The notes under the pieces: generated by a model
Databases searched by the model: none
Told to the model about the DNA's origin: nothing
Seen by the model: only the letters and a program-made list of their open reading frames with translations
Position numbers and translations under genes: made by a program
NCBI GenBank assembly: GCA_003230915.1
Contig: QIHI01000035.1
Location: forward strand, 1 to 46,298
DNA: 46,298 nucleotides
Direction: 5' to 3'
DNA from: Kiritimatiellales bacterium
GTDB lineage: Bacteria; Verrucomicrobiota; Kiritimatiellia; Kiritimatiellales; Pontiellaceae
Shown here: positions 1 to 46,298 of the stretch, piece after piece
Layout of the letters: each line of letters starts with the position of its first letter
How positions within the stretch are numbered: the stretch's first letter is position 1

Positions 1-707
1 AAGAATCCAGAGCGCGCGCCGCCGGCACCGATGGTGTAGATCTTAATACCTAGCGCCTCGGCCGCATAGGCCGCGTTTCCGGGAGAGAGGGTTCCATAGT
101 TGTTGGCTCCATCGGTCAGCAGGATGACCAGCTTGCTCTTGGCTTCGCTGTCGCGCAGGCGGTTGACGGCCGAGGCAATGCCGTCGCCGATGGCGGTACG
201 GCGGCCATCGAGCATCCCAACATGCAGTCCCGCCATGCGGCTGGCTAGCCAGTTGTGATCGAGCGTGAGCGGTGCTACAGCGTAGGGCAGGGAGGCAAAC
301 CCAACCATGCCGATCCGATCATTCGGGCGTTTTTCAAGGAAGCGCCCAATCACATTCTTGGCGGCATCAAGGCGACTCATGCGGCGGTTGAGCCGAACAA
401 AATCCTGCGTATTCATCGATTCGGAGAGGTCAAGAAGCAGAATGATATCGACGGTTTCGATGCGGGTCAGGCTTTCCTGCAAGCCGCGCTGTGGGCGGGC
501 GAGGGCAATCACTAGGCAGGCAATTCCCAAGGCATAAAGAATCGGTAAAATCGGTTGGAGCCGGATCCGCCAGCTTTTGGGTAAATGAGCCAGTACCTTG
601 CTACTGCTGAATTGCATCGATTGCTTACGCAGCATGAAATACCGTAGCCACACCAGTGCAGGGATCAGCAGGAGTAGCCAAAGCAAGATGGGTTGAGCGA
701 ATTTCAT
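1..707 (-). CDS. BatA-like von Willebrand factor A (VWA) membrane protein, 3' end cut by window
   Basis: 235 codons are visible before the window edge. The N-terminus has two hydrophobic segments (about residues 5-24 and 52-70), then a VWA domain with a complete metal-ion-dependent adhesion site: DLSES at 93-97, T171 and D199 in LLTDG. This matches BatA-type aerotolerance proteins, which anchor a VWA domain at the membrane by flanking helices; that family is about 330 residues, so roughly 100 are missing here. The start codon overlaps the stop of the upstream BatD-like gene in an ATGA arrangement (704-707), implying translational coupling. With the upstream MoxR and DUF58 genes it forms the usual MoxR-DUF58-BatD-BatA set, thought to act in metal-centre or envelope protein maturation. 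Family call is confident; the exact role is not known. Confidence 0.9.
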   Translation of the reverse strand, partial: MKFAQPILLWLLLLIPALVWLRYFMLRKQSMQFSSSKVLAHLPKSWRIRLQPILPILYALGIACLVIALARPQRGLQESLTRIETVDIILLLDLSESMNTQDFVRLNRRMSRLDAAKNVIGRFLEKRPNDRIGMVGFASLPYAVAPLTLDHNWLASRMAGLHVGMLDGRRTAIGDGIASAVNRLRDSEAKSKLVILLTDGANNYGTLSPGNAAYAAEALGIKIYTIGAGGARSGF

Positions 708-1690
708 TTTTTATTAGCGGCGACCCCTTCAGCTTGTTTGGTTTCATTCACGAACTGCTTCGTGGTGTCGAAGGCGGATTCCATAGTGGTGCGGTCGGGA
801 TGGCCTTTTGCGAACTTTACCATGTCGGCCTGGCGCATGAACTCTTGGAGAATATTGCGTTGTGTACCGCTGAGTTCGGGCGATTTGCTCATCTCCGTTA
901 CGATCTCTTCGGTGGTTTCGTCGGGGGCATTGAGGTTGAAGCGCCCTTCGAGGTAGCTACGCAAAATTAGTGATAGTTCTGTATAGAATGGTTTGCACTC
1001 GTCCTTTTCCAACAGTCCTTTTCCTTTGAGTTTATCCAGTGCTTTGAAAGCCAGAATATGCGGGGGGGTTGGCGGTGTGCTAGGCATGATTATCTTACGG
1101 TGTTTCCAAAGCTTGGAGGAAAGGAGCCCAATCAGAAATGCCGTTGTGGCTGTACCCAACACGACCCAAATCCAGTTGGGAATACGACCTGGAAGTTTGT
1201 GTATGGGCTTAATATCGGCGATTTCGGAGGAGGAGTCGGTTAACACCGACTCGACGTTCAGGACAATAGCAGGGAAATGGGTAGTAAAAGTTTGATCGCC
1301 TACTCGGCAAGAGATGGTATTGGTCGAAACCATGTGCTCACCGAGGCGGAAGGAGGTGATGGAAAAACGGGTTTCAGACTGGGACAGTCCACCTGTGTGC
1401 GGCTCGGTACTCCAGTTGCGGTTGAGTAAGACTATCTCCTTCTCCCTCCCAAGCTCCGGAAGTTCCAGCGTTCCGTTGGTCGGGAAATAGGCTGTGAGGA
1501 TCAGCTCGACCGGATCGCCCACGTGAATCGTCTCACGATCCATGGAATATCCCACCGTCAGCCGATCCACGGGAATCTCCTTAGGCTCTTCCGGTTTACA
1601 CCCGAACAGAACCGCGGAAAGCAGGAACCACAGATAGATGCAGAAGGTCGCAGATGTGTTTCTTTTACATCGGTGTTGATCGGTGTGCAT
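704..1690 (-). CDS. BatD-like membrane lipoprotein
   Basis: 328 residues. A hydrophobic N-terminal stretch ends in a lipobox-like LFGC (C31), followed by a presumed periplasmic beta-rich domain (about 40-165), one transmembrane helix (about 172-194) and a cytoplasmic alpha-helical tail with the FYTELSLILRSYLEGRF pattern seen in BatD/DUF4381-type tails. It lies 8 bp after the DUF58 gene and overlaps the BatA-like gene by 4 bp, so it is one operon. Oddity: the first ~20 residues are translated from a short intergenic inverted repeat (1626-1698), and the start codon lies inside its right arm. No other ATG precedes the hydrophobic segment, so the repeat seems to have become the n-region of the signal peptide. 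An SD-like AGGAG is 12 nt upstream. Confidence 0.75.
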   Translation of the reverse strand: MHTDQHRCKRNTSATFCIYLWFLLSAVLFGCKPEEPKEIPVDRLTVGYSMDRETIHVGDPVELILTAYFPTNGTLELPELGREKEIVLLNRNWSTEPHTGGLSQSETRFSITSFRLGEHMVSTNTISCRVGDQTFTTHFPAIVLNVESVLTDSSSEIADIKPIHKLPGRIPNWIWVVLGTATTAFLIGLLSSKLWKHRKIIMPSTPPTPPHILAFKALDKLKGKGLLEKDECKPFYTELSLILRSYLEGRFNLNAPDETTEEIVTEMSKSPELSGTQRNILQEFMRQADMVKFAKGHPDRTTMESAFDTTKQFVNETKQAEGVAANKK

Positions 1691-1698
1691 CTGTGGTT
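1626..1698. repeat. Inverted repeat AACCACAGAT / ATCTGTGGTT around a gene start
   Basis: A perfect 10-bp inverted repeat (1626-1635 and 1689-1698) encloses a 53-bp spacer. It overlaps both the start codon (1688-1690) and the first ~20 codons of the BatD-like gene. The ACCACAGA core recurs at 23403 and, as ACCGCAGA, at 36280. It looks like a dispersed short palindromic element inserted at a gene junction. Confidence 0.7.
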
Positions 1699-2694
1699 CT
1701 ATCTCCTGCTCGCGCGTTGGCGAAAGAATTGGATGAATTGTTTGTCGTAGGGTTCGCCGGCGAAGAGGCGAATAGTATCGATGCCGGCCTTGCGGTGCAT
1801 CTCATCGACCGTCTCGGCGCGTCGCGTCTGTTCAATCCCGAGCTGTTTGCGCACCTTCTTGCTGGAGGTATCGACGAGGGTTTGTTCGCCGGTTTCTGCA
1901 TCGTGCCAGTTGATGAGTCCGATATCCGGCCAGGCAATTTCACGTTTGTCACCAATCACGACGCTGATGAGGTCGTGGCGGCGGGCGGTAATTTTTAGCA
2001 GGTGCTCATAATCGTCGGAAAACATGAAGTCGCTGATGAGGAAGGTAATATTTTTGCGGTTGCTAACATGGTTGAGATAGTCAAGTGCAGGCGTAACGTT
2101 GGTCCCTTTTCCTTGCGGCTGGTGCGAAAGCATTTCGCGAACGAGGCGTAATACATGCCGAGTTCCCTTTTTCGGTGGAATATACTTTTCGACCTCCTCG
2201 GCAAAGAGGATCAGCCCAATGCGGTCGTTGTTGCGGATGGCAGAGAAGGCCAGCACGGCGGCAACTTCCGCTACGAGGTCTCGCTTCATCTGGGTTCCGC
2301 TGCCGAACAAGTTTGATGCGCTGATATCGACCACCAGCATGACGGTCATCTCGCGCTCTTCGACAAACTTCTTAATGTGCGGCGATCCGGTGCGGGCGGT
2401 AACATTCCAGTCGATCGAGCGGATGTCGTCGCCGGGAACATATTCACGCACCTCGTCGAATTCCATCCCACGCCCTTTGAACGTGGAGTGATACTGCCCT
2501 GCAAACACGTCGTTCACGGCGTGTTTGGTGCTAATTTGAATCCGCCGAACCTTCTTCAGTAATTCGCGGTGCGAAATTTTTGAAGAAGGTTCGGCGATTT
2601 CCGATTTCCGATTTCCGATGGCTGATTGATGAGCCGGAAGCTGCCGTGTTTGGAGTGCTTTCGGGGTAGGTTGGATGTTTCTATTTTTGTTCAT
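1699..2694 (-). CDS. DUF58 family protein (MoxR-associated, VWA-like)
   Basis: 331 residues. The DUF58 signature is clear at about residues 74-114 (GRGMEFDEVREYVPGDD, then RSIDWNVTARTG and KKFVEERE). A degenerate VWA fold follows with a DISAS motif at 123-127. DUF58 proteins partner MoxR ATPases. The family usually begins near the SHRELLKKVRRIQ segment at residue 41; the preceding ~40 residues are atypical, and residues 22-33 (HQSAIGNRKSEI) are encoded by a GATTTCCGAT repeat. No Shine-Dalgarno is visible before the ATG at 2694 and there is no alternative ATG, so either the repeat-derived extension is translated or an unusual start is used. It follows moxR by 45 bp. Confidence 0.9.
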   Translation of the reverse strand: MNKNRNIQPTPKALQTRQLPAHQSAIGNRKSEIAEPSSKISHRELLKKVRRIQISTKHAVNDVFAGQYHSTFKGRGMEFDEVREYVPGDDIRSIDWNVTARTGSPHIKKFVEEREMTVMLVVDISASNLFGSGTQMKRDLVAEVAAVLAFSAIRNNDRIGLILFAEEVEKYIPPKKGTRHVLRLVREMLSHQPQGKGTNVTPALDYLNHVSNRKNITFLISDFMFSDDYEHLLKITARRHDLISVVIGDKREIAWPDIGLINWHDAETGEQTLVDTSSKKVRKQLGIEQTRRAETVDEMHRKAGIDTIRLFAGEPYDKQFIQFFRQRASRR

Positions 2695-2731
2695 GGGCTG
2701 TTTTAATCGAAAATCATCAATCGGAAATCGG
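2595..2731. repeat. Inverted GATTTCCGAT repeat pair flanking the DUF58 start
   Basis: On the left, CGATTTCCGATTTCCGATTT continues into CCGATGGCTGATTGATGA (2595-2632). On the right, the reverse complement of the same motif appears as AAATCATCAATCGGAAATCG (2711-2730). The pair could fold into a stem-loop and brackets the start codon at 2694. The left arm also has a short tandem component (TTTCCGA three times). Confidence 0.65.
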
Positions 2732-2739
2732 TAATATAC

Positions 2740-3726
<987 letters not shown>

Positions 3727-3793
3727 GTGAGTAACTCCTTCGTTATGAACTAACCTGCTTTTGTGACCGAAAAGCGCATGGTGTGTTCAAAAT

Positions 3794-4318
3794 TCATGTA
3801 TTAATCTGCCGTAACGCTTCGTAGAGCACGATGGCTGCACAATTTGACAAATTGAGCGAGCGGACGCAATCGAGTTTGATCGGGATATTGCAGACCTGTT
3901 CCGGGTGTGCCGCCAGTAGGTCGTCAGGTAGACCAACCATTTCGTTACCAAAGATAAGATAGTCGCCGGGGGCGTAAGTGACTTCCGAATAGCTTTGCTT
4001 CCCGGCGGTGCTGAACAAATAGCGATGGCCAGCTGGATTCTGCTCAAAGAAGACTTCAAGGTTTGGATGAACTTGAATGTCAACGGAATCCCAGTAGTCG
4101 AGCCCTGCACGACGCAGCTGCTTTTCGGAGAGGTCGAATCCAAGCGGTTCGACAAGATGGAGTGTGGTTCCGGTTGCGGCGCAGAGCCGTGAAATATTTC
4201 CCGTATTGGGGGGAATCGACGGCTCGACCAGCACAATATTGAGCGGAACTTCCGGCCACTGAAAATCCAACTCGACCCGCTTGCGTTCTGAGTGCCGCAT
4301 CTGTTCGTTCTTTTTCAT
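3794..4318 (-). CDS. trmL: tRNA (cytidine/uridine-34 2'-O)-methyltransferase, SpoU/TrmL type
   Basis: A 174-residue SPOUT methyltransferase with the three knot motifs in order: NTGNISR (38-44), GNEMVGLP (124-131) and SLNLSN (154-159). TrmL methylates the wobble ribose of tRNA-Leu isoacceptors using SAM. The frame is open back to 4423, but that would overlap the outer-membrane protein gene, so I take the ATG at 4316-4318. This leaves an ~25-residue N-terminal tail before the core. No strong SD precedes it. Confidence 0.88.
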   Translation of the reverse strand: MKKNEQMRHSERKRVELDFQWPEVPLNIVLVEPSIPPNTGNISRLCAATGTTLHLVEPLGFDLSEKQLRRAGLDYWDSVDIQVHPNLEVFFEQNPAGHRYLFSTAGKQSYSEVTYAPGDYLIFGNEMVGLPDDLLAAHPEQVCNIPIKLDCVRSLNLSNCAAIVLYEALRQINT

Positions 4319-4346
4319 AAACGAAACAGAATAACGACGGGGGGGA

Positions 4347-5045
4347 TTAAAGGCCAGCGGTGAAAGAGATAAAGGCGGCGATGCCGGTAAGTTCAGAACT
4401 TCCTCCGACGTCGGAGAGGTCAATAGAGGACCATGTGCCCCGCGCTCCTAGACCGAGCATTCCGGCTTCATAGATACGGAACTCAAAGCCTGCGCGGGCG
4501 TAGACTCCGATGCCAAAGGCGGATTCATCGTTGTCAAAGGTTTCTTCTGTTCCGCCAAGATCGGTTTCTTCGCGCTCGGAGCGGTAGTCGACATAGGTCA
4601 TCAACGGGCCGCCGCCTACATAAATTCGAGCTTTATGGTTTTTATCAAGAAAGAGGCTGGCATATCCACCGCCTGCGAGATCAAACATCCACATGGAGGT
4701 GGAGATGCTGACGTGCAGGCCACTACCACCGACGGAGGCATAGTTGATGTCGTCGAATCGTAGCCCGAGCAGAAAGGACGTCTCCAATCCATATTGGAAA
4801 CGGTCACCTTTGGGTAGGGTACCCCATGCAGCACCAAACTGGGGAATAAGGGCAAGGTCGATCTCGGCGGAATCACCATTGCCACTACTATCATCGATTT
4901 TTAGATCCTCAAACTGGACGGCACCGAGCAGAGCCTGCACGGTATAATTGTTATCCCAATGATCGTAGGTGTTGTATTGAGCTCGCGCGATGGCTGAGAG
5001 AGCGATAAGGGTTATTGTGGTTAGAACTATTTTTTTCATATTCAT
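4347..5045 (-). CDS. Secreted outer-membrane beta-barrel-like protein
   Basis: 232 residues with a Sec signal peptide (MNMKKIVLTTITLIALSAIARAQ, cleavage after about residue 22). The mature part is rich in glycine and alternating aromatic/hydrophobic residues and ends FISFTAGL, like small 8-stranded OmpA/OmpW-type barrels. A specific family cannot be named. AAGGA lies 6 nt before the first ATG; a second ATG two codons on is possible. It precedes trmL by 28 bp on the same strand. Confidence 0.7.
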   Translation of the reverse strand: MNMKKIVLTTITLIALSAIARAQYNTYDHWDNNYTVQALLGAVQFEDLKIDDSSGNGDSAEIDLALIPQFGAAWGTLPKGDRFQYGLETSFLLGLRFDDINYASVGGSGLHVSISTSMWMFDLAGGGYASLFLDKNHKARIYVGGGPLMTYVDYRSEREETDLGGTEETFDNDESAFGIGVYARAGFEFRIYEAGMLGLGARGTWSSIDLSDVGGSSELTGIAAFISFTAGL

Positions 5046-5091
5046 GGAGTATCCTTTTTACCGGTTCCAAAGATAACGTTCCAATCCTTTT

Positions 5092-5613
5092 TCATGCTGA
5101 CCACCGTTCAACCACGCTTAGGGACTTCATCGAGACCACGGTCGAGGCGGCCGATGTGGGAGTCACGATCATAGGGGACTTCTCGCTCGGCATCGTCGGC
5201 AGATGTTCGTTGCGATCGCCCTGATGGTTTTTGCCGAACTGGCCGGTTGCATAGCCCTGACTTTTTAGCAAGGAAGCCATCGTGACATCGGTTTTTTGCC
5301 GCCCTTCTTTAGCGCCGGGCAAGCCAACTTTCGTCATGCCAGAGCGTACCGGAACGGTTCCGCCAATCAGCGCGGCACGCCCGGCGGTACAGGATTGTTG
5401 GGCGTAGTAGTCGGTGAAGGAAATTCCTTCGTTGGCAATGCGGTCAATGTTCGGCGTTTTGTATCCCACCATGCCGCAGTTGTTATGGCTGATATTCCAG
5501 GTGCCGATATCGTCGCCCCAGATCATTAGAATGTTCGGTTGTTTGGCTTGCGTGTGCGCGACGAACCCGATTGCACAGGCGAGCCCAAGTGCAATACTGT
5601 TTGATTCATTCAT
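5092..5613 (-). pseudogene. Sulfatase (formylglycine-dependent) remnant, internally deleted
   Basis: The frame starts with a signal peptide and the sulfatase N-terminal core: metal ligands in WGDD (34-35) and the formylglycine motif CTAGR (C75). It is normal to about residue 140 ([15 protein letters not shown]), then loses similarity. In the neighbouring frame the same DNA reads [16 protein letters not shown] and stops at 5108-5110, which resembles the dxxvGrlldxLde stretch found much further along a ~500-residue sulfatase. The simplest reading is a large internal deletion with a frameshift plus loss of the C-terminal half. It follows the RND transporter by 21 bp. The active-site half may still be translated but cannot form a whole enzyme. 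Confidence 0.8.
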
Positions 5614-5634
5614 CGGATGATCTCTTTGGGTGAT

Positions 5635-8600
5635 TTAGGATTTAGACTGTAAGTTTTTTGCTTTTCTTTCGGATGCTTTTTGAACGATGTAGTAGAGCAT
5701 CGGTACGAAGATCAGGCTGGCAACGGTGGCCACGAGCATGCCACCAAATACGGTGGTGCCGAGTACTTTGCGGCTTTCGGCACCAGCACCAGAGGCGAGC
5801 AGAAGCGGGAGTACGCCGAGGATGAAGGAGAAGGCGGTCATCAAAACGGCGCGGAAACGGAGTTTGGCGGCGGACATGGCTGCGTCGAATATGCTTTTTC
5901 CTTCATCGTGTTCTACCTTGGCAAACTCGACGATCAGGATCGCCGTCTTGGTGCTGAGGCCGATCAAGAGCACGATGCCGACCTGCCCGTAGATATCCAT
6001 GCTCATTTTTCCAATATTTAGGGCGATGACTGCACCGAGTAGGGCGGTGGGAACGGAGAGGCAGACGGAGACCGGAATGCTCCAGCTTTCGTACTGCGCG
6101 GCGAGTACGAGATAAACAAGAATAATGGCGAGCACGTAGATGATGTTGGAACCGCCTTGCGCCGCTTTTTCTTGATAGGAGAGTTCCGTCCACTCCAAGC
6201 CCATCGAGGCGGGGAGTTTGGTGTTTCCCATATCTTCGACGATGGCCATGGCTTGGCCGGTACTAAAGCCGTCGCCGGGTTGCCCCATAATTTTGGCGGA
6301 GGGGAACATGTTGTAGCGAATGACGGATTGCGGGCCGAGAGTTTCTTTGACGGACATCACGGAGCCGAGCGGCAACATTTTTCCATCGCGGTTGCGGATT
6401 TCCATCGTACGGATCTGGTCGGCATCGGCACGGTATTTCGGCGCGGCTTGCGACTTAACTTGGAAGACGCGGTTCATGTAGGTGAAGTCGTTGATGTAGA
6501 CCGAGCCGTAGTAGTATTGCAGGGCATTGTAGACGGAGCTCATGGCGACGTTTTTGGTGAGCACCTGGTCGCGATCGATATCAATGAAAAGTTGCGGAAC
6601 ATTGGCGCGGAAGGTGGTGTACATGCCTTGTAGTCCCGCCTGCGAGTTTCCGTCGTTCATGAATTCGTTGGCCACTTGCTGGAGCGTATTCATGCCCACG
6701 CCGCCGCGATCCTGCAACTGCATCACGAGCCCGCCCGACATGCCCACGCCGGGTAATGAGGGCATGGGAAAGGCAAAGGCCATTCCGTTTTTCAATTGGG
6801 AGAGGCGCATGTTGAGGCTCTGGAGAATGTCGGATTGGTGCGTGCCTTTGCCGCGCTCGTCCCAGTGCTTGAAAACCATCACACTAAAGCCGGCATTTGG
6901 AATGGCAGCGCCATCGAGGATGGAGAAGCCGGAGATCGTCATGAAATCGCGCAACCCGTCGGTTTCTCCGATGATTTTATCGACCTGTTTCAGGAAGGCT
7001 TGCGTACGTTCGAGCGACGAGGCCTCGGGCAAAAGCACGTTCACCATGCAATAGCCCTCATCTTCTTGCGGAACAAAGCCGGTGGGAAGGTGGCTCATGC
7101 CCACAAAGGCGGTGGCGGACAGTCCGAGAAAGATCAACAGCCCAAGCAGGGATTTGCGGAGCGCGTGGTTGACTACTTTGAGGTATCCCGTTTTGGTGGT
7201 CTCCATCGAGCGATTAAAGAGTCCAAAAAAGCCTTTACGCGCGCCGGTTTTCGAGGGGCGTAGTAAAATACCGCAGAGGGCAGGGCTGAGCGTGAGGGCG
7301 TTGATCGTGCTGAAAATTGTGGCGATGGAGATGGTGACGGCAAACTGTTTGAAGAGCTGCCCCGTGATGCCGACCATAAAGGTGGTGGGAATGAATACGG
7401 AGAGTAGCACGAGCGTAGTCGCAATCACCGGCCCAGAAATTTCGGTCATCGCTCGCTTGGCGGCGGCCTTGGCTTTCATGCCTTCTTCGTCGATCAGCCG
7501 CGTGCAGTTTTCGACCACCACAATCGCATCGTCCACCACGATACCGATCACCAACACGAGCCCGAAGAGGGTAAACTGGTTGATGGAATATCCCATGGCG
7601 GACATGGCCGCAAAGGTGCCGATGAGCGAGACGGGAATGGTGACGGAGGGGATGATGGTGGCGCGGAAGTTTTGCAGGAAAACATAGACCGTCAGGATCA
7701 CTAAAATAAGGGTAATAAAGAGGGTGATGACCACCTCTTTAATCGAGGCCTTAATGACATCCGTATTGTCATAGATCACGCGATATTCAAGGCCTTCCGG
7801 AAATCCGCCTTCGAGCCTGGCGAGGGTTTCCCGCACGCCATTAACCACGGCGAGTGCATTTTCGCCGGGGATTTGATAGATGGAGATCGTGGCCGAGGGT
7901 TTGCCGTTCAGCGTCGAGCCCAGCACATAGGTTTTTGCGCCCAGTTCCACGCGCGCCACGTCACGGATGCGCAATACCTGCCCCTGCGTGCCGGTGCGAA
8001 TGACAATCTCGCCAAACTCTTCCGCTTCGAGCAGACGACCGCGCACACTCATCGTCATTTGATAAGCCTGCCCCGTAGGAACGGGCGGCTCGCCGATCTG
8101 CCCCGCGGCCACTTGCAAGTTTTGCTCGCGTACGGCGTTCACAATATCTTCCGCCACCAGCCCGCGCACTTTCATTTTATCGGGGTCGAGCCAGATGCGC
8201 ATCGAATAGTCGCCTGCACCAAAAGCCTGCACTTCGCCAACCCCCGGAACGCGGGCCACTTCATCTTTTATCCGTAAGGCCACATAGTTCGCTAAAAAGA
8301 TATCATCATAGCGCCCGTCGGGACTGTAGAATCCAACGTAGAGGTTGGCATCGGTCGATTTTTTCTTCGTGGTAATGCCCAGCCGTTGCACTTCCTGCGG
8401 GAGCTGTGGAATGGCCACCGCGACGCGGTTTTGAACGAGCACGTTCGCCATATCAAGATCGACACCGGTTTCGAAGGTGACGGTCAGCATCATCGACCCG
8501 TCGTTGGCACTGACGGAGTTCATGTAGATCATGCCTTCAACGCCGTTGACCTCTTTTTCGATCACGGCGGCGACCGTGTCGGCCACGGTATTGGCATCGG

Positions 8601-8757
8601 CTCCCGGATAGACGGCGGCGACGGTGATCGAGGGCGGGGCAATGTCCGGATAGCGCTCGATCGGCAGGCCAAGCAGGGCAAAGCCGCCGAGCAACATGAT
8701 GACAATGGCGATTACGCCCGCGAAAATGGGACGATCAATAAAGAAGTGGCTAAACAT
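5635..8757 (-). CDS. RND efflux transporter, HAE1 (AcrB/MexB) family
   Basis: 1040 residues, a typical full length. The N-terminus (FIDRPIFAGVIAIVIMLLGG) is the first transmembrane helix. Helix 4 carries the proton-relay Asp pair (D409-D410, in GIVVDDAIVVVEN), equivalent to AcrB D407/D408, and QNFRATIIP precedes it. Two large periplasmic loops lie between helices 1-2 and 7-8. The protein exports hydrophobic or amphiphilic compounds, driven by protons. AGGAGAG is 8 nt before the ATG. It lies 67 bp downstream of the adaptor gene. No outer-membrane channel gene is adjacent, so it probably uses one encoded elsewhere. Confidence 0.97.
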   Translation of the reverse strand: MFSHFFIDRPIFAGVIAIVIMLLGGFALLGLPIERYPDIAPPSITVAAVYPGADANTVADTVAAVIEKEVNGVEGMIYMNSVSANDGSMMLTVTFETGVDLDMANVLVQNRVAVAIPQLPQEVQRLGITTKKKSTDANLYVGFYSPDGRYDDIFLANYVALRIKDEVARVPGVGEVQAFGAGDYSMRIWLDPDKMKVRGLVAEDIVNAVREQNLQVAAGQIGEPPVPTGQAYQMTMSVRGRLLEAEEFGEIVIRTGTQGQVLRIRDVARVELGAKTYVLGSTLNGKPSATISIYQIPGENALAVVNGVRETLARLEGGFPEGLEYRVIYDNTDVIKASIKEVVITLFITLILVILTVYVFLQNFRATIIPSVTIPVSLIGTFAAMSAMGYSINQFTLFGLVLVIGIVVDDAIVVVENCTRLIDEEGMKAKAAAKRAMTEISGPVIATTLVLLSVFIPTTFMVGITGQLFKQFAVTISIATIFSTINALTLSPALCGILLRPSKTGARKGFFGLFNRSMETTKTGYLKVVNHALRKSLLGLLIFLGLSATAFVGMSHLPTGFVPQEDEGYCMVNVLLPEASSLERTQAFLKQVDKIIGETDGLRDFMTISGFSILDGAAIPNAGFSVMVFKHWDERGKGTHQSDILQSLNMRLSQLKNGMAFAFPMPSLPGVGMSGGLVMQLQDRGGVGMNTLQQVANEFMNDGNSQAGLQGMYTTFRANVPQLFIDIDRDQVLTKNVAMSSVYNALQYYYGSVYINDFTYMNRVFQVKSQAAPKYRADADQIRTMEIRNRDGKMLPLGSVMSVKETLGPQSVIRYNMFPSAKIMGQPGDGFSTGQAMAIVEDMGNTKLPASMGLEWTELSYQEKAAQGGSNIIYVLAIILVYLVLAAQYESWSIPVSVCLSVPTALLGAVIALNIGKMSMDIYGQVGIVLLIGLSTKTAILIVEFAKVEHDEGKSIFDAAMSAAKLRFRAVLMTAFSFILGVLPLLLASGAGAESRKVLGTTVFGGMLVATVASLIFVPMLYYIVQKASERKAKNLQSKS

Positions 8758-8783
8758 GGATGACTCTCCTGATAAGGTTTTTC

Positions 8784-8811
8784 ACCACGAAGGCTCGAAG
8801 AGCACGAAGGG
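8784..8811. repeat. ACCACGAAGG-type intergenic repeat
   Basis: The short motif ACCACGAAGGCTCGAAGAGC continuing into ACGAAGG lies between the adaptor and transporter genes. A related motif in the opposite orientation (CTCCGTGGTTAA, 9978-9989) lies just upstream of the adaptor start, so the adaptor gene is bracketed by inverted copies of this repeat type. Confidence 0.55.
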
Positions 8812-8824
8812 GCAGGATGTTTTC

Positions 8825-9967
8825 TTAGGGGTTCTTCGAACCTTTGGATTCCATTTTTTGTTTGGGCTCGGCAACGCGTACGGTAATTCCAGGGCGAGCT
8901 CGCTGAAGCCCTTCGATAATCACACGCTCATCCGTCGCGAGTCCTTCCTCGACAATCCGCTTGGACTGAACCAATGGGCCGCGTTTAATATAGCGACTTT
9001 CCACTTTATTCTCCGCCGTGACCACCAAGACATACGGCCCGCTCATGTCGCGCTGAATGGCGAGATCGGGAACCAGAATGGCCATTTCAACCGTTTCTGG
9101 GATCAGGATTTTTCCATAAAGGCCCGGCACGAGTTGGGTCTTTTCGTTGGCAAAGACCGCCCGGGCTCGCAGGGTTCCGGTATCCGGGTCAATTTCTGGA
9201 TCCAGATAGTCTAAAATCCCCTCTTCGTGGTGCAGGGTTCCATCTGCTAATTCCAATTTAACCGGGGGAATCTCTTTTTCAGGTTTAGGCCCTTTTATCC
9301 CCGTTTTAAGATAAGGAAGCAGTGTGCGCTCGTCGATATTGAAGAAAACATCAACGGGAGCTTCGACCACCAAGGTGGTAAGTACAGTGGATTGGCCATC
9401 GCCCACCAGATTGCCCACACTCAACGAGCGGCGCGCCAGCCGTCCGGCCATCGGGGCTTTGATCTGGGTGTACGAGAGATCTAATTTAGCATTTTCCAGC
9501 ATCGCTTGGGCTTCCATAACTGAGGCTTCGGCCCCCTGCATTTCGGCTTCGGCGCTGAGGACATCGAGTTCGGAGACGGCGTTCGTTTTATAGGCTTTCT
9601 TGGTGCGTTGTTGCGTGGCCTCCGCCAATTTAAGCGAAGCCTTGGCTTGGGCCAATTTAGCTTCCGCCGATTTGAGGGCTGCTGAATAGGCCTCGGGTTC
9701 GATGGTGAAGAGAAGGTCGCCTTTTGCCACGCGTTGGCCATCCGCAAAGTCGATCGTTTTGAGGAAGCCCTTCACTCGCGCCCGAATTTCGACGCGATCA
9801 TGCGCCTCAATTCGGCCTGGAAATACCGTGAAGGTCGTGACATCCCTTTGTTCAGGGGTTTCCACGGTCACCTCGGGCGGCGGCGGGGCTTTGAATTCGT
9901 TTTTTTTAGCGCAGCCAAAGCTCAGCAAAAGGGAGCATGCCAGACTGGCAGGAAGTATTCTTTTCAT
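8825..9967 (-). CDS. RND periplasmic adaptor (membrane fusion) lipoprotein
   Basis: 380 residues. The lipoprotein signal peptide has lipobox LSFGC (C19). The AcrA/MexA layout follows: a lipoyl-like half-motif near residue 60-90, an alpha-helical hairpin rich in Ala/Lys/Glu (about 95-165), the second lipoyl half (YTQIKAPMAGRL), then beta-barrel and membrane-proximal domains. It links the inner-membrane RND pump to an outer-membrane channel. It forms an operon with the pump gene. The DNA just before the ATG is a CTCCGTGGTTAA-type repeat (minus-strand reading ACCACGGAG), leaving only a weak GAGAG as ribosome site. Confidence 0.95.
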   Translation of the reverse strand: MKRILPASLACSLLLSFGCAKKNEFKAPPPPEVTVETPEQRDVTTFTVFPGRIEAHDRVEIRARVKGFLKTIDFADGQRVAKGDLLFTIEPEAYSAALKSAEAKLAQAKASLKLAEATQQRTKKAYKTNAVSELDVLSAEAEMQGAEASVMEAQAMLENAKLDLSYTQIKAPMAGRLARRSLSVGNLVGDGQSTVLTTLVVEAPVDVFFNIDERTLLPYLKTGIKGPKPEKEIPPVKLELADGTLHHEEGILDYLDPEIDPDTGTLRARAVFANEKTQLVPGLYGKILIPETVEMAILVPDLAIQRDMSGPYVLVVTAENKVESRYIKRGPLVQSKRIVEEGLATDERVIIEGLQRARPGITVRVAEPKQKMESKGSKNP

Positions 9968-9989
9968 CTCTCGGATTCTCCGTGGTTAA

Positions 9990-10418
9990 GTTCGAAAAGG
10001 TTAAATATTTTGTAGGGGTATTGTCGAGAGGCAATCTCCGTTAATAATCGAATTAACTACGTCCATCCGCCGACGTATTCTTACTTGGTAGGATCAATGT
10101 GAATAGAAGAGCGGGGCGATGTTTCCATCGGCACATACTAGTTTTTGTGGCTCAATATTTCGTTACTCAGAGTTCGTGCCATACAGACCAACGCCAAGCT
10201 CGCCGGCGATATAACGAATCACTTTCATGGAGCGGATGGAGTTACTCGCTTTGTGTCAGGCGTGGAGAAAATGTAGCGATGGCCAGCTGTTGGAACTTTT
10301 TCGCTTCGACTTCCGGCGGAGGGGAAACAGTGTCGGGCGGGCAAGAGAATTACCGCAGCGGCTATAAACCCCGTGATTTTTATAGTCCTGCTAGTCTTTT
10401 TGTCGATTTTTCAAGAGT
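9990..10418. other. Intergenic region without a supported gene
   Basis: About 430 bp between the adaptor gene and the psiE-like gene, both minus strand. A plus-strand open frame (10099-10422) has no ribosome site, no recognisable motif and protein composition unlike its neighbours. On the minus strand a ~30-codon stretch containing MKVIRYIAGELGVGLYG ends in a stop; I do not recognise it and it may be a gene relic. No terminator or promoter could be assigned. Confidence 0.5.
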
Positions 10419-10841
10419 TTAATCTATATCCTCTTCCTTGTCGTTCAATGCCTGCCGTACCACCCAGAATCCAGCGGAAAGGGTAATGACCAATGCGGAG
10501 ATCGACATCAGCATTTCAGGGGTGATTTCCTTATAGTCTAGAATGATCACTTTCCGGCAAACGGCCACCAAGGCAACGAGTAGTACGATTTCGACATGAA
10601 TGATCTGTTTGTCGAGATACGCCTTGATGGTTTCGAGTAGCTCCAAACCGATAACGACCATAAGGATAAGTCCGAGTACCTCCATCATCTCCTTCACATT
10701 CAGAAGCATTAAGGGAGGCCGTTTCATTTGCTGCCACAGAATCACGCCCACTTCAATCGTCGAGGCCAATACTGCCAACATCATGAACACCAGCAGGGCG
10801 AGAACCACGATTCGTTCAAATTTTTTCAGAATATTTTGCAT
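10419..10841 (-). CDS. PsiE-like inner-membrane protein
   Basis: 140 residues with four predicted transmembrane segments (about 11-35, 53-73, 82-101, 110-128). The stretch AYLDKQIIHVEIVLLVALVA followed by a Cys-Arg-Lys turn resembles the phosphate-starvation-inducible PsiE family (PF06146), whose biochemical role is unknown. It is 61 bp downstream of the LOG-family gene on the same strand. The function in phosphate starvation is known only for the family name; nothing in the sequence, such as a visible Pho box, shows it here. Confidence 0.75.
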   Translation of the reverse strand: MQNILKKFERIVVLALLVFMMLAVLASTIEVGVILWQQMKRPPLMLLNVKEMMEVLGLILMVVIGLELLETIKAYLDKQIIHVEIVLLVALVAVCRKVIILDYKEITPEMLMSISALVITLSAGFWVVRQALNDKEEDID

Positions 10842-10902
10842 GATCGATGTTTACTATTTTTTTATTTTATTCGGGCTCCCTTTTTTGAGCTTAAGGAAGA
10901 GT

Positions 10903-11628
10903 TTAGGTATAGTAATCTGTGATGATTTTCCAGGCGGCCTCGGCCGTATCGCAGAAGGTTAGCAAGTCGAGATCATCTGGGCTGATGAGGCCGCACTCCA
11001 CAAGGTATTTCCAATCGATCAGTCGTTTCCAGTATTCGGTGCCAAAGAGAATGATGGGCATTTTTGAAATCTTTCCAGTTTGGATCAGGGTCAGCACCTC
11101 GAAGAGTTCATCGAAAGTACCGAAGCCACCGGGGAAGATGCAGACCGCCTTGGCGCGTGAAAGGAAGTGCATCTTGCGCATGTGGAAATAACGGAATTCA
11201 AAGCAGAGTTCCTCGGTCACATACGGGTTGGGTTCCTGTTCGTGTGGCAGGGTAATGTTGAGGGAGATCGATTTGCACCCTACTTCCTTTGCACCGCGAT
11301 TGCCCGCTTCCATGATACCGCCACCTCCTCCCGTGACGATGACATATTCACACTCATGGTTGGTTTGGCAGGTTGTACTGACCATACCGGCCAGCTTCCG
11401 CGCCTCTTCATAGAATGGTAGCAGGGCGGCCTGCTGCGGGTTTTCGCAGGCTTCGACAGTTTCGGGAGAGGGGATGCGCGCGCTGCCGAAGAGCACGATG
11501 GTCGACTTTACCCCTTGCTCCTTCATCGTCACTTCGGGGTGAAGATATTCCAGCTGTAGGCGTACCGGACGGCAAGGGTCGCTATTCAGAAAAGGAATGT
11601 TTTCGTAGGCTTTCGGCGGGCTTTTCAT
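10903..11628 (-). CDS. LOG-family (TIGR00730) nucleoside monophosphate phosphoribohydrolase
   Basis: 241 residues. The Rossmann-type lysine-decarboxylase-like fold shows VTGGGGGIMEAGNRGA (98-113) and the LOG signature PGGFGTFDE (166-174). These enzymes cleave nucleoside 5'-monophosphates, including cytokinin ribotides in plants, to base and ribose 5-phosphate; the bacterial substrate is usually unproven. It has an N-terminal extension of ~40 residues over the shortest homologues. AAGGAGAG lies just before the ATG, and the ATG overlaps the stop of the upstream 227-aa gene (ATGA), indicating coupled translation. Confidence 0.9.
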   Translation of the reverse strand: MKSPPKAYENIPFLNSDPCRPVRLQLEYLHPEVTMKEQGVKSTIVLFGSARIPSPETVEACENPQQAALLPFYEEARKLAGMVSTTCQTNHECEYVIVTGGGGGIMEAGNRGAKEVGCKSISLNITLPHEQEPNPYVTEELCFEFRYFHMRKMHFLSRAKAVCIFPGGFGTFDELFEVLTLIQTGKISKMPIILFGTEYWKRLIDWKYLVECGLISPDDLDLLTFCDTAEAAWKIITDYYT

Positions 11629-12308
11629 TTGCGCTCTCCTTGTGAGAAATTACTCGGCATTAGATTACGGATTTCGATGAGTTGCTTTAAACGCGTTTCA
11701 ATTTGTTCGGCCTCCAACTTGAAGCCAAGGCCGAGCACCAGCAAGTTTTGATCGACCTCGATATGGATATCGGGGTGGCCGAGTAGGTGATCGATCATCC
11801 GCGCATTGCAGAAGTCATGCGCAAACTTTTTATCCCTTGATCGCACTATAAACTTTTTCGAAAACTCATGCGACTCAATGTCGATATCGTCATAGCCCAA
11901 CGGCGGTGTGATTTTGGAAAAGAAGCTTTCCTTGGCAATCATCAGCTCCGGGCAATATTTTTCCGTGGTCAGGATAAAGAATGAAAAATGGTGGTGGTTC
12001 GTTTGGCGGTGGCCTTTGGAGTCCGTCGAATGGGTTTCATAGTGATAATCGAAGGCCGCCACGGAATGACCCTGATACGTTCCGCTGATCATATTGTAGG
12101 CATAGCGGTTCGATCCCTGCCGCAGTTTATCGAGAAACGCGTAGTGCTTGGTCACTTGGTAGTTCCGCTCGCTGGAGAATTGAAGTCCCAGTGTCGCCAC
12201 CAGCTCGCCCATCTCATCACGTCGCTTCTTCCCTGTACGAATTCCCCAGATGATTGACCCGATAATGCAGATTACAACAATGATGGCACCGCCCATATCC
12301 AACTCCAT
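11625..12308 (-). CDS. Membrane-anchored protein of unknown function
   Basis: 227 residues. One N-terminal helix (about 6-23), then a basic stop-transfer sequence (GKKRR), then a soluble, presumably cytoplasmic domain of ~200 residues containing an unusual NHHHFSFF stretch. It resembles in outline DUF3137-like proteins that sense or bind at the membrane, but I cannot assign a family. It overlaps the LOG-family gene by 4 bp, so the two are probably co-expressed. A weak ribosome site precedes the ATG. It is divergent from the uvrA operon across 197 bp that should hold promoters for both. Confidence 0.8.
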   Translation of the reverse strand: MELDMGGAIIVVICIIGSIIWGIRTGKKRRDEMGELVATLGLQFSSERNYQVTKHYAFLDKLRQGSNRYAYNMISGTYQGHSVAAFDYHYETHSTDSKGHRQTNHHHFSFFILTTEKYCPELMIAKESFFSKITPPLGYDDIDIESHEFSKKFIVRSRDKKFAHDFCNARMIDHLLGHPDIHIEVDQNLLVLGLGFKLEAEQIETRLKQLIEIRNLMPSNFSQGERK

Positions 12309-12505
12309 AGTAAATTAGTTTCCATTAAAATGGTTTCTTCATCGAATGCCTATTATAAAGTCCGGCAAACCCTAAAAAGGGGTCTCTTCGAGAGTTTAAA
12401 ATATGAAAATTAATTTTTCCAGGAACCTACGGAGCCTTGTAATGAATTTGTATAAGAATGGACGAAGTAGCTGTTTAGTGAAAAACATCAGACGAAAAGG
12501 AATAT

Positions 12506-12766
12506 ATGTCAGAAGAACTTAAAATGAACGTCGGTCTCCAGCCCTTGGATGCCATCATGACTGAAAAAGGAATTAAGAATACCGATCTGGTGTCGAGTGC
12601 TCCGTCTGGATTCATTACCCACAAGCAGATTCAGAAAGGCCGTAAAGGTCGCCGCCTGACGATGCACATGCAACAAAAGGTGCTTGATACATTGAATATT
12701 TACAGTGTTCCGGAGACCTACAAATGGGAAGACTTATTCACCTATCGCGGCAAGAAGGATCTGTAA
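12506..12766 (+). CDS. Small basic protein of unknown function upstream of uvrA
   Basis: 86 residues. The N-terminal half ([19 protein letters not shown]) looks like the first helices of a lambda-repressor-type helix-turn-helix. The centre is strongly basic ([15 protein letters not shown]) and is followed by an amphipathic helix ([10 protein letters not shown]). AAAGG lies about 6 nt before the ATG. The 9-bp gap to uvrA implies one transcript. The basic GRKGRRLT segment suggests nucleic-acid binding. I recall similar short proteins in Verrucomicrobiota-type genomes but no named function. Confidence 0.85.
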
Positions 12767-12775
12767 GGAAAGCGA

Positions 12776-15595
12776 ATGGCGAAACAGTGGATCAAGGTAG
12801 CGGGAGCGCGGGAACATAATCTTAAGAATGTGCATGTTAAGATTCCGCGCGATGAGTTGACGGTGGTGACGGGTCTAAGCGGCTCGGGGAAGTCGTCTCT
12901 GGCATTCGACACCATTTATGCGGAGGGACAGCGGAAGTACGTTGAAAGCCTCTCGGCCTATGCCCGCCAATTCCTAGGTCAAATGCAGAAGCCGGACGTC
13001 GACTATATCGAAGGACTCTCCCCGGCGGTATCGATCGAACAACGCACTGCCGGATCCAACCCGCGATCAATCGTGGCAACGACCACGGAAATCTACGACT
13101 ACCTTCGCCTGCTTTTTTCCAGCATCGGCAAGGCGCATTGCTACAAATGCGGCCAGCCCGTTTCGGGACAAAGCGCGGAGGAGATCGTCGATCAGTTGAT
13201 GCAACTTCCCGCCAAGACTAAGCTAATGTTGCTCGCACCGCTGGTGCGCGGTCGTAAGGGCGAGCATGCCGAGGTTTTCGACACGATCCGCAAACAAGGT
13301 TTTGTCCGCGCACGTGTCGATGGCGAAATCATGGAACTCGAAAAAATCCCCAAGTTGGCAAAGACCAAGAAACACACCATCGAGGCGGTGGTCGACCGGC
13401 TAGCGATCACGGACGATATCCGAAGCCGCATGACCGACTCAACCGAAATTGCTTTACGCGAGGGCGAGGCGCTGATGACCGTTCTAGTGGCTAATGCGGA
13501 CGGCGGCTGGGATGAAAGAATCTATTCTGAAAACAACGCCTGCCTCGACTGCGGCATTAGTTTTGATGCATTGCAGTCGCGCCACTTTTCGTTCAACAGC
13601 CCGTACGGCGCATGCCCTGCCTGCCACGGCCTCGGCACGCAGATGATTTTTGATGAAGATTTAGTTATCCCCGATAAAACCTTCCCGCTGGAAAAATGCA
13701 TCCACCCATGGCGCTACGGCGGGCGGCGCGCGATGGTCTACCACAAGAAGTTGATTACCGCCTTGGCGGACAGCTATGCTATTGATCTAAAGACGCCATT
13801 CGACGAGCTTCCACGTAGCTTTGTGGAGATCCTGTTCCATGGGTCGGGCGCGGAGGATATTCAATACTACATGCGCCGCCGGCTCATTTCCAAACCGTTC
13901 GAAGGAGTATTCCCCATCCTAAACCGTCGACTAGCGGAGAACGAAAGCGAAACCATGAGCCATTGGCTGCGCGGCTACATGGTGCGCCGCATTTGCCCGA
14001 AGTGCGACGGTGCACGCCTGCGCCCGGAAGTGCTGGCCTGTCGGGTAAGTGGCCGCAATGTTCGCGAAATCATTACCGACTCGGTGATCGATTCTCAACA
14101 GTTTTTTAAGACGCTTAAGCTTACGAAACAGGAAGAACTCATCACCAAGGAAATTCTCAAGGAAATCCGCTCTCGATTAAGCTTCATGGTGAACGTCGGC
14201 CTCGACTATCTCACACTCGACCGCGAGAGCGGCACGCTCTCCGGCGGCGAGGCACAGCGCATACGGCTCGCCACGCAGATCGGTGCGGGGCTGGTTGGCG
14301 TGGTCTATGTGCTGGACGAGCCGAGTATTGGCCTGCATCAGCGCGACAATGACCGGCTGATCCATACTCTGCGCGGTTTGCGCGATCTGGGCAATACGGT
14401 GATTGTGGTTGAACACGACGAGCAGACGATCCGTACGGCAGATTATGTGATCGATATGGGACCCGCCGCCGGTCGTCATGGCGGAGAGGTGGTTTTTGCC
14501 GGAACCGCCAATAAATTACTCAAGGCCGATACACTGACCGCAAAATATCTCCGGGCGGAGCTGGAGGTTGATGTTCCCAAAAAACGCACCAAACCCTACA
14601 AGGGTTGGCTCGAGTTGAAGGGTGCGGAACAAAATAATCTACAGAAGGTAAATGCCAAGTTCCCGCTCGGACTGTTCACCTGCGTGACCGGTGTCTCCGG
14701 CAGTGGGAAAAGTACGTTGGTTGATAATACGCTGAAACGGGCATTGATGCGCCATTTCCACCAATCGAAGGAGATTCCGGGAAAATATAAAAGTCTCCAA
14801 GGGGTAGAACTGATCGATAAAATGATTGTGATCGACCAGTCGCCGATCGGCCGGACACCACGTTCCAACCCGGCCACCTACACCGGAGCTTTCACCGATA
14901 TCCGCACACTGTTCGCCACGCTACCAGCCTCCAAGATGCGCGGTTATAAGCCCGGTCGCTACAGCTTTAACGTCAAAGGCGGGCGCTGCGAACGCTGTAA
15001 AGGCGACGGCATCCTTAAGATCGAAATGCATTTTCTGCCGGATGTCTATGTGCCGTGCGAGCAGTGTGGTGAGCAGCGCTATAATCGCGAAACGCTTGAA
15101 GTTCACTACAAAGGAAAGAACATTGCTGGCATACTCGACATGACCATTAACGAATCCCTCGATTTTTTTGAGGCGGTACCGAAGATTCAGCGCAAAATGA
15201 AAACGCTGTGCGATGTCGGCCTCGGTTACCTCAAGCTCGGCCAGCCCGCCACGACCCTTTCCGGTGGAGAAGCCCAGCGCGTAAAGCTCTCCACCGAGTT
15301 GAGCAAACGATCCACTGGTCAGACCCTCTACCTCCTTGACGAACCTACCACCGGTCTACACTTCGCCGACGTCCACAAACTACTCGAAGTACTAGAGCGG
15401 TTGCGCAACGAAGGCAACACCGTCATCGTCATCGAACACAATCTGGATATGATCAAGCGTGCTGACCACATCATCGATCTCGGCCCCGGTGGCGGCATCA
15501 ATGGTGGAAGCATCGTCGCGAAAGGTTCACCCGAAAAGGTGGCGAAGAATGATCGGTCTTATACTGGGCAGTATCTGAAGAATGTATTGGTGTGA
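12776..15595 (+). CDS. uvrA: UvrABC excision nuclease subunit A
   Basis: 939 residues, full length. Two ABC ATPase modules: Walker A GLSGSGKS (33-40) and GVSGSGKS in the second half, each with signature LSGGEAQR and a Walker B (YVLDEPS, YLLDEPT). Zinc-binding Cys pairs are present (CYKC, CLDC/CPAC, CERC/CEQC). UvrA dimers with UvrB scan DNA for bulky lesions in nucleotide excision repair. AAGGAA precedes the ATG. It follows the small basic protein gene by 9 bp. An IS3-type relic begins almost immediately after the stop codon. Confidence 0.99.
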
Positions 15596-15599
15596 TGAG

Positions 15600-15843
15600 T
15601 AGAAAATATGACGTTCCGCCGTTGCCGACCTGTACGGGATGCACCTTTGTACTTCGCAGCAATCTCATTGAGGGTATCAATGCCCCTGATCGCTTCCAGC
15701 GCGATGTGCGCCTTAAACTCCGCCGTGTGTTTTCTTCGCTGATTTTTCATAACTCCTATCCTTTTCATGTAAGGAGCTATGCGACAAAACCAAACTTAAC
15801 CCATGGTTCAGATTCTCAAGTCCGCTTTTATGTACCCTTCTAA
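15600..15843 (-). mobile_element. Degenerate IS3-family element (5' part of orfA)
   Basis: On the minus strand an ATG at 15750 opens MKNQRRKHTAEFKAHIALEA and continues to NEIAAKYK, the N-terminal helix-turn-helix of IS3-family OrfA. A one-base insertion near 15645 shifts the frame; the next frame continues VHPVQVG, as in intact OrfA. Similarity ends near 15620, next to the uvrA stop. The upstream part (15751-15843) resembles an IS3 left end (GGGTACATAAAAGCGGACTT on the minus strand). OrfB and the right end are absent, so the element is dead. Confidence 0.8.
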
Positions 15844-15950
15844 TTCATAGTACGAATTTTGGGTCTTTTTCGGATGTACGTTTTTTTAGTGACCAACTGA
15901 CCCCCCCTTTGAACCTTGTTATAAGAAGGTGTAGGCAATCGTTAAGTGGG

Positions 15951-16550
15951 TTATCTAAGTTTAATACTGCAACCCACCGCCTTGGTCTCTTGCACGGCAA
16001 CCTTCTTTCCGGTGAGTAAGGCTTCCAGTGCATCTTTCAGATAGGTTTCCTGCACGTGTTCGGGGTTGCGCCCATTGTCGTCCACTGCCCCATGGTAGGC
16101 CAGTTCACCCGCTGCATCGAAGAGGAAAACATCGGGCGTTTTCTGGGCACCAAAGTTTTGAGCAACTTGAGAGGTCTCATCCACCACATAGGGGAACTGA
16201 TACCCATGCTCCTTGGCGAATTTCTGCATGTCTTCATACGAGTCGCCTTTGGTTGTAGAGTCATTGGAATTGATAAAGATGACTCCGAATCCTTTTTCCT
16301 TGTAGGTGTTGGAAAGCTCAACCATACGAGCCTGCCAATCGATCACGAATGGGCAGTGATTGCAGGTAAAGATAACAAGCGTGCCTTTTTCTCCCTTTAT
16401 GTCGTTGATCGAAACTCTCGATCCGTCGACGTTCCTCATCTTGACATCGGCATCCACCAATGGATCACCAATGTCAATTGCGGCAAGACTGGTGATTGTG
16501 AGTGCGGCCACAGCGGAGATGGCCAAGCGTAGCGTATATTTCTTCTTCAT
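15951..16550 (-). CDS. Secreted thioredoxin-fold (AhpC/TSA, redoxin) protein
   Basis: 199 residues. A Sec signal peptide (about 1-23) is followed by a redoxin domain with a CNHC pair (C63, C66) preceding PFV and a cis-Pro region (QKTPDVFLFD). The CxxC variant followed by PFV is typical of the thioredoxin/peroxiredoxin-like 'CNHCPFV' family found in many Bacteroidetes and PVC genomes; the substrate is unknown. Its ATG overlaps the stop of the upstream TlpA-like gene (ATGA), with an AGGAG 8 nt before it inside the upstream coding region. The pair is probably a periplasmic disulfide or peroxide handling unit. Confidence 0.88.
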   Translation of the reverse strand: MKKKYTLRLAISAVAALTITSLAAIDIGDPLVDADVKMRNVDGSRVSINDIKGEKGTLVIFTCNHCPFVIDWQARMVELSNTYKEKGFGVIFINSNDSTTKGDSYEDMQKFAKEHGYQFPYVVDETSQVAQNFGAQKTPDVFLFDAAGELAYHGAVDDNGRNPEHVQETYLKDALEALLTGKKVAVQETKAVGCSIKLR

Positions 16551-17089
16551 GGTGTATCTCCTGTTATTTCCTTCAATAGGATTTCGATGGTTTCAGCATA
16601 CTGTGCATAACTTTTTTTTCCTTCCCATTCGATCAATAGTTTACCGTTGGACCCGAAGAAAAATGAGGAGGGTAAGGCTCCTGACCAATTGAGGGAAAGC
16701 GTTTCGATAAAGGCTTGATTCAACTCAGTCGCAATGAAACTACTAACGGGGCTACTTTGTTCCAACAGAAATGTTTCGACAATACTAAAGTCGTCGGGAT
16801 TGTCAGCCGAAACCAGAATGATGGCGAGTCCTTGTGAGGCATATTCATTGTGGATTTTGATGAGCTCGGGAAACTCTTCCCGGCAAGGACCGCACCAAGT
16901 TGCCCACGCATGGACGAGGGTTAGCGGTTCCGTAGAATTCAGGATGGAGGACTGGATTGTTTTTGTGCTTGCCGGTATTCCGGTAATGGGTGTGGGAGTG
17001 CCGCAACGGCATGCATAGGTAAATAATAAGATGGGTGTAAGCAGAGCCAGTCGGAACCAAATTTGACATATGAAATCGCGAACCCTCAT
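16547..17089 (-). CDS. TlpA-like thioredoxin lipoprotein
   Basis: 180 residues. The hydrophobic N-terminus ends in a lipobox-like TYAC (C27). The active site WCGPC (C66, C69) lies in HAWATWCGPCREEFPEL, the classic TlpA/ResA signature. These proteins are membrane-tethered thiol-disulfide reductants, often in cytochrome c maturation or cysteine-protein reduction. It is translationally coupled to the redoxin gene downstream. No cytochrome genes are nearby, so the target is unclear. Confidence 0.88.
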   Translation of the reverse strand: MRVRDFICQIWFRLALLTPILLFTYACRCGTPTPITGIPASTKTIQSSILNSTEPLTLVHAWATWCGPCREEFPELIKIHNEYASQGLAIILVSADNPDDFSIVETFLLEQSSPVSSFIATELNQAFIETLSLNWSGALPSSFFFGSNGKLLIEWEGKKSYAQYAETIEILLKEITGDTP

Positions 17090-17178
17090 ATCTACTATCT
17101 CTCTTGAGAGAGGAAAACCTATCCGACTTCATTTGTATGTCAATGACATTATAGATTCGGCGGGAAAATATTGATATT

Positions 17179-17433
17179 ATGAGCCAGTTTTGGGTTGCTC
17201 TCTCCATGGACAAGGAGGATGCAAGAAAGACTCCGACGAGCCTTCACCAAGCGAGTTCTGAGCTTTTGGAGTTGAGTACGCGGGATGAGCATGGCCATAA
17301 AATATCTGATATTGTTTTTGCCGCCATTCAGGATCGGAGCGGGAATACTATTTTATCTGGCCGTGACCAAAATATCTTCAATCCGGACTTTAAAATGAAA
17401 CGCTTTATGACCCTCAACCAGATTTTTTTTTGA
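17179..17433 (+). CDS. Possible small hypothetical protein (weak)
   Basis: An 84-codon frame in a 370-bp gap (17090-17458) between two minus-strand genes. No Shine-Dalgarno precedes the ATG, and no motif, signal peptide or membrane segment is visible. It ends in a run of T. Composition (many Ser, Thr, Asp) is protein-like but I do not recognise it. It could be a chance frame. The rest of the gap shows nothing I can name. Confidence 0.25.
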   Translation: MSQFWVALSMDKEDARKTPTSLHQASSELLELSTRDEHGHKISDIVFAAIQDRSGNTILSGRDQNIFNPDFKMKRFMTLNQIFF

Positions 17434-17458
17434 TGCATCGTTATAAACGCAAGTCCTG

Positions 17459-18616
17459 TTATGATGCTTCATGGATCACGAACCCCATGGCCTTGATCTT
17501 ACGGTGCAGGGAGTTGCCAGCATTCTGGGCGACCACTTTCGTGTTCATAAATTCGCGGCGGACACGGTAGTTTTTGCGAAGGGTATCGAAGTTTCGGGCG
17601 CGGTCGATTTCGTCAGCAACGGCAGCTTCGCGGATCAAGGAATTGTCGATTTCAATGTCATAGACCTGCCGGATGATCTCGTGTAGCACATCCTCCTCAT
17701 CGCGGTGGGCACAATCGATTTCGACGGCAGGCACTTCGGGCTTGGGCAGGGAGGCAGCGATATCCCACATCTTTGGAATCTCAAAAAAATTACAGAGTTC
17801 GTTGTAGCAGGCGACGGTGCCGTTGAGCTTGCCTTCGTAGGAGTGGCCAGCGATATGCGGTGAGGCGAGGTCAGCCCACTCCAGCACATCGGTACGGAAG
17901 TCGGGTTCGGGGTTCCAAACATCGATGACCATGTGGGAAACAGCACCGGCGGATTTTGCATCTAGTAAGGCATCGTAGCAACAGACACTGCCTCGCGCGG
18001 CATTGATGAAGACGGCACCGGGTTTAAGCTGTTCAAAGAAGCGATAGTCGACCAGCCGGTCGGTCGGCCACGGGCCGTCTTTAACGAGCGGAACGTGAAG
18101 GGTGACGATATCGGATTCGGCCAAAATGGTTTCGAGCGGGAAGAAGTCGGGATCGGTGGAAATCGCGGCGAGCGGGGGGTCGTTGCGTAGAACGTTCATG
18201 CCGAGCGCTTCGCATTTTTTGACTACGTGGCTGCCTACATTGCCGCAACCGATCACGCCGAGGGTCTTTCCTCCAAGGTCGAAGCCGTGACGGGCGTGCA
18301 GAGTGAGCAGGGCTGCGACAAGGTATTCGGAGACGCTGTTGGCATTGCAGCCGGGGGCGGCACACCAGTAGATGCCTTTCGATTCTAGCCACGCGGCGCT
18401 AATATGGTCGGTGCCAGCGGTGGCAGTTCCGACAAATTTAACGGGAGTGCCGTGGAGCAGTTCGCGGTTGATTTGTGTTTTCGAACGGACGATGAGTGCA
18501 TCGGCATCGAGCAGGTCATCGCGGGAAATTTCGCGGTCGGGAATAATCACGGTTTTCCCAGCGTGGGATAAAGCCTCGTTACCCAACAGTACGGTTTCCG
18601 CGCAGATGATTTTCAT
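17459..18616 (-). CDS. pdxB: Erythronate-4-phosphate dehydrogenase
   Basis: 385 residues (E. coli PdxB is 378). D-2-hydroxyacid dehydrogenase fold: the NAD-binding GCGNVG (123-128), the PdxB-type GCNANSVSEY (89-98), a catalytic Arg in NAARGSV and the catalytic His in HIAGHSYEGKLNG, followed by the small PdxB C-terminal dimerisation domain. It oxidises 4-phosphoerythronate in the DXP-dependent pyridoxal phosphate pathway. Stand-alone gene; no other pdx gene is in the window. Confidence 0.93.
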   Translation of the reverse strand: MKIICAETVLLGNEALSHAGKTVIIPDREISRDDLLDADALIVRSKTQINRELLHGTPVKFVGTATAGTDHISAAWLESKGIYWCAAPGCNANSVSEYLVAALLTLHARHGFDLGGKTLGVIGCGNVGSHVVKKCEALGMNVLRNDPPLAAISTDPDFFPLETILAESDIVTLHVPLVKDGPWPTDRLVDYRFFEQLKPGAVFINAARGSVCCYDALLDAKSAGAVSHMVIDVWNPEPDFRTDVLEWADLASPHIAGHSYEGKLNGTVACYNELCNFFEIPKMWDIAASLPKPEVPAVEIDCAHRDEEDVLHEIIRQVYDIEIDNSLIREAAVADEIDRARNFDTLRKNYRVRREFMNTKVVAQNAGNSLHRKIKAMGFVIHEAS

Positions 18617-18670
18617 GGACGCATTGTCGGGCGAAGGCTCCGCGCGCTCAAGTTCTAATTTACTGGAAAA

Positions 18671-18991
18671 TTAGCGGCGATCACGGAATTCTTGTTCTTT
18701 TACGGCCGGGTGGTATTTGGTGTGGTTTTTATGCCGGGCATGGGTCGAGTTTTTTTTCCAAAGGTGGCTGAACCACAATTTTGCGGTGGCGACGATCGTC
18801 AGGCAGATGCTGATGATGCCGGTGAAGACGAAGGTGAGGATACCTTTTTGCCTGAATTCGCCGGTTCCCTCCTCCTTCGAAAAGAAAGACATGGCAATCA
18901 GCAATCCAACCACCAAAACCATGGCAAGCACCATCAAGACCACCGGGTGGGGTCTGAGCGTGAAGTGTGGCACATTTCCTTTTGTCTGCAT
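18671..18991 (-). CDS. Small membrane protein of unknown function
   Basis: 106 residues with two predicted transmembrane helices (about 17-36 and 52-72) and a basic, His-rich C-terminal tail. There is no recognised family. It lies 54 bp upstream of pdxB on the same strand and may be co-transcribed with it. Confidence 0.6.
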   Translation of the reverse strand: MQTKGNVPHFTLRPHPVVLMVLAMVLVVGLLIAMSFFSKEEGTGEFRQKGILTFVFTGIISICLTIVATAKLWFSHLWKKNSTHARHKNHTKYHPAVKEQEFRDRR

Positions 18992-19079
18992 AAATTATGG
19001 CTCTCCCTCAAAGACGGGGCAGGGCAATTCCTGACTGCTATCATAGCAGATTGGATAAACAAAGGAGATCGCCATGCCC

Positions 19080-19454
19080 GAAAGGAAGGAAGATAGAGCT
19101 AATTGATCTGGGGTTCAAGGTTCATTCTGTGACTAGAAGCAACCCTAACAACCATAGAAGCCGGATATGTTGGCTCCGTATGTTGCCCAGACTGTAACTC
19201 AAAGGCATTACGAACCAATGGCCGCATTGAACGCAGACTCCACCATGCAGTACGAGGCCAAGGAGTCGTTCTGCGCATGGAGACCTTAGCTGCACCCCTT
19301 TGATGGAGTGCGGAGATCGCCTGCATGTGGCATTTTACAAAATAATGGGATTACGGAAGGGTTCCATACGAAGATGAAAATGATCCAGCGTAGAGTGTAT
19401 GGGTTTAAGAATTTCACGAATGGCTGGGTGCGAGTAATGGTGATCTATGGTTAA
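19080..19454 (+). mobile_element. Decayed ISL3-family transposase relic
   Basis: Three pieces in order on the plus strand. First, ELIDLGFKVHSVTRSNP (about 19095-19147). Second, after a frameshift, EAGYVGSVCCPDCNSKALRT and on to RRLHHAVRGQGVVLRME (19154-19303, ending at a stop); its CPDC is the N-terminal zinc ribbon of ISL3 transposases. Third, NNGITEGFHTKMKMIQRRVY and on to GFKNF (19341-19454, ending at TAA), the conserved ISL3 C-terminus. The whole central DDE domain is missing. Below the stop, CCCTCGtctttggaggggagcCGAGGG (about 19470-19496) may be part of an end or a hairpin. Confidence 0.85.
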
Positions 19455-19529
19455 TAAAAACCACCCTTGCCCTCGTCTTTGGAGGGGAGCCGAGGGCAAA
19501 CATTGCGACTCTAAGATCCTCCACTAGAA

Positions 19530-19566
19530 AAAGAAAAGCCGTAACTGAAATTCAGTTATGGCTTTA
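19530..19566 (-). terminator. Rho-independent terminator after tRNA-Gly
   Basis: On the minus strand, AAAGCCATAACTGAA is followed by a short loop and the complementary TTCAGTTACGGCTTT (one G-T or mismatch position), then CTTTTTC. It begins 4 nt after the tRNA CCA end. Confidence 0.85.
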
Positions 19567-19570
19567 AAAA

Positions 19571-19645
19571 TGGAGCGAGCGAAGAGATTCGAACTCTCGA
19601 CAACCACCTTGGCAAGGTGGAGCTCTACCACTGAGCTACGCTCGC
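19571..19645 (-). tRNA. tRNA-Gly(GCC)
   Basis: 75 nt including an encoded CCA. Acceptor stem GCGAGCG / CGCTCGC with discriminator U; D-arm AGCTCAGTGGTAGAGCT; anticodon arm CCACC-TTGCCAA-GGTGG, giving anticodon GCC; T-arm GAGAGTTCGAATCTC. All stems pair. A terminator follows directly. Confidence 0.98.
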
Positions 19646-19668
19646 TTTTTCCTCGTGAAAGGAAGCGC

Positions 19669-19698
19669 GTATTATTGTGATCCGAATTTTGTTTGCAA
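19669..19698 (-). promoter_or_regulatory. Possible tRNA-Gly promoter
   Basis: On the minus strand, TTGCAA (19693-19698) and TAATAC (19669-19674) are separated by 18 bp and sit about 24 bp upstream of the tRNA 5' end, plausible -35 and -10 boxes. Inferred by consensus only; an overlapping AATAAT could serve as the -10 instead. Confidence 0.35.
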
Positions 19699-19802
19699 GC
19701 ACAAATCGGCGTAAAAATCGGGGTACGCTTCCGCTGAACGAATCTTGATATTTCAGGGTCAATAGTGTAGACAATTGAGTTCGCACACGGAATGGGCGGA
19801 GA

Positions 19803-20786
19803 ATGGCTATGGAACAGTTGGAAACCAGTAATACAGTGATTTGGAGCGACCGCTGGCGGTTGGGCGCGTTATCACGGGATGAGCTGATGAATATTGGCTT
19901 TATCTCGGTGATTATCGGGATGCTTTTCCTGATGTTTCACCTATTGGGCAATACGGTTGAAAACGTGAGTAGTCGCTCGGCATTTACGTGGATGATTGCT
20001 CGTTGGGGCGACGTGGAGTCGTTCGGTGCGGACTATTCCCATGGATATCTCATTCCCTTTGTGAGTTTGGGCATTATCTGGTACAAGCGAGAGGAGTTCT
20101 TTGCCGCAACGAAAAATATCTGTGTAGTCGGCCTCTATGTCATTATCGTTGCCTTGGCGATGCACTGGCTGGGTGCAAAAATGCAGCAAACGCGTATTTC
20201 ATTGCTGAGCTTGATTTTACTGATGTGGGGGGTTCCGTTCTATTTCTTTGGCTGGAAGGTGGCCAAGCTACTGATTTTCCCCTGCTCCTATCTAATCTTC
20301 TGCGTTCCGCTTAACTTTCTGGACGCACTTTCGGGCCCGCTACAGCGGATTGCTACGAGTATGGGATATTCGGCCATTGAAGGGTTGGGAATCGAGTGTG
20401 AGCGGGTAGGTAACATGTTGCGTTCCCCGTATTTTAATCTGAACGTCGCTGAGGCGTGTTCTGGCCTTCGTTCTTTGTTGGCCATGACAGCAATAACCGC
20501 AGTATATGCGTATTATACCCAGAAAACCTTTACGAAAAAATGGATTTTATTCCTTGCCTCTATTCCGATTGCCGTGATCGGCAACGTGGGTCGGATTATC
20601 TCCATTGCCTTGGTTTCGGTGACGAGCGGCCAGCAGTACGCCACGGGGTTACATCACGACTGGGCGGGCTATGTGTTTTTCATAGTGTCTATCAGCTTGA
20701 TGGTTGGTCTTGCGCAGCTCCTTAATGTCAATTACAGGGAACTTATTAAATCATGGGAAATAAAAGCCTACTTAAACCGTTCTTAA
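19803..20786 (+). CDS. Exosortase (EpsH/archaeosortase family)
   Basis: 327 residues with about eight transmembrane helices. The catalytic triad is visible: Cys219 in EACSGLRS, Arg264 in GNVGRI and His285 in HHDWAGYVFF. Exosortases cleave C-terminal sorting signals (PEP-CTERM and relatives) of exported proteins, usually for attachment to surface polysaccharide. Two ATGs are close; the second (19809) has the better spacing from GGCGGAG. It overlaps the EpsI gene by 34 bp. No gene with a recognisable sorting tail is in this window, so the substrate lies elsewhere. The subtype (A, B, VPDSG-type) cannot be told. Confidence 0.95.
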   Translation: MAMEQLETSNTVIWSDRWRLGALSRDELMNIGFISVIIGMLFLMFHLLGNTVENVSSRSAFTWMIARWGDVESFGADYSHGYLIPFVSLGIIWYKREEFFAATKNICVVGLYVIIVALAMHWLGAKMQQTRISLLSLILLMWGVPFYFFGWKVAKLLIFPCSYLIFCVPLNFLDALSGPLQRIATSMGYSAIEGLGIECERVGNMLRSPYFNLNVAEACSGLRSLLAMTAITAVYAYYTQKTFTKKWILFLASIPIAVIGNVGRIISIALVSVTSGQQYATGLHHDWAGYVFFIVSISLMVGLAQLLNVNYRELIKSWEIKAYLNRS

Positions 20787-21547
20787 GCATCATTATCTTG
20801 ATGTCAATCACCACCTTTGCTTTGACTTTTACGGTCGGGGTAGTATTAGATTTTATTCCGGGGGTCGTGATGGAACTCCCGGACGAAGTGGAGAAGTGGA
20901 CGGGTAATGAACTTCGCTTTTGTCATAATCCCACAGCCTGTGCGAAGGACTATCGTGATGCCTCGTTCTATATCCGCGATCTTGATATTCCAGATATCTG
21001 CCCTAAATGTGGGGAGGGACTCTTCCAAATGGCTCGCGCGGAAAAAGAGGCTCTACCGGAGGATACCGAATTTGTGAAGTCGGCCTACACGAATGAGGCC
21101 GGAACACGGTTATTTACTTCCATTGTCTTGAGTGGAACCGCCCGAGATAGTATTCACCGCCCACAACGTTGCTTGAAGGGGCAGGGAAGTACGATTAACG
21201 GAGAGTATAACCTGAATGTCCCGCTTGAAGGTCGTGCTTCGCTCAAAATACGGATCATCAAAGCTTTCCGCACCTTACACACTATAGAAGGAGAGATTCC
21301 CTACCATTTCTACTATGCCTATTGGTTTGTAGGACAGGATCGTGAAACCTCATCGCATTATGCCCGCATGTTCTGGCTTGCATGGGATCGAATCGTACGT
21401 AGCAAAGCCAACCGCTGGGCCTATATCGCAGTGTCCGGACAACGCGAGGCCGAGGGAACGGAATACGAGGCCGACCTTATTAATTTTGTCCAGCAAGTCT
21501 ATCCCTTTGTCCTTACGGATACGATGAAAAACAAAGTTTACGAATAA
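20753..21547 (+). CDS. Exosortase-associated EpsI-type protein with Cys4 site
   Basis: 264 residues. An N-terminal membrane anchor (about 10-34) is followed by an EpsI/DUF3485 domain, recognised by IVLSGTARDSIHRPQRC with the conserved His-Arg-Pro...Cys (135-140). EpsI proteins accompany exosortases and polysaccharide export; their biochemical role is uncertain. A putative metal-binding insertion carries CHNPTAC (C57, C63) and CPKC (C83, C86), absent from the classic proteobacterial EpsI as I recall it. It overlaps the exosortase gene and is followed by a terminator. Confidence 0.88.
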   Translation: MGNKSLLKPFLSIIILMSITTFALTFTVGVVLDFIPGVVMELPDEVEKWTGNELRFCHNPTACAKDYRDASFYIRDLDIPDICPKCGEGLFQMARAEKEALPEDTEFVKSAYTNEAGTRLFTSIVLSGTARDSIHRPQRCLKGQGSTINGEYNLNVPLEGRASLKIRIIKAFRTLHTIEGEIPYHFYYAYWFVGQDRETSSHYARMFWLAWDRIVRSKANRWAYIAVSGQREAEGTEYEADLINFVQQVYPFVLTDTMKNKVYE

Positions 21548-21575
21548 TCTTTCGTACCTTGGACGTTGCGCCGAT

Positions 21576-21610
21576 GCCCGCATGTTTTTATAGTGCGGGC
21601 TTTATTTTTG
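21576..21610 (+). terminator. Rho-independent terminator after the exosortase operon
   Basis: The GCCCGCA stem, a loop of about 11 nt and TGCGGGC are followed by TTTATTTTT. It lies 29 bp after the EpsI stop and 19 bp before the gatC start. Confidence 0.85.
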
Positions 21611-21628
21611 AACCACGAGGAATCTGAA

Positions 21629-21925
21629 ATGCTCGGAGAAAAAGAAGGAATGGATATCAACTATGTGGCGCACTTAGCGCGCATCGACCTGACCGAAGAA
21701 GAAACAACGCTTTTTCAAGGCCAACTCGAGCAAGTGTTGCACTATGTCGAGCAACTTGATGAGATCGATGTTAGTGGTGTTGAACCCACCGCCCACGCTT
21801 TTCCCGTCTACAACATCCTCCGCAAAGACGAAATGGGTCAAAGCCTCGGACACTCCGCCGTCATCGCCAACGCGCCTGCCGCCAGCGATGGCGAGATTCG
21901 GGTTCCTAAAATCATCGATCAGTAG
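21629..21925 (+). CDS. gatC: Asp-tRNA(Asn)/Glu-tRNA(Gln) amidotransferase subunit C
   Basis: 98 residues from the ATG at 21629, chosen because GAGG lies 8 nt upstream and the longer frame from 21566 runs through the terminator. The GatC pattern [16 protein letters not shown] is followed by the extended segment [22 protein letters not shown] that wraps around GatA. GatC stabilises the GatAB complex, which converts misacylated Glu-tRNA(Gln) or Asp-tRNA(Asn). It is 7 bp upstream of gatA. Confidence 0.95.
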
Positions 21926-21932
21926 GAAAATT

Positions 21933-23396
21933 ATGGATGATTTACATAAACTAACTATTACAGAGCTTTCTGAAAAACTGGCGGCTGGCGGGTGCACTTC
22001 GGTGGGTATTGTCAAAGACGTGCTGGCCGTGATCGATGCCAACGACGGCAAGGTCGGTGCATACCTGACGGTCGACCGCGACTCCGCGTTGGAGCAGGCA
22101 CGAGCGGCCGATGTAGCACGGGCCGCCGGGGTAACATCTCCGCTACTCGGAATCCCTATTGCGATCAAGGATCTGCTCAACGTGAAGGGGCAACCCTGCA
22201 CATGTTCCTCCAAAATTCTCGAAGGGTACATTGCACCGTACGACGCCACCGTCATCGCCAAACTTCGTGAGGTAGGGGCTGTGCTGCTCGGCCGTGTCAA
22301 CATGGATGAGTTTGCGATGGGTTCGAGTACGGAAAATTCCGCACTGGGAAAAACACACAACCCCTGGAATCTCGGCCATGTACCTGGTGGCTCCTCCGGT
22401 GGTTCGGCCGCTTGCGTTGTAGCCGATGAAGCGATTGCCTCGCTTGGTTCTGATACGGGTGGATCGATCCGTCAGCCTGCTGCCTTCTGCGGTTGCGTCG
22501 GTGTCAAACCGACCTACGGCCGTGTTTCGCGCTATGGTCTTACCGCCTTTGCCTCGTCGCTCGATCAAATTGGCCCGTTGACCAAAACGGTCAAGGATTC
22601 AGCCATTCTACTTGAAACCCTCTGTGGACACGATAAGCTGGACTCCTCGTCGATTGAAATGGATGTTCCGACTTTTAGTGAGAACCTCACGAGCGATACC
22701 TCGTTGGTAGGCATGAAGCTGGGTTTGCCGAAAGAATATTTTGTAAAAGGGATGGATTCCGAAGTCGAAAAGGCCGTTCGCGATGCGGTCGAACATTGCA
22801 AGAGCCTCGGCGCAGAGATCATTGATGTCAGCCTACCGCACTCGAAATACGCCATTGCGGTCTACTACATCATAGCCACTGCCGAAGCCTCCGCCAACCT
22901 AGCGCGCTTCGACGGCATCCGCTACGGTCTACGCATCGATGGGAAGGATCCGCTCGAACTCTACAAGAAAACCCGTGCTGCCGGATTCGGTTCCGAAGTA
23001 AAACGCCGCATCATCCTCGGAACCTACGTGCTGAGTAGTGGCTATTATGATGCCTACTACAAGCGTGCGCAGAAAGTCCGCACCCTGATCCGTAACGACT
23101 TCACCGAAGTCTTTAAGCAATGCGATGCGATCCTTGCACCGGTCACGCCGACCCCTGCCTATAAGCTCGGTGAAAAGACGAACGATCCGCTGGAGATGTA
23201 TCTCGACGATATCCTGACCACGCCGACCAACCTTGCCGGAAACTGCGCACTTTCCTTGCCGTGCGGATTTTCGTCCGGCGGCCTTCCCATTGGTCTGCAG
23301 ATTATCGGCGACTCGTTCGATGAGCAAACCATCCTTAAAGTCGGCCATGCCTACGAGCAAACCACCAAGTGGCATAAACAGAAACCAGAACTGTAG
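21933..23396 (+). CDS. gatA: Asp-tRNA(Asn)/Glu-tRNA(Gln) amidotransferase subunit A
   Basis: 487 residues from the ATG at 21933, which has AGGA 7 nt upstream; the open frame extends back into gatC but that is not a start. Amidase-signature enzyme with the Lys-cisSer-Ser triad K79, S154 and S178 (in IAIKD, PGGSSGG and SDTGGSIR), the same numbering as characterised GatA proteins. It releases ammonia from glutamine and channels it to GatB. Full length. Confidence 0.97.
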
Positions 23397-23402
23397 GAAT
23401 TT

Positions 23403-23563
23403 ACCACAGAGGGTGCTAGGGATCACAGGGGATTAAATTAAATTAAATTACGGAAAAAAATAGGGGCGACTATGAAGGTTCATTCCGTCCTTGAGGTCAA
23501 GCTTGCGTAAAAATGCCTATCAAGATTCCGTGACCTTTCGACTTCCTCCATGTCCTCTGTGGT
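23403..23563. repeat. Inverted ACCACAGAGG repeat between gatA and gatB
   Basis: ACCACAGAGG (23403-23412) and its exact reverse complement CCTCTGTGGT (23554-23563) flank the gatA-gatB gap. A tandem ATTAA run (about 23432-23450) lies inside. The right copy ends 18 bp before the gatB ATG, and the following GAAAAAGG could be its ribosome site. Confidence 0.7.
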
Positions 23564-23581
23564 GAAAAAGGACTGCACATT

Positions 23582-25012
23582 ATGAAATATGAAGCAACGA
23601 TTGGCCTTGAAACGCACATTATGCAGAAGACGGCATCGAAGATGTTCTGCGCGTGTGAATATGAATATGGAGCGGCACCGAACACGCACGTTTGTCCGGT
23701 CTGTCTGGGCTATCCTGGCGCATTGCCCATGATGAATGAAAAAGCGATCGAGCTGTGTTGCAAAGCGGGGCTTTTACTGGACTGCGAAATCAATTCTCAC
23801 AGCAAGTGGGATCGTAAAAACTATTTCTATCCAGATATGGCGAAGAATTACCAGATCACACAGGCCGATGAGCCGCTTTGCCTCGGGGGGCACTTGGAGG
23901 TTGATGTTAATGGTGAACTTAAAACCTTTACGCTTGAGCGCATTCACCAAGAGGAAAATGCAGCCAAGAACACGCACGTGGCGGGCGCAAGTCTCGTCGA
24001 CTACAACCGCGCCGGAACCGCGCTGATGGAGATTGTCTCCAATCCTTGCATGCACTCCTCCGAAGATGCGTTAGCCTATCTCGCTTCTCTCAAACAGATC
24101 ATGGAATATGGCGAAATTTCCGACTGCAATCCGGAAAAGGGTCAAATTCGATCTGACGTGAATGTATCCGTCCGTCCGGTCGGGCAGAAGGAGCTGGGCT
24201 CCAAGGTCGAGATCAAGAACATGAACTCGTTTGCGTTTATCCAACAGGCGATTGAATACGAGATTGACCGCCAGACTAGCCTGCTTGAAAGTGGCGGAGC
24301 CATCGTGCAAGAGACGCGCGGGTTCGATTCCGATCGCGGCGAAACCTTCAGTCAACGAACCAAGGAAAATGCGCACGACTATCGTTATTTTCCCGAACCC
24401 GATCTCATGCCCGTCAAGATTTCCACGGAGCAGGTAGAATTATGGCGCTCCGAACTGCCGGAGCTTCCGGTCCAGCGCCGAACACGCTATGTGAATGAAC
24501 TGGGTCTTCCCGAATACGACGCGGGTGTGCTGACCGCCGACAAGGCGACATCCGACTGGTTTGAGCGCGCCATGCAACACACAAAAAACGCCAAAGCGGC
24601 CTCCAACTTTGTTATGGGCGAGATGATGCGTCTTCTCTCCGAGCAGGACTTCTCCATTTCCGAATCAAAGGTCACACCTGAAAAGCTGGCTGAGATTATT
24701 GCACTCATCGATGCCAAAACCATCAGCACCGGAGCAGGCAAGCAGGTTTTCGAGATCATCTTTAACGAAGGCGGAGAACCGAAGAAGATTGTGGAAGAAA
24801 AAGGTATGACACAGGTCTCCGACGACTCCGCGCTCGAGAGCTGGGCTGATGATGCCATCGCCGCCAATCCCAGGCCTGTTGAGGAATATAAAGCCGGCAA
24901 CACCGCCTCGATCAACTTTCTGATGGGGCAGGTGATGAAGGCCAGTCGCGGCAAGGCCAATCCTGGTGCCGTTATGCAGGTGCTCAAGAAAAAGCTGGAT
25001 GCTTTCTGTTAA
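23582..25012 (+). CDS. gatB: Asp-tRNA(Asn)/Glu-tRNA(Gln) amidotransferase subunit B
   Basis: 476 residues, full length. The N-terminal GatB signature YEATIGLETH is followed by the Cys motif THVCPVCLGYPGALP. RKNYFYPDMAKNYQITQ is next, then the C-terminal tRNA-binding YqeY-like helical tail. GatB activates the tRNA-bound Glu or Asp carboxylate with ATP and amidates it. It is separated from gatA by 185 bp of repeat-containing DNA, unusual for an otherwise tight gatCAB set. No asnS or glnS is in the window. Confidence 0.97.
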   Translation: MKYEATIGLETHIMQKTASKMFCACEYEYGAAPNTHVCPVCLGYPGALPMMNEKAIELCCKAGLLLDCEINSHSKWDRKNYFYPDMAKNYQITQADEPLCLGGHLEVDVNGELKTFTLERIHQEENAAKNTHVAGASLVDYNRAGTALMEIVSNPCMHSSEDALAYLASLKQIMEYGEISDCNPEKGQIRSDVNVSVRPVGQKELGSKVEIKNMNSFAFIQQAIEYEIDRQTSLLESGGAIVQETRGFDSDRGETFSQRTKENAHDYRYFPEPDLMPVKISTEQVELWRSELPELPVQRRTRYVNELGLPEYDAGVLTADKATSDWFERAMQHTKNAKAASNFVMGEMMRLLSEQDFSISESKVTPEKLAEIIALIDAKTISTGAGKQVFEIIFNEGGEPKKIVEEKGMTQVSDDSALESWADDAIAANPRPVEEYKAGNTASINFLMGQVMKASRGKANPGAVMQVLKKKLDAFC

Positions 25013-25043
25013 GCATCCCTTTAGAGTGGTTCATGAATATGCT

Positions 25044-25335
25044 CTAGCATCGATCTTTTCCGGAGATGAACAGGGGCTCCAAAAAGATCGTGATCTCCCA
25101 GTACCGTGTGTAGTTAGGCCAGTTCGCAACGCAGAAATTGTTGACATACTTCTCCAGTTGTTCGTGTTTGCAGACGCTGCCTAAATATTTGTTTAGCGGA
25201 TTGGTTCGGATGTAATGTCCTTTGCCATTCACTCAAAAAATCTTCGGAGTGGTCAGCCGCATGAGTCTGGAATGACAGAACTAAGCTGCAGAGGAGTAGG
25301 ACGAATTTCTTTATGTTGGCGATGTATAAGTCCAT
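25044..25335 (-). pseudogene. Frameshifted small secreted protein
   Basis: The first frame (from 25335) begins with a good signal peptide (KKFVLLLCSLVLSFQTHAAD) and continues DHSEDFLSEW. A shift near 25225 into the next frame gives KGHYIRTNPLNKYLGSVCKH and on to EQLEKYVNNFCVANWPNYTRYWEI, ending at a stop at 25044-25046. Joined, it reads as one ~95-residue protein with two Cys. Neither half alone looks complete. I do not recognise the family; a sequencing error is an alternative. The remaining DNA to galE (25336-25484) shows nothing I can name. Confidence 0.4.
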
Positions 25336-25484
25336 TTTATGTCTCTAACGAAGACCTGCCAGAGTACGGTTGTGCTGAAGGCTAGGTGATCCTTCCGCTC
25401 ATGCGAGATGGGTTGTGATGAGCAATTCTCTGAATAAAATAGCAATGAACTTCTTCATAAATAGGGTGAGCCTATAAACTCAGA

Positions 25485-26459
25485 TCAAGAGGTCGTGTAG
25501 CCGTTGGGGTGGCTCTGATGCCAGTCCCATGCGCTTTGCACGATGGTTTTAAGGTCGGCGAATTGCGGGTTCCAGCCTAGTTCGGTCTTGGCTTTGGTGG
25601 CATCGGCAACAAGCGCAGTGCAATCGCCGGCGCGGCGCGGTTCGAGTTCCGTAGGGATGGGATGGCCGGTGACCTCGCGGCAGACTTCGATGACATCCTT
25701 AACGGTGTAGCCGTCGCCGTTACCGAGATTAAAACTACCTTGAACTCCGGGTTTAAGTGCAAGGATATGCGCCTGTGCGAGATCCTTGATATGGATGTAG
25801 TCACGCACACAGGTGCCGTCGCGGGTCTCGTAGTCGTCGCCAAAGATGAAGATTTTTTCGCGTTTCCCTTGAGCAACCTGCAAGATGAGCGGGATCAGGT
25901 GGCTTTCGGGATTATGGGCTTCGCCATATTTGTCAGTGGCCCCACAGGCGTTGAAGTAACGCAGAAAGACGCATTCAATGTCATGGATATCGCCACCCCA
26001 TTTAAAGATGTGTTCGCAAAGGTATTTAGATTCGCCGTAAACGCTTTCCGGGAGCTGTGGTAGCGTTTCATCCATCGGCATGCGTTCAGGTGTTCCGTAG
26101 GTAGCGCAGGTGGAGGAGAAGATAAGCTTCTTGCAGCCAGACTCCACCATGGCGGACATCAGGTTGAGCGATCCGCTCACGTTGTTTTCGAAGAAAGGCA
26201 TTGGTTCCTTCATAGATTCGCCGACCTCGATATAGGCGGCGAAATGAATGACGGCTTCAGGGCGTTCGATGAGCAGGGCGCTCTTAATATTTTCCTTGCA
26301 TCGCAGGTCGCCTTGCAGGAATTTTGCACGGGGATCGATGGCTTCCCGATAGCCTCGCTCGAGGTTATCGAACACGACGACATCGTGGCCGGCATCGCAC
26401 AGCATTTCGGTAGTAACGCTCCCGATATATCCGGCTCCGCCGGCAACAAGTACTTTCAT
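25485..26459 (-). CDS. galE: UDP-glucose 4-epimerase
   Basis: 324 residues. Extended SDR fold: the NAD-binding GGAGYIG (7-13), a catalytic Ser/Thr region SSTCATYG (115-122) and YGESK (Y141, K145). It interconverts UDP-glucose and UDP-galactose, or the N-acetyl forms, for polysaccharide synthesis. Stand-alone; 154 bp separate it from the AraC-type gene upstream on the same strand. Substrate range is not decided by sequence. Confidence 0.95.
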   Translation of the reverse strand: MKVLVAGGAGYIGSVTTEMLCDAGHDVVVFDNLERGYREAIDPRAKFLQGDLRCKENIKSALLIERPEAVIHFAAYIEVGESMKEPMPFFENNVSGSLNLMSAMVESGCKKLIFSSTCATYGTPERMPMDETLPQLPESVYGESKYLCEHIFKWGGDIHDIECVFLRYFNACGATDKYGEAHNPESHLIPLILQVAQGKREKIFIFGDDYETRDGTCVRDYIHIKDLAQAHILALKPGVQGSFNLGNGDGYTVKDVIEVCREVTGHPIPTELEPRRAGDCTALVADATKAKTELGWNPQFADLKTIVQSAWDWHQSHPNGYTTS

Positions 26460-26613
26460 TTTATAGGTCTCCTTAGAGGTGCATTTACTTAATAATTATT
26501 GCGCCAGCGGAAAGAGGCGGTGCCATGGGTTTGGGTATGGATGGTAGTGGTTTGTTCGTCGTATATACTCGGAAACTCCTGATAAATTAGCCCGTCACTT
26601 TAAGGGTTTACTA

Positions 26614-27525
26614 CTATCCTGTCTCGAAAATAAGCGGATTTTGATGGGTCTCTTGCCGGTGTTGCCGAGGCGTTTCGCCGGTGATTTTTCGAAAGCAGCG
26701 GGTGAAATAGTTTCCATCGGAGAAGCCGCAGTCGAAGGCAATCTCGGTGATGCTACGGTGAGTATGGTGGAGCAGATCGGCGGCTTTTTGAATGCGAATA
26801 TGCATAAGGTGGTCGATGGGGGAACGGCCGATGCAATCGTGGAAGATGCGCAGAAAGTGGCGCTTGGAGAGGTGCGATTTCTCCGCAAGTTCTTCAAGGG
26901 TAATTTTTTCAGCGTAGTGGGTTTCGATGTGCGCGATGGCATTGCCGAGGCGTAAGAGGTCGATCGATTCGTTGGAGGGTTCGTCGGAATAGCAACGGGA
27001 GAGATGTACGGCGAGTTGCATGAAAAATCCTTTGGCCATGACGCGGTAACCCGGGCTGCGAGTTTCGGTTTCACGCTTCAGGTCGTGGATAATTTCGTTC
27101 ACGCGGTTGAGTTGCCGTTCGGAGAGTTGCAATCGGCTTTGAAAGTGGTGCTGGGCGCGGAAGGCGGGCTCGAGGGAAAATAGGGCATGAAAGCCGGGCA
27201 GGGCGCGGATATCCCACTGCTCCATCATCAGGATTTTGGCATCGAACAAGATATTGGCGAGTGCCAGGCCGTGCATGTTTTGGTATTGGTGTGTGCGGTT
27301 ACGGGCCACCACGAAGACATCGCCGCTCTTCACGGGGAACTCTTGCCCGTCGAACGCATGCATGGCTGTGCCTTTGAGGATGATCACCAACTCGTCGAAG
27401 TTGTGGCTGTGCAGAGGGAATTCGGGCTGAGGGTCGCGGATGTAGATTTGTAGTGGCAGGGTCGGGTCTTCGAAGAAGTCCTTGCTTTCAAGTTGTGGGT
27501 TTAAGTTTATAGCGTGATTAGTCAT
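26614..27525 (-). CDS. AraC-family activator of the rhamnose locus (RhaS/RhaR-like)
   Basis: 303 residues. An N-terminal cupin sugar-binding domain (about 35-95, with PLHSHNFDELVIILKG) and a C-terminal AraC DNA-binding domain with two helix-turn-helices (about 208-228 and 258-280, ending GFSDGNYFTRCFRKITGETP). It has the layout of E. coli RhaS/RhaR. It is transcribed divergently from rhaA across a 180-bp gap, so L-rhamnose or rhamnulose is the likely effector (inference from context). A 14-bp palindrome (27635-27648) in the gap is a candidate binding site. Confidence 0.9.
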   Translation of the reverse strand: MTNHAINLNPQLESKDFFEDPTLPLQIYIRDPQPEFPLHSHNFDELVIILKGTAMHAFDGQEFPVKSGDVFVVARNRTHQYQNMHGLALANILFDAKILMMEQWDIRALPGFHALFSLEPAFRAQHHFQSRLQLSERQLNRVNEIIHDLKRETETRSPGYRVMAKGFFMQLAVHLSRCYSDEPSNESIDLLRLGNAIAHIETHYAEKITLEELAEKSHLSKRHFLRIFHDCIGRSPIDHLMHIRIQKAADLLHHTHRSITEIAFDCGFSDGNYFTRCFRKITGETPRQHRQETHQNPLIFETG

Positions 27526-27634
27526 GGCGAGATAGTGCTAAAAGAAGTCGGGATCGTCAAGGTTAAGGCGCATTCGATACGGTAACTTCTACAACCTTTA
27601 GTCGAGTAGTCAACGAACCTGATGCGTGAAACAT

Positions 27635-27648
27635 GATTTCGAGAAATC
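27635..27648. promoter_or_regulatory. Palindrome in the divergent araC-rhaA promoter region
   Basis: GATTTC-GA-GAAATC, 6-bp perfect arms around a 2-bp centre, about 58 bp upstream of the rhaA start. A plausible regulator site, but AraC proteins normally bind direct repeats, so it could belong to another factor or be chance. Confidence 0.35.
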
Positions 27649-27705
27649 GGAAGGTAGACCCCAGCTCACGTGTCAATCGTCACTTTTTAAAATAAGGAGA
27701 GCACC

Positions 27706-28965
27706 ATGAGTTTAGACAAAGCATATGAACTGGCAAAAGAGCGCTATGCAGCGTTCGGAATTGATGTCGACGTGGCGATTAAAAAAGCACTGAATCTCCC
27801 CATTTCCTTGCACTGTTGGCAGGCGGACGATGTGGTTGGATTTGAAACCAAGCCGGACGGTCTAGCCGGTGGCGGCATCATGGCAACCGGAAACTATCTC
27901 GGCCGCGCTCGCAATGGCGAAGAGGCTCGCGCTGACATTGCCAAAGCTATGTCGTTAATCCCCGGGATTCAACGTTGCAATGTGCACGCCCTTTATTGTG
28001 AAACCGATGAATACGTTGACCGCGATGAAATGACACTGGCCGGTTTCACGAAATGGATGGACTGGGCAAAGGAAGAGGGCATCAAACTCGATTTCAATCC
28101 TTCGTTCTTTTCCCACCCGAAAGCGGAAGACGGTTTCACGCTTTCGCATCGTGACGCTGAAATTCGCACGTTCTGGATCAAGCACGGCAAAGCCTCTCGC
28201 AAGATTGCCGAGGCCATGGCCGAAGCGCAGGGTTCGCCTTGCTTTGTCAACTGGTGGACGCCGGATGGCGACAAGGATGTTCCGGCCGACCGATTCAGCC
28301 CCCGCGCCCGCATGGCCGCCTCATACGATGCCATTATGGCCGATGATTCGGTGGATAAAACCAAGTGCGTCGATTTCATCGAAAGCAAGCTTTTCGGCAT
28401 CGGCTCGGAAGAGTATGTCGTCAGCTCCGCTGAGTTTTGTTCCAACTACGCCCTGAGCCGCAACATGGGTCTTTGCATGGATATGGGGCACTACCACCCG
28501 ACCGAAACGATCCACGGTAAGATTTCCAGTCACCTCCAGTTCATGGATCAAATCATGTTGCATGTCAGCCGTCCAATTCGCTGGGACTCTGATCACGTTG
28601 TGCTATTCAACGACGACCTGAAAAACGTCTTCCTTGAAATCCAGCGCGGTAACATGTGGGATCGCGTAATTCTTGCGCTCGATTTCTTCGATGCTTCGAT
28701 CAATCGCATTGGTGCTTACGTCATCGGCACCCGCGCGGCACGAAAAGGCATCCTCTATGCGTTACTTGACCCGACCCAACAGCTACAGACCTATGAAGCT
28801 GAAGGCAAGAAAGCCCAGCGCTTGGCGCTGATGGAAGAGTTTAAGTCCATGCCGTTTCCCGCCGTTTGGGACAAACTCTGCGAAAAGGGCAATGTTCCGG
28901 TCGGTGCCGATTGGCTGGCCGATATGGAGGCCTACGAAAACGACGTTTCCTCCAAGCGCAACTAG
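27706..28965 (+). CDS. rhaA: L-rhamnose isomerase
   Basis: 419 residues, the same length as E. coli RhaA. TIM-barrel isomerase: PISLHCWQADDVVGFE near the N-terminus; metal-site segments CMDMGHYHPTETIHGK and RWDSDHVV. It converts L-rhamnose to L-rhamnulose with Mn2+ or another divalent metal. AAGGAGAG sits 7 nt before the ATG. First gene of the rhamnose array, facing the AraC-type activator. The 130 bp between it and the aldolase has a short open frame without features. Confidence 0.97.
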   Translation: MSLDKAYELAKERYAAFGIDVDVAIKKALNLPISLHCWQADDVVGFETKPDGLAGGGIMATGNYLGRARNGEEARADIAKAMSLIPGIQRCNVHALYCETDEYVDRDEMTLAGFTKWMDWAKEEGIKLDFNPSFFSHPKAEDGFTLSHRDAEIRTFWIKHGKASRKIAEAMAEAQGSPCFVNWWTPDGDKDVPADRFSPRARMAASYDAIMADDSVDKTKCVDFIESKLFGIGSEEYVVSSAEFCSNYALSRNMGLCMDMGHYHPTETIHGKISSHLQFMDQIMLHVSRPIRWDSDHVVLFNDDLKNVFLEIQRGNMWDRVILALDFFDASINRIGAYVIGTRAARKGILYALLDPTQQLQTYEAEGKKAQRLALMEEFKSMPFPAVWDKLCEKGNVPVGADWLADMEAYENDVSSKRN

Positions 28966-29095
28966 GAGTTTCCGTGCATAAGAAAAAGAGTGTCGGAGCG
29001 GTGGGCGTATCTGATGGAGAGACATCCGGGCAACAGTCCAGTGGTCGTCCCTCAAAATTGAATATTTTGATTTATAAGTTACGAGGAGAGAACAA

Positions 29096-30148
29096 GTGAC
29101 TGATTTACAGACGATTGTTGAACTGTCGCACGAATTCGGCAGCGAGGATTATGTGAAGGGCGGCGGCGGTAATACCTCCGTGAAGAATGAAACCACGTTG
29201 TGGGTCAAGCCTTCCGGCACCACGTTGAGTGGACTGACCGAGGAGACCTTCGTGGCGATGAACCGCGAAAAAATCAACGAGCTGTACGCAGCAGAAACGC
29301 CCACCGAGCCGACCGTCCGCGAGGAGTTGGTGAAAAATTTGATGGCTGCCGCCGTTGAAAAGGGTGCAGGCCGCCCGTCGGTCGAAGCGCCATTGCACAA
29401 CGTGTTCGAGGCCATCTTCGTGGTGCATACCCATCCGGCGTCGGTGAATGGCTTGACCTGCGCCAAGGACGGTGAAGCGGCCTGTAAACGCCTCTGGCCC
29501 GATGCACTGTGGGTTGAATACATCGATCCGGGCTATACACTCTGTATGGAGGTGCGCAAACGCATCCAAGCTTACAAAGCGACAAATGGGAAAGAGCCTG
29601 CGTTGCTCGTACTGAAAAACCACGGGATCTTCATCGCGGCCGATACCGCCGAGGAAATCCATGCGCTTTATGGTCGTGTGATGGATACCCTGAAGGCGGA
29701 GTATGCTACGGCAGGGATTTCGCAGACCTTGAATGTTTCGGACGTTGTAGATGCACCGGAGACAGCGACTCAGATTCAGAATCTCTTTGGCGATGATGCC
29801 GCTTTTATCACCTCGAGCGGGATTTTTGTCTACTCGCCGGGGCCGATCACCCCCGACCATCTGGTCTATTCCAAAGCGTACCCATACTGTGGAGGCCTAG
29901 ACGAAAAATCTGTTGCAACATACAAGACCAAGAATGGCTACGCACCGAAAGTGGTTGTGGCAGGCGACCGGGTTTATGGCATCGGTACCTCGCAAAAGAA
30001 TGCGAACCTCGCCTTGGAGTTGGCGCAGGACGGCGCGCTACTCATCCAGCTGGCTGACGCCTTCGGAGGCATCAATTACATGACCGATGCTCAGCGCGAG
30101 TTTATTGACAACTGGGAAGTGGAAGCCTACCGCCAAAAACAGGCTTGA
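29096..30148 (+). CDS. Class II aldolase (rhamnulose-1-phosphate aldolase, RhaE-like)
   Basis: 350 residues from a GTG start preceded by GAGGAGAG. Class II aldolase/adducin fold: phosphate-binding GGGGNTS (22-28), SGTTL (40-44), zinc ligands H111 and H113 (VVHTHP) and H176 (KNHG), with E97 as probable acid/base. It is longer than E. coli RhaD (274) and resembles the aldolase half of the bifunctional RhaEW, including the terminal NWEVEAYR segment after which RhaEW proteins carry an SDR domain. Here the SDR is a separate gene (37650-38723). Expected reaction: L-rhamnulose 1-phosphate to DHAP and L-lactaldehyde. Substrate is inferred from its neighbours. Confidence 0.88.
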   Translation: MTDLQTIVELSHEFGSEDYVKGGGGNTSVKNETTLWVKPSGTTLSGLTEETFVAMNREKINELYAAETPTEPTVREELVKNLMAAAVEKGAGRPSVEAPLHNVFEAIFVVHTHPASVNGLTCAKDGEAACKRLWPDALWVEYIDPGYTLCMEVRKRIQAYKATNGKEPALLVLKNHGIFIAADTAEEIHALYGRVMDTLKAEYATAGISQTLNVSDVVDAPETATQIQNLFGDDAAFITSSGIFVYSPGPITPDHLVYSKAYPYCGGLDEKSVATYKTKNGYAPKVVVAGDRVYGIGTSQKNANLALELAQDGALLIQLADAFGGINYMTDAQREFIDNWEVEAYRQKQA

Positions 30149-30245
30149 TCGTTTCGTTCAGAGCCCCTTGATTACCTGTATCTAGGAATAGATGCGGGTT
30201 TTCTCTGTATAAGGGGTAAAATAAAAACCAAAAATCAGCTTGATA

Positions 30246-30286
30246 GAAAGTAAATAAAAGAGCAAAAGAAAGTAATTAGAAAGTAA
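30246..30286 (+). promoter_or_regulatory. Three direct GAAAGTAA repeats upstream of the DeoR gene
   Basis: GAAAGTAA occurs at 30246-30253, 30268-30275 and 30279-30286, with start-to-start spacings of 22 and 11 bp, so all three lie on one face of the helix. They are in an AT-rich leader 31-71 bp before the deoR start. DeoR-type repressors often bind repeats of this sort, so autoregulation is likely (inference). Confidence 0.5.
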
Positions 30287-30316
30287 TAGTAAATCTATTA
30301 GGAGCTAAAAGCGAAG

Positions 30317-31108
30317 TTGAGCGCAACATTTACAGAGCGACGCGAAATCATTCTAGAGGTGCTGGCAGAAGCTGGCAGCGTGAGTGTTTCGAGTCTTGCC
30401 AAGCGGCTGGGGGTTACCCCGGTGACGGTTCGCACGGATCTGGTTGCGCTGGAAGAGGAGGGTGTACTTGCACGCATCCACGGTGGGGCGCTGCCGGCTT
30501 TCCATTCCAATATTCTTGAACGATCGCGAAGAGATCGAGGAAGCAAGTCGGCCATCGCCAAGGCGGCGGCGGCAGAAATCCAGAATGGCGATACCGTGAT
30601 CATTAGTGCGGGAACCACCACAGCATTGATCGCCAAATACCTGTTGGGCAAACGCGATATCCACATTGTCACCAACAACACTCTGCTGCTTACCCATGCC
30701 CGCATGAACCCGCAACTACGTGTAACGCTCGTTGGCGGTGAGTTCCATGCCTCGGAAGAGGGAATCGTCGGTCCCATGGCCCTGTCGACCATCGACCAGT
30801 TCTACGTTTCCAAGACCTTCATCGGGATCGACGGGGCTTCGGTAAGGCAGGGTTTCACCGCCCATTTCCTTGAAAGCGCCGATCTAGTGCGTAAGATGGC
30901 CGACCAAGCCGACGAGGTAATCGTCGTTTCCGATTCCAGCAAGTTTGCCAAGTCCGGCTTTGCACGCATCCTTCAGTTCGATGAAGTGGATACGCTTGTG
31001 ACGGATGATCAATTAACCAGCGAGTTTGAAGAGATATTAACCCATGCCGATGTTCGAATTGTAAAAACTGGGGTGGAAAAGCAAGCTGTACGCAATACGA
31101 ATTACTAA
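30317..31108 (+). CDS. DeoR-family sugar-phosphate-responsive repressor
   Basis: 263 residues. An N-terminal winged helix (about 5-55, LAKRLGVTPVTVRTDLVALE) is followed by a DeoRC effector domain with the ISAGTTTALIAKYL (96-109) phosphate-sugar site. The start is a TTG at 30317: a stop lies in frame at 30299, no ATG precedes the helix-turn-helix, and GGAG is 12 nt upstream. It is placed inside the operon, 12 bp before the E2 gene, so it probably regulates the downstream dehydrogenase block in response to a sugar phosphate such as rhamnulose 1-phosphate. Confidence 0.9.
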   Translation: MSATFTERREIILEVLAEAGSVSVSSLAKRLGVTPVTVRTDLVALEEEGVLARIHGGALPAFHSNILERSRRDRGSKSAIAKAAAAEIQNGDTVIISAGTTTALIAKYLLGKRDIHIVTNNTLLLTHARMNPQLRVTLVGGEFHASEEGIVGPMALSTIDQFYVSKTFIGIDGASVRQGFTAHFLESADLVRKMADQADEVIVVSDSSKFAKSGFARILQFDEVDTLVTDDQLTSEFEEILTHADVRIVKTGVEKQAVRNTNY

Positions 31109-31120
31109 AGGAGAACCATC

Positions 31121-32446
31121 ATGGCTACAGAAATATTATTGCCGAGACAGGGACAGTCCGTAGAATCCTGCATCATTATTGAGTGGAAAGTGAATGAGGG
31201 GGATGTCGTCACTGAAGGGCAGACGCTCTGCGAAGTGGAAACCGATAAGGCAACCTTCGAAGTCGAGGCGACCGCATCCGGCACTGTACTTGGCATCTTC
31301 TATCCCGCCGACTCCGATGTTGAAGTCCTCAAGGTCATCGCCGCGATCGGCGAACCTGGAGAAGATGTTTCCGCTCTGCGCCCGGCAGATGAGGAAGCAC
31401 CAGTAGCCGCTGTTCCAGTAGTCGTGGAAGAACAAGTTAAAACCGCTCCGGTTGTTGCCACCGCCGAAGCTGGAAAAACAACCGGTATTTCCCCCCGTGC
31501 TAAAACCCTTGCGGTTCAAAAAGGAGTAGATACTTCAACGCTCGCCGGTACGGGACCGAACGGCCGAGTGATAGAGCGCGACGTTTCTACCGCGCAAGCG
31601 GTCACTCCTACCGCACAGGCCAAGGCTGCTGCCGAAGGGCTAGCAATTCCAAGCGCGGGAACTGGAATGGGCGGACGCGTTATTTCTGCTGATCTGGTGT
31701 CTGTCGCTCCAGAAGCCATCGGAGCAGCGGTTGCCTTGCTGGACTTCCCGGGCAACGCCACCGAAATCCCAGTCAAGGGTGTGCGCAAAGTTGTGGCGGG
31801 CCGTATGCTGGCCTCCCTTCAAAATACCGCGCAGCTCACGCTCAATACTTCGGCTGATGCGCGCTCCGTACTGGGCTATCGTTCGAAATGTAAAGCCGCT
31901 CCGGAAGAAGCTGGAGTCGGCGGTATCAGCATCAACGACGTGGTGCTCTATGCCACCGTTAAGACGTTGGCCGAATTTCCTGAGCTTAACGCCCACTATC
32001 TGGGCAGTAAGATCGTCAACTTCGGCAACATCCACCTTGGCTTTGCGGTCGATACGCCGCGCGGCCTGATGGTTCCGGTGATTCGTTATGCCAACCTAAT
32101 GACGCTCAAGCAGCTCTCTGCCGAGACCAAGCGCCTAGCGATGGCCTGCATCGAAGGCATGATCGAACCTGACGCGCTGAGCGGTGGAACTTTCACGGTT
32201 ACGAATCTCGGAGCGGCGGGCATCGAAAGTTTTACGCCAGTGCTGAATGCTCCGGAAGTGGGTATCCTAGGCGTCTGTGCTATCCAGCCGAAGCCAGTTA
32301 TGAACGGAGCCGAGATCGAGTTTATTCCGCACATGGGACTCTCGTTCACCTTCGACCACTGTGCTGCCGATGGCGCTCCCGCCGCCCGCTTTTTGGTCAG
32401 CCTTAAAACCAAGCTGGCTGCGTTTGAACTTACACTTGCAGGATAA
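31121..32446 (+). CDS. 2-oxoacid dehydrogenase complex E2 (dihydrolipoamide acyltransferase)
   Basis: 441 residues. One lipoyl domain (1-80) with the lipoylated lysine K43 in ETDKATFEV; an Ala/Pro/Val-rich linker; an E3/E1-binding domain (about 123-155, SPRAKTLAVQKGVD...GTGPNGRVIERDV); a second, degenerate copy of the binding domain (about 164-193, ending GTGMGGRVISADL); then the catalytic domain with H413 and D417 in HCAADG. It transfers the acyl group from E1 to CoA. AAAGGAG precedes the ATG; E3 starts 5 bp after its stop. Confidence 0.94.
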   Translation: MATEILLPRQGQSVESCIIIEWKVNEGDVVTEGQTLCEVETDKATFEVEATASGTVLGIFYPADSDVEVLKVIAAIGEPGEDVSALRPADEEAPVAAVPVVVEEQVKTAPVVATAEAGKTTGISPRAKTLAVQKGVDTSTLAGTGPNGRVIERDVSTAQAVTPTAQAKAAAEGLAIPSAGTGMGGRVISADLVSVAPEAIGAAVALLDFPGNATEIPVKGVRKVVAGRMLASLQNTAQLTLNTSADARSVLGYRSKCKAAPEEAGVGGISINDVVLYATVKTLAEFPELNAHYLGSKIVNFGNIHLGFAVDTPRGLMVPVIRYANLMTLKQLSAETKRLAMACIEGMIEPDALSGGTFTVTNLGAAGIESFTPVLNAPEVGILGVCAIQPKPVMNGAEIEFIPHMGLSFTFDHCAADGAPAARFLVSLKTKLAAFELTLAG

Positions 32447-32451
32447 ATTTA

Positions 32452-33795
32452 ATGAACTATGACATTATTATAATCGGGGCAGGACCGGGCGGCTATGAAA
32501 TGGCTGAGCGGGCGGCGCATAAAGGCAAAAAGGTTTTACTAGTCGAGAAAGCGAATCTGGGCGGGGTTTGCCTGAACCACGGTTGCATTCCGACCAAGAC
32601 GCTTTTGAATTCCGCAAAGCACTATGTACACGCCAAGGAAGCGCCGGAATTTGGCGTGACCACCGGCGAAGTACAGTTTGATTTATCTGTGGCCATGGGC
32701 TGGAAAAAGGATGTTATCCAAACCCTGCGCGGCGGTATTGCTGGGATGATGAAAAAGAATCAGGTCGAAACCCTTTTCGGCGAAGCCAAACTGCTTGGGT
32801 CGCGCAAAGTACAAGTCGGCGACACGGTTTATGAAGGCGATAACGTAGTGATTGCCACAGGCGGTTCACCGTTTGTTCCGCCGATTCCAGGCGCTGACCA
32901 GCCGCATGTGATGACCAGTAAGGAAATTCTGAATGTTGAAGAAATGCCTAAGTCACTCGTCGTGATTGGCGGCGGCGTGATCGGCATCGAGTTTGCCAGT
33001 TTCTTCAGTAGCCTCGGCGTAAAGGTCGATATTATTGAAATGCTCGATGAAATTATCCCGTTCATGGACAACGAACAGGCCGTGGCCTTCCGCAAGGCAC
33101 TCAAAGGCAAGATCGACTTCAATCTGGGTTGCCGCGTGACGGCCATTGATGGCCACAACGTGAAATATACCACCAAAGGTGGCGAGGAAAAATCGATCAA
33201 TGCCGACATCGTGCTGATGTCGGTGGGTCGTTCACCGAATCTGTCGGGTATGGGCTTCGATGAGGCTAAGCTCGATTTTGACCGCGTGGGAATTAAAACC
33301 GATGCCCAGCAGCGCACTAACCTACCGAATGTTTTCGCGATTGGGGATGTGACTGGCAAGTCACAGTTAGCACACTCCGCCACGCGGATGGGCGAGGTTG
33401 CCCTGAATACGATTCTCGGAAAGAAAGATAAGTTCCGTACGAATGCGATTCCATGGGTCGTCTATTCCATGCCCGAAATTGCTGGTTGCGGAATGACCGA
33501 AGAGCAGGCCAAGGAGGCTGGGCATACTGTGGAATCGGCCTCGTTACCTTTATTAATGAGCGGACGCTTCCTCGCCGAAAATGGAAAGAAAGGCGCAGGT
33601 TCAGTGAAGGTGGTGGTTGATGCCGAGACCCGAGTCTTGCTCGGTGTTCATATGTTCGGTGGAATTTGCTCAGAAATCATCTGGGGCGTGGCCGCACTGA
33701 TTGAAGCCGAGCTGAGAGTAGAGGATATCCAGGAAATCGTCTTCCCGCATCCGACGGTTGGCGAGGTGATTAGAAGTACGATGTTTCAACTTTAA
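32452..33795 (+). CDS. lpdA: Dihydrolipoamide dehydrogenase (E3)
   Basis: 447 residues. FAD-binding GAGPGG (9-14), redox disulfide C40/C45 in [15 protein letters not shown]-binding GGGVIGIEF and the C-terminal catalytic FPHPTVGE. It reoxidises dihydrolipoyl groups of E2 with NAD+. Its location between E2 and E1 genes dedicates it to this complex. Confidence 0.96.
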
Positions 33796-33818
33796 CTGAA
33801 TTAAACAGGAGAAGAACA

Positions 33819-36272
<2,454 letters not shown>

Positions 36273-36278
36273 GAAAAA

Positions 36279-36350
36279 AACCGCAGATGGTTAAACAGGA
36301 AACTTTGAATTTCGGAATTCAATATTCCTTGTTCAATCCTCGAAATTTGG
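36279..36350. repeat. Repeat-derived intergenic DNA before the PHP gene
   Basis: AACCGCAGATGG (36279-36290) is a variant of the ACCACAGA core seen elsewhere. It is followed by a block (about 36307-36348) whose minus strand reads TTGAACAAGGAATATTGAAT then TCCGAAATTC, a repeat type common, as I recall, in PVC intergenic DNA. Confidence 0.45.
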
Positions 36351-36363
36351 AGAGAAGAGCCAT

Positions 36364-37653
36364 ATGGGTTTAAATTCAAAAATAGTGAATGAGCGTCTCA
36401 AAGCGGTAAAAGAACTTGGGACAACCTGTAAAAACGGGGTGGCACAGACCGATGAGGTGAATAACCACGTCCACTCGATCTATTCGTTCAGCCCGTATTC
36501 GCCGACCCTGATTGCGGTGAAGGCGGTGGAGGCTGGGTTACAGACGGTGGGTATTATGGATCACGATTCTGTATCCGGCTGTGCGGAGTTTCTGGAGGCC
36601 AGCAAGGCGGTGAATATTGCCAGCACCGTGGGCTGCGAAATTCGGGTCAATATGGATGGTACGTCGGTTACGGGGCGCAAGACGAATAATCCGGACGAGC
36701 CGAACGTGAGTTATATAGCTTTTCACGGAATTCCAAAAACCCAGTTTTATGCGGTGAAGAAATTTCTAGCACCCATCCACAAGGCGCGCATTGCACGCGA
36801 CCGTAAAGAGGTGGAGAAGCTGAATGTACTACTTGCAGATCGTGGTGCTCCCACCTTGGATTTTGAGGTCGATGTTATGGCGATCTCTGAGGCGGCAGCG
36901 GGCGGGTCGGTCACCGAGCGGCATATTCTTTATGCTCTGTCACTCAAGTTAATCAAGGCGCATGGCAAGGGGCAGGCCTTGGTTAATTTTATTGAAGGCC
37001 CCATGCAGGTTCCCATGGCGGATGCATTGCGTGAACTGCTACTGGATTTGAACAACCCGCACTATGCTTACGACTTACTAGGAGCGTTCAAGGCGGCGTT
37101 CGTCCCCGAATTTTTCATCGTCTCTGGCTATGAAGAATGTATCTCGGTTTTTGATGCCGTTAAATTTGCTAACAAAATCGGAGCAATCCCGGCCTATGCC
37201 TATTTGGGCGATGTTGGTGAATCGCCCACAGGCGATAAAAAGGCTGAGAAATTTGAAGATGACTTCCTCGATGAATTAGTGCCAGAACTGGCGCACATTG
37301 GATTTAAAGCCATCACCTACATGCCGCCACGCAACACTCGGGAACAGCTGGCGCGTTTGCGGAAGCTTTGTCAGGCCAGCGGGCTGATGGAAATCAGCGG
37401 CGTGGATATCAACAGTTCGCGGCAGTCGTTCAACTGTCCAATCCTGTTGGAGCCAGAGTTCCAGCATCTGGCCGTTGCGGCCTGGGCGTTGATTGCGCAT
37501 GAAAAATTGACGGCATCCGATCCGAAATTAGCGTTGTTTAGTCCGGATAATCCGCTGGCTTCGCTTGCATTGGAAGAGCGGATTGAGAAATATGCCGACG
37601 TTGGAATCCGCATGGATCACACACAACCCGAAAAGGCTATTGAATTGATATGA
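36364..37653 (+). CDS. PHP-domain metal-dependent hydrolase
   Basis: 429 residues. PHP motifs: NNHVHSIYSF (H35, H37), MDHDS (D66-H67-D68) and the GCEIRV glutamate (E92), giving most of a trinuclear metal site; further His/Asp are scattered in the C-terminal half. PHP proteins include histidinol phosphatase and nucleoside or sugar-phosphate phosphoesterases. It is much longer than HisJ-like enzymes, with ~200 residues inserted. The stop overlaps the SDR start (ATGA), so it belongs to the rhamnose operon. A role as a sugar-phosphate phosphatase is inference. Confidence 0.85.
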   Translation: MGLNSKIVNERLKAVKELGTTCKNGVAQTDEVNNHVHSIYSFSPYSPTLIAVKAVEAGLQTVGIMDHDSVSGCAEFLEASKAVNIASTVGCEIRVNMDGTSVTGRKTNNPDEPNVSYIAFHGIPKTQFYAVKKFLAPIHKARIARDRKEVEKLNVLLADRGAPTLDFEVDVMAISEAAAGGSVTERHILYALSLKLIKAHGKGQALVNFIEGPMQVPMADALRELLLDLNNPHYAYDLLGAFKAAFVPEFFIVSGYEECISVFDAVKFANKIGAIPAYAYLGDVGESPTGDKKAEKFEDDFLDELVPELAHIGFKAITYMPPRNTREQLARLRKLCQASGLMEISGVDINSSRQSFNCPILLEPEFQHLAVAAWALIAHEKLTASDPKLALFSPDNPLASLALEERIEKYADVGIRMDHTQPEKAIELI

Positions 37654-38723
37654 AAAAGCTAGAAGTTGCACCTTTACTAAGAGGCTTGTCGTTCGACGGA
37701 GAGAAAGGCGACATCGTCGTTTCCAAGGCGCGTATCGATTATGCAGAGCTGACCTGCTCGTTGGACGAGTTGTCCGAAAAGTTTGAACAGGGCATGCGCT
37801 CGGTTATCGTGGATGGAGTTGGAGGCTTCCTGCTCGGCGAAGATTACGACGATGCCGAGAATGGAACGAGCAAAGCTCAAAAGAGTACGGGTCGTGCTGC
37901 CGTGGTACACAACAAGGTGTGCGTGGTGACGGGCGGTGCACAGGGCTTTGGCGAGAGCATTGTTCGCGAATTGATCAAGAACGGAGCGCTCGTTTTTATT
38001 GCCGACATGAATGCCACCGGAGCCAAGAAGCTGGCTACTGAACTCAATGAGCAGGAAGACCGTACGGTGGCCTTCGGTGTGCCCGTCAATGTGACCGATG
38101 AAAAGTCAGTCCAGAAAATGGTCGACAGGATTGTCAAGACCGTGGGTGGAATTGACCTGTTCATCAGCAACGCTGGTGTGCTTAAGGCGGGGAGTGTGAA
38201 GGAACTGAGTCTTAAGGATTTTGAGTTTGTGACCGATGTCAACTATGTCGGCTTTTTCCTCTGCACCAAGCATGTTTCTCCAGTGATGGAATTGATGAAT
38301 CAGCCGCATGGAAACTATTACACCGACATCGTCAGCATCAGCTCCAAGTCGGCCCTGGAGGGTTCCAATAAAAACGGTGCCTATGCCGGTTCCAAGTTTG
38401 GTTCGGTCGGCCTTGTACAAAGTTTCGCTAAAGAGTTGGTTGCAGACAACACGAAGGTCAACACCGTTTGCCCCGGAAACTTTTTCGACGGGCCGCTTTG
38501 GAGCGATCCCGAGCGAGGTTTGTTCGTGCAGTACCTGAACACGGGCAAGGTGCCCGGTGCGGAGACCGTCGAAGATGTTAAACAGTTCTACGAGGCACAG
38601 GTTCCGATGAACCGCGGCTGCGATGGTGAGGACGTCACCAAAGCGATCCTCTACTCCGTCGAGCAAAAGTATGAAACCGGCCAGGCCATTCCGGTAACTG
38701 GCGGCCAAGTGATGTTAAATTAA
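37650..38723 (+). CDS. Short-chain dehydrogenase (RhaW-like or sorbitol-6-P dehydrogenase-like)
   Basis: 357 residues. An ~88-residue N-terminal extension of unknown role precedes a classical SDR domain: NAD(P) site TGGAQGFG (94-101), NAG (174-176), catalytic S232 and YAGSK (Y245, K249). An aspartate (D119) after beta-2 suggests NAD preference. It could be the split-off partner of the RhaE-like aldolase (lactaldehyde dehydrogenase) or a polyol-phosphate dehydrogenase acting with the next gene. It is coupled to the PHP gene upstream. Confidence 0.88.
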   Translation: MKKLEVAPLLRGLSFDGEKGDIVVSKARIDYAELTCSLDELSEKFEQGMRSVIVDGVGGFLLGEDYDDAENGTSKAQKSTGRAAVVHNKVCVVTGGAQGFGESIVRELIKNGALVFIADMNATGAKKLATELNEQEDRTVAFGVPVNVTDEKSVQKMVDRIVKTVGGIDLFISNAGVLKAGSVKELSLKDFEFVTDVNYVGFFLCTKHVSPVMELMNQPHGNYYTDIVSISSKSALEGSNKNGAYAGSKFGSVGLVQSFAKELVADNTKVNTVCPGNFFDGPLWSDPERGLFVQYLNTGKVPGAETVEDVKQFYEAQVPMNRGCDGEDVTKAILYSVEQKYETGQAIPVTGGQVMLN

Positions 38724-38734
38724 GGAGAAATTCG

Positions 38735-40006
38735 ATGAAAACAAAAGCAGTTAGATTGTATGGCGAAAAAGATTTACGGCTGGAGGAATTCGAGCTTCCC
38801 GCGATTGGTGAAAATGAAATCTTAGCCAAAATTGTGTCCGATTCCATCTGTATGTCGTCCTACAAAGCTTCATCACAGGGCACGAAACACAAGCGCATCC
38901 CCAACGATGTTGCGGAGAATCCAATCATTATCGGTCATGAGTTCTGCGGCGAAATCGTCGAAGTCGGTGGCAAGTGGACGGGTCAATTTAAGGCAGGCGA
39001 CAAGTTTTCGATCCAACCCGCGATCAACTATGCGGACGGCCCAGTGGGCATTCTATCAGCTCCCGGATATTCGTATCAAAATATTGGCGGCGACTCGCAA
39101 TATGTTGTTATTCCTGCCGAGGTAATGGAACAGGATTGCCTGCTACCGTTTAGCGGTGAGGCCTACTACCACGGTTCACTGGCCGAGCCAGTATCGTGCA
39201 TTATCGGTGGGTTCCATGCCAACTACCACACTACACCCGGGAGCTATGTCCACAAGATGGGCATTGTCGAAGGCGGAGCCATGGCACTGCTCGCAGGGGT
39301 GGGGCCGATGGGGCTGGGTGCAATCGACTATGCGATCCACTGCGACCGCAAGCCGTCGGTGTTGGTCGTGACCGATATTGACAATGCACGGCTTGAGCGT
39401 GCCGCTTCGATCTACACCATCGAGGAAGCCAAAGCGAATGGCGTGGAACTTATCTACGTTAATACAGCTGAAGAAGGCAAAGACGTGGACTACCTTAAGT
39501 CGCTCACGCCGAACAACGGCGGTTTCGATGATGTGTTTGTCTATGCGCCGGTGGCACCGGTGCTGGAGCAGGCCGACAAGATCCTCGGATTCGACGGCTG
39601 TCTCAACTTTTTTGCGGGGCCGACCAACCCCGAATTTTCGGCATCATTCAACTTCTACAATGTCCACTATGCGGCAACGCACGTGGTCGGAACCAGCGGC
39701 GGAAACACCGCCGACATGGTCGAGTCGCTCAAGATGATGGAATCCGGAAAGCTCAACCCGTCCACCATGATCACGCACGTCGGTGGTTTGGATGCTGTGA
39801 TTGAAACCACGCTCAATCTCCCGAACATTCCGGGCGGAAAGAAGCTGATCTATAACAACATCAGCATGCCGCTCGTCGCACTCGACGATCTTAAGGGCAT
39901 AGAAGGCAAACTCTATCAGGGGCTCGCCGGACTCGTCGAGAAGCACAACGGACTCTGGAGTCCGGAAGCAGAGGAATATCTGCTGGCCAACGCGCCGAGC
40001 ATTTAA
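38735..40006 (+). CDS. Zinc-dependent medium-chain dehydrogenase, SorE-like
   Basis: 423 residues. Catalytic zinc ligands C39, H68-E69 and E151; Rossmann motif GVGPMGLG (188-195). The four-Cys structural zinc loop of horse-liver-type enzymes is absent. Overall layout resembles L-sorbose-1-phosphate reductase (SorE). With the SDR just upstream it recalls the SorE-SorD redox pair that epimerises a ketose phosphate via a hexitol phosphate. AAGGAG precedes the ATG. In a rhamnose locus possible substrates are rhamnulose 1-phosphate, lactaldehyde or propanediol. Confidence 0.85.
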   Translation: MKTKAVRLYGEKDLRLEEFELPAIGENEILAKIVSDSICMSSYKASSQGTKHKRIPNDVAENPIIIGHEFCGEIVEVGGKWTGQFKAGDKFSIQPAINYADGPVGILSAPGYSYQNIGGDSQYVVIPAEVMEQDCLLPFSGEAYYHGSLAEPVSCIIGGFHANYHTTPGSYVHKMGIVEGGAMALLAGVGPMGLGAIDYAIHCDRKPSVLVVTDIDNARLERAASIYTIEEAKANGVELIYVNTAEEGKDVDYLKSLTPNNGGFDDVFVYAPVAPVLEQADKILGFDGCLNFFAGPTNPEFSASFNFYNVHYAATHVVGTSGGNTADMVESLKMMESGKLNPSTMITHVGGLDAVIETTLNLPNIPGGKKLIYNNISMPLVALDDLKGIEGKLYQGLAGLVEKHNGLWSPEAEEYLLANAPSI

Positions 40007-40028
40007 AAAGAGATGCGGTGGTCTCAGT

Positions 40029-40178
40029 ATGCAGGGTCTGATTTTCGATGTGGATGGTGTCATGGCCGATATCGAGCGGGTCAATGCAGCGGACTCGATC
40101 AAAGTCTTTTCCGATCTATTTGGTGCAGACGAGCAGGTAGTTTCCGCCACCGAGGCACTCCAGAGTGTTTTCTGGTGA
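40029..40178 (+). pseudogene. Truncated HAD-family phosphatase (beta-phosphoglucomutase-like)
   Basis: 49 codons beginning MQGLIFDVDGVMADIERVN, the HAD motif I (DVDGV with nucleophile D7) and the start of the cap, then a stop. A complete enzyme is about 220 residues, so everything after the cap start is lost. It sits between the MDR and rhamnulokinase genes. A hairpin ATACGCA-GGT-TGCGTGT lies just downstream (about 40214-40232). Confidence 0.7.
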
Positions 40179-40301
40179 TGTTGGAGGTGATGTTGCACTC
40201 CGCTCGGGTTTCCATATACGCAGGTTGCGTGTATGACAGGAAGCAACGTGAAGAATAAGAAGCCCGATCCGGAGTGGATTTGATTGAGCGGGGGGATTGA
40301 G

Positions 40302-41756
40302 ATGAAGAAGCATTATCTGGCAGTAGATCTAGGGGCATCGAGCGGGCGCACGATTGTGGGAACCTTCGAAGATGGCAAGCTGTCGCTCAAGGAGATGAAT
40401 CGGTTCTGGAACGGGCCGACTGAGATTTTAGGCACCCTCTACTGGGATTTTGTTCATCTTTTTCGCTGTATTCAAGAGGGCATTACCCTCGCAAAAAAGG
40501 AGTATGGCGACGGACTTATTTCGATGGGGATCGACACATGGGGCGTTGATTTTGGTCTATTTGATGCGGATGGGAAACTCCTCCGAAATCCGGTTCACTA
40601 TCGCGACAGCCGTACCAATGGCATGTTTGAACAGGTATTTGATCGTGTCCCAAAAGCTGAGGTTTTTGCCCAGACGGGTATTCAATTCATGGAACTGAAT
40701 ACCCTCTACCAACTGATGTCTCGAACGTTGGACGATTCGTTCCAATACAAGGCAGCCTCCAAAATATTGTTTGTACCCGACCTGCTTAACTATTGGCTCA
40801 CGGGGGAAATGGCAGCCGAACGTAGTTTTGCAAGCACCACTCAATTTTATAACCCTGTCACGAAAGACTGGGCCTACGGCTTACTCGAAAAGTTAGGCAT
40901 TCGCACCGACCTATTTGCTGAATTGGTCGATCCGGGTACCGTGGTCGGTGATGCCGATGGGCTACCTGTTGTGGCGGTCGGTAGCCACGACACCGCCAGT
41001 GCTTTTGCCGCCGTTCCGGTGGTGGAGGGCGAACATAGTGCTTTCCTGAGTTCCGGAACTTGGTCGCTACTCGGCACCGAATTGCCGGCGCCAGTTATTA
41101 ACGCCGACGTGCTCGCGGCCAATTTTACCAACGAAGTCGGTGTGTGCGATACCATCCGCTTCCTGAAAAACCTTTCCGGTCTTTGGATTATTCAGGAGCT
41201 GCGCCGCGTTTGGAACGAACAGGATTTCGGTTATTCTTGGCATGCCATGGAACACATGGCGCTGGAAGCGCAGCCCTTCGAATTCTTTGTGGATCCGAGT
41301 GACGATGTATTTCTCGCGCCTGGAGATATGGCTAGCCGCATCCAAGAATATTGCACACGCACCGGGCAGAGCCGCCCCGAGACGCATGCACAAATCCTGC
41401 GTGCCGCATACGAGGGCTTGGCGTTTCTCTATGCCCACACCTACGACACACTGGAGCAGCTTTCCGGCCGACCGCTGAATACGCTCCGGATTGTCGGCGG
41501 TGGATGCAAAGATACGTTGCTCGACCAGTTGGCCGCAAATGCCACAGGCCGAAGAGTCGTCACCGGACCCATCGAAGCCACGGCCACCGGAAATCTGATT
41601 GTCCAGATGCTGGCGATGGGCGATATTCAGTCGCTAGCGGAAGGGCGTGAAATTATTCGTAACTCGTTTGCCGAAGAAACCCAGACTTTTGAACCGCAAG
41701 AGCAAGCCGCGTGGCGGGATGCTCTTGAAAAATGGCGCACCATTAACAATAAATAA
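40302..41756 (+). CDS. rhaB: L-rhamnulokinase
   Basis: 484 residues from the ATG at 40302; the frame opens at a TTG 18 bp earlier, but that stretch contains the G-rich ribosome site. FGGY kinase: phosphate loop DLGASSGR, substrate loop IDTWGVDFGL, SHDTASAF and the second ATP motif FLSSGTWSLLG, all typical of RhaB. It phosphorylates L-rhamnulose at O-1 with ATP. It follows the HAD relic and precedes transketolase by 23 bp. It is remote from rhaA, with seven intact genes between. Confidence 0.93.
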   Translation: MKKHYLAVDLGASSGRTIVGTFEDGKLSLKEMNRFWNGPTEILGTLYWDFVHLFRCIQEGITLAKKEYGDGLISMGIDTWGVDFGLFDADGKLLRNPVHYRDSRTNGMFEQVFDRVPKAEVFAQTGIQFMELNTLYQLMSRTLDDSFQYKAASKILFVPDLLNYWLTGEMAAERSFASTTQFYNPVTKDWAYGLLEKLGIRTDLFAELVDPGTVVGDADGLPVVAVGSHDTASAFAAVPVVEGEHSAFLSSGTWSLLGTELPAPVINADVLAANFTNEVGVCDTIRFLKNLSGLWIIQELRRVWNEQDFGYSWHAMEHMALEAQPFEFFVDPSDDVFLAPGDMASRIQEYCTRTGQSRPETHAQILRAAYEGLAFLYAHTYDTLEQLSGRPLNTLRIVGGGCKDTLLDQLAANATGRRVVTGPIEATATGNLIVQMLAMGDIQSLAEGREIIRNSFAEETQTFEPQEQAAWRDALEKWRTINNK

Positions 41757-41779
41757 TTAACCTAGAAAGGAATAAAATA

Positions 41780-43765
41780 ATGAATCTTAAACTCGTAGCA
41801 AACACGATTCGTGGACTCTCGATGGACGGCGTTCAAGCCGCCAACTCAGGCCACCCCGGTCTGCCGCTTGGTATGGCCGATGTTGCCACCGTACTTTGGA
41901 CACAGTTCCTCAAACACAACCCGCAAAATCCCGATTGGGTCGACCGCGACCGCTTTGTACTTTCCGCTGGTCACGGCTCGATGCTGATCTACAGCTTACT
42001 TCACCTTGCGGGCTATGACCTGCCGCTCGATGAACTCAAAAACTTCCGCCAGTGGGGTAGCAAGACGGCTGGCCACCCGGAATACGGTCATACCGTCGGT
42101 ATCGAGACCACCACCGGTCCGCTCGGCCAGGGTTGCGGCAACGCCGTCGGCATGGCGATTGCGGAAAAAATGCTTGCCGCACGCTTCAACACCGCCGCCC
42201 ATAAGATCGTCGATCACTTCACCTATGTCATCGCCTCCGAGGGGGAGTTCATGGAAGGCATCTCCCACGAGGTCTTCTCGCTCGCCGGAAACCATGGACT
42301 GGGCGACTTGATCGTTTTCTACGATGAAAATTTCATCAGTATTGAAGGCGATACGCACATGACCTATACCGACGATGTTGAAAAGCGCATGGAAGCCTAC
42401 GGCTGGCATGTACAACGAATCAATGGGCATGACTTCGATGATATCACCTCTGCCACTCGCATCGCGCAGAAAGAAACCGGCAAGCCATCGGTCATCATCT
42501 GTAACACAACCATTGGCTTCGGCTCCCCGAACAAGGCCGGTTCTCACGACTGCCACGGTGCGCCGCTCGGTGATGACGAAGTTTCGCTCACCAAGGAAGC
42601 TCTCGGCATCTCGCAGGAAAAATTCTTCGTACCCGAAGAAGTCCGCACCATCTTCGCGGAGGTCGCCTCAGAAAACGCCAAACGCGAAGTGATCTGGAAT
42701 AACCTCTTCGATGAATTTGCGAAAGCCAATCCCGAAAAGGCTACAGAATGGAACACCTGTATTAAGGGCGAACTCCCTGCTGATCTAGCAGACCAGATCG
42801 GGGACTTTGAAGCAGGAGGCTCCATTGCTACTCGTTCCGCCTCCGGAAAGATACTACAGGATCTGGCCAAGGCGGTGCCGTACCTTGTAGGCGGTTCGGC
42901 CGATCTCGCACCGTCGAATAATACCGATCTTAAGGGACTTGGCGACATCGGCGCGAATGCATTTGAAGGGCGGAATTTCCACTTTGGTGTGCGCGAAATC
43001 GGTATGGGCGCGATTATGAACGGTGTGCAGGTTCATGGAGGGTTCCGTATCTTTGGCGCAACCTTCCTTGTTTTCGCCGACTACGTTCGTCCAACCACCC
43101 GTGTGGCTGCACTGATGAACCTGCCAGTGCTGTATGTCTACACGCATGATAGTTTCTATGTCGGTGAAGACGGCCCAACCCACCAGCCGATTGAAACGCT
43201 GATGAGCCTTCGCATCACCCCAAACGTTACCGTCATCCGCCCCTCGGATGCCACGGAAACCAAGTATGCATGGATTGCGGCACTCGAAAATCAGTCTGGG
43301 CCAACAGCCCTGTTGCTTACCCGTCAAAATCTGCCGATTTTTGATCGCGAAGAACTGGCTGGAGCTGAAAACCTTAAGAAGGGAGCCTACACCATCTGGG
43401 AAAGCGCCGAAAGCGATCACGATATTTTGATTGTAGCTAGCGGCTCGGAAGTATGGCTCTCCATCGACGCTGGCAAAAAACTGGCTCAAGAGGGCAAGAA
43501 AGTCCGCGTCGTCAGTTTCCCGTGCTGGGAAATTTTCGAACAGCAGAGCGCGGAATACAAAGCATCCGTCTTCCCGTCGGAATGCAAAAAACGGTTGGCC
43601 GTTGAAGCCGGTTGGCCAACGGGTTGGGAAAAGTATGTGGGTCTCGACGGCGCGATCATAGGGGTCGACCACTTCGGTGCATCCGCTCCGGGCGGTAAGC
43701 TGGCCGAAGAATTTGGGATCAACGCTGATAACGTCTATGTGCAAGCCAAAGAGCTACTGAACTAG
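41780..43765 (+). CDS. tkt: Transketolase
   Basis: 661 residues, full length. AANSGHPGLPLGMAD near the N-terminus, GPLGQGCGNAVG, and the pyrimidine domain with REIGMGAIMNGV and DSFYVGEDGPTHQPIE. The diphosphate motif, usually GDGxxMEG...N, reads SEGEFMEG with YDENFIS, so the Mg-binding Asp appears replaced by Glu while the Asn remains. Transfers two-carbon units between sugar phosphates in the pentose phosphate pathway using thiamine diphosphate. AAAGGAA precedes the start. Confidence 0.95.
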   Translation: MNLKLVANTIRGLSMDGVQAANSGHPGLPLGMADVATVLWTQFLKHNPQNPDWVDRDRFVLSAGHGSMLIYSLLHLAGYDLPLDELKNFRQWGSKTAGHPEYGHTVGIETTTGPLGQGCGNAVGMAIAEKMLAARFNTAAHKIVDHFTYVIASEGEFMEGISHEVFSLAGNHGLGDLIVFYDENFISIEGDTHMTYTDDVEKRMEAYGWHVQRINGHDFDDITSATRIAQKETGKPSVIICNTTIGFGSPNKAGSHDCHGAPLGDDEVSLTKEALGISQEKFFVPEEVRTIFAEVASENAKREVIWNNLFDEFAKANPEKATEWNTCIKGELPADLADQIGDFEAGGSIATRSASGKILQDLAKAVPYLVGGSADLAPSNNTDLKGLGDIGANAFEGRNFHFGVREIGMGAIMNGVQVHGGFRIFGATFLVFADYVRPTTRVAALMNLPVLYVYTHDSFYVGEDGPTHQPIETLMSLRITPNVTVIRPSDATETKYAWIAALENQSGPTALLLTRQNLPIFDREELAGAENLKKGAYTIWESAESDHDILIVASGSEVWLSIDAGKKLAQEGKKVRVVSFPCWEIFEQQSAEYKASVFPSECKKRLAVEAGWPTGWEKYVGLDGAIIGVDHFGASAPGGKLAEEFGINADNVYVQAKELLN

Positions 43766-43780
43766 CGACAGATAACGAAC

Positions 43781-43835
43781 CATTAATCCTCGCTAATCGG
43801 CTCTATCCAGCGGGCTGAATTAGTGAAGATTAATG
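43781..43835. repeat. 17-bp inverted repeat between tkt and the phosphohexomutase gene
   Basis: CATTAATCCTCGCTAAT (43781-43797) pairs with ATTAGTGAAGATTAATG (43819-43835), 15 of 17 positions, around a 21-nt loop. No U-run follows, so it is not a typical terminator. Another member of the short palindromic intergenic elements in this window. Confidence 0.7.
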
Positions 43836-43869
43836 TTAATAATGATTTTAAGTTTCGGAAGACTGGGTA

Positions 43870-45348
43870 ATGGATAAATATTTCAAGTTGCAGAATGGAA
43901 GTGATGTGCGCGGTGTGGCTCTCGAAGGTGTTGCAGGCGAGCCGGTCACGTTGACTGAAGACATTGCGCGAACCATCGGCTATGCCTTTGCTCAATGGTT
44001 GGAAAAACGTAGTGGCCAATCGGGCTTGAAGGTGGCTGTAGGGCACGATTCACGCCTTTCCTCCGATATGATCAAGACCGCGATTTTCCAAGGGCTGGAA
44101 AAGGGCGGTTGTGATGTCTTTGACTGCGGCTTGGCTTCAACTCCGGCGATGTTCATGTCGACCGTGTTCGAAAATCACGGCTACGACGGATCGATTATGC
44201 TGACCGCTAGTCACCTACCGTTCAATCGCAATGGAATGAAGTTTTTTGTGCGCGAGGGCGGACTTGAAAAGCAAGATATCACAGCAATTCTCGAAACTGC
44301 ATCCTCGATCGGTGAATTTCAAGGTCTGGAACTTTTCAGTGTTCAAAAGGTTGCACTGATGGATGATTATGCCGCCCATTTGGTGCAGGTTATTCGCGTC
44401 GGCGCGGGAAGTGCTCAGCCGCTGGCCGGATTGAAAATTGTGGTCGATGCTGGAAATGGAGCGGGCGGATTTTTTGTGAATCAAGTGCTCAATCCACTAG
44501 GTGCGGATAGCACCGGTAGTCAGTTCCTCGATCCCGACGGATCGTTCCCGAACCATATTCCAAATCCAGAAGACAAGGACGCGATGGATGCGATCGTCGC
44601 GGCGGTGAAGGGTAACGGAGCTGACTTTGGCATCATCTTCGACACGGACGTTGATCGTGCGGGTGCCGTAGACAAGAATGGCAAGCCGATCAACCGCAAT
44701 CGCTTCATTGCGCTGATGGCCGCCATCGTACTCGGCGAGCACCCCGGTTCCACGATTGTCACGGACTCGGTTACTTCAACCGGATTGAAATGGTGGATCG
44801 AAGAAAAGTTGGGCGGTGTTCATCATCGCTTCCAGCGCGGCTATAAGAACGTCATTAACGAAGCGGTTCGTTTGAATGAAGCTGGAACGCCATCGTTCCT
44901 TGCGTTGGAAACCTCTGGCCATGGGGCGCTGAAAGAAAACTATTGGCTCGATGACGGTGCCTACCAGATTGCTAAAATTTTGATTAAAATCGCCAGTCTT
45001 AAGACAACGGGGCAAGGGACGGTCGACGAGCTTATTGCCGAACTGCCGGAACCCGTCGAAGCACTGGAGTTTCGCCCGCAAATCGTGACGGACGATTTCT
45101 CGGTCTATGCCGACGAAGTGCTCGAAAAGTTCAAGGTCTTTGTCGAAGCCGAGCCGGGCTGGTCGCTCACGCCCGATAGTTATGAGGGGGTGCATGTAAC
45201 GTGCGAAAACGGCTGGGTACTGGTACGCAAGTCGCTCCACGATCCGCAGATCCCGATTAACATCGAAAGCGATATTCCGGGTGGTGTTGCTGTGATCGAG
45301 GAAAAAGTACGAGTCTTTCTTTCTGCTTTTGATGGTCTCAAACTTTGA
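43870..45348 (+). CDS. Phosphomannomutase/phosphoglucomutase family protein
   Basis: 492 residues. Alpha-D-phosphohexomutase: phosphoserine loop TASHLPFN (S114), metal loop DTDVDR (D258, D260, D262), sugar loop LETSGHGALKENYWLDDG and a C-terminal phosphate-binding domain. It interconverts hexose 1- and 6-phosphates via a bisphosphate. ETSGH resembles the (G)EMSGH of dual PMM/PGM enzymes, but substrate preference is not decided. It is 104 bp after tkt and followed by a hairpin terminator; may be the last gene of the array. Confidence 0.92.
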   Translation: MDKYFKLQNGSDVRGVALEGVAGEPVTLTEDIARTIGYAFAQWLEKRSGQSGLKVAVGHDSRLSSDMIKTAIFQGLEKGGCDVFDCGLASTPAMFMSTVFENHGYDGSIMLTASHLPFNRNGMKFFVREGGLEKQDITAILETASSIGEFQGLELFSVQKVALMDDYAAHLVQVIRVGAGSAQPLAGLKIVVDAGNGAGGFFVNQVLNPLGADSTGSQFLDPDGSFPNHIPNPEDKDAMDAIVAAVKGNGADFGIIFDTDVDRAGAVDKNGKPINRNRFIALMAAIVLGEHPGSTIVTDSVTSTGLKWWIEEKLGGVHHRFQRGYKNVINEAVRLNEAGTPSFLALETSGHGALKENYWLDDGAYQIAKILIKIASLKTTGQGTVDELIAELPEPVEALEFRPQIVTDDFSVYADEVLEKFKVFVEAEPGWSLTPDSYEGVHVTCENGWVLVRKSLHDPQIPINIESDIPGGVAVIEEKVRVFLSAFDGLKL

Positions 45349-45352
45349 CCTG

Positions 45353-45376
45353 ATTCCGTAAAGCGGGATAGTTTTT
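45353..45376 (+). terminator. Likely rho-independent terminator after the phosphohexomutase gene
   Basis: ATTCCG-TAAAG-CGGGAT (6 bp, one G-U) followed by AGTTTTT, 5 bp after the stop codon. The stem is short, so strength is uncertain. Confidence 0.55.
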
Positions 45377-45498
45377 AAAGAGAGTTTTCCGGGGTATTTC
45401 CTCGTAAAAAGATAATATTGCTCCTCAAGGGCTCGTGGCTCGCTCGACAGTTCCGTATCGAATAGGCATATTCCCTGTGTCAAAAAGGAGGAATTAGG

Positions 45499-45801
45499 AT
45501 GAATATGATAGCCGATTTAACCGTGGTGCCCATTGGTGTGGGAATTTCCCTTTCCAGATATGTCGCCGCCTGCGAAGACATCCTGAAGCAACCGGGATTG
45601 AAAACCACCCTGCACCCAAACGGAACCGCCATCGAAGGCGAGTGGGACACGGTGATGGATGCCGTTAGGGCGTGTCATGAGAAAGTGCATGCCATGGGTG
45701 CGCCGCGGATTTTTACGACATTGAAGATTGGAACGCGTACCGATCGGGAGCAGACGCTTGAAGATAAGGTCGATAGCGTGGTGGTTCAGCAAGAGAAATA
45801 G
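45499..45801 (+). CDS. MTH1187-family thiamine-binding protein
   Basis: 100 residues. DUF77/YqgV-type ferredoxin-like fold with IADLTVVPIGVGISLSRYVA at the start and the GTAIEGEW and KIGTRTDR segments typical of the family. Structures of this family bind thiamine or its precursors; the physiological role is not settled. A strong AAAGGAGG ribosome site precedes it. It lies beyond the phosphohexomutase terminator and 12 bp before the next start, so it probably shares a transcript with the methyltransferase. Confidence 0.88.
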   Translation: MNMIADLTVVPIGVGISLSRYVAACEDILKQPGLKTTLHPNGTAIEGEWDTVMDAVRACHEKVHAMGAPRIFTTLKIGTRTDREQTLEDKVDSVVVQQEK

Positions 45802-45813
45802 CGACCCGAAAAA

Positions 45814-46298
45814 ATGAAGGTGAACGCAATACTCACGCGAGCATCTCTTTGTGTTCTTTTATGGCTAACTTCCAGCTGTTCTACAAAGGAGGACTCCATG
45901 GAGACGGAGCGAAAGCAGATGGTTGCTGTCTTGCGGCGACACAGGATCCAGGATGAACGTGTGATCGCCGCCATGGCCAAGGTGCGCCGCCATATTTTCA
46001 TCCCTGAAGAGCTTCGTGATCGCATTGACCCCTACGGTGACCACCCATGCCCGATCGGTTTTGGGCAGACCATTTCCCAGCCCTTTATTGTGGCCTACAT
46101 GACCCAACGGATGGAACTGGATCCGGGATTACGAATATTGGAAATCGGCACTGGTTCCGGCTATCAGGCGGCCATCCTCGCCGAACTCGGCGTCGAGGTC
46201 TACAGTATTGAAATTATCCCCGAACTAGCCGCCCATGCCCGCCAGGCACTCATTGCTGAAGGCTACAGCAACGTGGAGGTGAAAACGGGCGATGGCTA
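45814..46298 (+). CDS. pcm: Protein-L-isoaspartate O-methyltransferase, possibly lipoprotein; 3' end cut by window
   Basis: 161 codons visible. The core has FIPEELRDRIDPYGDHPCPIG, GQTISQPFIVAYM and the SAM-binding LEIGTGSGYQAAIL, diagnostic for PIMT, which methylates isoaspartyl residues for repair. Two starts are possible. From the ATG at 45814 the first 28 residues are a textbook lipoprotein signal (LCVLLWLTSSC, Cys at residue 22) read in frame into the enzyme. From the ATG at 45898 the protein is cytoplasmic, and AAAGGAGG lies 6 nt upstream. I chose the longer form because a chance in-frame lipobox is unlikely, but the internal start has the better ribosome site and both may be used. Confidence 0.85.
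   Translation, partial: MKVNAILTRASLCVLLWLTSSCSTKEDSMETERKQMVAVLRRHRIQDERVIAAMAKVRRHIFIPEELRDRIDPYGDHPCPIGFGQTISQPFIVAYMTQRMELDPGLRILEIGTGSGYQAAILAELGVEVYSIEIIPELAAHARQALIAEGYSNVEVKTGDG

What the first reader, a model, noticed from the sequence alone, without database searches (positions are those of the whole stretch)
27706..45348. Rhamnose catabolic array that includes a whole 2-oxoacid dehydrogenase complex, PHP hydrolase, SDR and SorE-like dehydrogenase
Seen: rhaA, aldolase, deoR, E2, E3, fused E1, PHP, SDR, MDR, HAD relic, rhaB, tkt and a hexomutase lie on one strand with mostly short gaps or overlaps. Known: the phosphorylated rhamnose route gives DHAP and L-lactaldehyde, which is normally reduced to propanediol, oxidised to lactate, or handled in a microcompartment. 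Inference: this locus could carry lactaldehyde carbon on to an acyl-CoA within one regulon (lactaldehyde to lactate or another 2-oxo acid precursor, then the dedicated complex). No shell proteins, AldA-type or CoA-acylating aldehyde dehydrogenase are here, so the SDR, MDR and complex would have to do the work. I know of no described rhamnose pathway with this composition.
Basis: partly seen in the sequence, partly recalled or inferred. Interest (0 to 1): 0.8.

Follow-up and report, generated by a model that had tools for sequence, protein, structure and literature searches.

The report
Lipoate complex for fucose and rhamnose
A bacterial gene cassette that burns the deoxy sugars rhamnose and fucose carries its own thiamine/lipoate enzyme complex, and its sugar-phosphate dehydrogenases suggest an undescribed route that cuts acetyl-CoA straight off the sugar instead of making toxic lactaldehyde.

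Summary
In detail: the listed genes are there, on one strand. The array is younger than it looks. The conserved unit is E2-E3-E1 followed by PHP-SDR-MDR, in at least five phyla; the rhaA-aldolase head and the rhaB-tkt-pgm tail are local. The deoxyhexose link is real and stronger than claimed: of 288 genomes of the phylum, 103 of 105 carriers of this E1 family have rhaA or fucI against 105 of 183 others (p 2e-16, kinship ignored; araA control 26/105 vs 40/183), and carriers rarely have microcompartments (2/105 vs 45/183). The E1 forms its own clade.
The lactaldehyde route is not the best reading. The MDR is a SorE-type ketose-1-phosphate reductase; the SDR is nearest to sorbitol-6-phosphate dehydrogenase, not RhaW. 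Three fucI+ carriers lack class II aldolases, and two fucose loci without a nearby aldolase carry transaldolase-family genes. I propose: ketose-1-P to hexitol-P to 1-deoxyketose-6-P, then E1 cleavage to acetyl-CoA plus a tetrose phosphate. The chemistry is inferred, untested (0.5).

The parts
26614..27525 (-). AraC-family regulator, RhaS/RhaR-like
   Evidence: NF010028 172 bits, below cut-off 288
27706..28965 (+). L-rhamnose isomerase rhaA
   Evidence: NF002203 617 bits over cut-off, PF06134
29096..30148 (+). class II aldolase, RhaE-like; relatives in 8 of 8 rhaA+ genomes tested and in 1 of 6 rhaA- carriers tested
   Evidence: PF00596 66 bits, NF006196 94 bits; distribution
30317..31108 (+). 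DeoR-family regulator heading the module (replaced by a GntR gene in Bacteroidota)
   Evidence: PF00455, PF08220; neighbourhood
31121..32446 (+). E2: lipoyl + E3-binding + acyltransferase domains
   Evidence: PF00364, PF02817, PF00198
32452..33795 (+). E3 dihydrolipoyl dehydrogenase
   Evidence: TIGR01350 474 bits over cut-off
33819..36272 (+). fused E1 alpha-beta (817 aa), 'group A' family
   Evidence: PF00676, PF02779, PF02780; tree; motifs; model
36364..37653 (+). PHP-fold metal-dependent phosphoesterase
   Evidence: PF02811; model mean pLDDT 93.8; best PDB hits 3o0f, 2yb1, RNase AM
37650..38723 (+). SDR: hexitol-phosphate dehydrogenase-like (nearest SrlD) with ~85-aa N-terminal extension
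   Evidence: NF009050 224 bits, 5o3z top PDB hit, nearest SrlD in tree
38735..40006 (+). MDR: SorE-family ketose-1-phosphate reductase
   Evidence: 48-49% to annotated SorE over the full length, other MDRs compared 28% or less
40029..40178 (+). HAD-like gene remnant (49 codons, then stop)
   Evidence: frame reading, motif recalled
40284..41756 (+). FGGY sugar kinase, rhamnulokinase-like (rhaB)
   Evidence: TIGR02627 464 bits (cut-off 528)
41780..43765 (+). transketolase
   Evidence: TIGR00232 875 bits over cut-off
43870..45348 (+). phosphohexomutase; link to the pathway unclear
   Evidence: PF02878-80, TIGR03990 240 bits

Best explanation
A widely spread 6-deoxyhexose cassette. Shown by association: E2-E3-E1-PHP-SDR-MDR serves L-fucose and L-rhamnose use. 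Inferred mechanism: the isomerase (RhaA or FucI) and an FGGY kinase give L-rhamnulose-1-P or L-fuculose-1-P. The SorE-like MDR reduces the C2 ketone to a 6-deoxyhexitol-1-P. The SrlD-like SDR oxidises the carbinol beside the methyl group, giving a 1-deoxyketose-6-P (CH3-CO-CHOH-...), an acetoin-like hydroxy methyl ketone; the two steps are redox-neutral. The thiamine/lipoate E1-E2-E3 complex then cleaves it to acetyl-CoA + NADH + a tetrose-4-P. Because old C4 becomes the aldehyde, rhamnose and fucose give the same tetrose (D-threose-4-P if the MDR has SorE's facial selectivity; worked out by hand). Isomerisation and transketolase/transaldolase would take it into the pentose phosphate pathway. 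The RhaE-like aldolase would be a rhamnose-specific helper: either a C4 epimerase that makes fuculose-1-P, or a parallel aldolase branch. PHP is a phosphoesterase whose substrate I cannot name.
For: MDR: 48-49% identical over its whole length to annotated SorE of Serratia and Klebsiella, 52% to E. coli YggP; other MDRs compared 25-28%; SorE falls among the module MDRs in the tree. SDR: 152 bits to E. coli SrlD against 94 to an L-iditol dehydrogenase, 92 or less to two RhaW domains and 85 or less to three SorD; the tree places SrlD nearest (87/79). Two Calditrichia loci carry a mannitol-1-P 5-dehydrogenase-like gene and no SDR gene was picked there. E1: own clade (100/100); His invariant in 22 of 22 group A/B sequences, where four references (two PDH-like, Sulfitobacter, branched-chain) have Tyr and both acetoin enzymes have His. 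Rhizobial E1 relatives at about 50% sit with a free lipoyl domain, an alpha/beta hydrolase (acoC in one record), and in part sugar kinases or mannitol dehydrogenase. Of 17 genomes tested, G127, G247 and G047 carry fucI and the E1 but no PF00596 aldolase. Fucose loci with no aldolase in the fetched stretch but with a transaldolase/FSA-family gene: L102 (Pontiella sulfatireligans, also transketolase) and L168. Association. No other lactaldehyde exit was found in the own genome. Pontiella grows on fucose and rhamnose but not on sorbitol or sorbose, and fucK was not found (PMC7356697, PMC6388578, passages).
Against: No enzyme has been assayed. Some carriers do make lactaldehyde: P. sulfatireligans forms 1,2-propanediol from fucose, and a figure legend of its paper names fucA, fucO and aldA among its mapped genes, so the aldolase missing beside its module is probably elsewhere; L164 has a two-domain aldolase and a FucO-like gene in the same operon. 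Each of the 8 rhaA+ genomes keeps a RhaE-like aldolase, with the Glu of aldolases (read from the window sequence, role recalled). Group B and some Actinobacteria have a different, unplaced MDR (c18). 8 of 39 well-flanked loci have none of PHP, SDR, MDR. No RpiB-type isomerase lies near (0 of 80), and D-threose-4-P is not a standard intermediate. The transaldolase-family gene is in 8 of 80 loci and could be a fructose-6-phosphate aldolase (below cut-off); transketolase is in 4, one family. The SDR/SrlD fork is weakly supported and has long branches. The Tyr/His site is also His in two unassigned E1s. The E1 model matches PDH, BCKDH, OGDH and transketolase alike. 3 of 34 carriers and 2 of 105 show neither rhaA nor fucI.
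Confidence: 0.5

Rival explanations
1. Lactaldehyde route: the aldolase splits rhamnulose-1-P or fuculose-1-P into DHAP + L-lactaldehyde, SDR and MDR oxidise lactaldehyde by way of lactate or methylglyoxal to a 2-oxo compound, and E1-E2-E3 makes acetyl-CoA.
For: rhaA and a RhaE-like aldolase sit in front of the module in the window and L095, and behind it in L109/L111; in many Bacteroidota the aldolase is fused to the SDR. RhaEW oxidises L-lactaldehyde to L-lactate in vitro (PMC3870299, passages). Module and microcompartments, the known lactaldehyde device, rarely share a genome. P. sulfatireligans makes 1,2-propanediol.
Against: SDR is SrlD-like, not RhaW-like; MDR is SorE-like. Three fucI+ carriers have no class II aldolase, and two fucose loci have none nearby. 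RhaEW needs no complex.
Confidence: 0.27
2. Ordinary pyruvate dehydrogenase that happens to be co-regulated with sugar genes.
For: All catalytic parts are homologous to PDH. The own MAG has no assured PFOR: its one POR_N protein is a generic 2-oxoacid oxidoreductase.
Against: Separate E1 clade with its own insertions. Two of seven genus mates of the window lack it (G035, G087) and lack rhaA and fucI too. Strong link to rhaA/fucI and none to araA. Rhizobial relatives have sugar genes and a split E2.
Confidence: 0.13
3. A sorbose, sorbitol or other hexitol pathway whose neighbours include deoxyhexose genes by chance.
For: MDR and SDR names (SorE, sorbitol-6-P dehydrogenase).
Against: Pontiella does not grow on sorbose or sorbitol (PMC6388578, PMC7356697, passages). 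No PTS gene among the window proteins scanned around the cassette. Deoxyhexose genes lie in 17 of 80 loci against 0 of 80 for four control genes, p 6e-6 (query sets not of equal reach).
Confidence: 0.06

Closest known systems
RhaEW rhamnose pathway (Rodionova et al. 2013, PMC3870299; passages read)
   Same: Isomerase, kinase, class II RhaE-like aldolase and an SDR, fused in many Bacteroidota carriers; DeoR regulators in some lineages
   Different: SDR is SrlD-like rather than RhaW-like; adds SorE-type MDR, PHP and a full E1-E2-E3 complex; 'pyruvate dehydrogenase' occurs 0 times in that paper
L-sorbose operon (Klebsiella, Serratia)
   Same: SorE-family reductase plus an SDR hexitol-phosphate dehydrogenase, moving the carbonyl from one end of the chain to the other
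   Different: No PTS; SDR is not of the SorD clade; a deoxy substrate would leave a methyl ketone, for which a cleaving complex is present
Acetoin dehydrogenase complex (e.g. L186)
   Same: TPP/lipoate complex; same His in the E1 alpha 'xHRxHG' motif; expected chemistry (cleave CH3-CO-CHOH-R to acetyl-CoA + aldehyde)
   Different: E1 in another clade, fused, ~150 aa longer; no acetoin reductase or butanediol genes in the window array
Planctomycetota-Verrucomicrobiota microcompartment for fucose/rhamnose (PMC8857213; passages read)
   Same: Same sugars, same phylum
   Different: No shell proteins and no CoA-acylating aldehyde dehydrogenase found; the two systems rarely share a genome (2 of 105 carriers)

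Membership tests
Pyruvate dehydrogenase complex | E1, E2 and E3 with TPP motif, lipoyl domain, acyltransferase His-Asp | tested here: met
Pyruvate dehydrogenase complex | E1 groups with pyruvate-type E1 | tested here: not met
   A+B clade apart from PDH-like, Aco and Bkd references, 100/100 (midpoint root, long branches; the PDH-like references are unassayed)
Pyruvate dehydrogenase complex | acts on pyruvate | not testable with these tools
   needs assay
Acetoin dehydrogenase complex | E1 groups with AcoAB | tested here: not met
Acetoin dehydrogenase complex | His in place of Tyr in the E1 alpha substrate-side motif | tested here: met
   the role of the residue is recalled, and two unassigned E1s share it
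SorE family (ketose-1-phosphate reductase) | full-length similarity well above other MDRs | tested here: met
   48-49% vs 28% or less
SorE family (ketose-1-phosphate reductase) | reduces a ketose-1-phosphate | not testable with these tools
   needs assay
RhaW (L-lactaldehyde dehydrogenase SDR) | SDR nearest to the RhaW domain | tested here: not met
   26-30% to two RhaW against 35% to SrlD; separate clades
SrlD / sorbitol-6-phosphate 2-dehydrogenase | SDR groups with SrlD | tested here: inconclusive
   best of the references, fork 87/79, below its NCBIfam cut-off (224 of 307 bits)
Deoxyhexose microcompartment | BMC shell proteins (PF00936) | tested here: not met
   0 in the own genome
RhaA L-rhamnose isomerase | over the equivalog cut-off | tested here: met
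   NF002203 over its cut-off; TIGR01748 564 bits, under its 585

The most novel reading that the evidence does not exclude
A new pathway for L-fucose and L-rhamnose that never makes lactaldehyde: a sorbose-style carbonyl shift turns the ketose-1-phosphate into a 1-deoxyketose-6-phosphate, and a new class of thiamine/lipoate complex, related to but distinct from pyruvate and acetoin dehydrogenases, splits this sugar phosphate into acetyl-CoA and a four-carbon sugar phosphate. It is spread over at least five phyla as the counterpart of the lactaldehyde microcompartment.
Probability: 0.45. Interest if true: 0.9.

Novelty: new variant of a known kind. Interest (0 to 1): 0.72.

Why it matters
Fucose and rhamnose are major sugars of algal and plant polysaccharides and of mucus, and the phosphorylated routes I know of make lactaldehyde. 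A widespread cassette that gets acetyl-CoA, and so ATP, directly from the methyl end would change how anaerobic deoxyhexose fermentation is read from genomes. It could explain fucose growth without recognised fucK or aldA in Pontiella, and add a sugar-phosphate-cleaving member to the 2-oxoacid dehydrogenase superfamily. Genes that would now be named pyruvate dehydrogenase, sorbitol-6-phosphate dehydrogenase and sorbose reductase would need new names.

Tried and rejected
Rejected: rhamnose array as one conserved unit. Rejected: HAD remnant as a decayed pyrophosphatase (tblastn of the pyrophosphatase on window 39901-40400 gave only 26-residue matches at E 1.5). Tried without result: shared operator motif between the intergenic stretches of the array (one pair out of 15 beat all 50 shuffles, two more were near, unconvincing). 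Tried: fused aldolase-SDR as a marker of rhamnose use; 12 of 14 fused against 11 of 20 other genomes have rhaA, too weak to use. Tried: RpiB near the module, 0 of 80. Tried: telling substrate from the E1 model; fold hits are generic for TPP enzymes. VIA-align library was not available. Literature: ten searches; no paper with this gene set was seen, but the library lacks most subscription journals.

Rows dropped before counts: fucI hits weaker than about 1e-20 (31 of 191 genomes with a match) and araA hits weaker than 1e-60 (18 of 84) were left out; the E1 hits of 29-33% (mostly separate-gene, PDH-like) and beta-only hits were not counted as carriers; two partial E1s (G242, G284) were counted. 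In some searches, rhaA hits of 1e-5, the fucI hits of 3e-35 and 7e-4 and the 38-bit paralogues were not counted; those calls used 34 of the 80 loci. One search used 17 genomes: 13 of genus and sister family plus four others; of the seven rhaA-minus group A carriers six were tested, G221 was not. In one search a control query for araB had one hit (L126), an FGGY kinase, and is not among the four controls counted; deoxyhexose queries came partly from the loci themselves, control queries from E. coli alone, so the reach is unequal. Related genomes are not independent; the Fisher p values ignore kinship.

Full report
WHAT IS THERE. The window (46,298 bases, contig C4 of a 1.9 Mb MAG, 92.7% complete) carries at 27706-45348 on the + strand rhaA, a class II aldolase, deoR, E2, E3, a fused E1 alpha-beta, a PHP protein, an SDR, an MDR, a HAD-like remnant, rhaB, transketolase and a phosphohexomutase. 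A RhaS/R-like AraC gene is divergent at 26614-27525. The nearest named relatives of the E1 are Kiritimatiellales/Pontiellaceae MAGs and isolates, 91-94% identical.

WHAT IS CONSERVED. By tblastn, of 39 of the 80 loci that have at least 4 kb before and 5 kb after the E1, E2 is present in 39, E3 in 33, PHP in 29, SDR in 27, MDR in 25, deoR in 23, PHP+SDR+MDR in 23, none of PHP, SDR, MDR in 8 (some SDR/MDR hits may be paralogues). By record title E1 carriers include Verrucomicrobiota in the wide sense, Spirochaetota, Bacteroidota, Actinomycetota (Propionibacteriaceae), Clostridia, Calditrichota, Chloroflexota and 'Atribacteria'; PHP, SDR and a SorE-type MDR together are seen in Verrucomicrobiota, Spirochaetota, Bacteroidota, Clostridia and 'Atribacteria'. 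In Bacteroidota a GntR gene takes the place of deoR in many loci. By contrast rhaA-aldolase in front of deoR was seen only in the window and L095, and the trio rhaB-tkt-pgm behind the MDR only in the genus.

IS THE LINK TO DEOXYHEXOSES REAL? Yes. In the 80 loci, deoxyhexose-specific genes (rhaA 6, rhaT 3, fucI 7, fucP 3, fucU 7) occur in 17 loci in union, while four control genes of other sugars (araA, xylA, uxaC, uxaA) occur in none (Fisher p 6e-6; the query sets are not of equal reach). In 288 genomes of the phylum I split E1 carriers into group A (49% identity or more to the window, 52 genomes) and group B (35-41%, 53 genomes). rhaA or fucI is present in 103 of 105 carriers and 105 of 183 others (p 2e-16); araA is in 26 of 105 and 40 of 183 (p 0.56). 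Groups A and B never share a genome (0 of 288; 9.6 expected), as expected of equivalents. In the genus and sister family, all 10 carriers have rhaA or fucI and all 3 non-carriers have neither (p 0.0035). Of 34 carrier genomes (33 outside the phylum, one Pontiella), 31 have rhaA or fucI, and fucI (30) more often than rhaA (23). BMC shell genes are in 2 of 105 carriers and 45 of 183 others. These tests ignore kinship and the p values are therefore too small. Also, 77 of 202 genomes with rhaA or a strong fucI have neither this E1 nor a shell, so other routes exist.

WHAT KIND OF E1. The fused E1 is 25-28% identical in alpha and 33-36% in beta to six other E1s of the phylum. In a tree with PDH-like, acetoin and branched-chain references, groups A and B plus three rhizobial proteins form one clade (100/100; midpoint root, some long branches). 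The TPP motif, the GHS loop and the beta-subunit Glu and His are kept. The alpha motif that reads YR in four references (two PDH-like, Sulfitobacter, branched-chain) reads HR here, in the two acetoin enzymes and in two unassigned E1s; that His is invariant in 22 of 22 A/B sequences. That the site touches the substrate is recalled, not shown. Groups A and B share two insertions in alpha absent from the other references printed. Rhizobial relatives (about 50%) stand next to a free lipoyl domain and an alpha/beta hydrolase (acoC in one record), and variously a PfkB or FGGY kinase, a mannitol dehydrogenase, sugar ABC transporters or a xylose-isomerase-like protein: a sugar setting, with no rhamnose gene annotated in the stretches shown. 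A lipoate-protein ligase sits beside the module in two Bacteroidota (L156, tested, and its relative in L171).

WHAT THE SDR AND MDR ARE. The MDR is 48-49% identical over its full length to the annotated L-sorbose-1-phosphate reductase SorE of Serratia and Klebsiella, 52% to E. coli YggP and 46% to a Lactiplantibacillus protein in a sorbose-type PTS locus; other MDRs compared reach 28% at most. The SDR scores best with E. coli SrlD (35%, 152 bits), ahead of an L-iditol dehydrogenase (94 bits), two RhaW domains (26-30%, 92 bits at most) and three SorD (27-29%, 85 bits at most); the tree puts SrlD nearest (87/79) and RhaW in its own clade. In 14 loci, nearly all of Bacteroidota, the SDR is fused to a RhaE-like aldolase domain, which makes it look like RhaEW. 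In Calditrichia (L110, L126) a mannitol-1-phosphate 5-dehydrogenase-like gene stands in the module and no SDR gene was picked. All three enzyme types are known for work on ketose and hexitol phosphates, not on lactaldehyde (recalled knowledge of the named families).

IS AN ALDOLASE NEEDED? Of 17 genomes searched for class II aldolases, six have none: three non-carriers, and the carriers G127, G247 (same genus, fucI+, rhaA-, with the full module and kinase) and G047 (fucI+, only deoR-E2-E3-E1 in the fetched stretch). RhaE-like aldolase is in 8 of 8 rhaA+ genomes of that list and in 1 of 6 rhaA- carriers tested, so it follows rhamnose, not the module. Fucose loci without an aldolase in the fetched stretch include Bacteroidales L168 (fucI, fuculokinase over its cut-off, fucP, a transaldolase/FSA-family gene, E2-E3-E1-PHP-SDR-MDR) and Pontiella sulfatireligans L102 (fucI, fucP, transaldolase/FSA, deoR-E2-E3-E1-PHP-SDR-MDR, FGGY kinase, transketolase). 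The FSA/TalC-type gene scores below the equivalog cut-off, so transaldolase or fructose-6-phosphate aldolase activity is open. Against this, L164 has a two-domain aldolase and a FucO-like gene in the same operon, P. sulfatireligans makes 1,2-propanediol from fucose, and its paper's figure legend names a fucA. Both routes can therefore coexist in one cell.

PROPOSED PATHWAY. Ketose-1-P is reduced at C2 by the MDR and oxidised at C5 by the SDR: the sorbose trick, net redox-neutral. On a 6-deoxy sugar this yields a 1-deoxyketose-6-phosphate, a sugar analogue of acetoin. The E1-E2-E3 complex then releases acetyl-CoA and NADH and leaves a tetrose-4-phosphate. By hand-drawn stereochemistry L-sorbose, L-fuculose and L-rhamnulose share the carbinol that the SDR would oxidise, and fuculose and rhamnulose differ only at C4, which becomes the aldehyde, so one module serves both sugars. 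Transketolase in the operon (one family) and the transaldolase-family gene (8 of 80 loci, in three phyla) fit a tetrose phosphate product. A rhamnose-only C4 epimerase role for the RhaE-like protein is possible: class II aldolases can epimerise at C4 (PMC5434028, passages). Its sequence keeps an aldolase-type Glu, so a true aldolase branch is equally possible.

PHP. A model from 28 sequences (mean pLDDT 93.8) matches metal-dependent phosphoesterases (3o0f, 2yb1 with AMP and phosphate, RNase AM). His35, His37, Asp66, Glu92, His187 and His379 are invariant over the two PHP subgroups. It should be a working phosphoesterase; the substrate is unknown.

PHYSIOLOGY. Passages of PMC7356697 and PMC6388578: Pontiella strains grow on L-fucose and L-rhamnose; F1 makes H2, acetate and ethanol, minor lactate and succinate, and F21 also 1,2-propanediol. 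Neither grows on sorbitol or sorbose although sorbitol use was predicted; fucK (both) and aldA (F1) were not found. The FGGY kinase and SrlD/SorE-like genes of this module could explain those gaps; that is my inference. The module of F21 is L102; I did not see the F1 genome.

LIMITS. In the own genome one aldehyde-dehydrogenase-family protein, ProA, one Fe-ADH hit, AroB, and one POR_N protein, a generic 2-oxoacid:acceptor oxidoreductase, were found. A pyruvate role of the complex in this MAG is thus not excluded, and absences in a 93% complete MAG are soft. PFL was not searched. No expression data were available. The central chemical step rests on family membership, gene content and co-occurrence.

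Noticed in passing
L093:2835-6155 (G000 contig C20): A 1107-aa protein fuses an E1 alpha-beta (PDH_E1_alph_x type) to a FabH/KAS III domain; the next gene is a 979-aa protein with a GH43 domain.
   Followed up: partly
L102, L036, L034 and others, in front of E3: In most Kiritimatiellales relatives the E3 frame is about 570 aa and an E2-like lipoyl stretch precedes the E3 part; the window E3 is 447 aa.
   Followed up: no
L095, L096, L040, L041; L131, L140, L144, L149, L153, L155: Small genes of the 23S rRNA-intervening-sequence four-helix type (PF05635; L096 and L153 members tested) lie between module genes in two unrelated lineages.
   Followed up: partly
behind the MDR, e.g. L101:16287-16895: An inorganic pyrophosphatase gene (NF001886, over cut-off) follows the MDR in relatives of the genus and sister family; the window has a HAD-like remnant at that place.
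   Followed up: partly
L182:1989-7909 (Clostridioides plasmid): A separate-gene E1-E2-E3 set follows a sugar-binding regulator, an MFS transporter and a GH43 gene: another TPP/lipoate complex in a sugar setting.
   Followed up: no
phylum-wide: Fused E1 groups A and B never occur in the same of 288 genomes.
   Followed up: yes
window 19803-21547: Exosortase (EpsH) and EpsI-like pair; a 1359-aa exosortase-TPR protein follows the E1 in L158, with a relative in L170.
   Followed up: no
L136, L114, L055, L090 (cluster c18): A 560-650 aa MDR with a large insertion seems to replace the SorE-type MDR in some Propionibacteriaceae and group B loci.
   Followed up: partly
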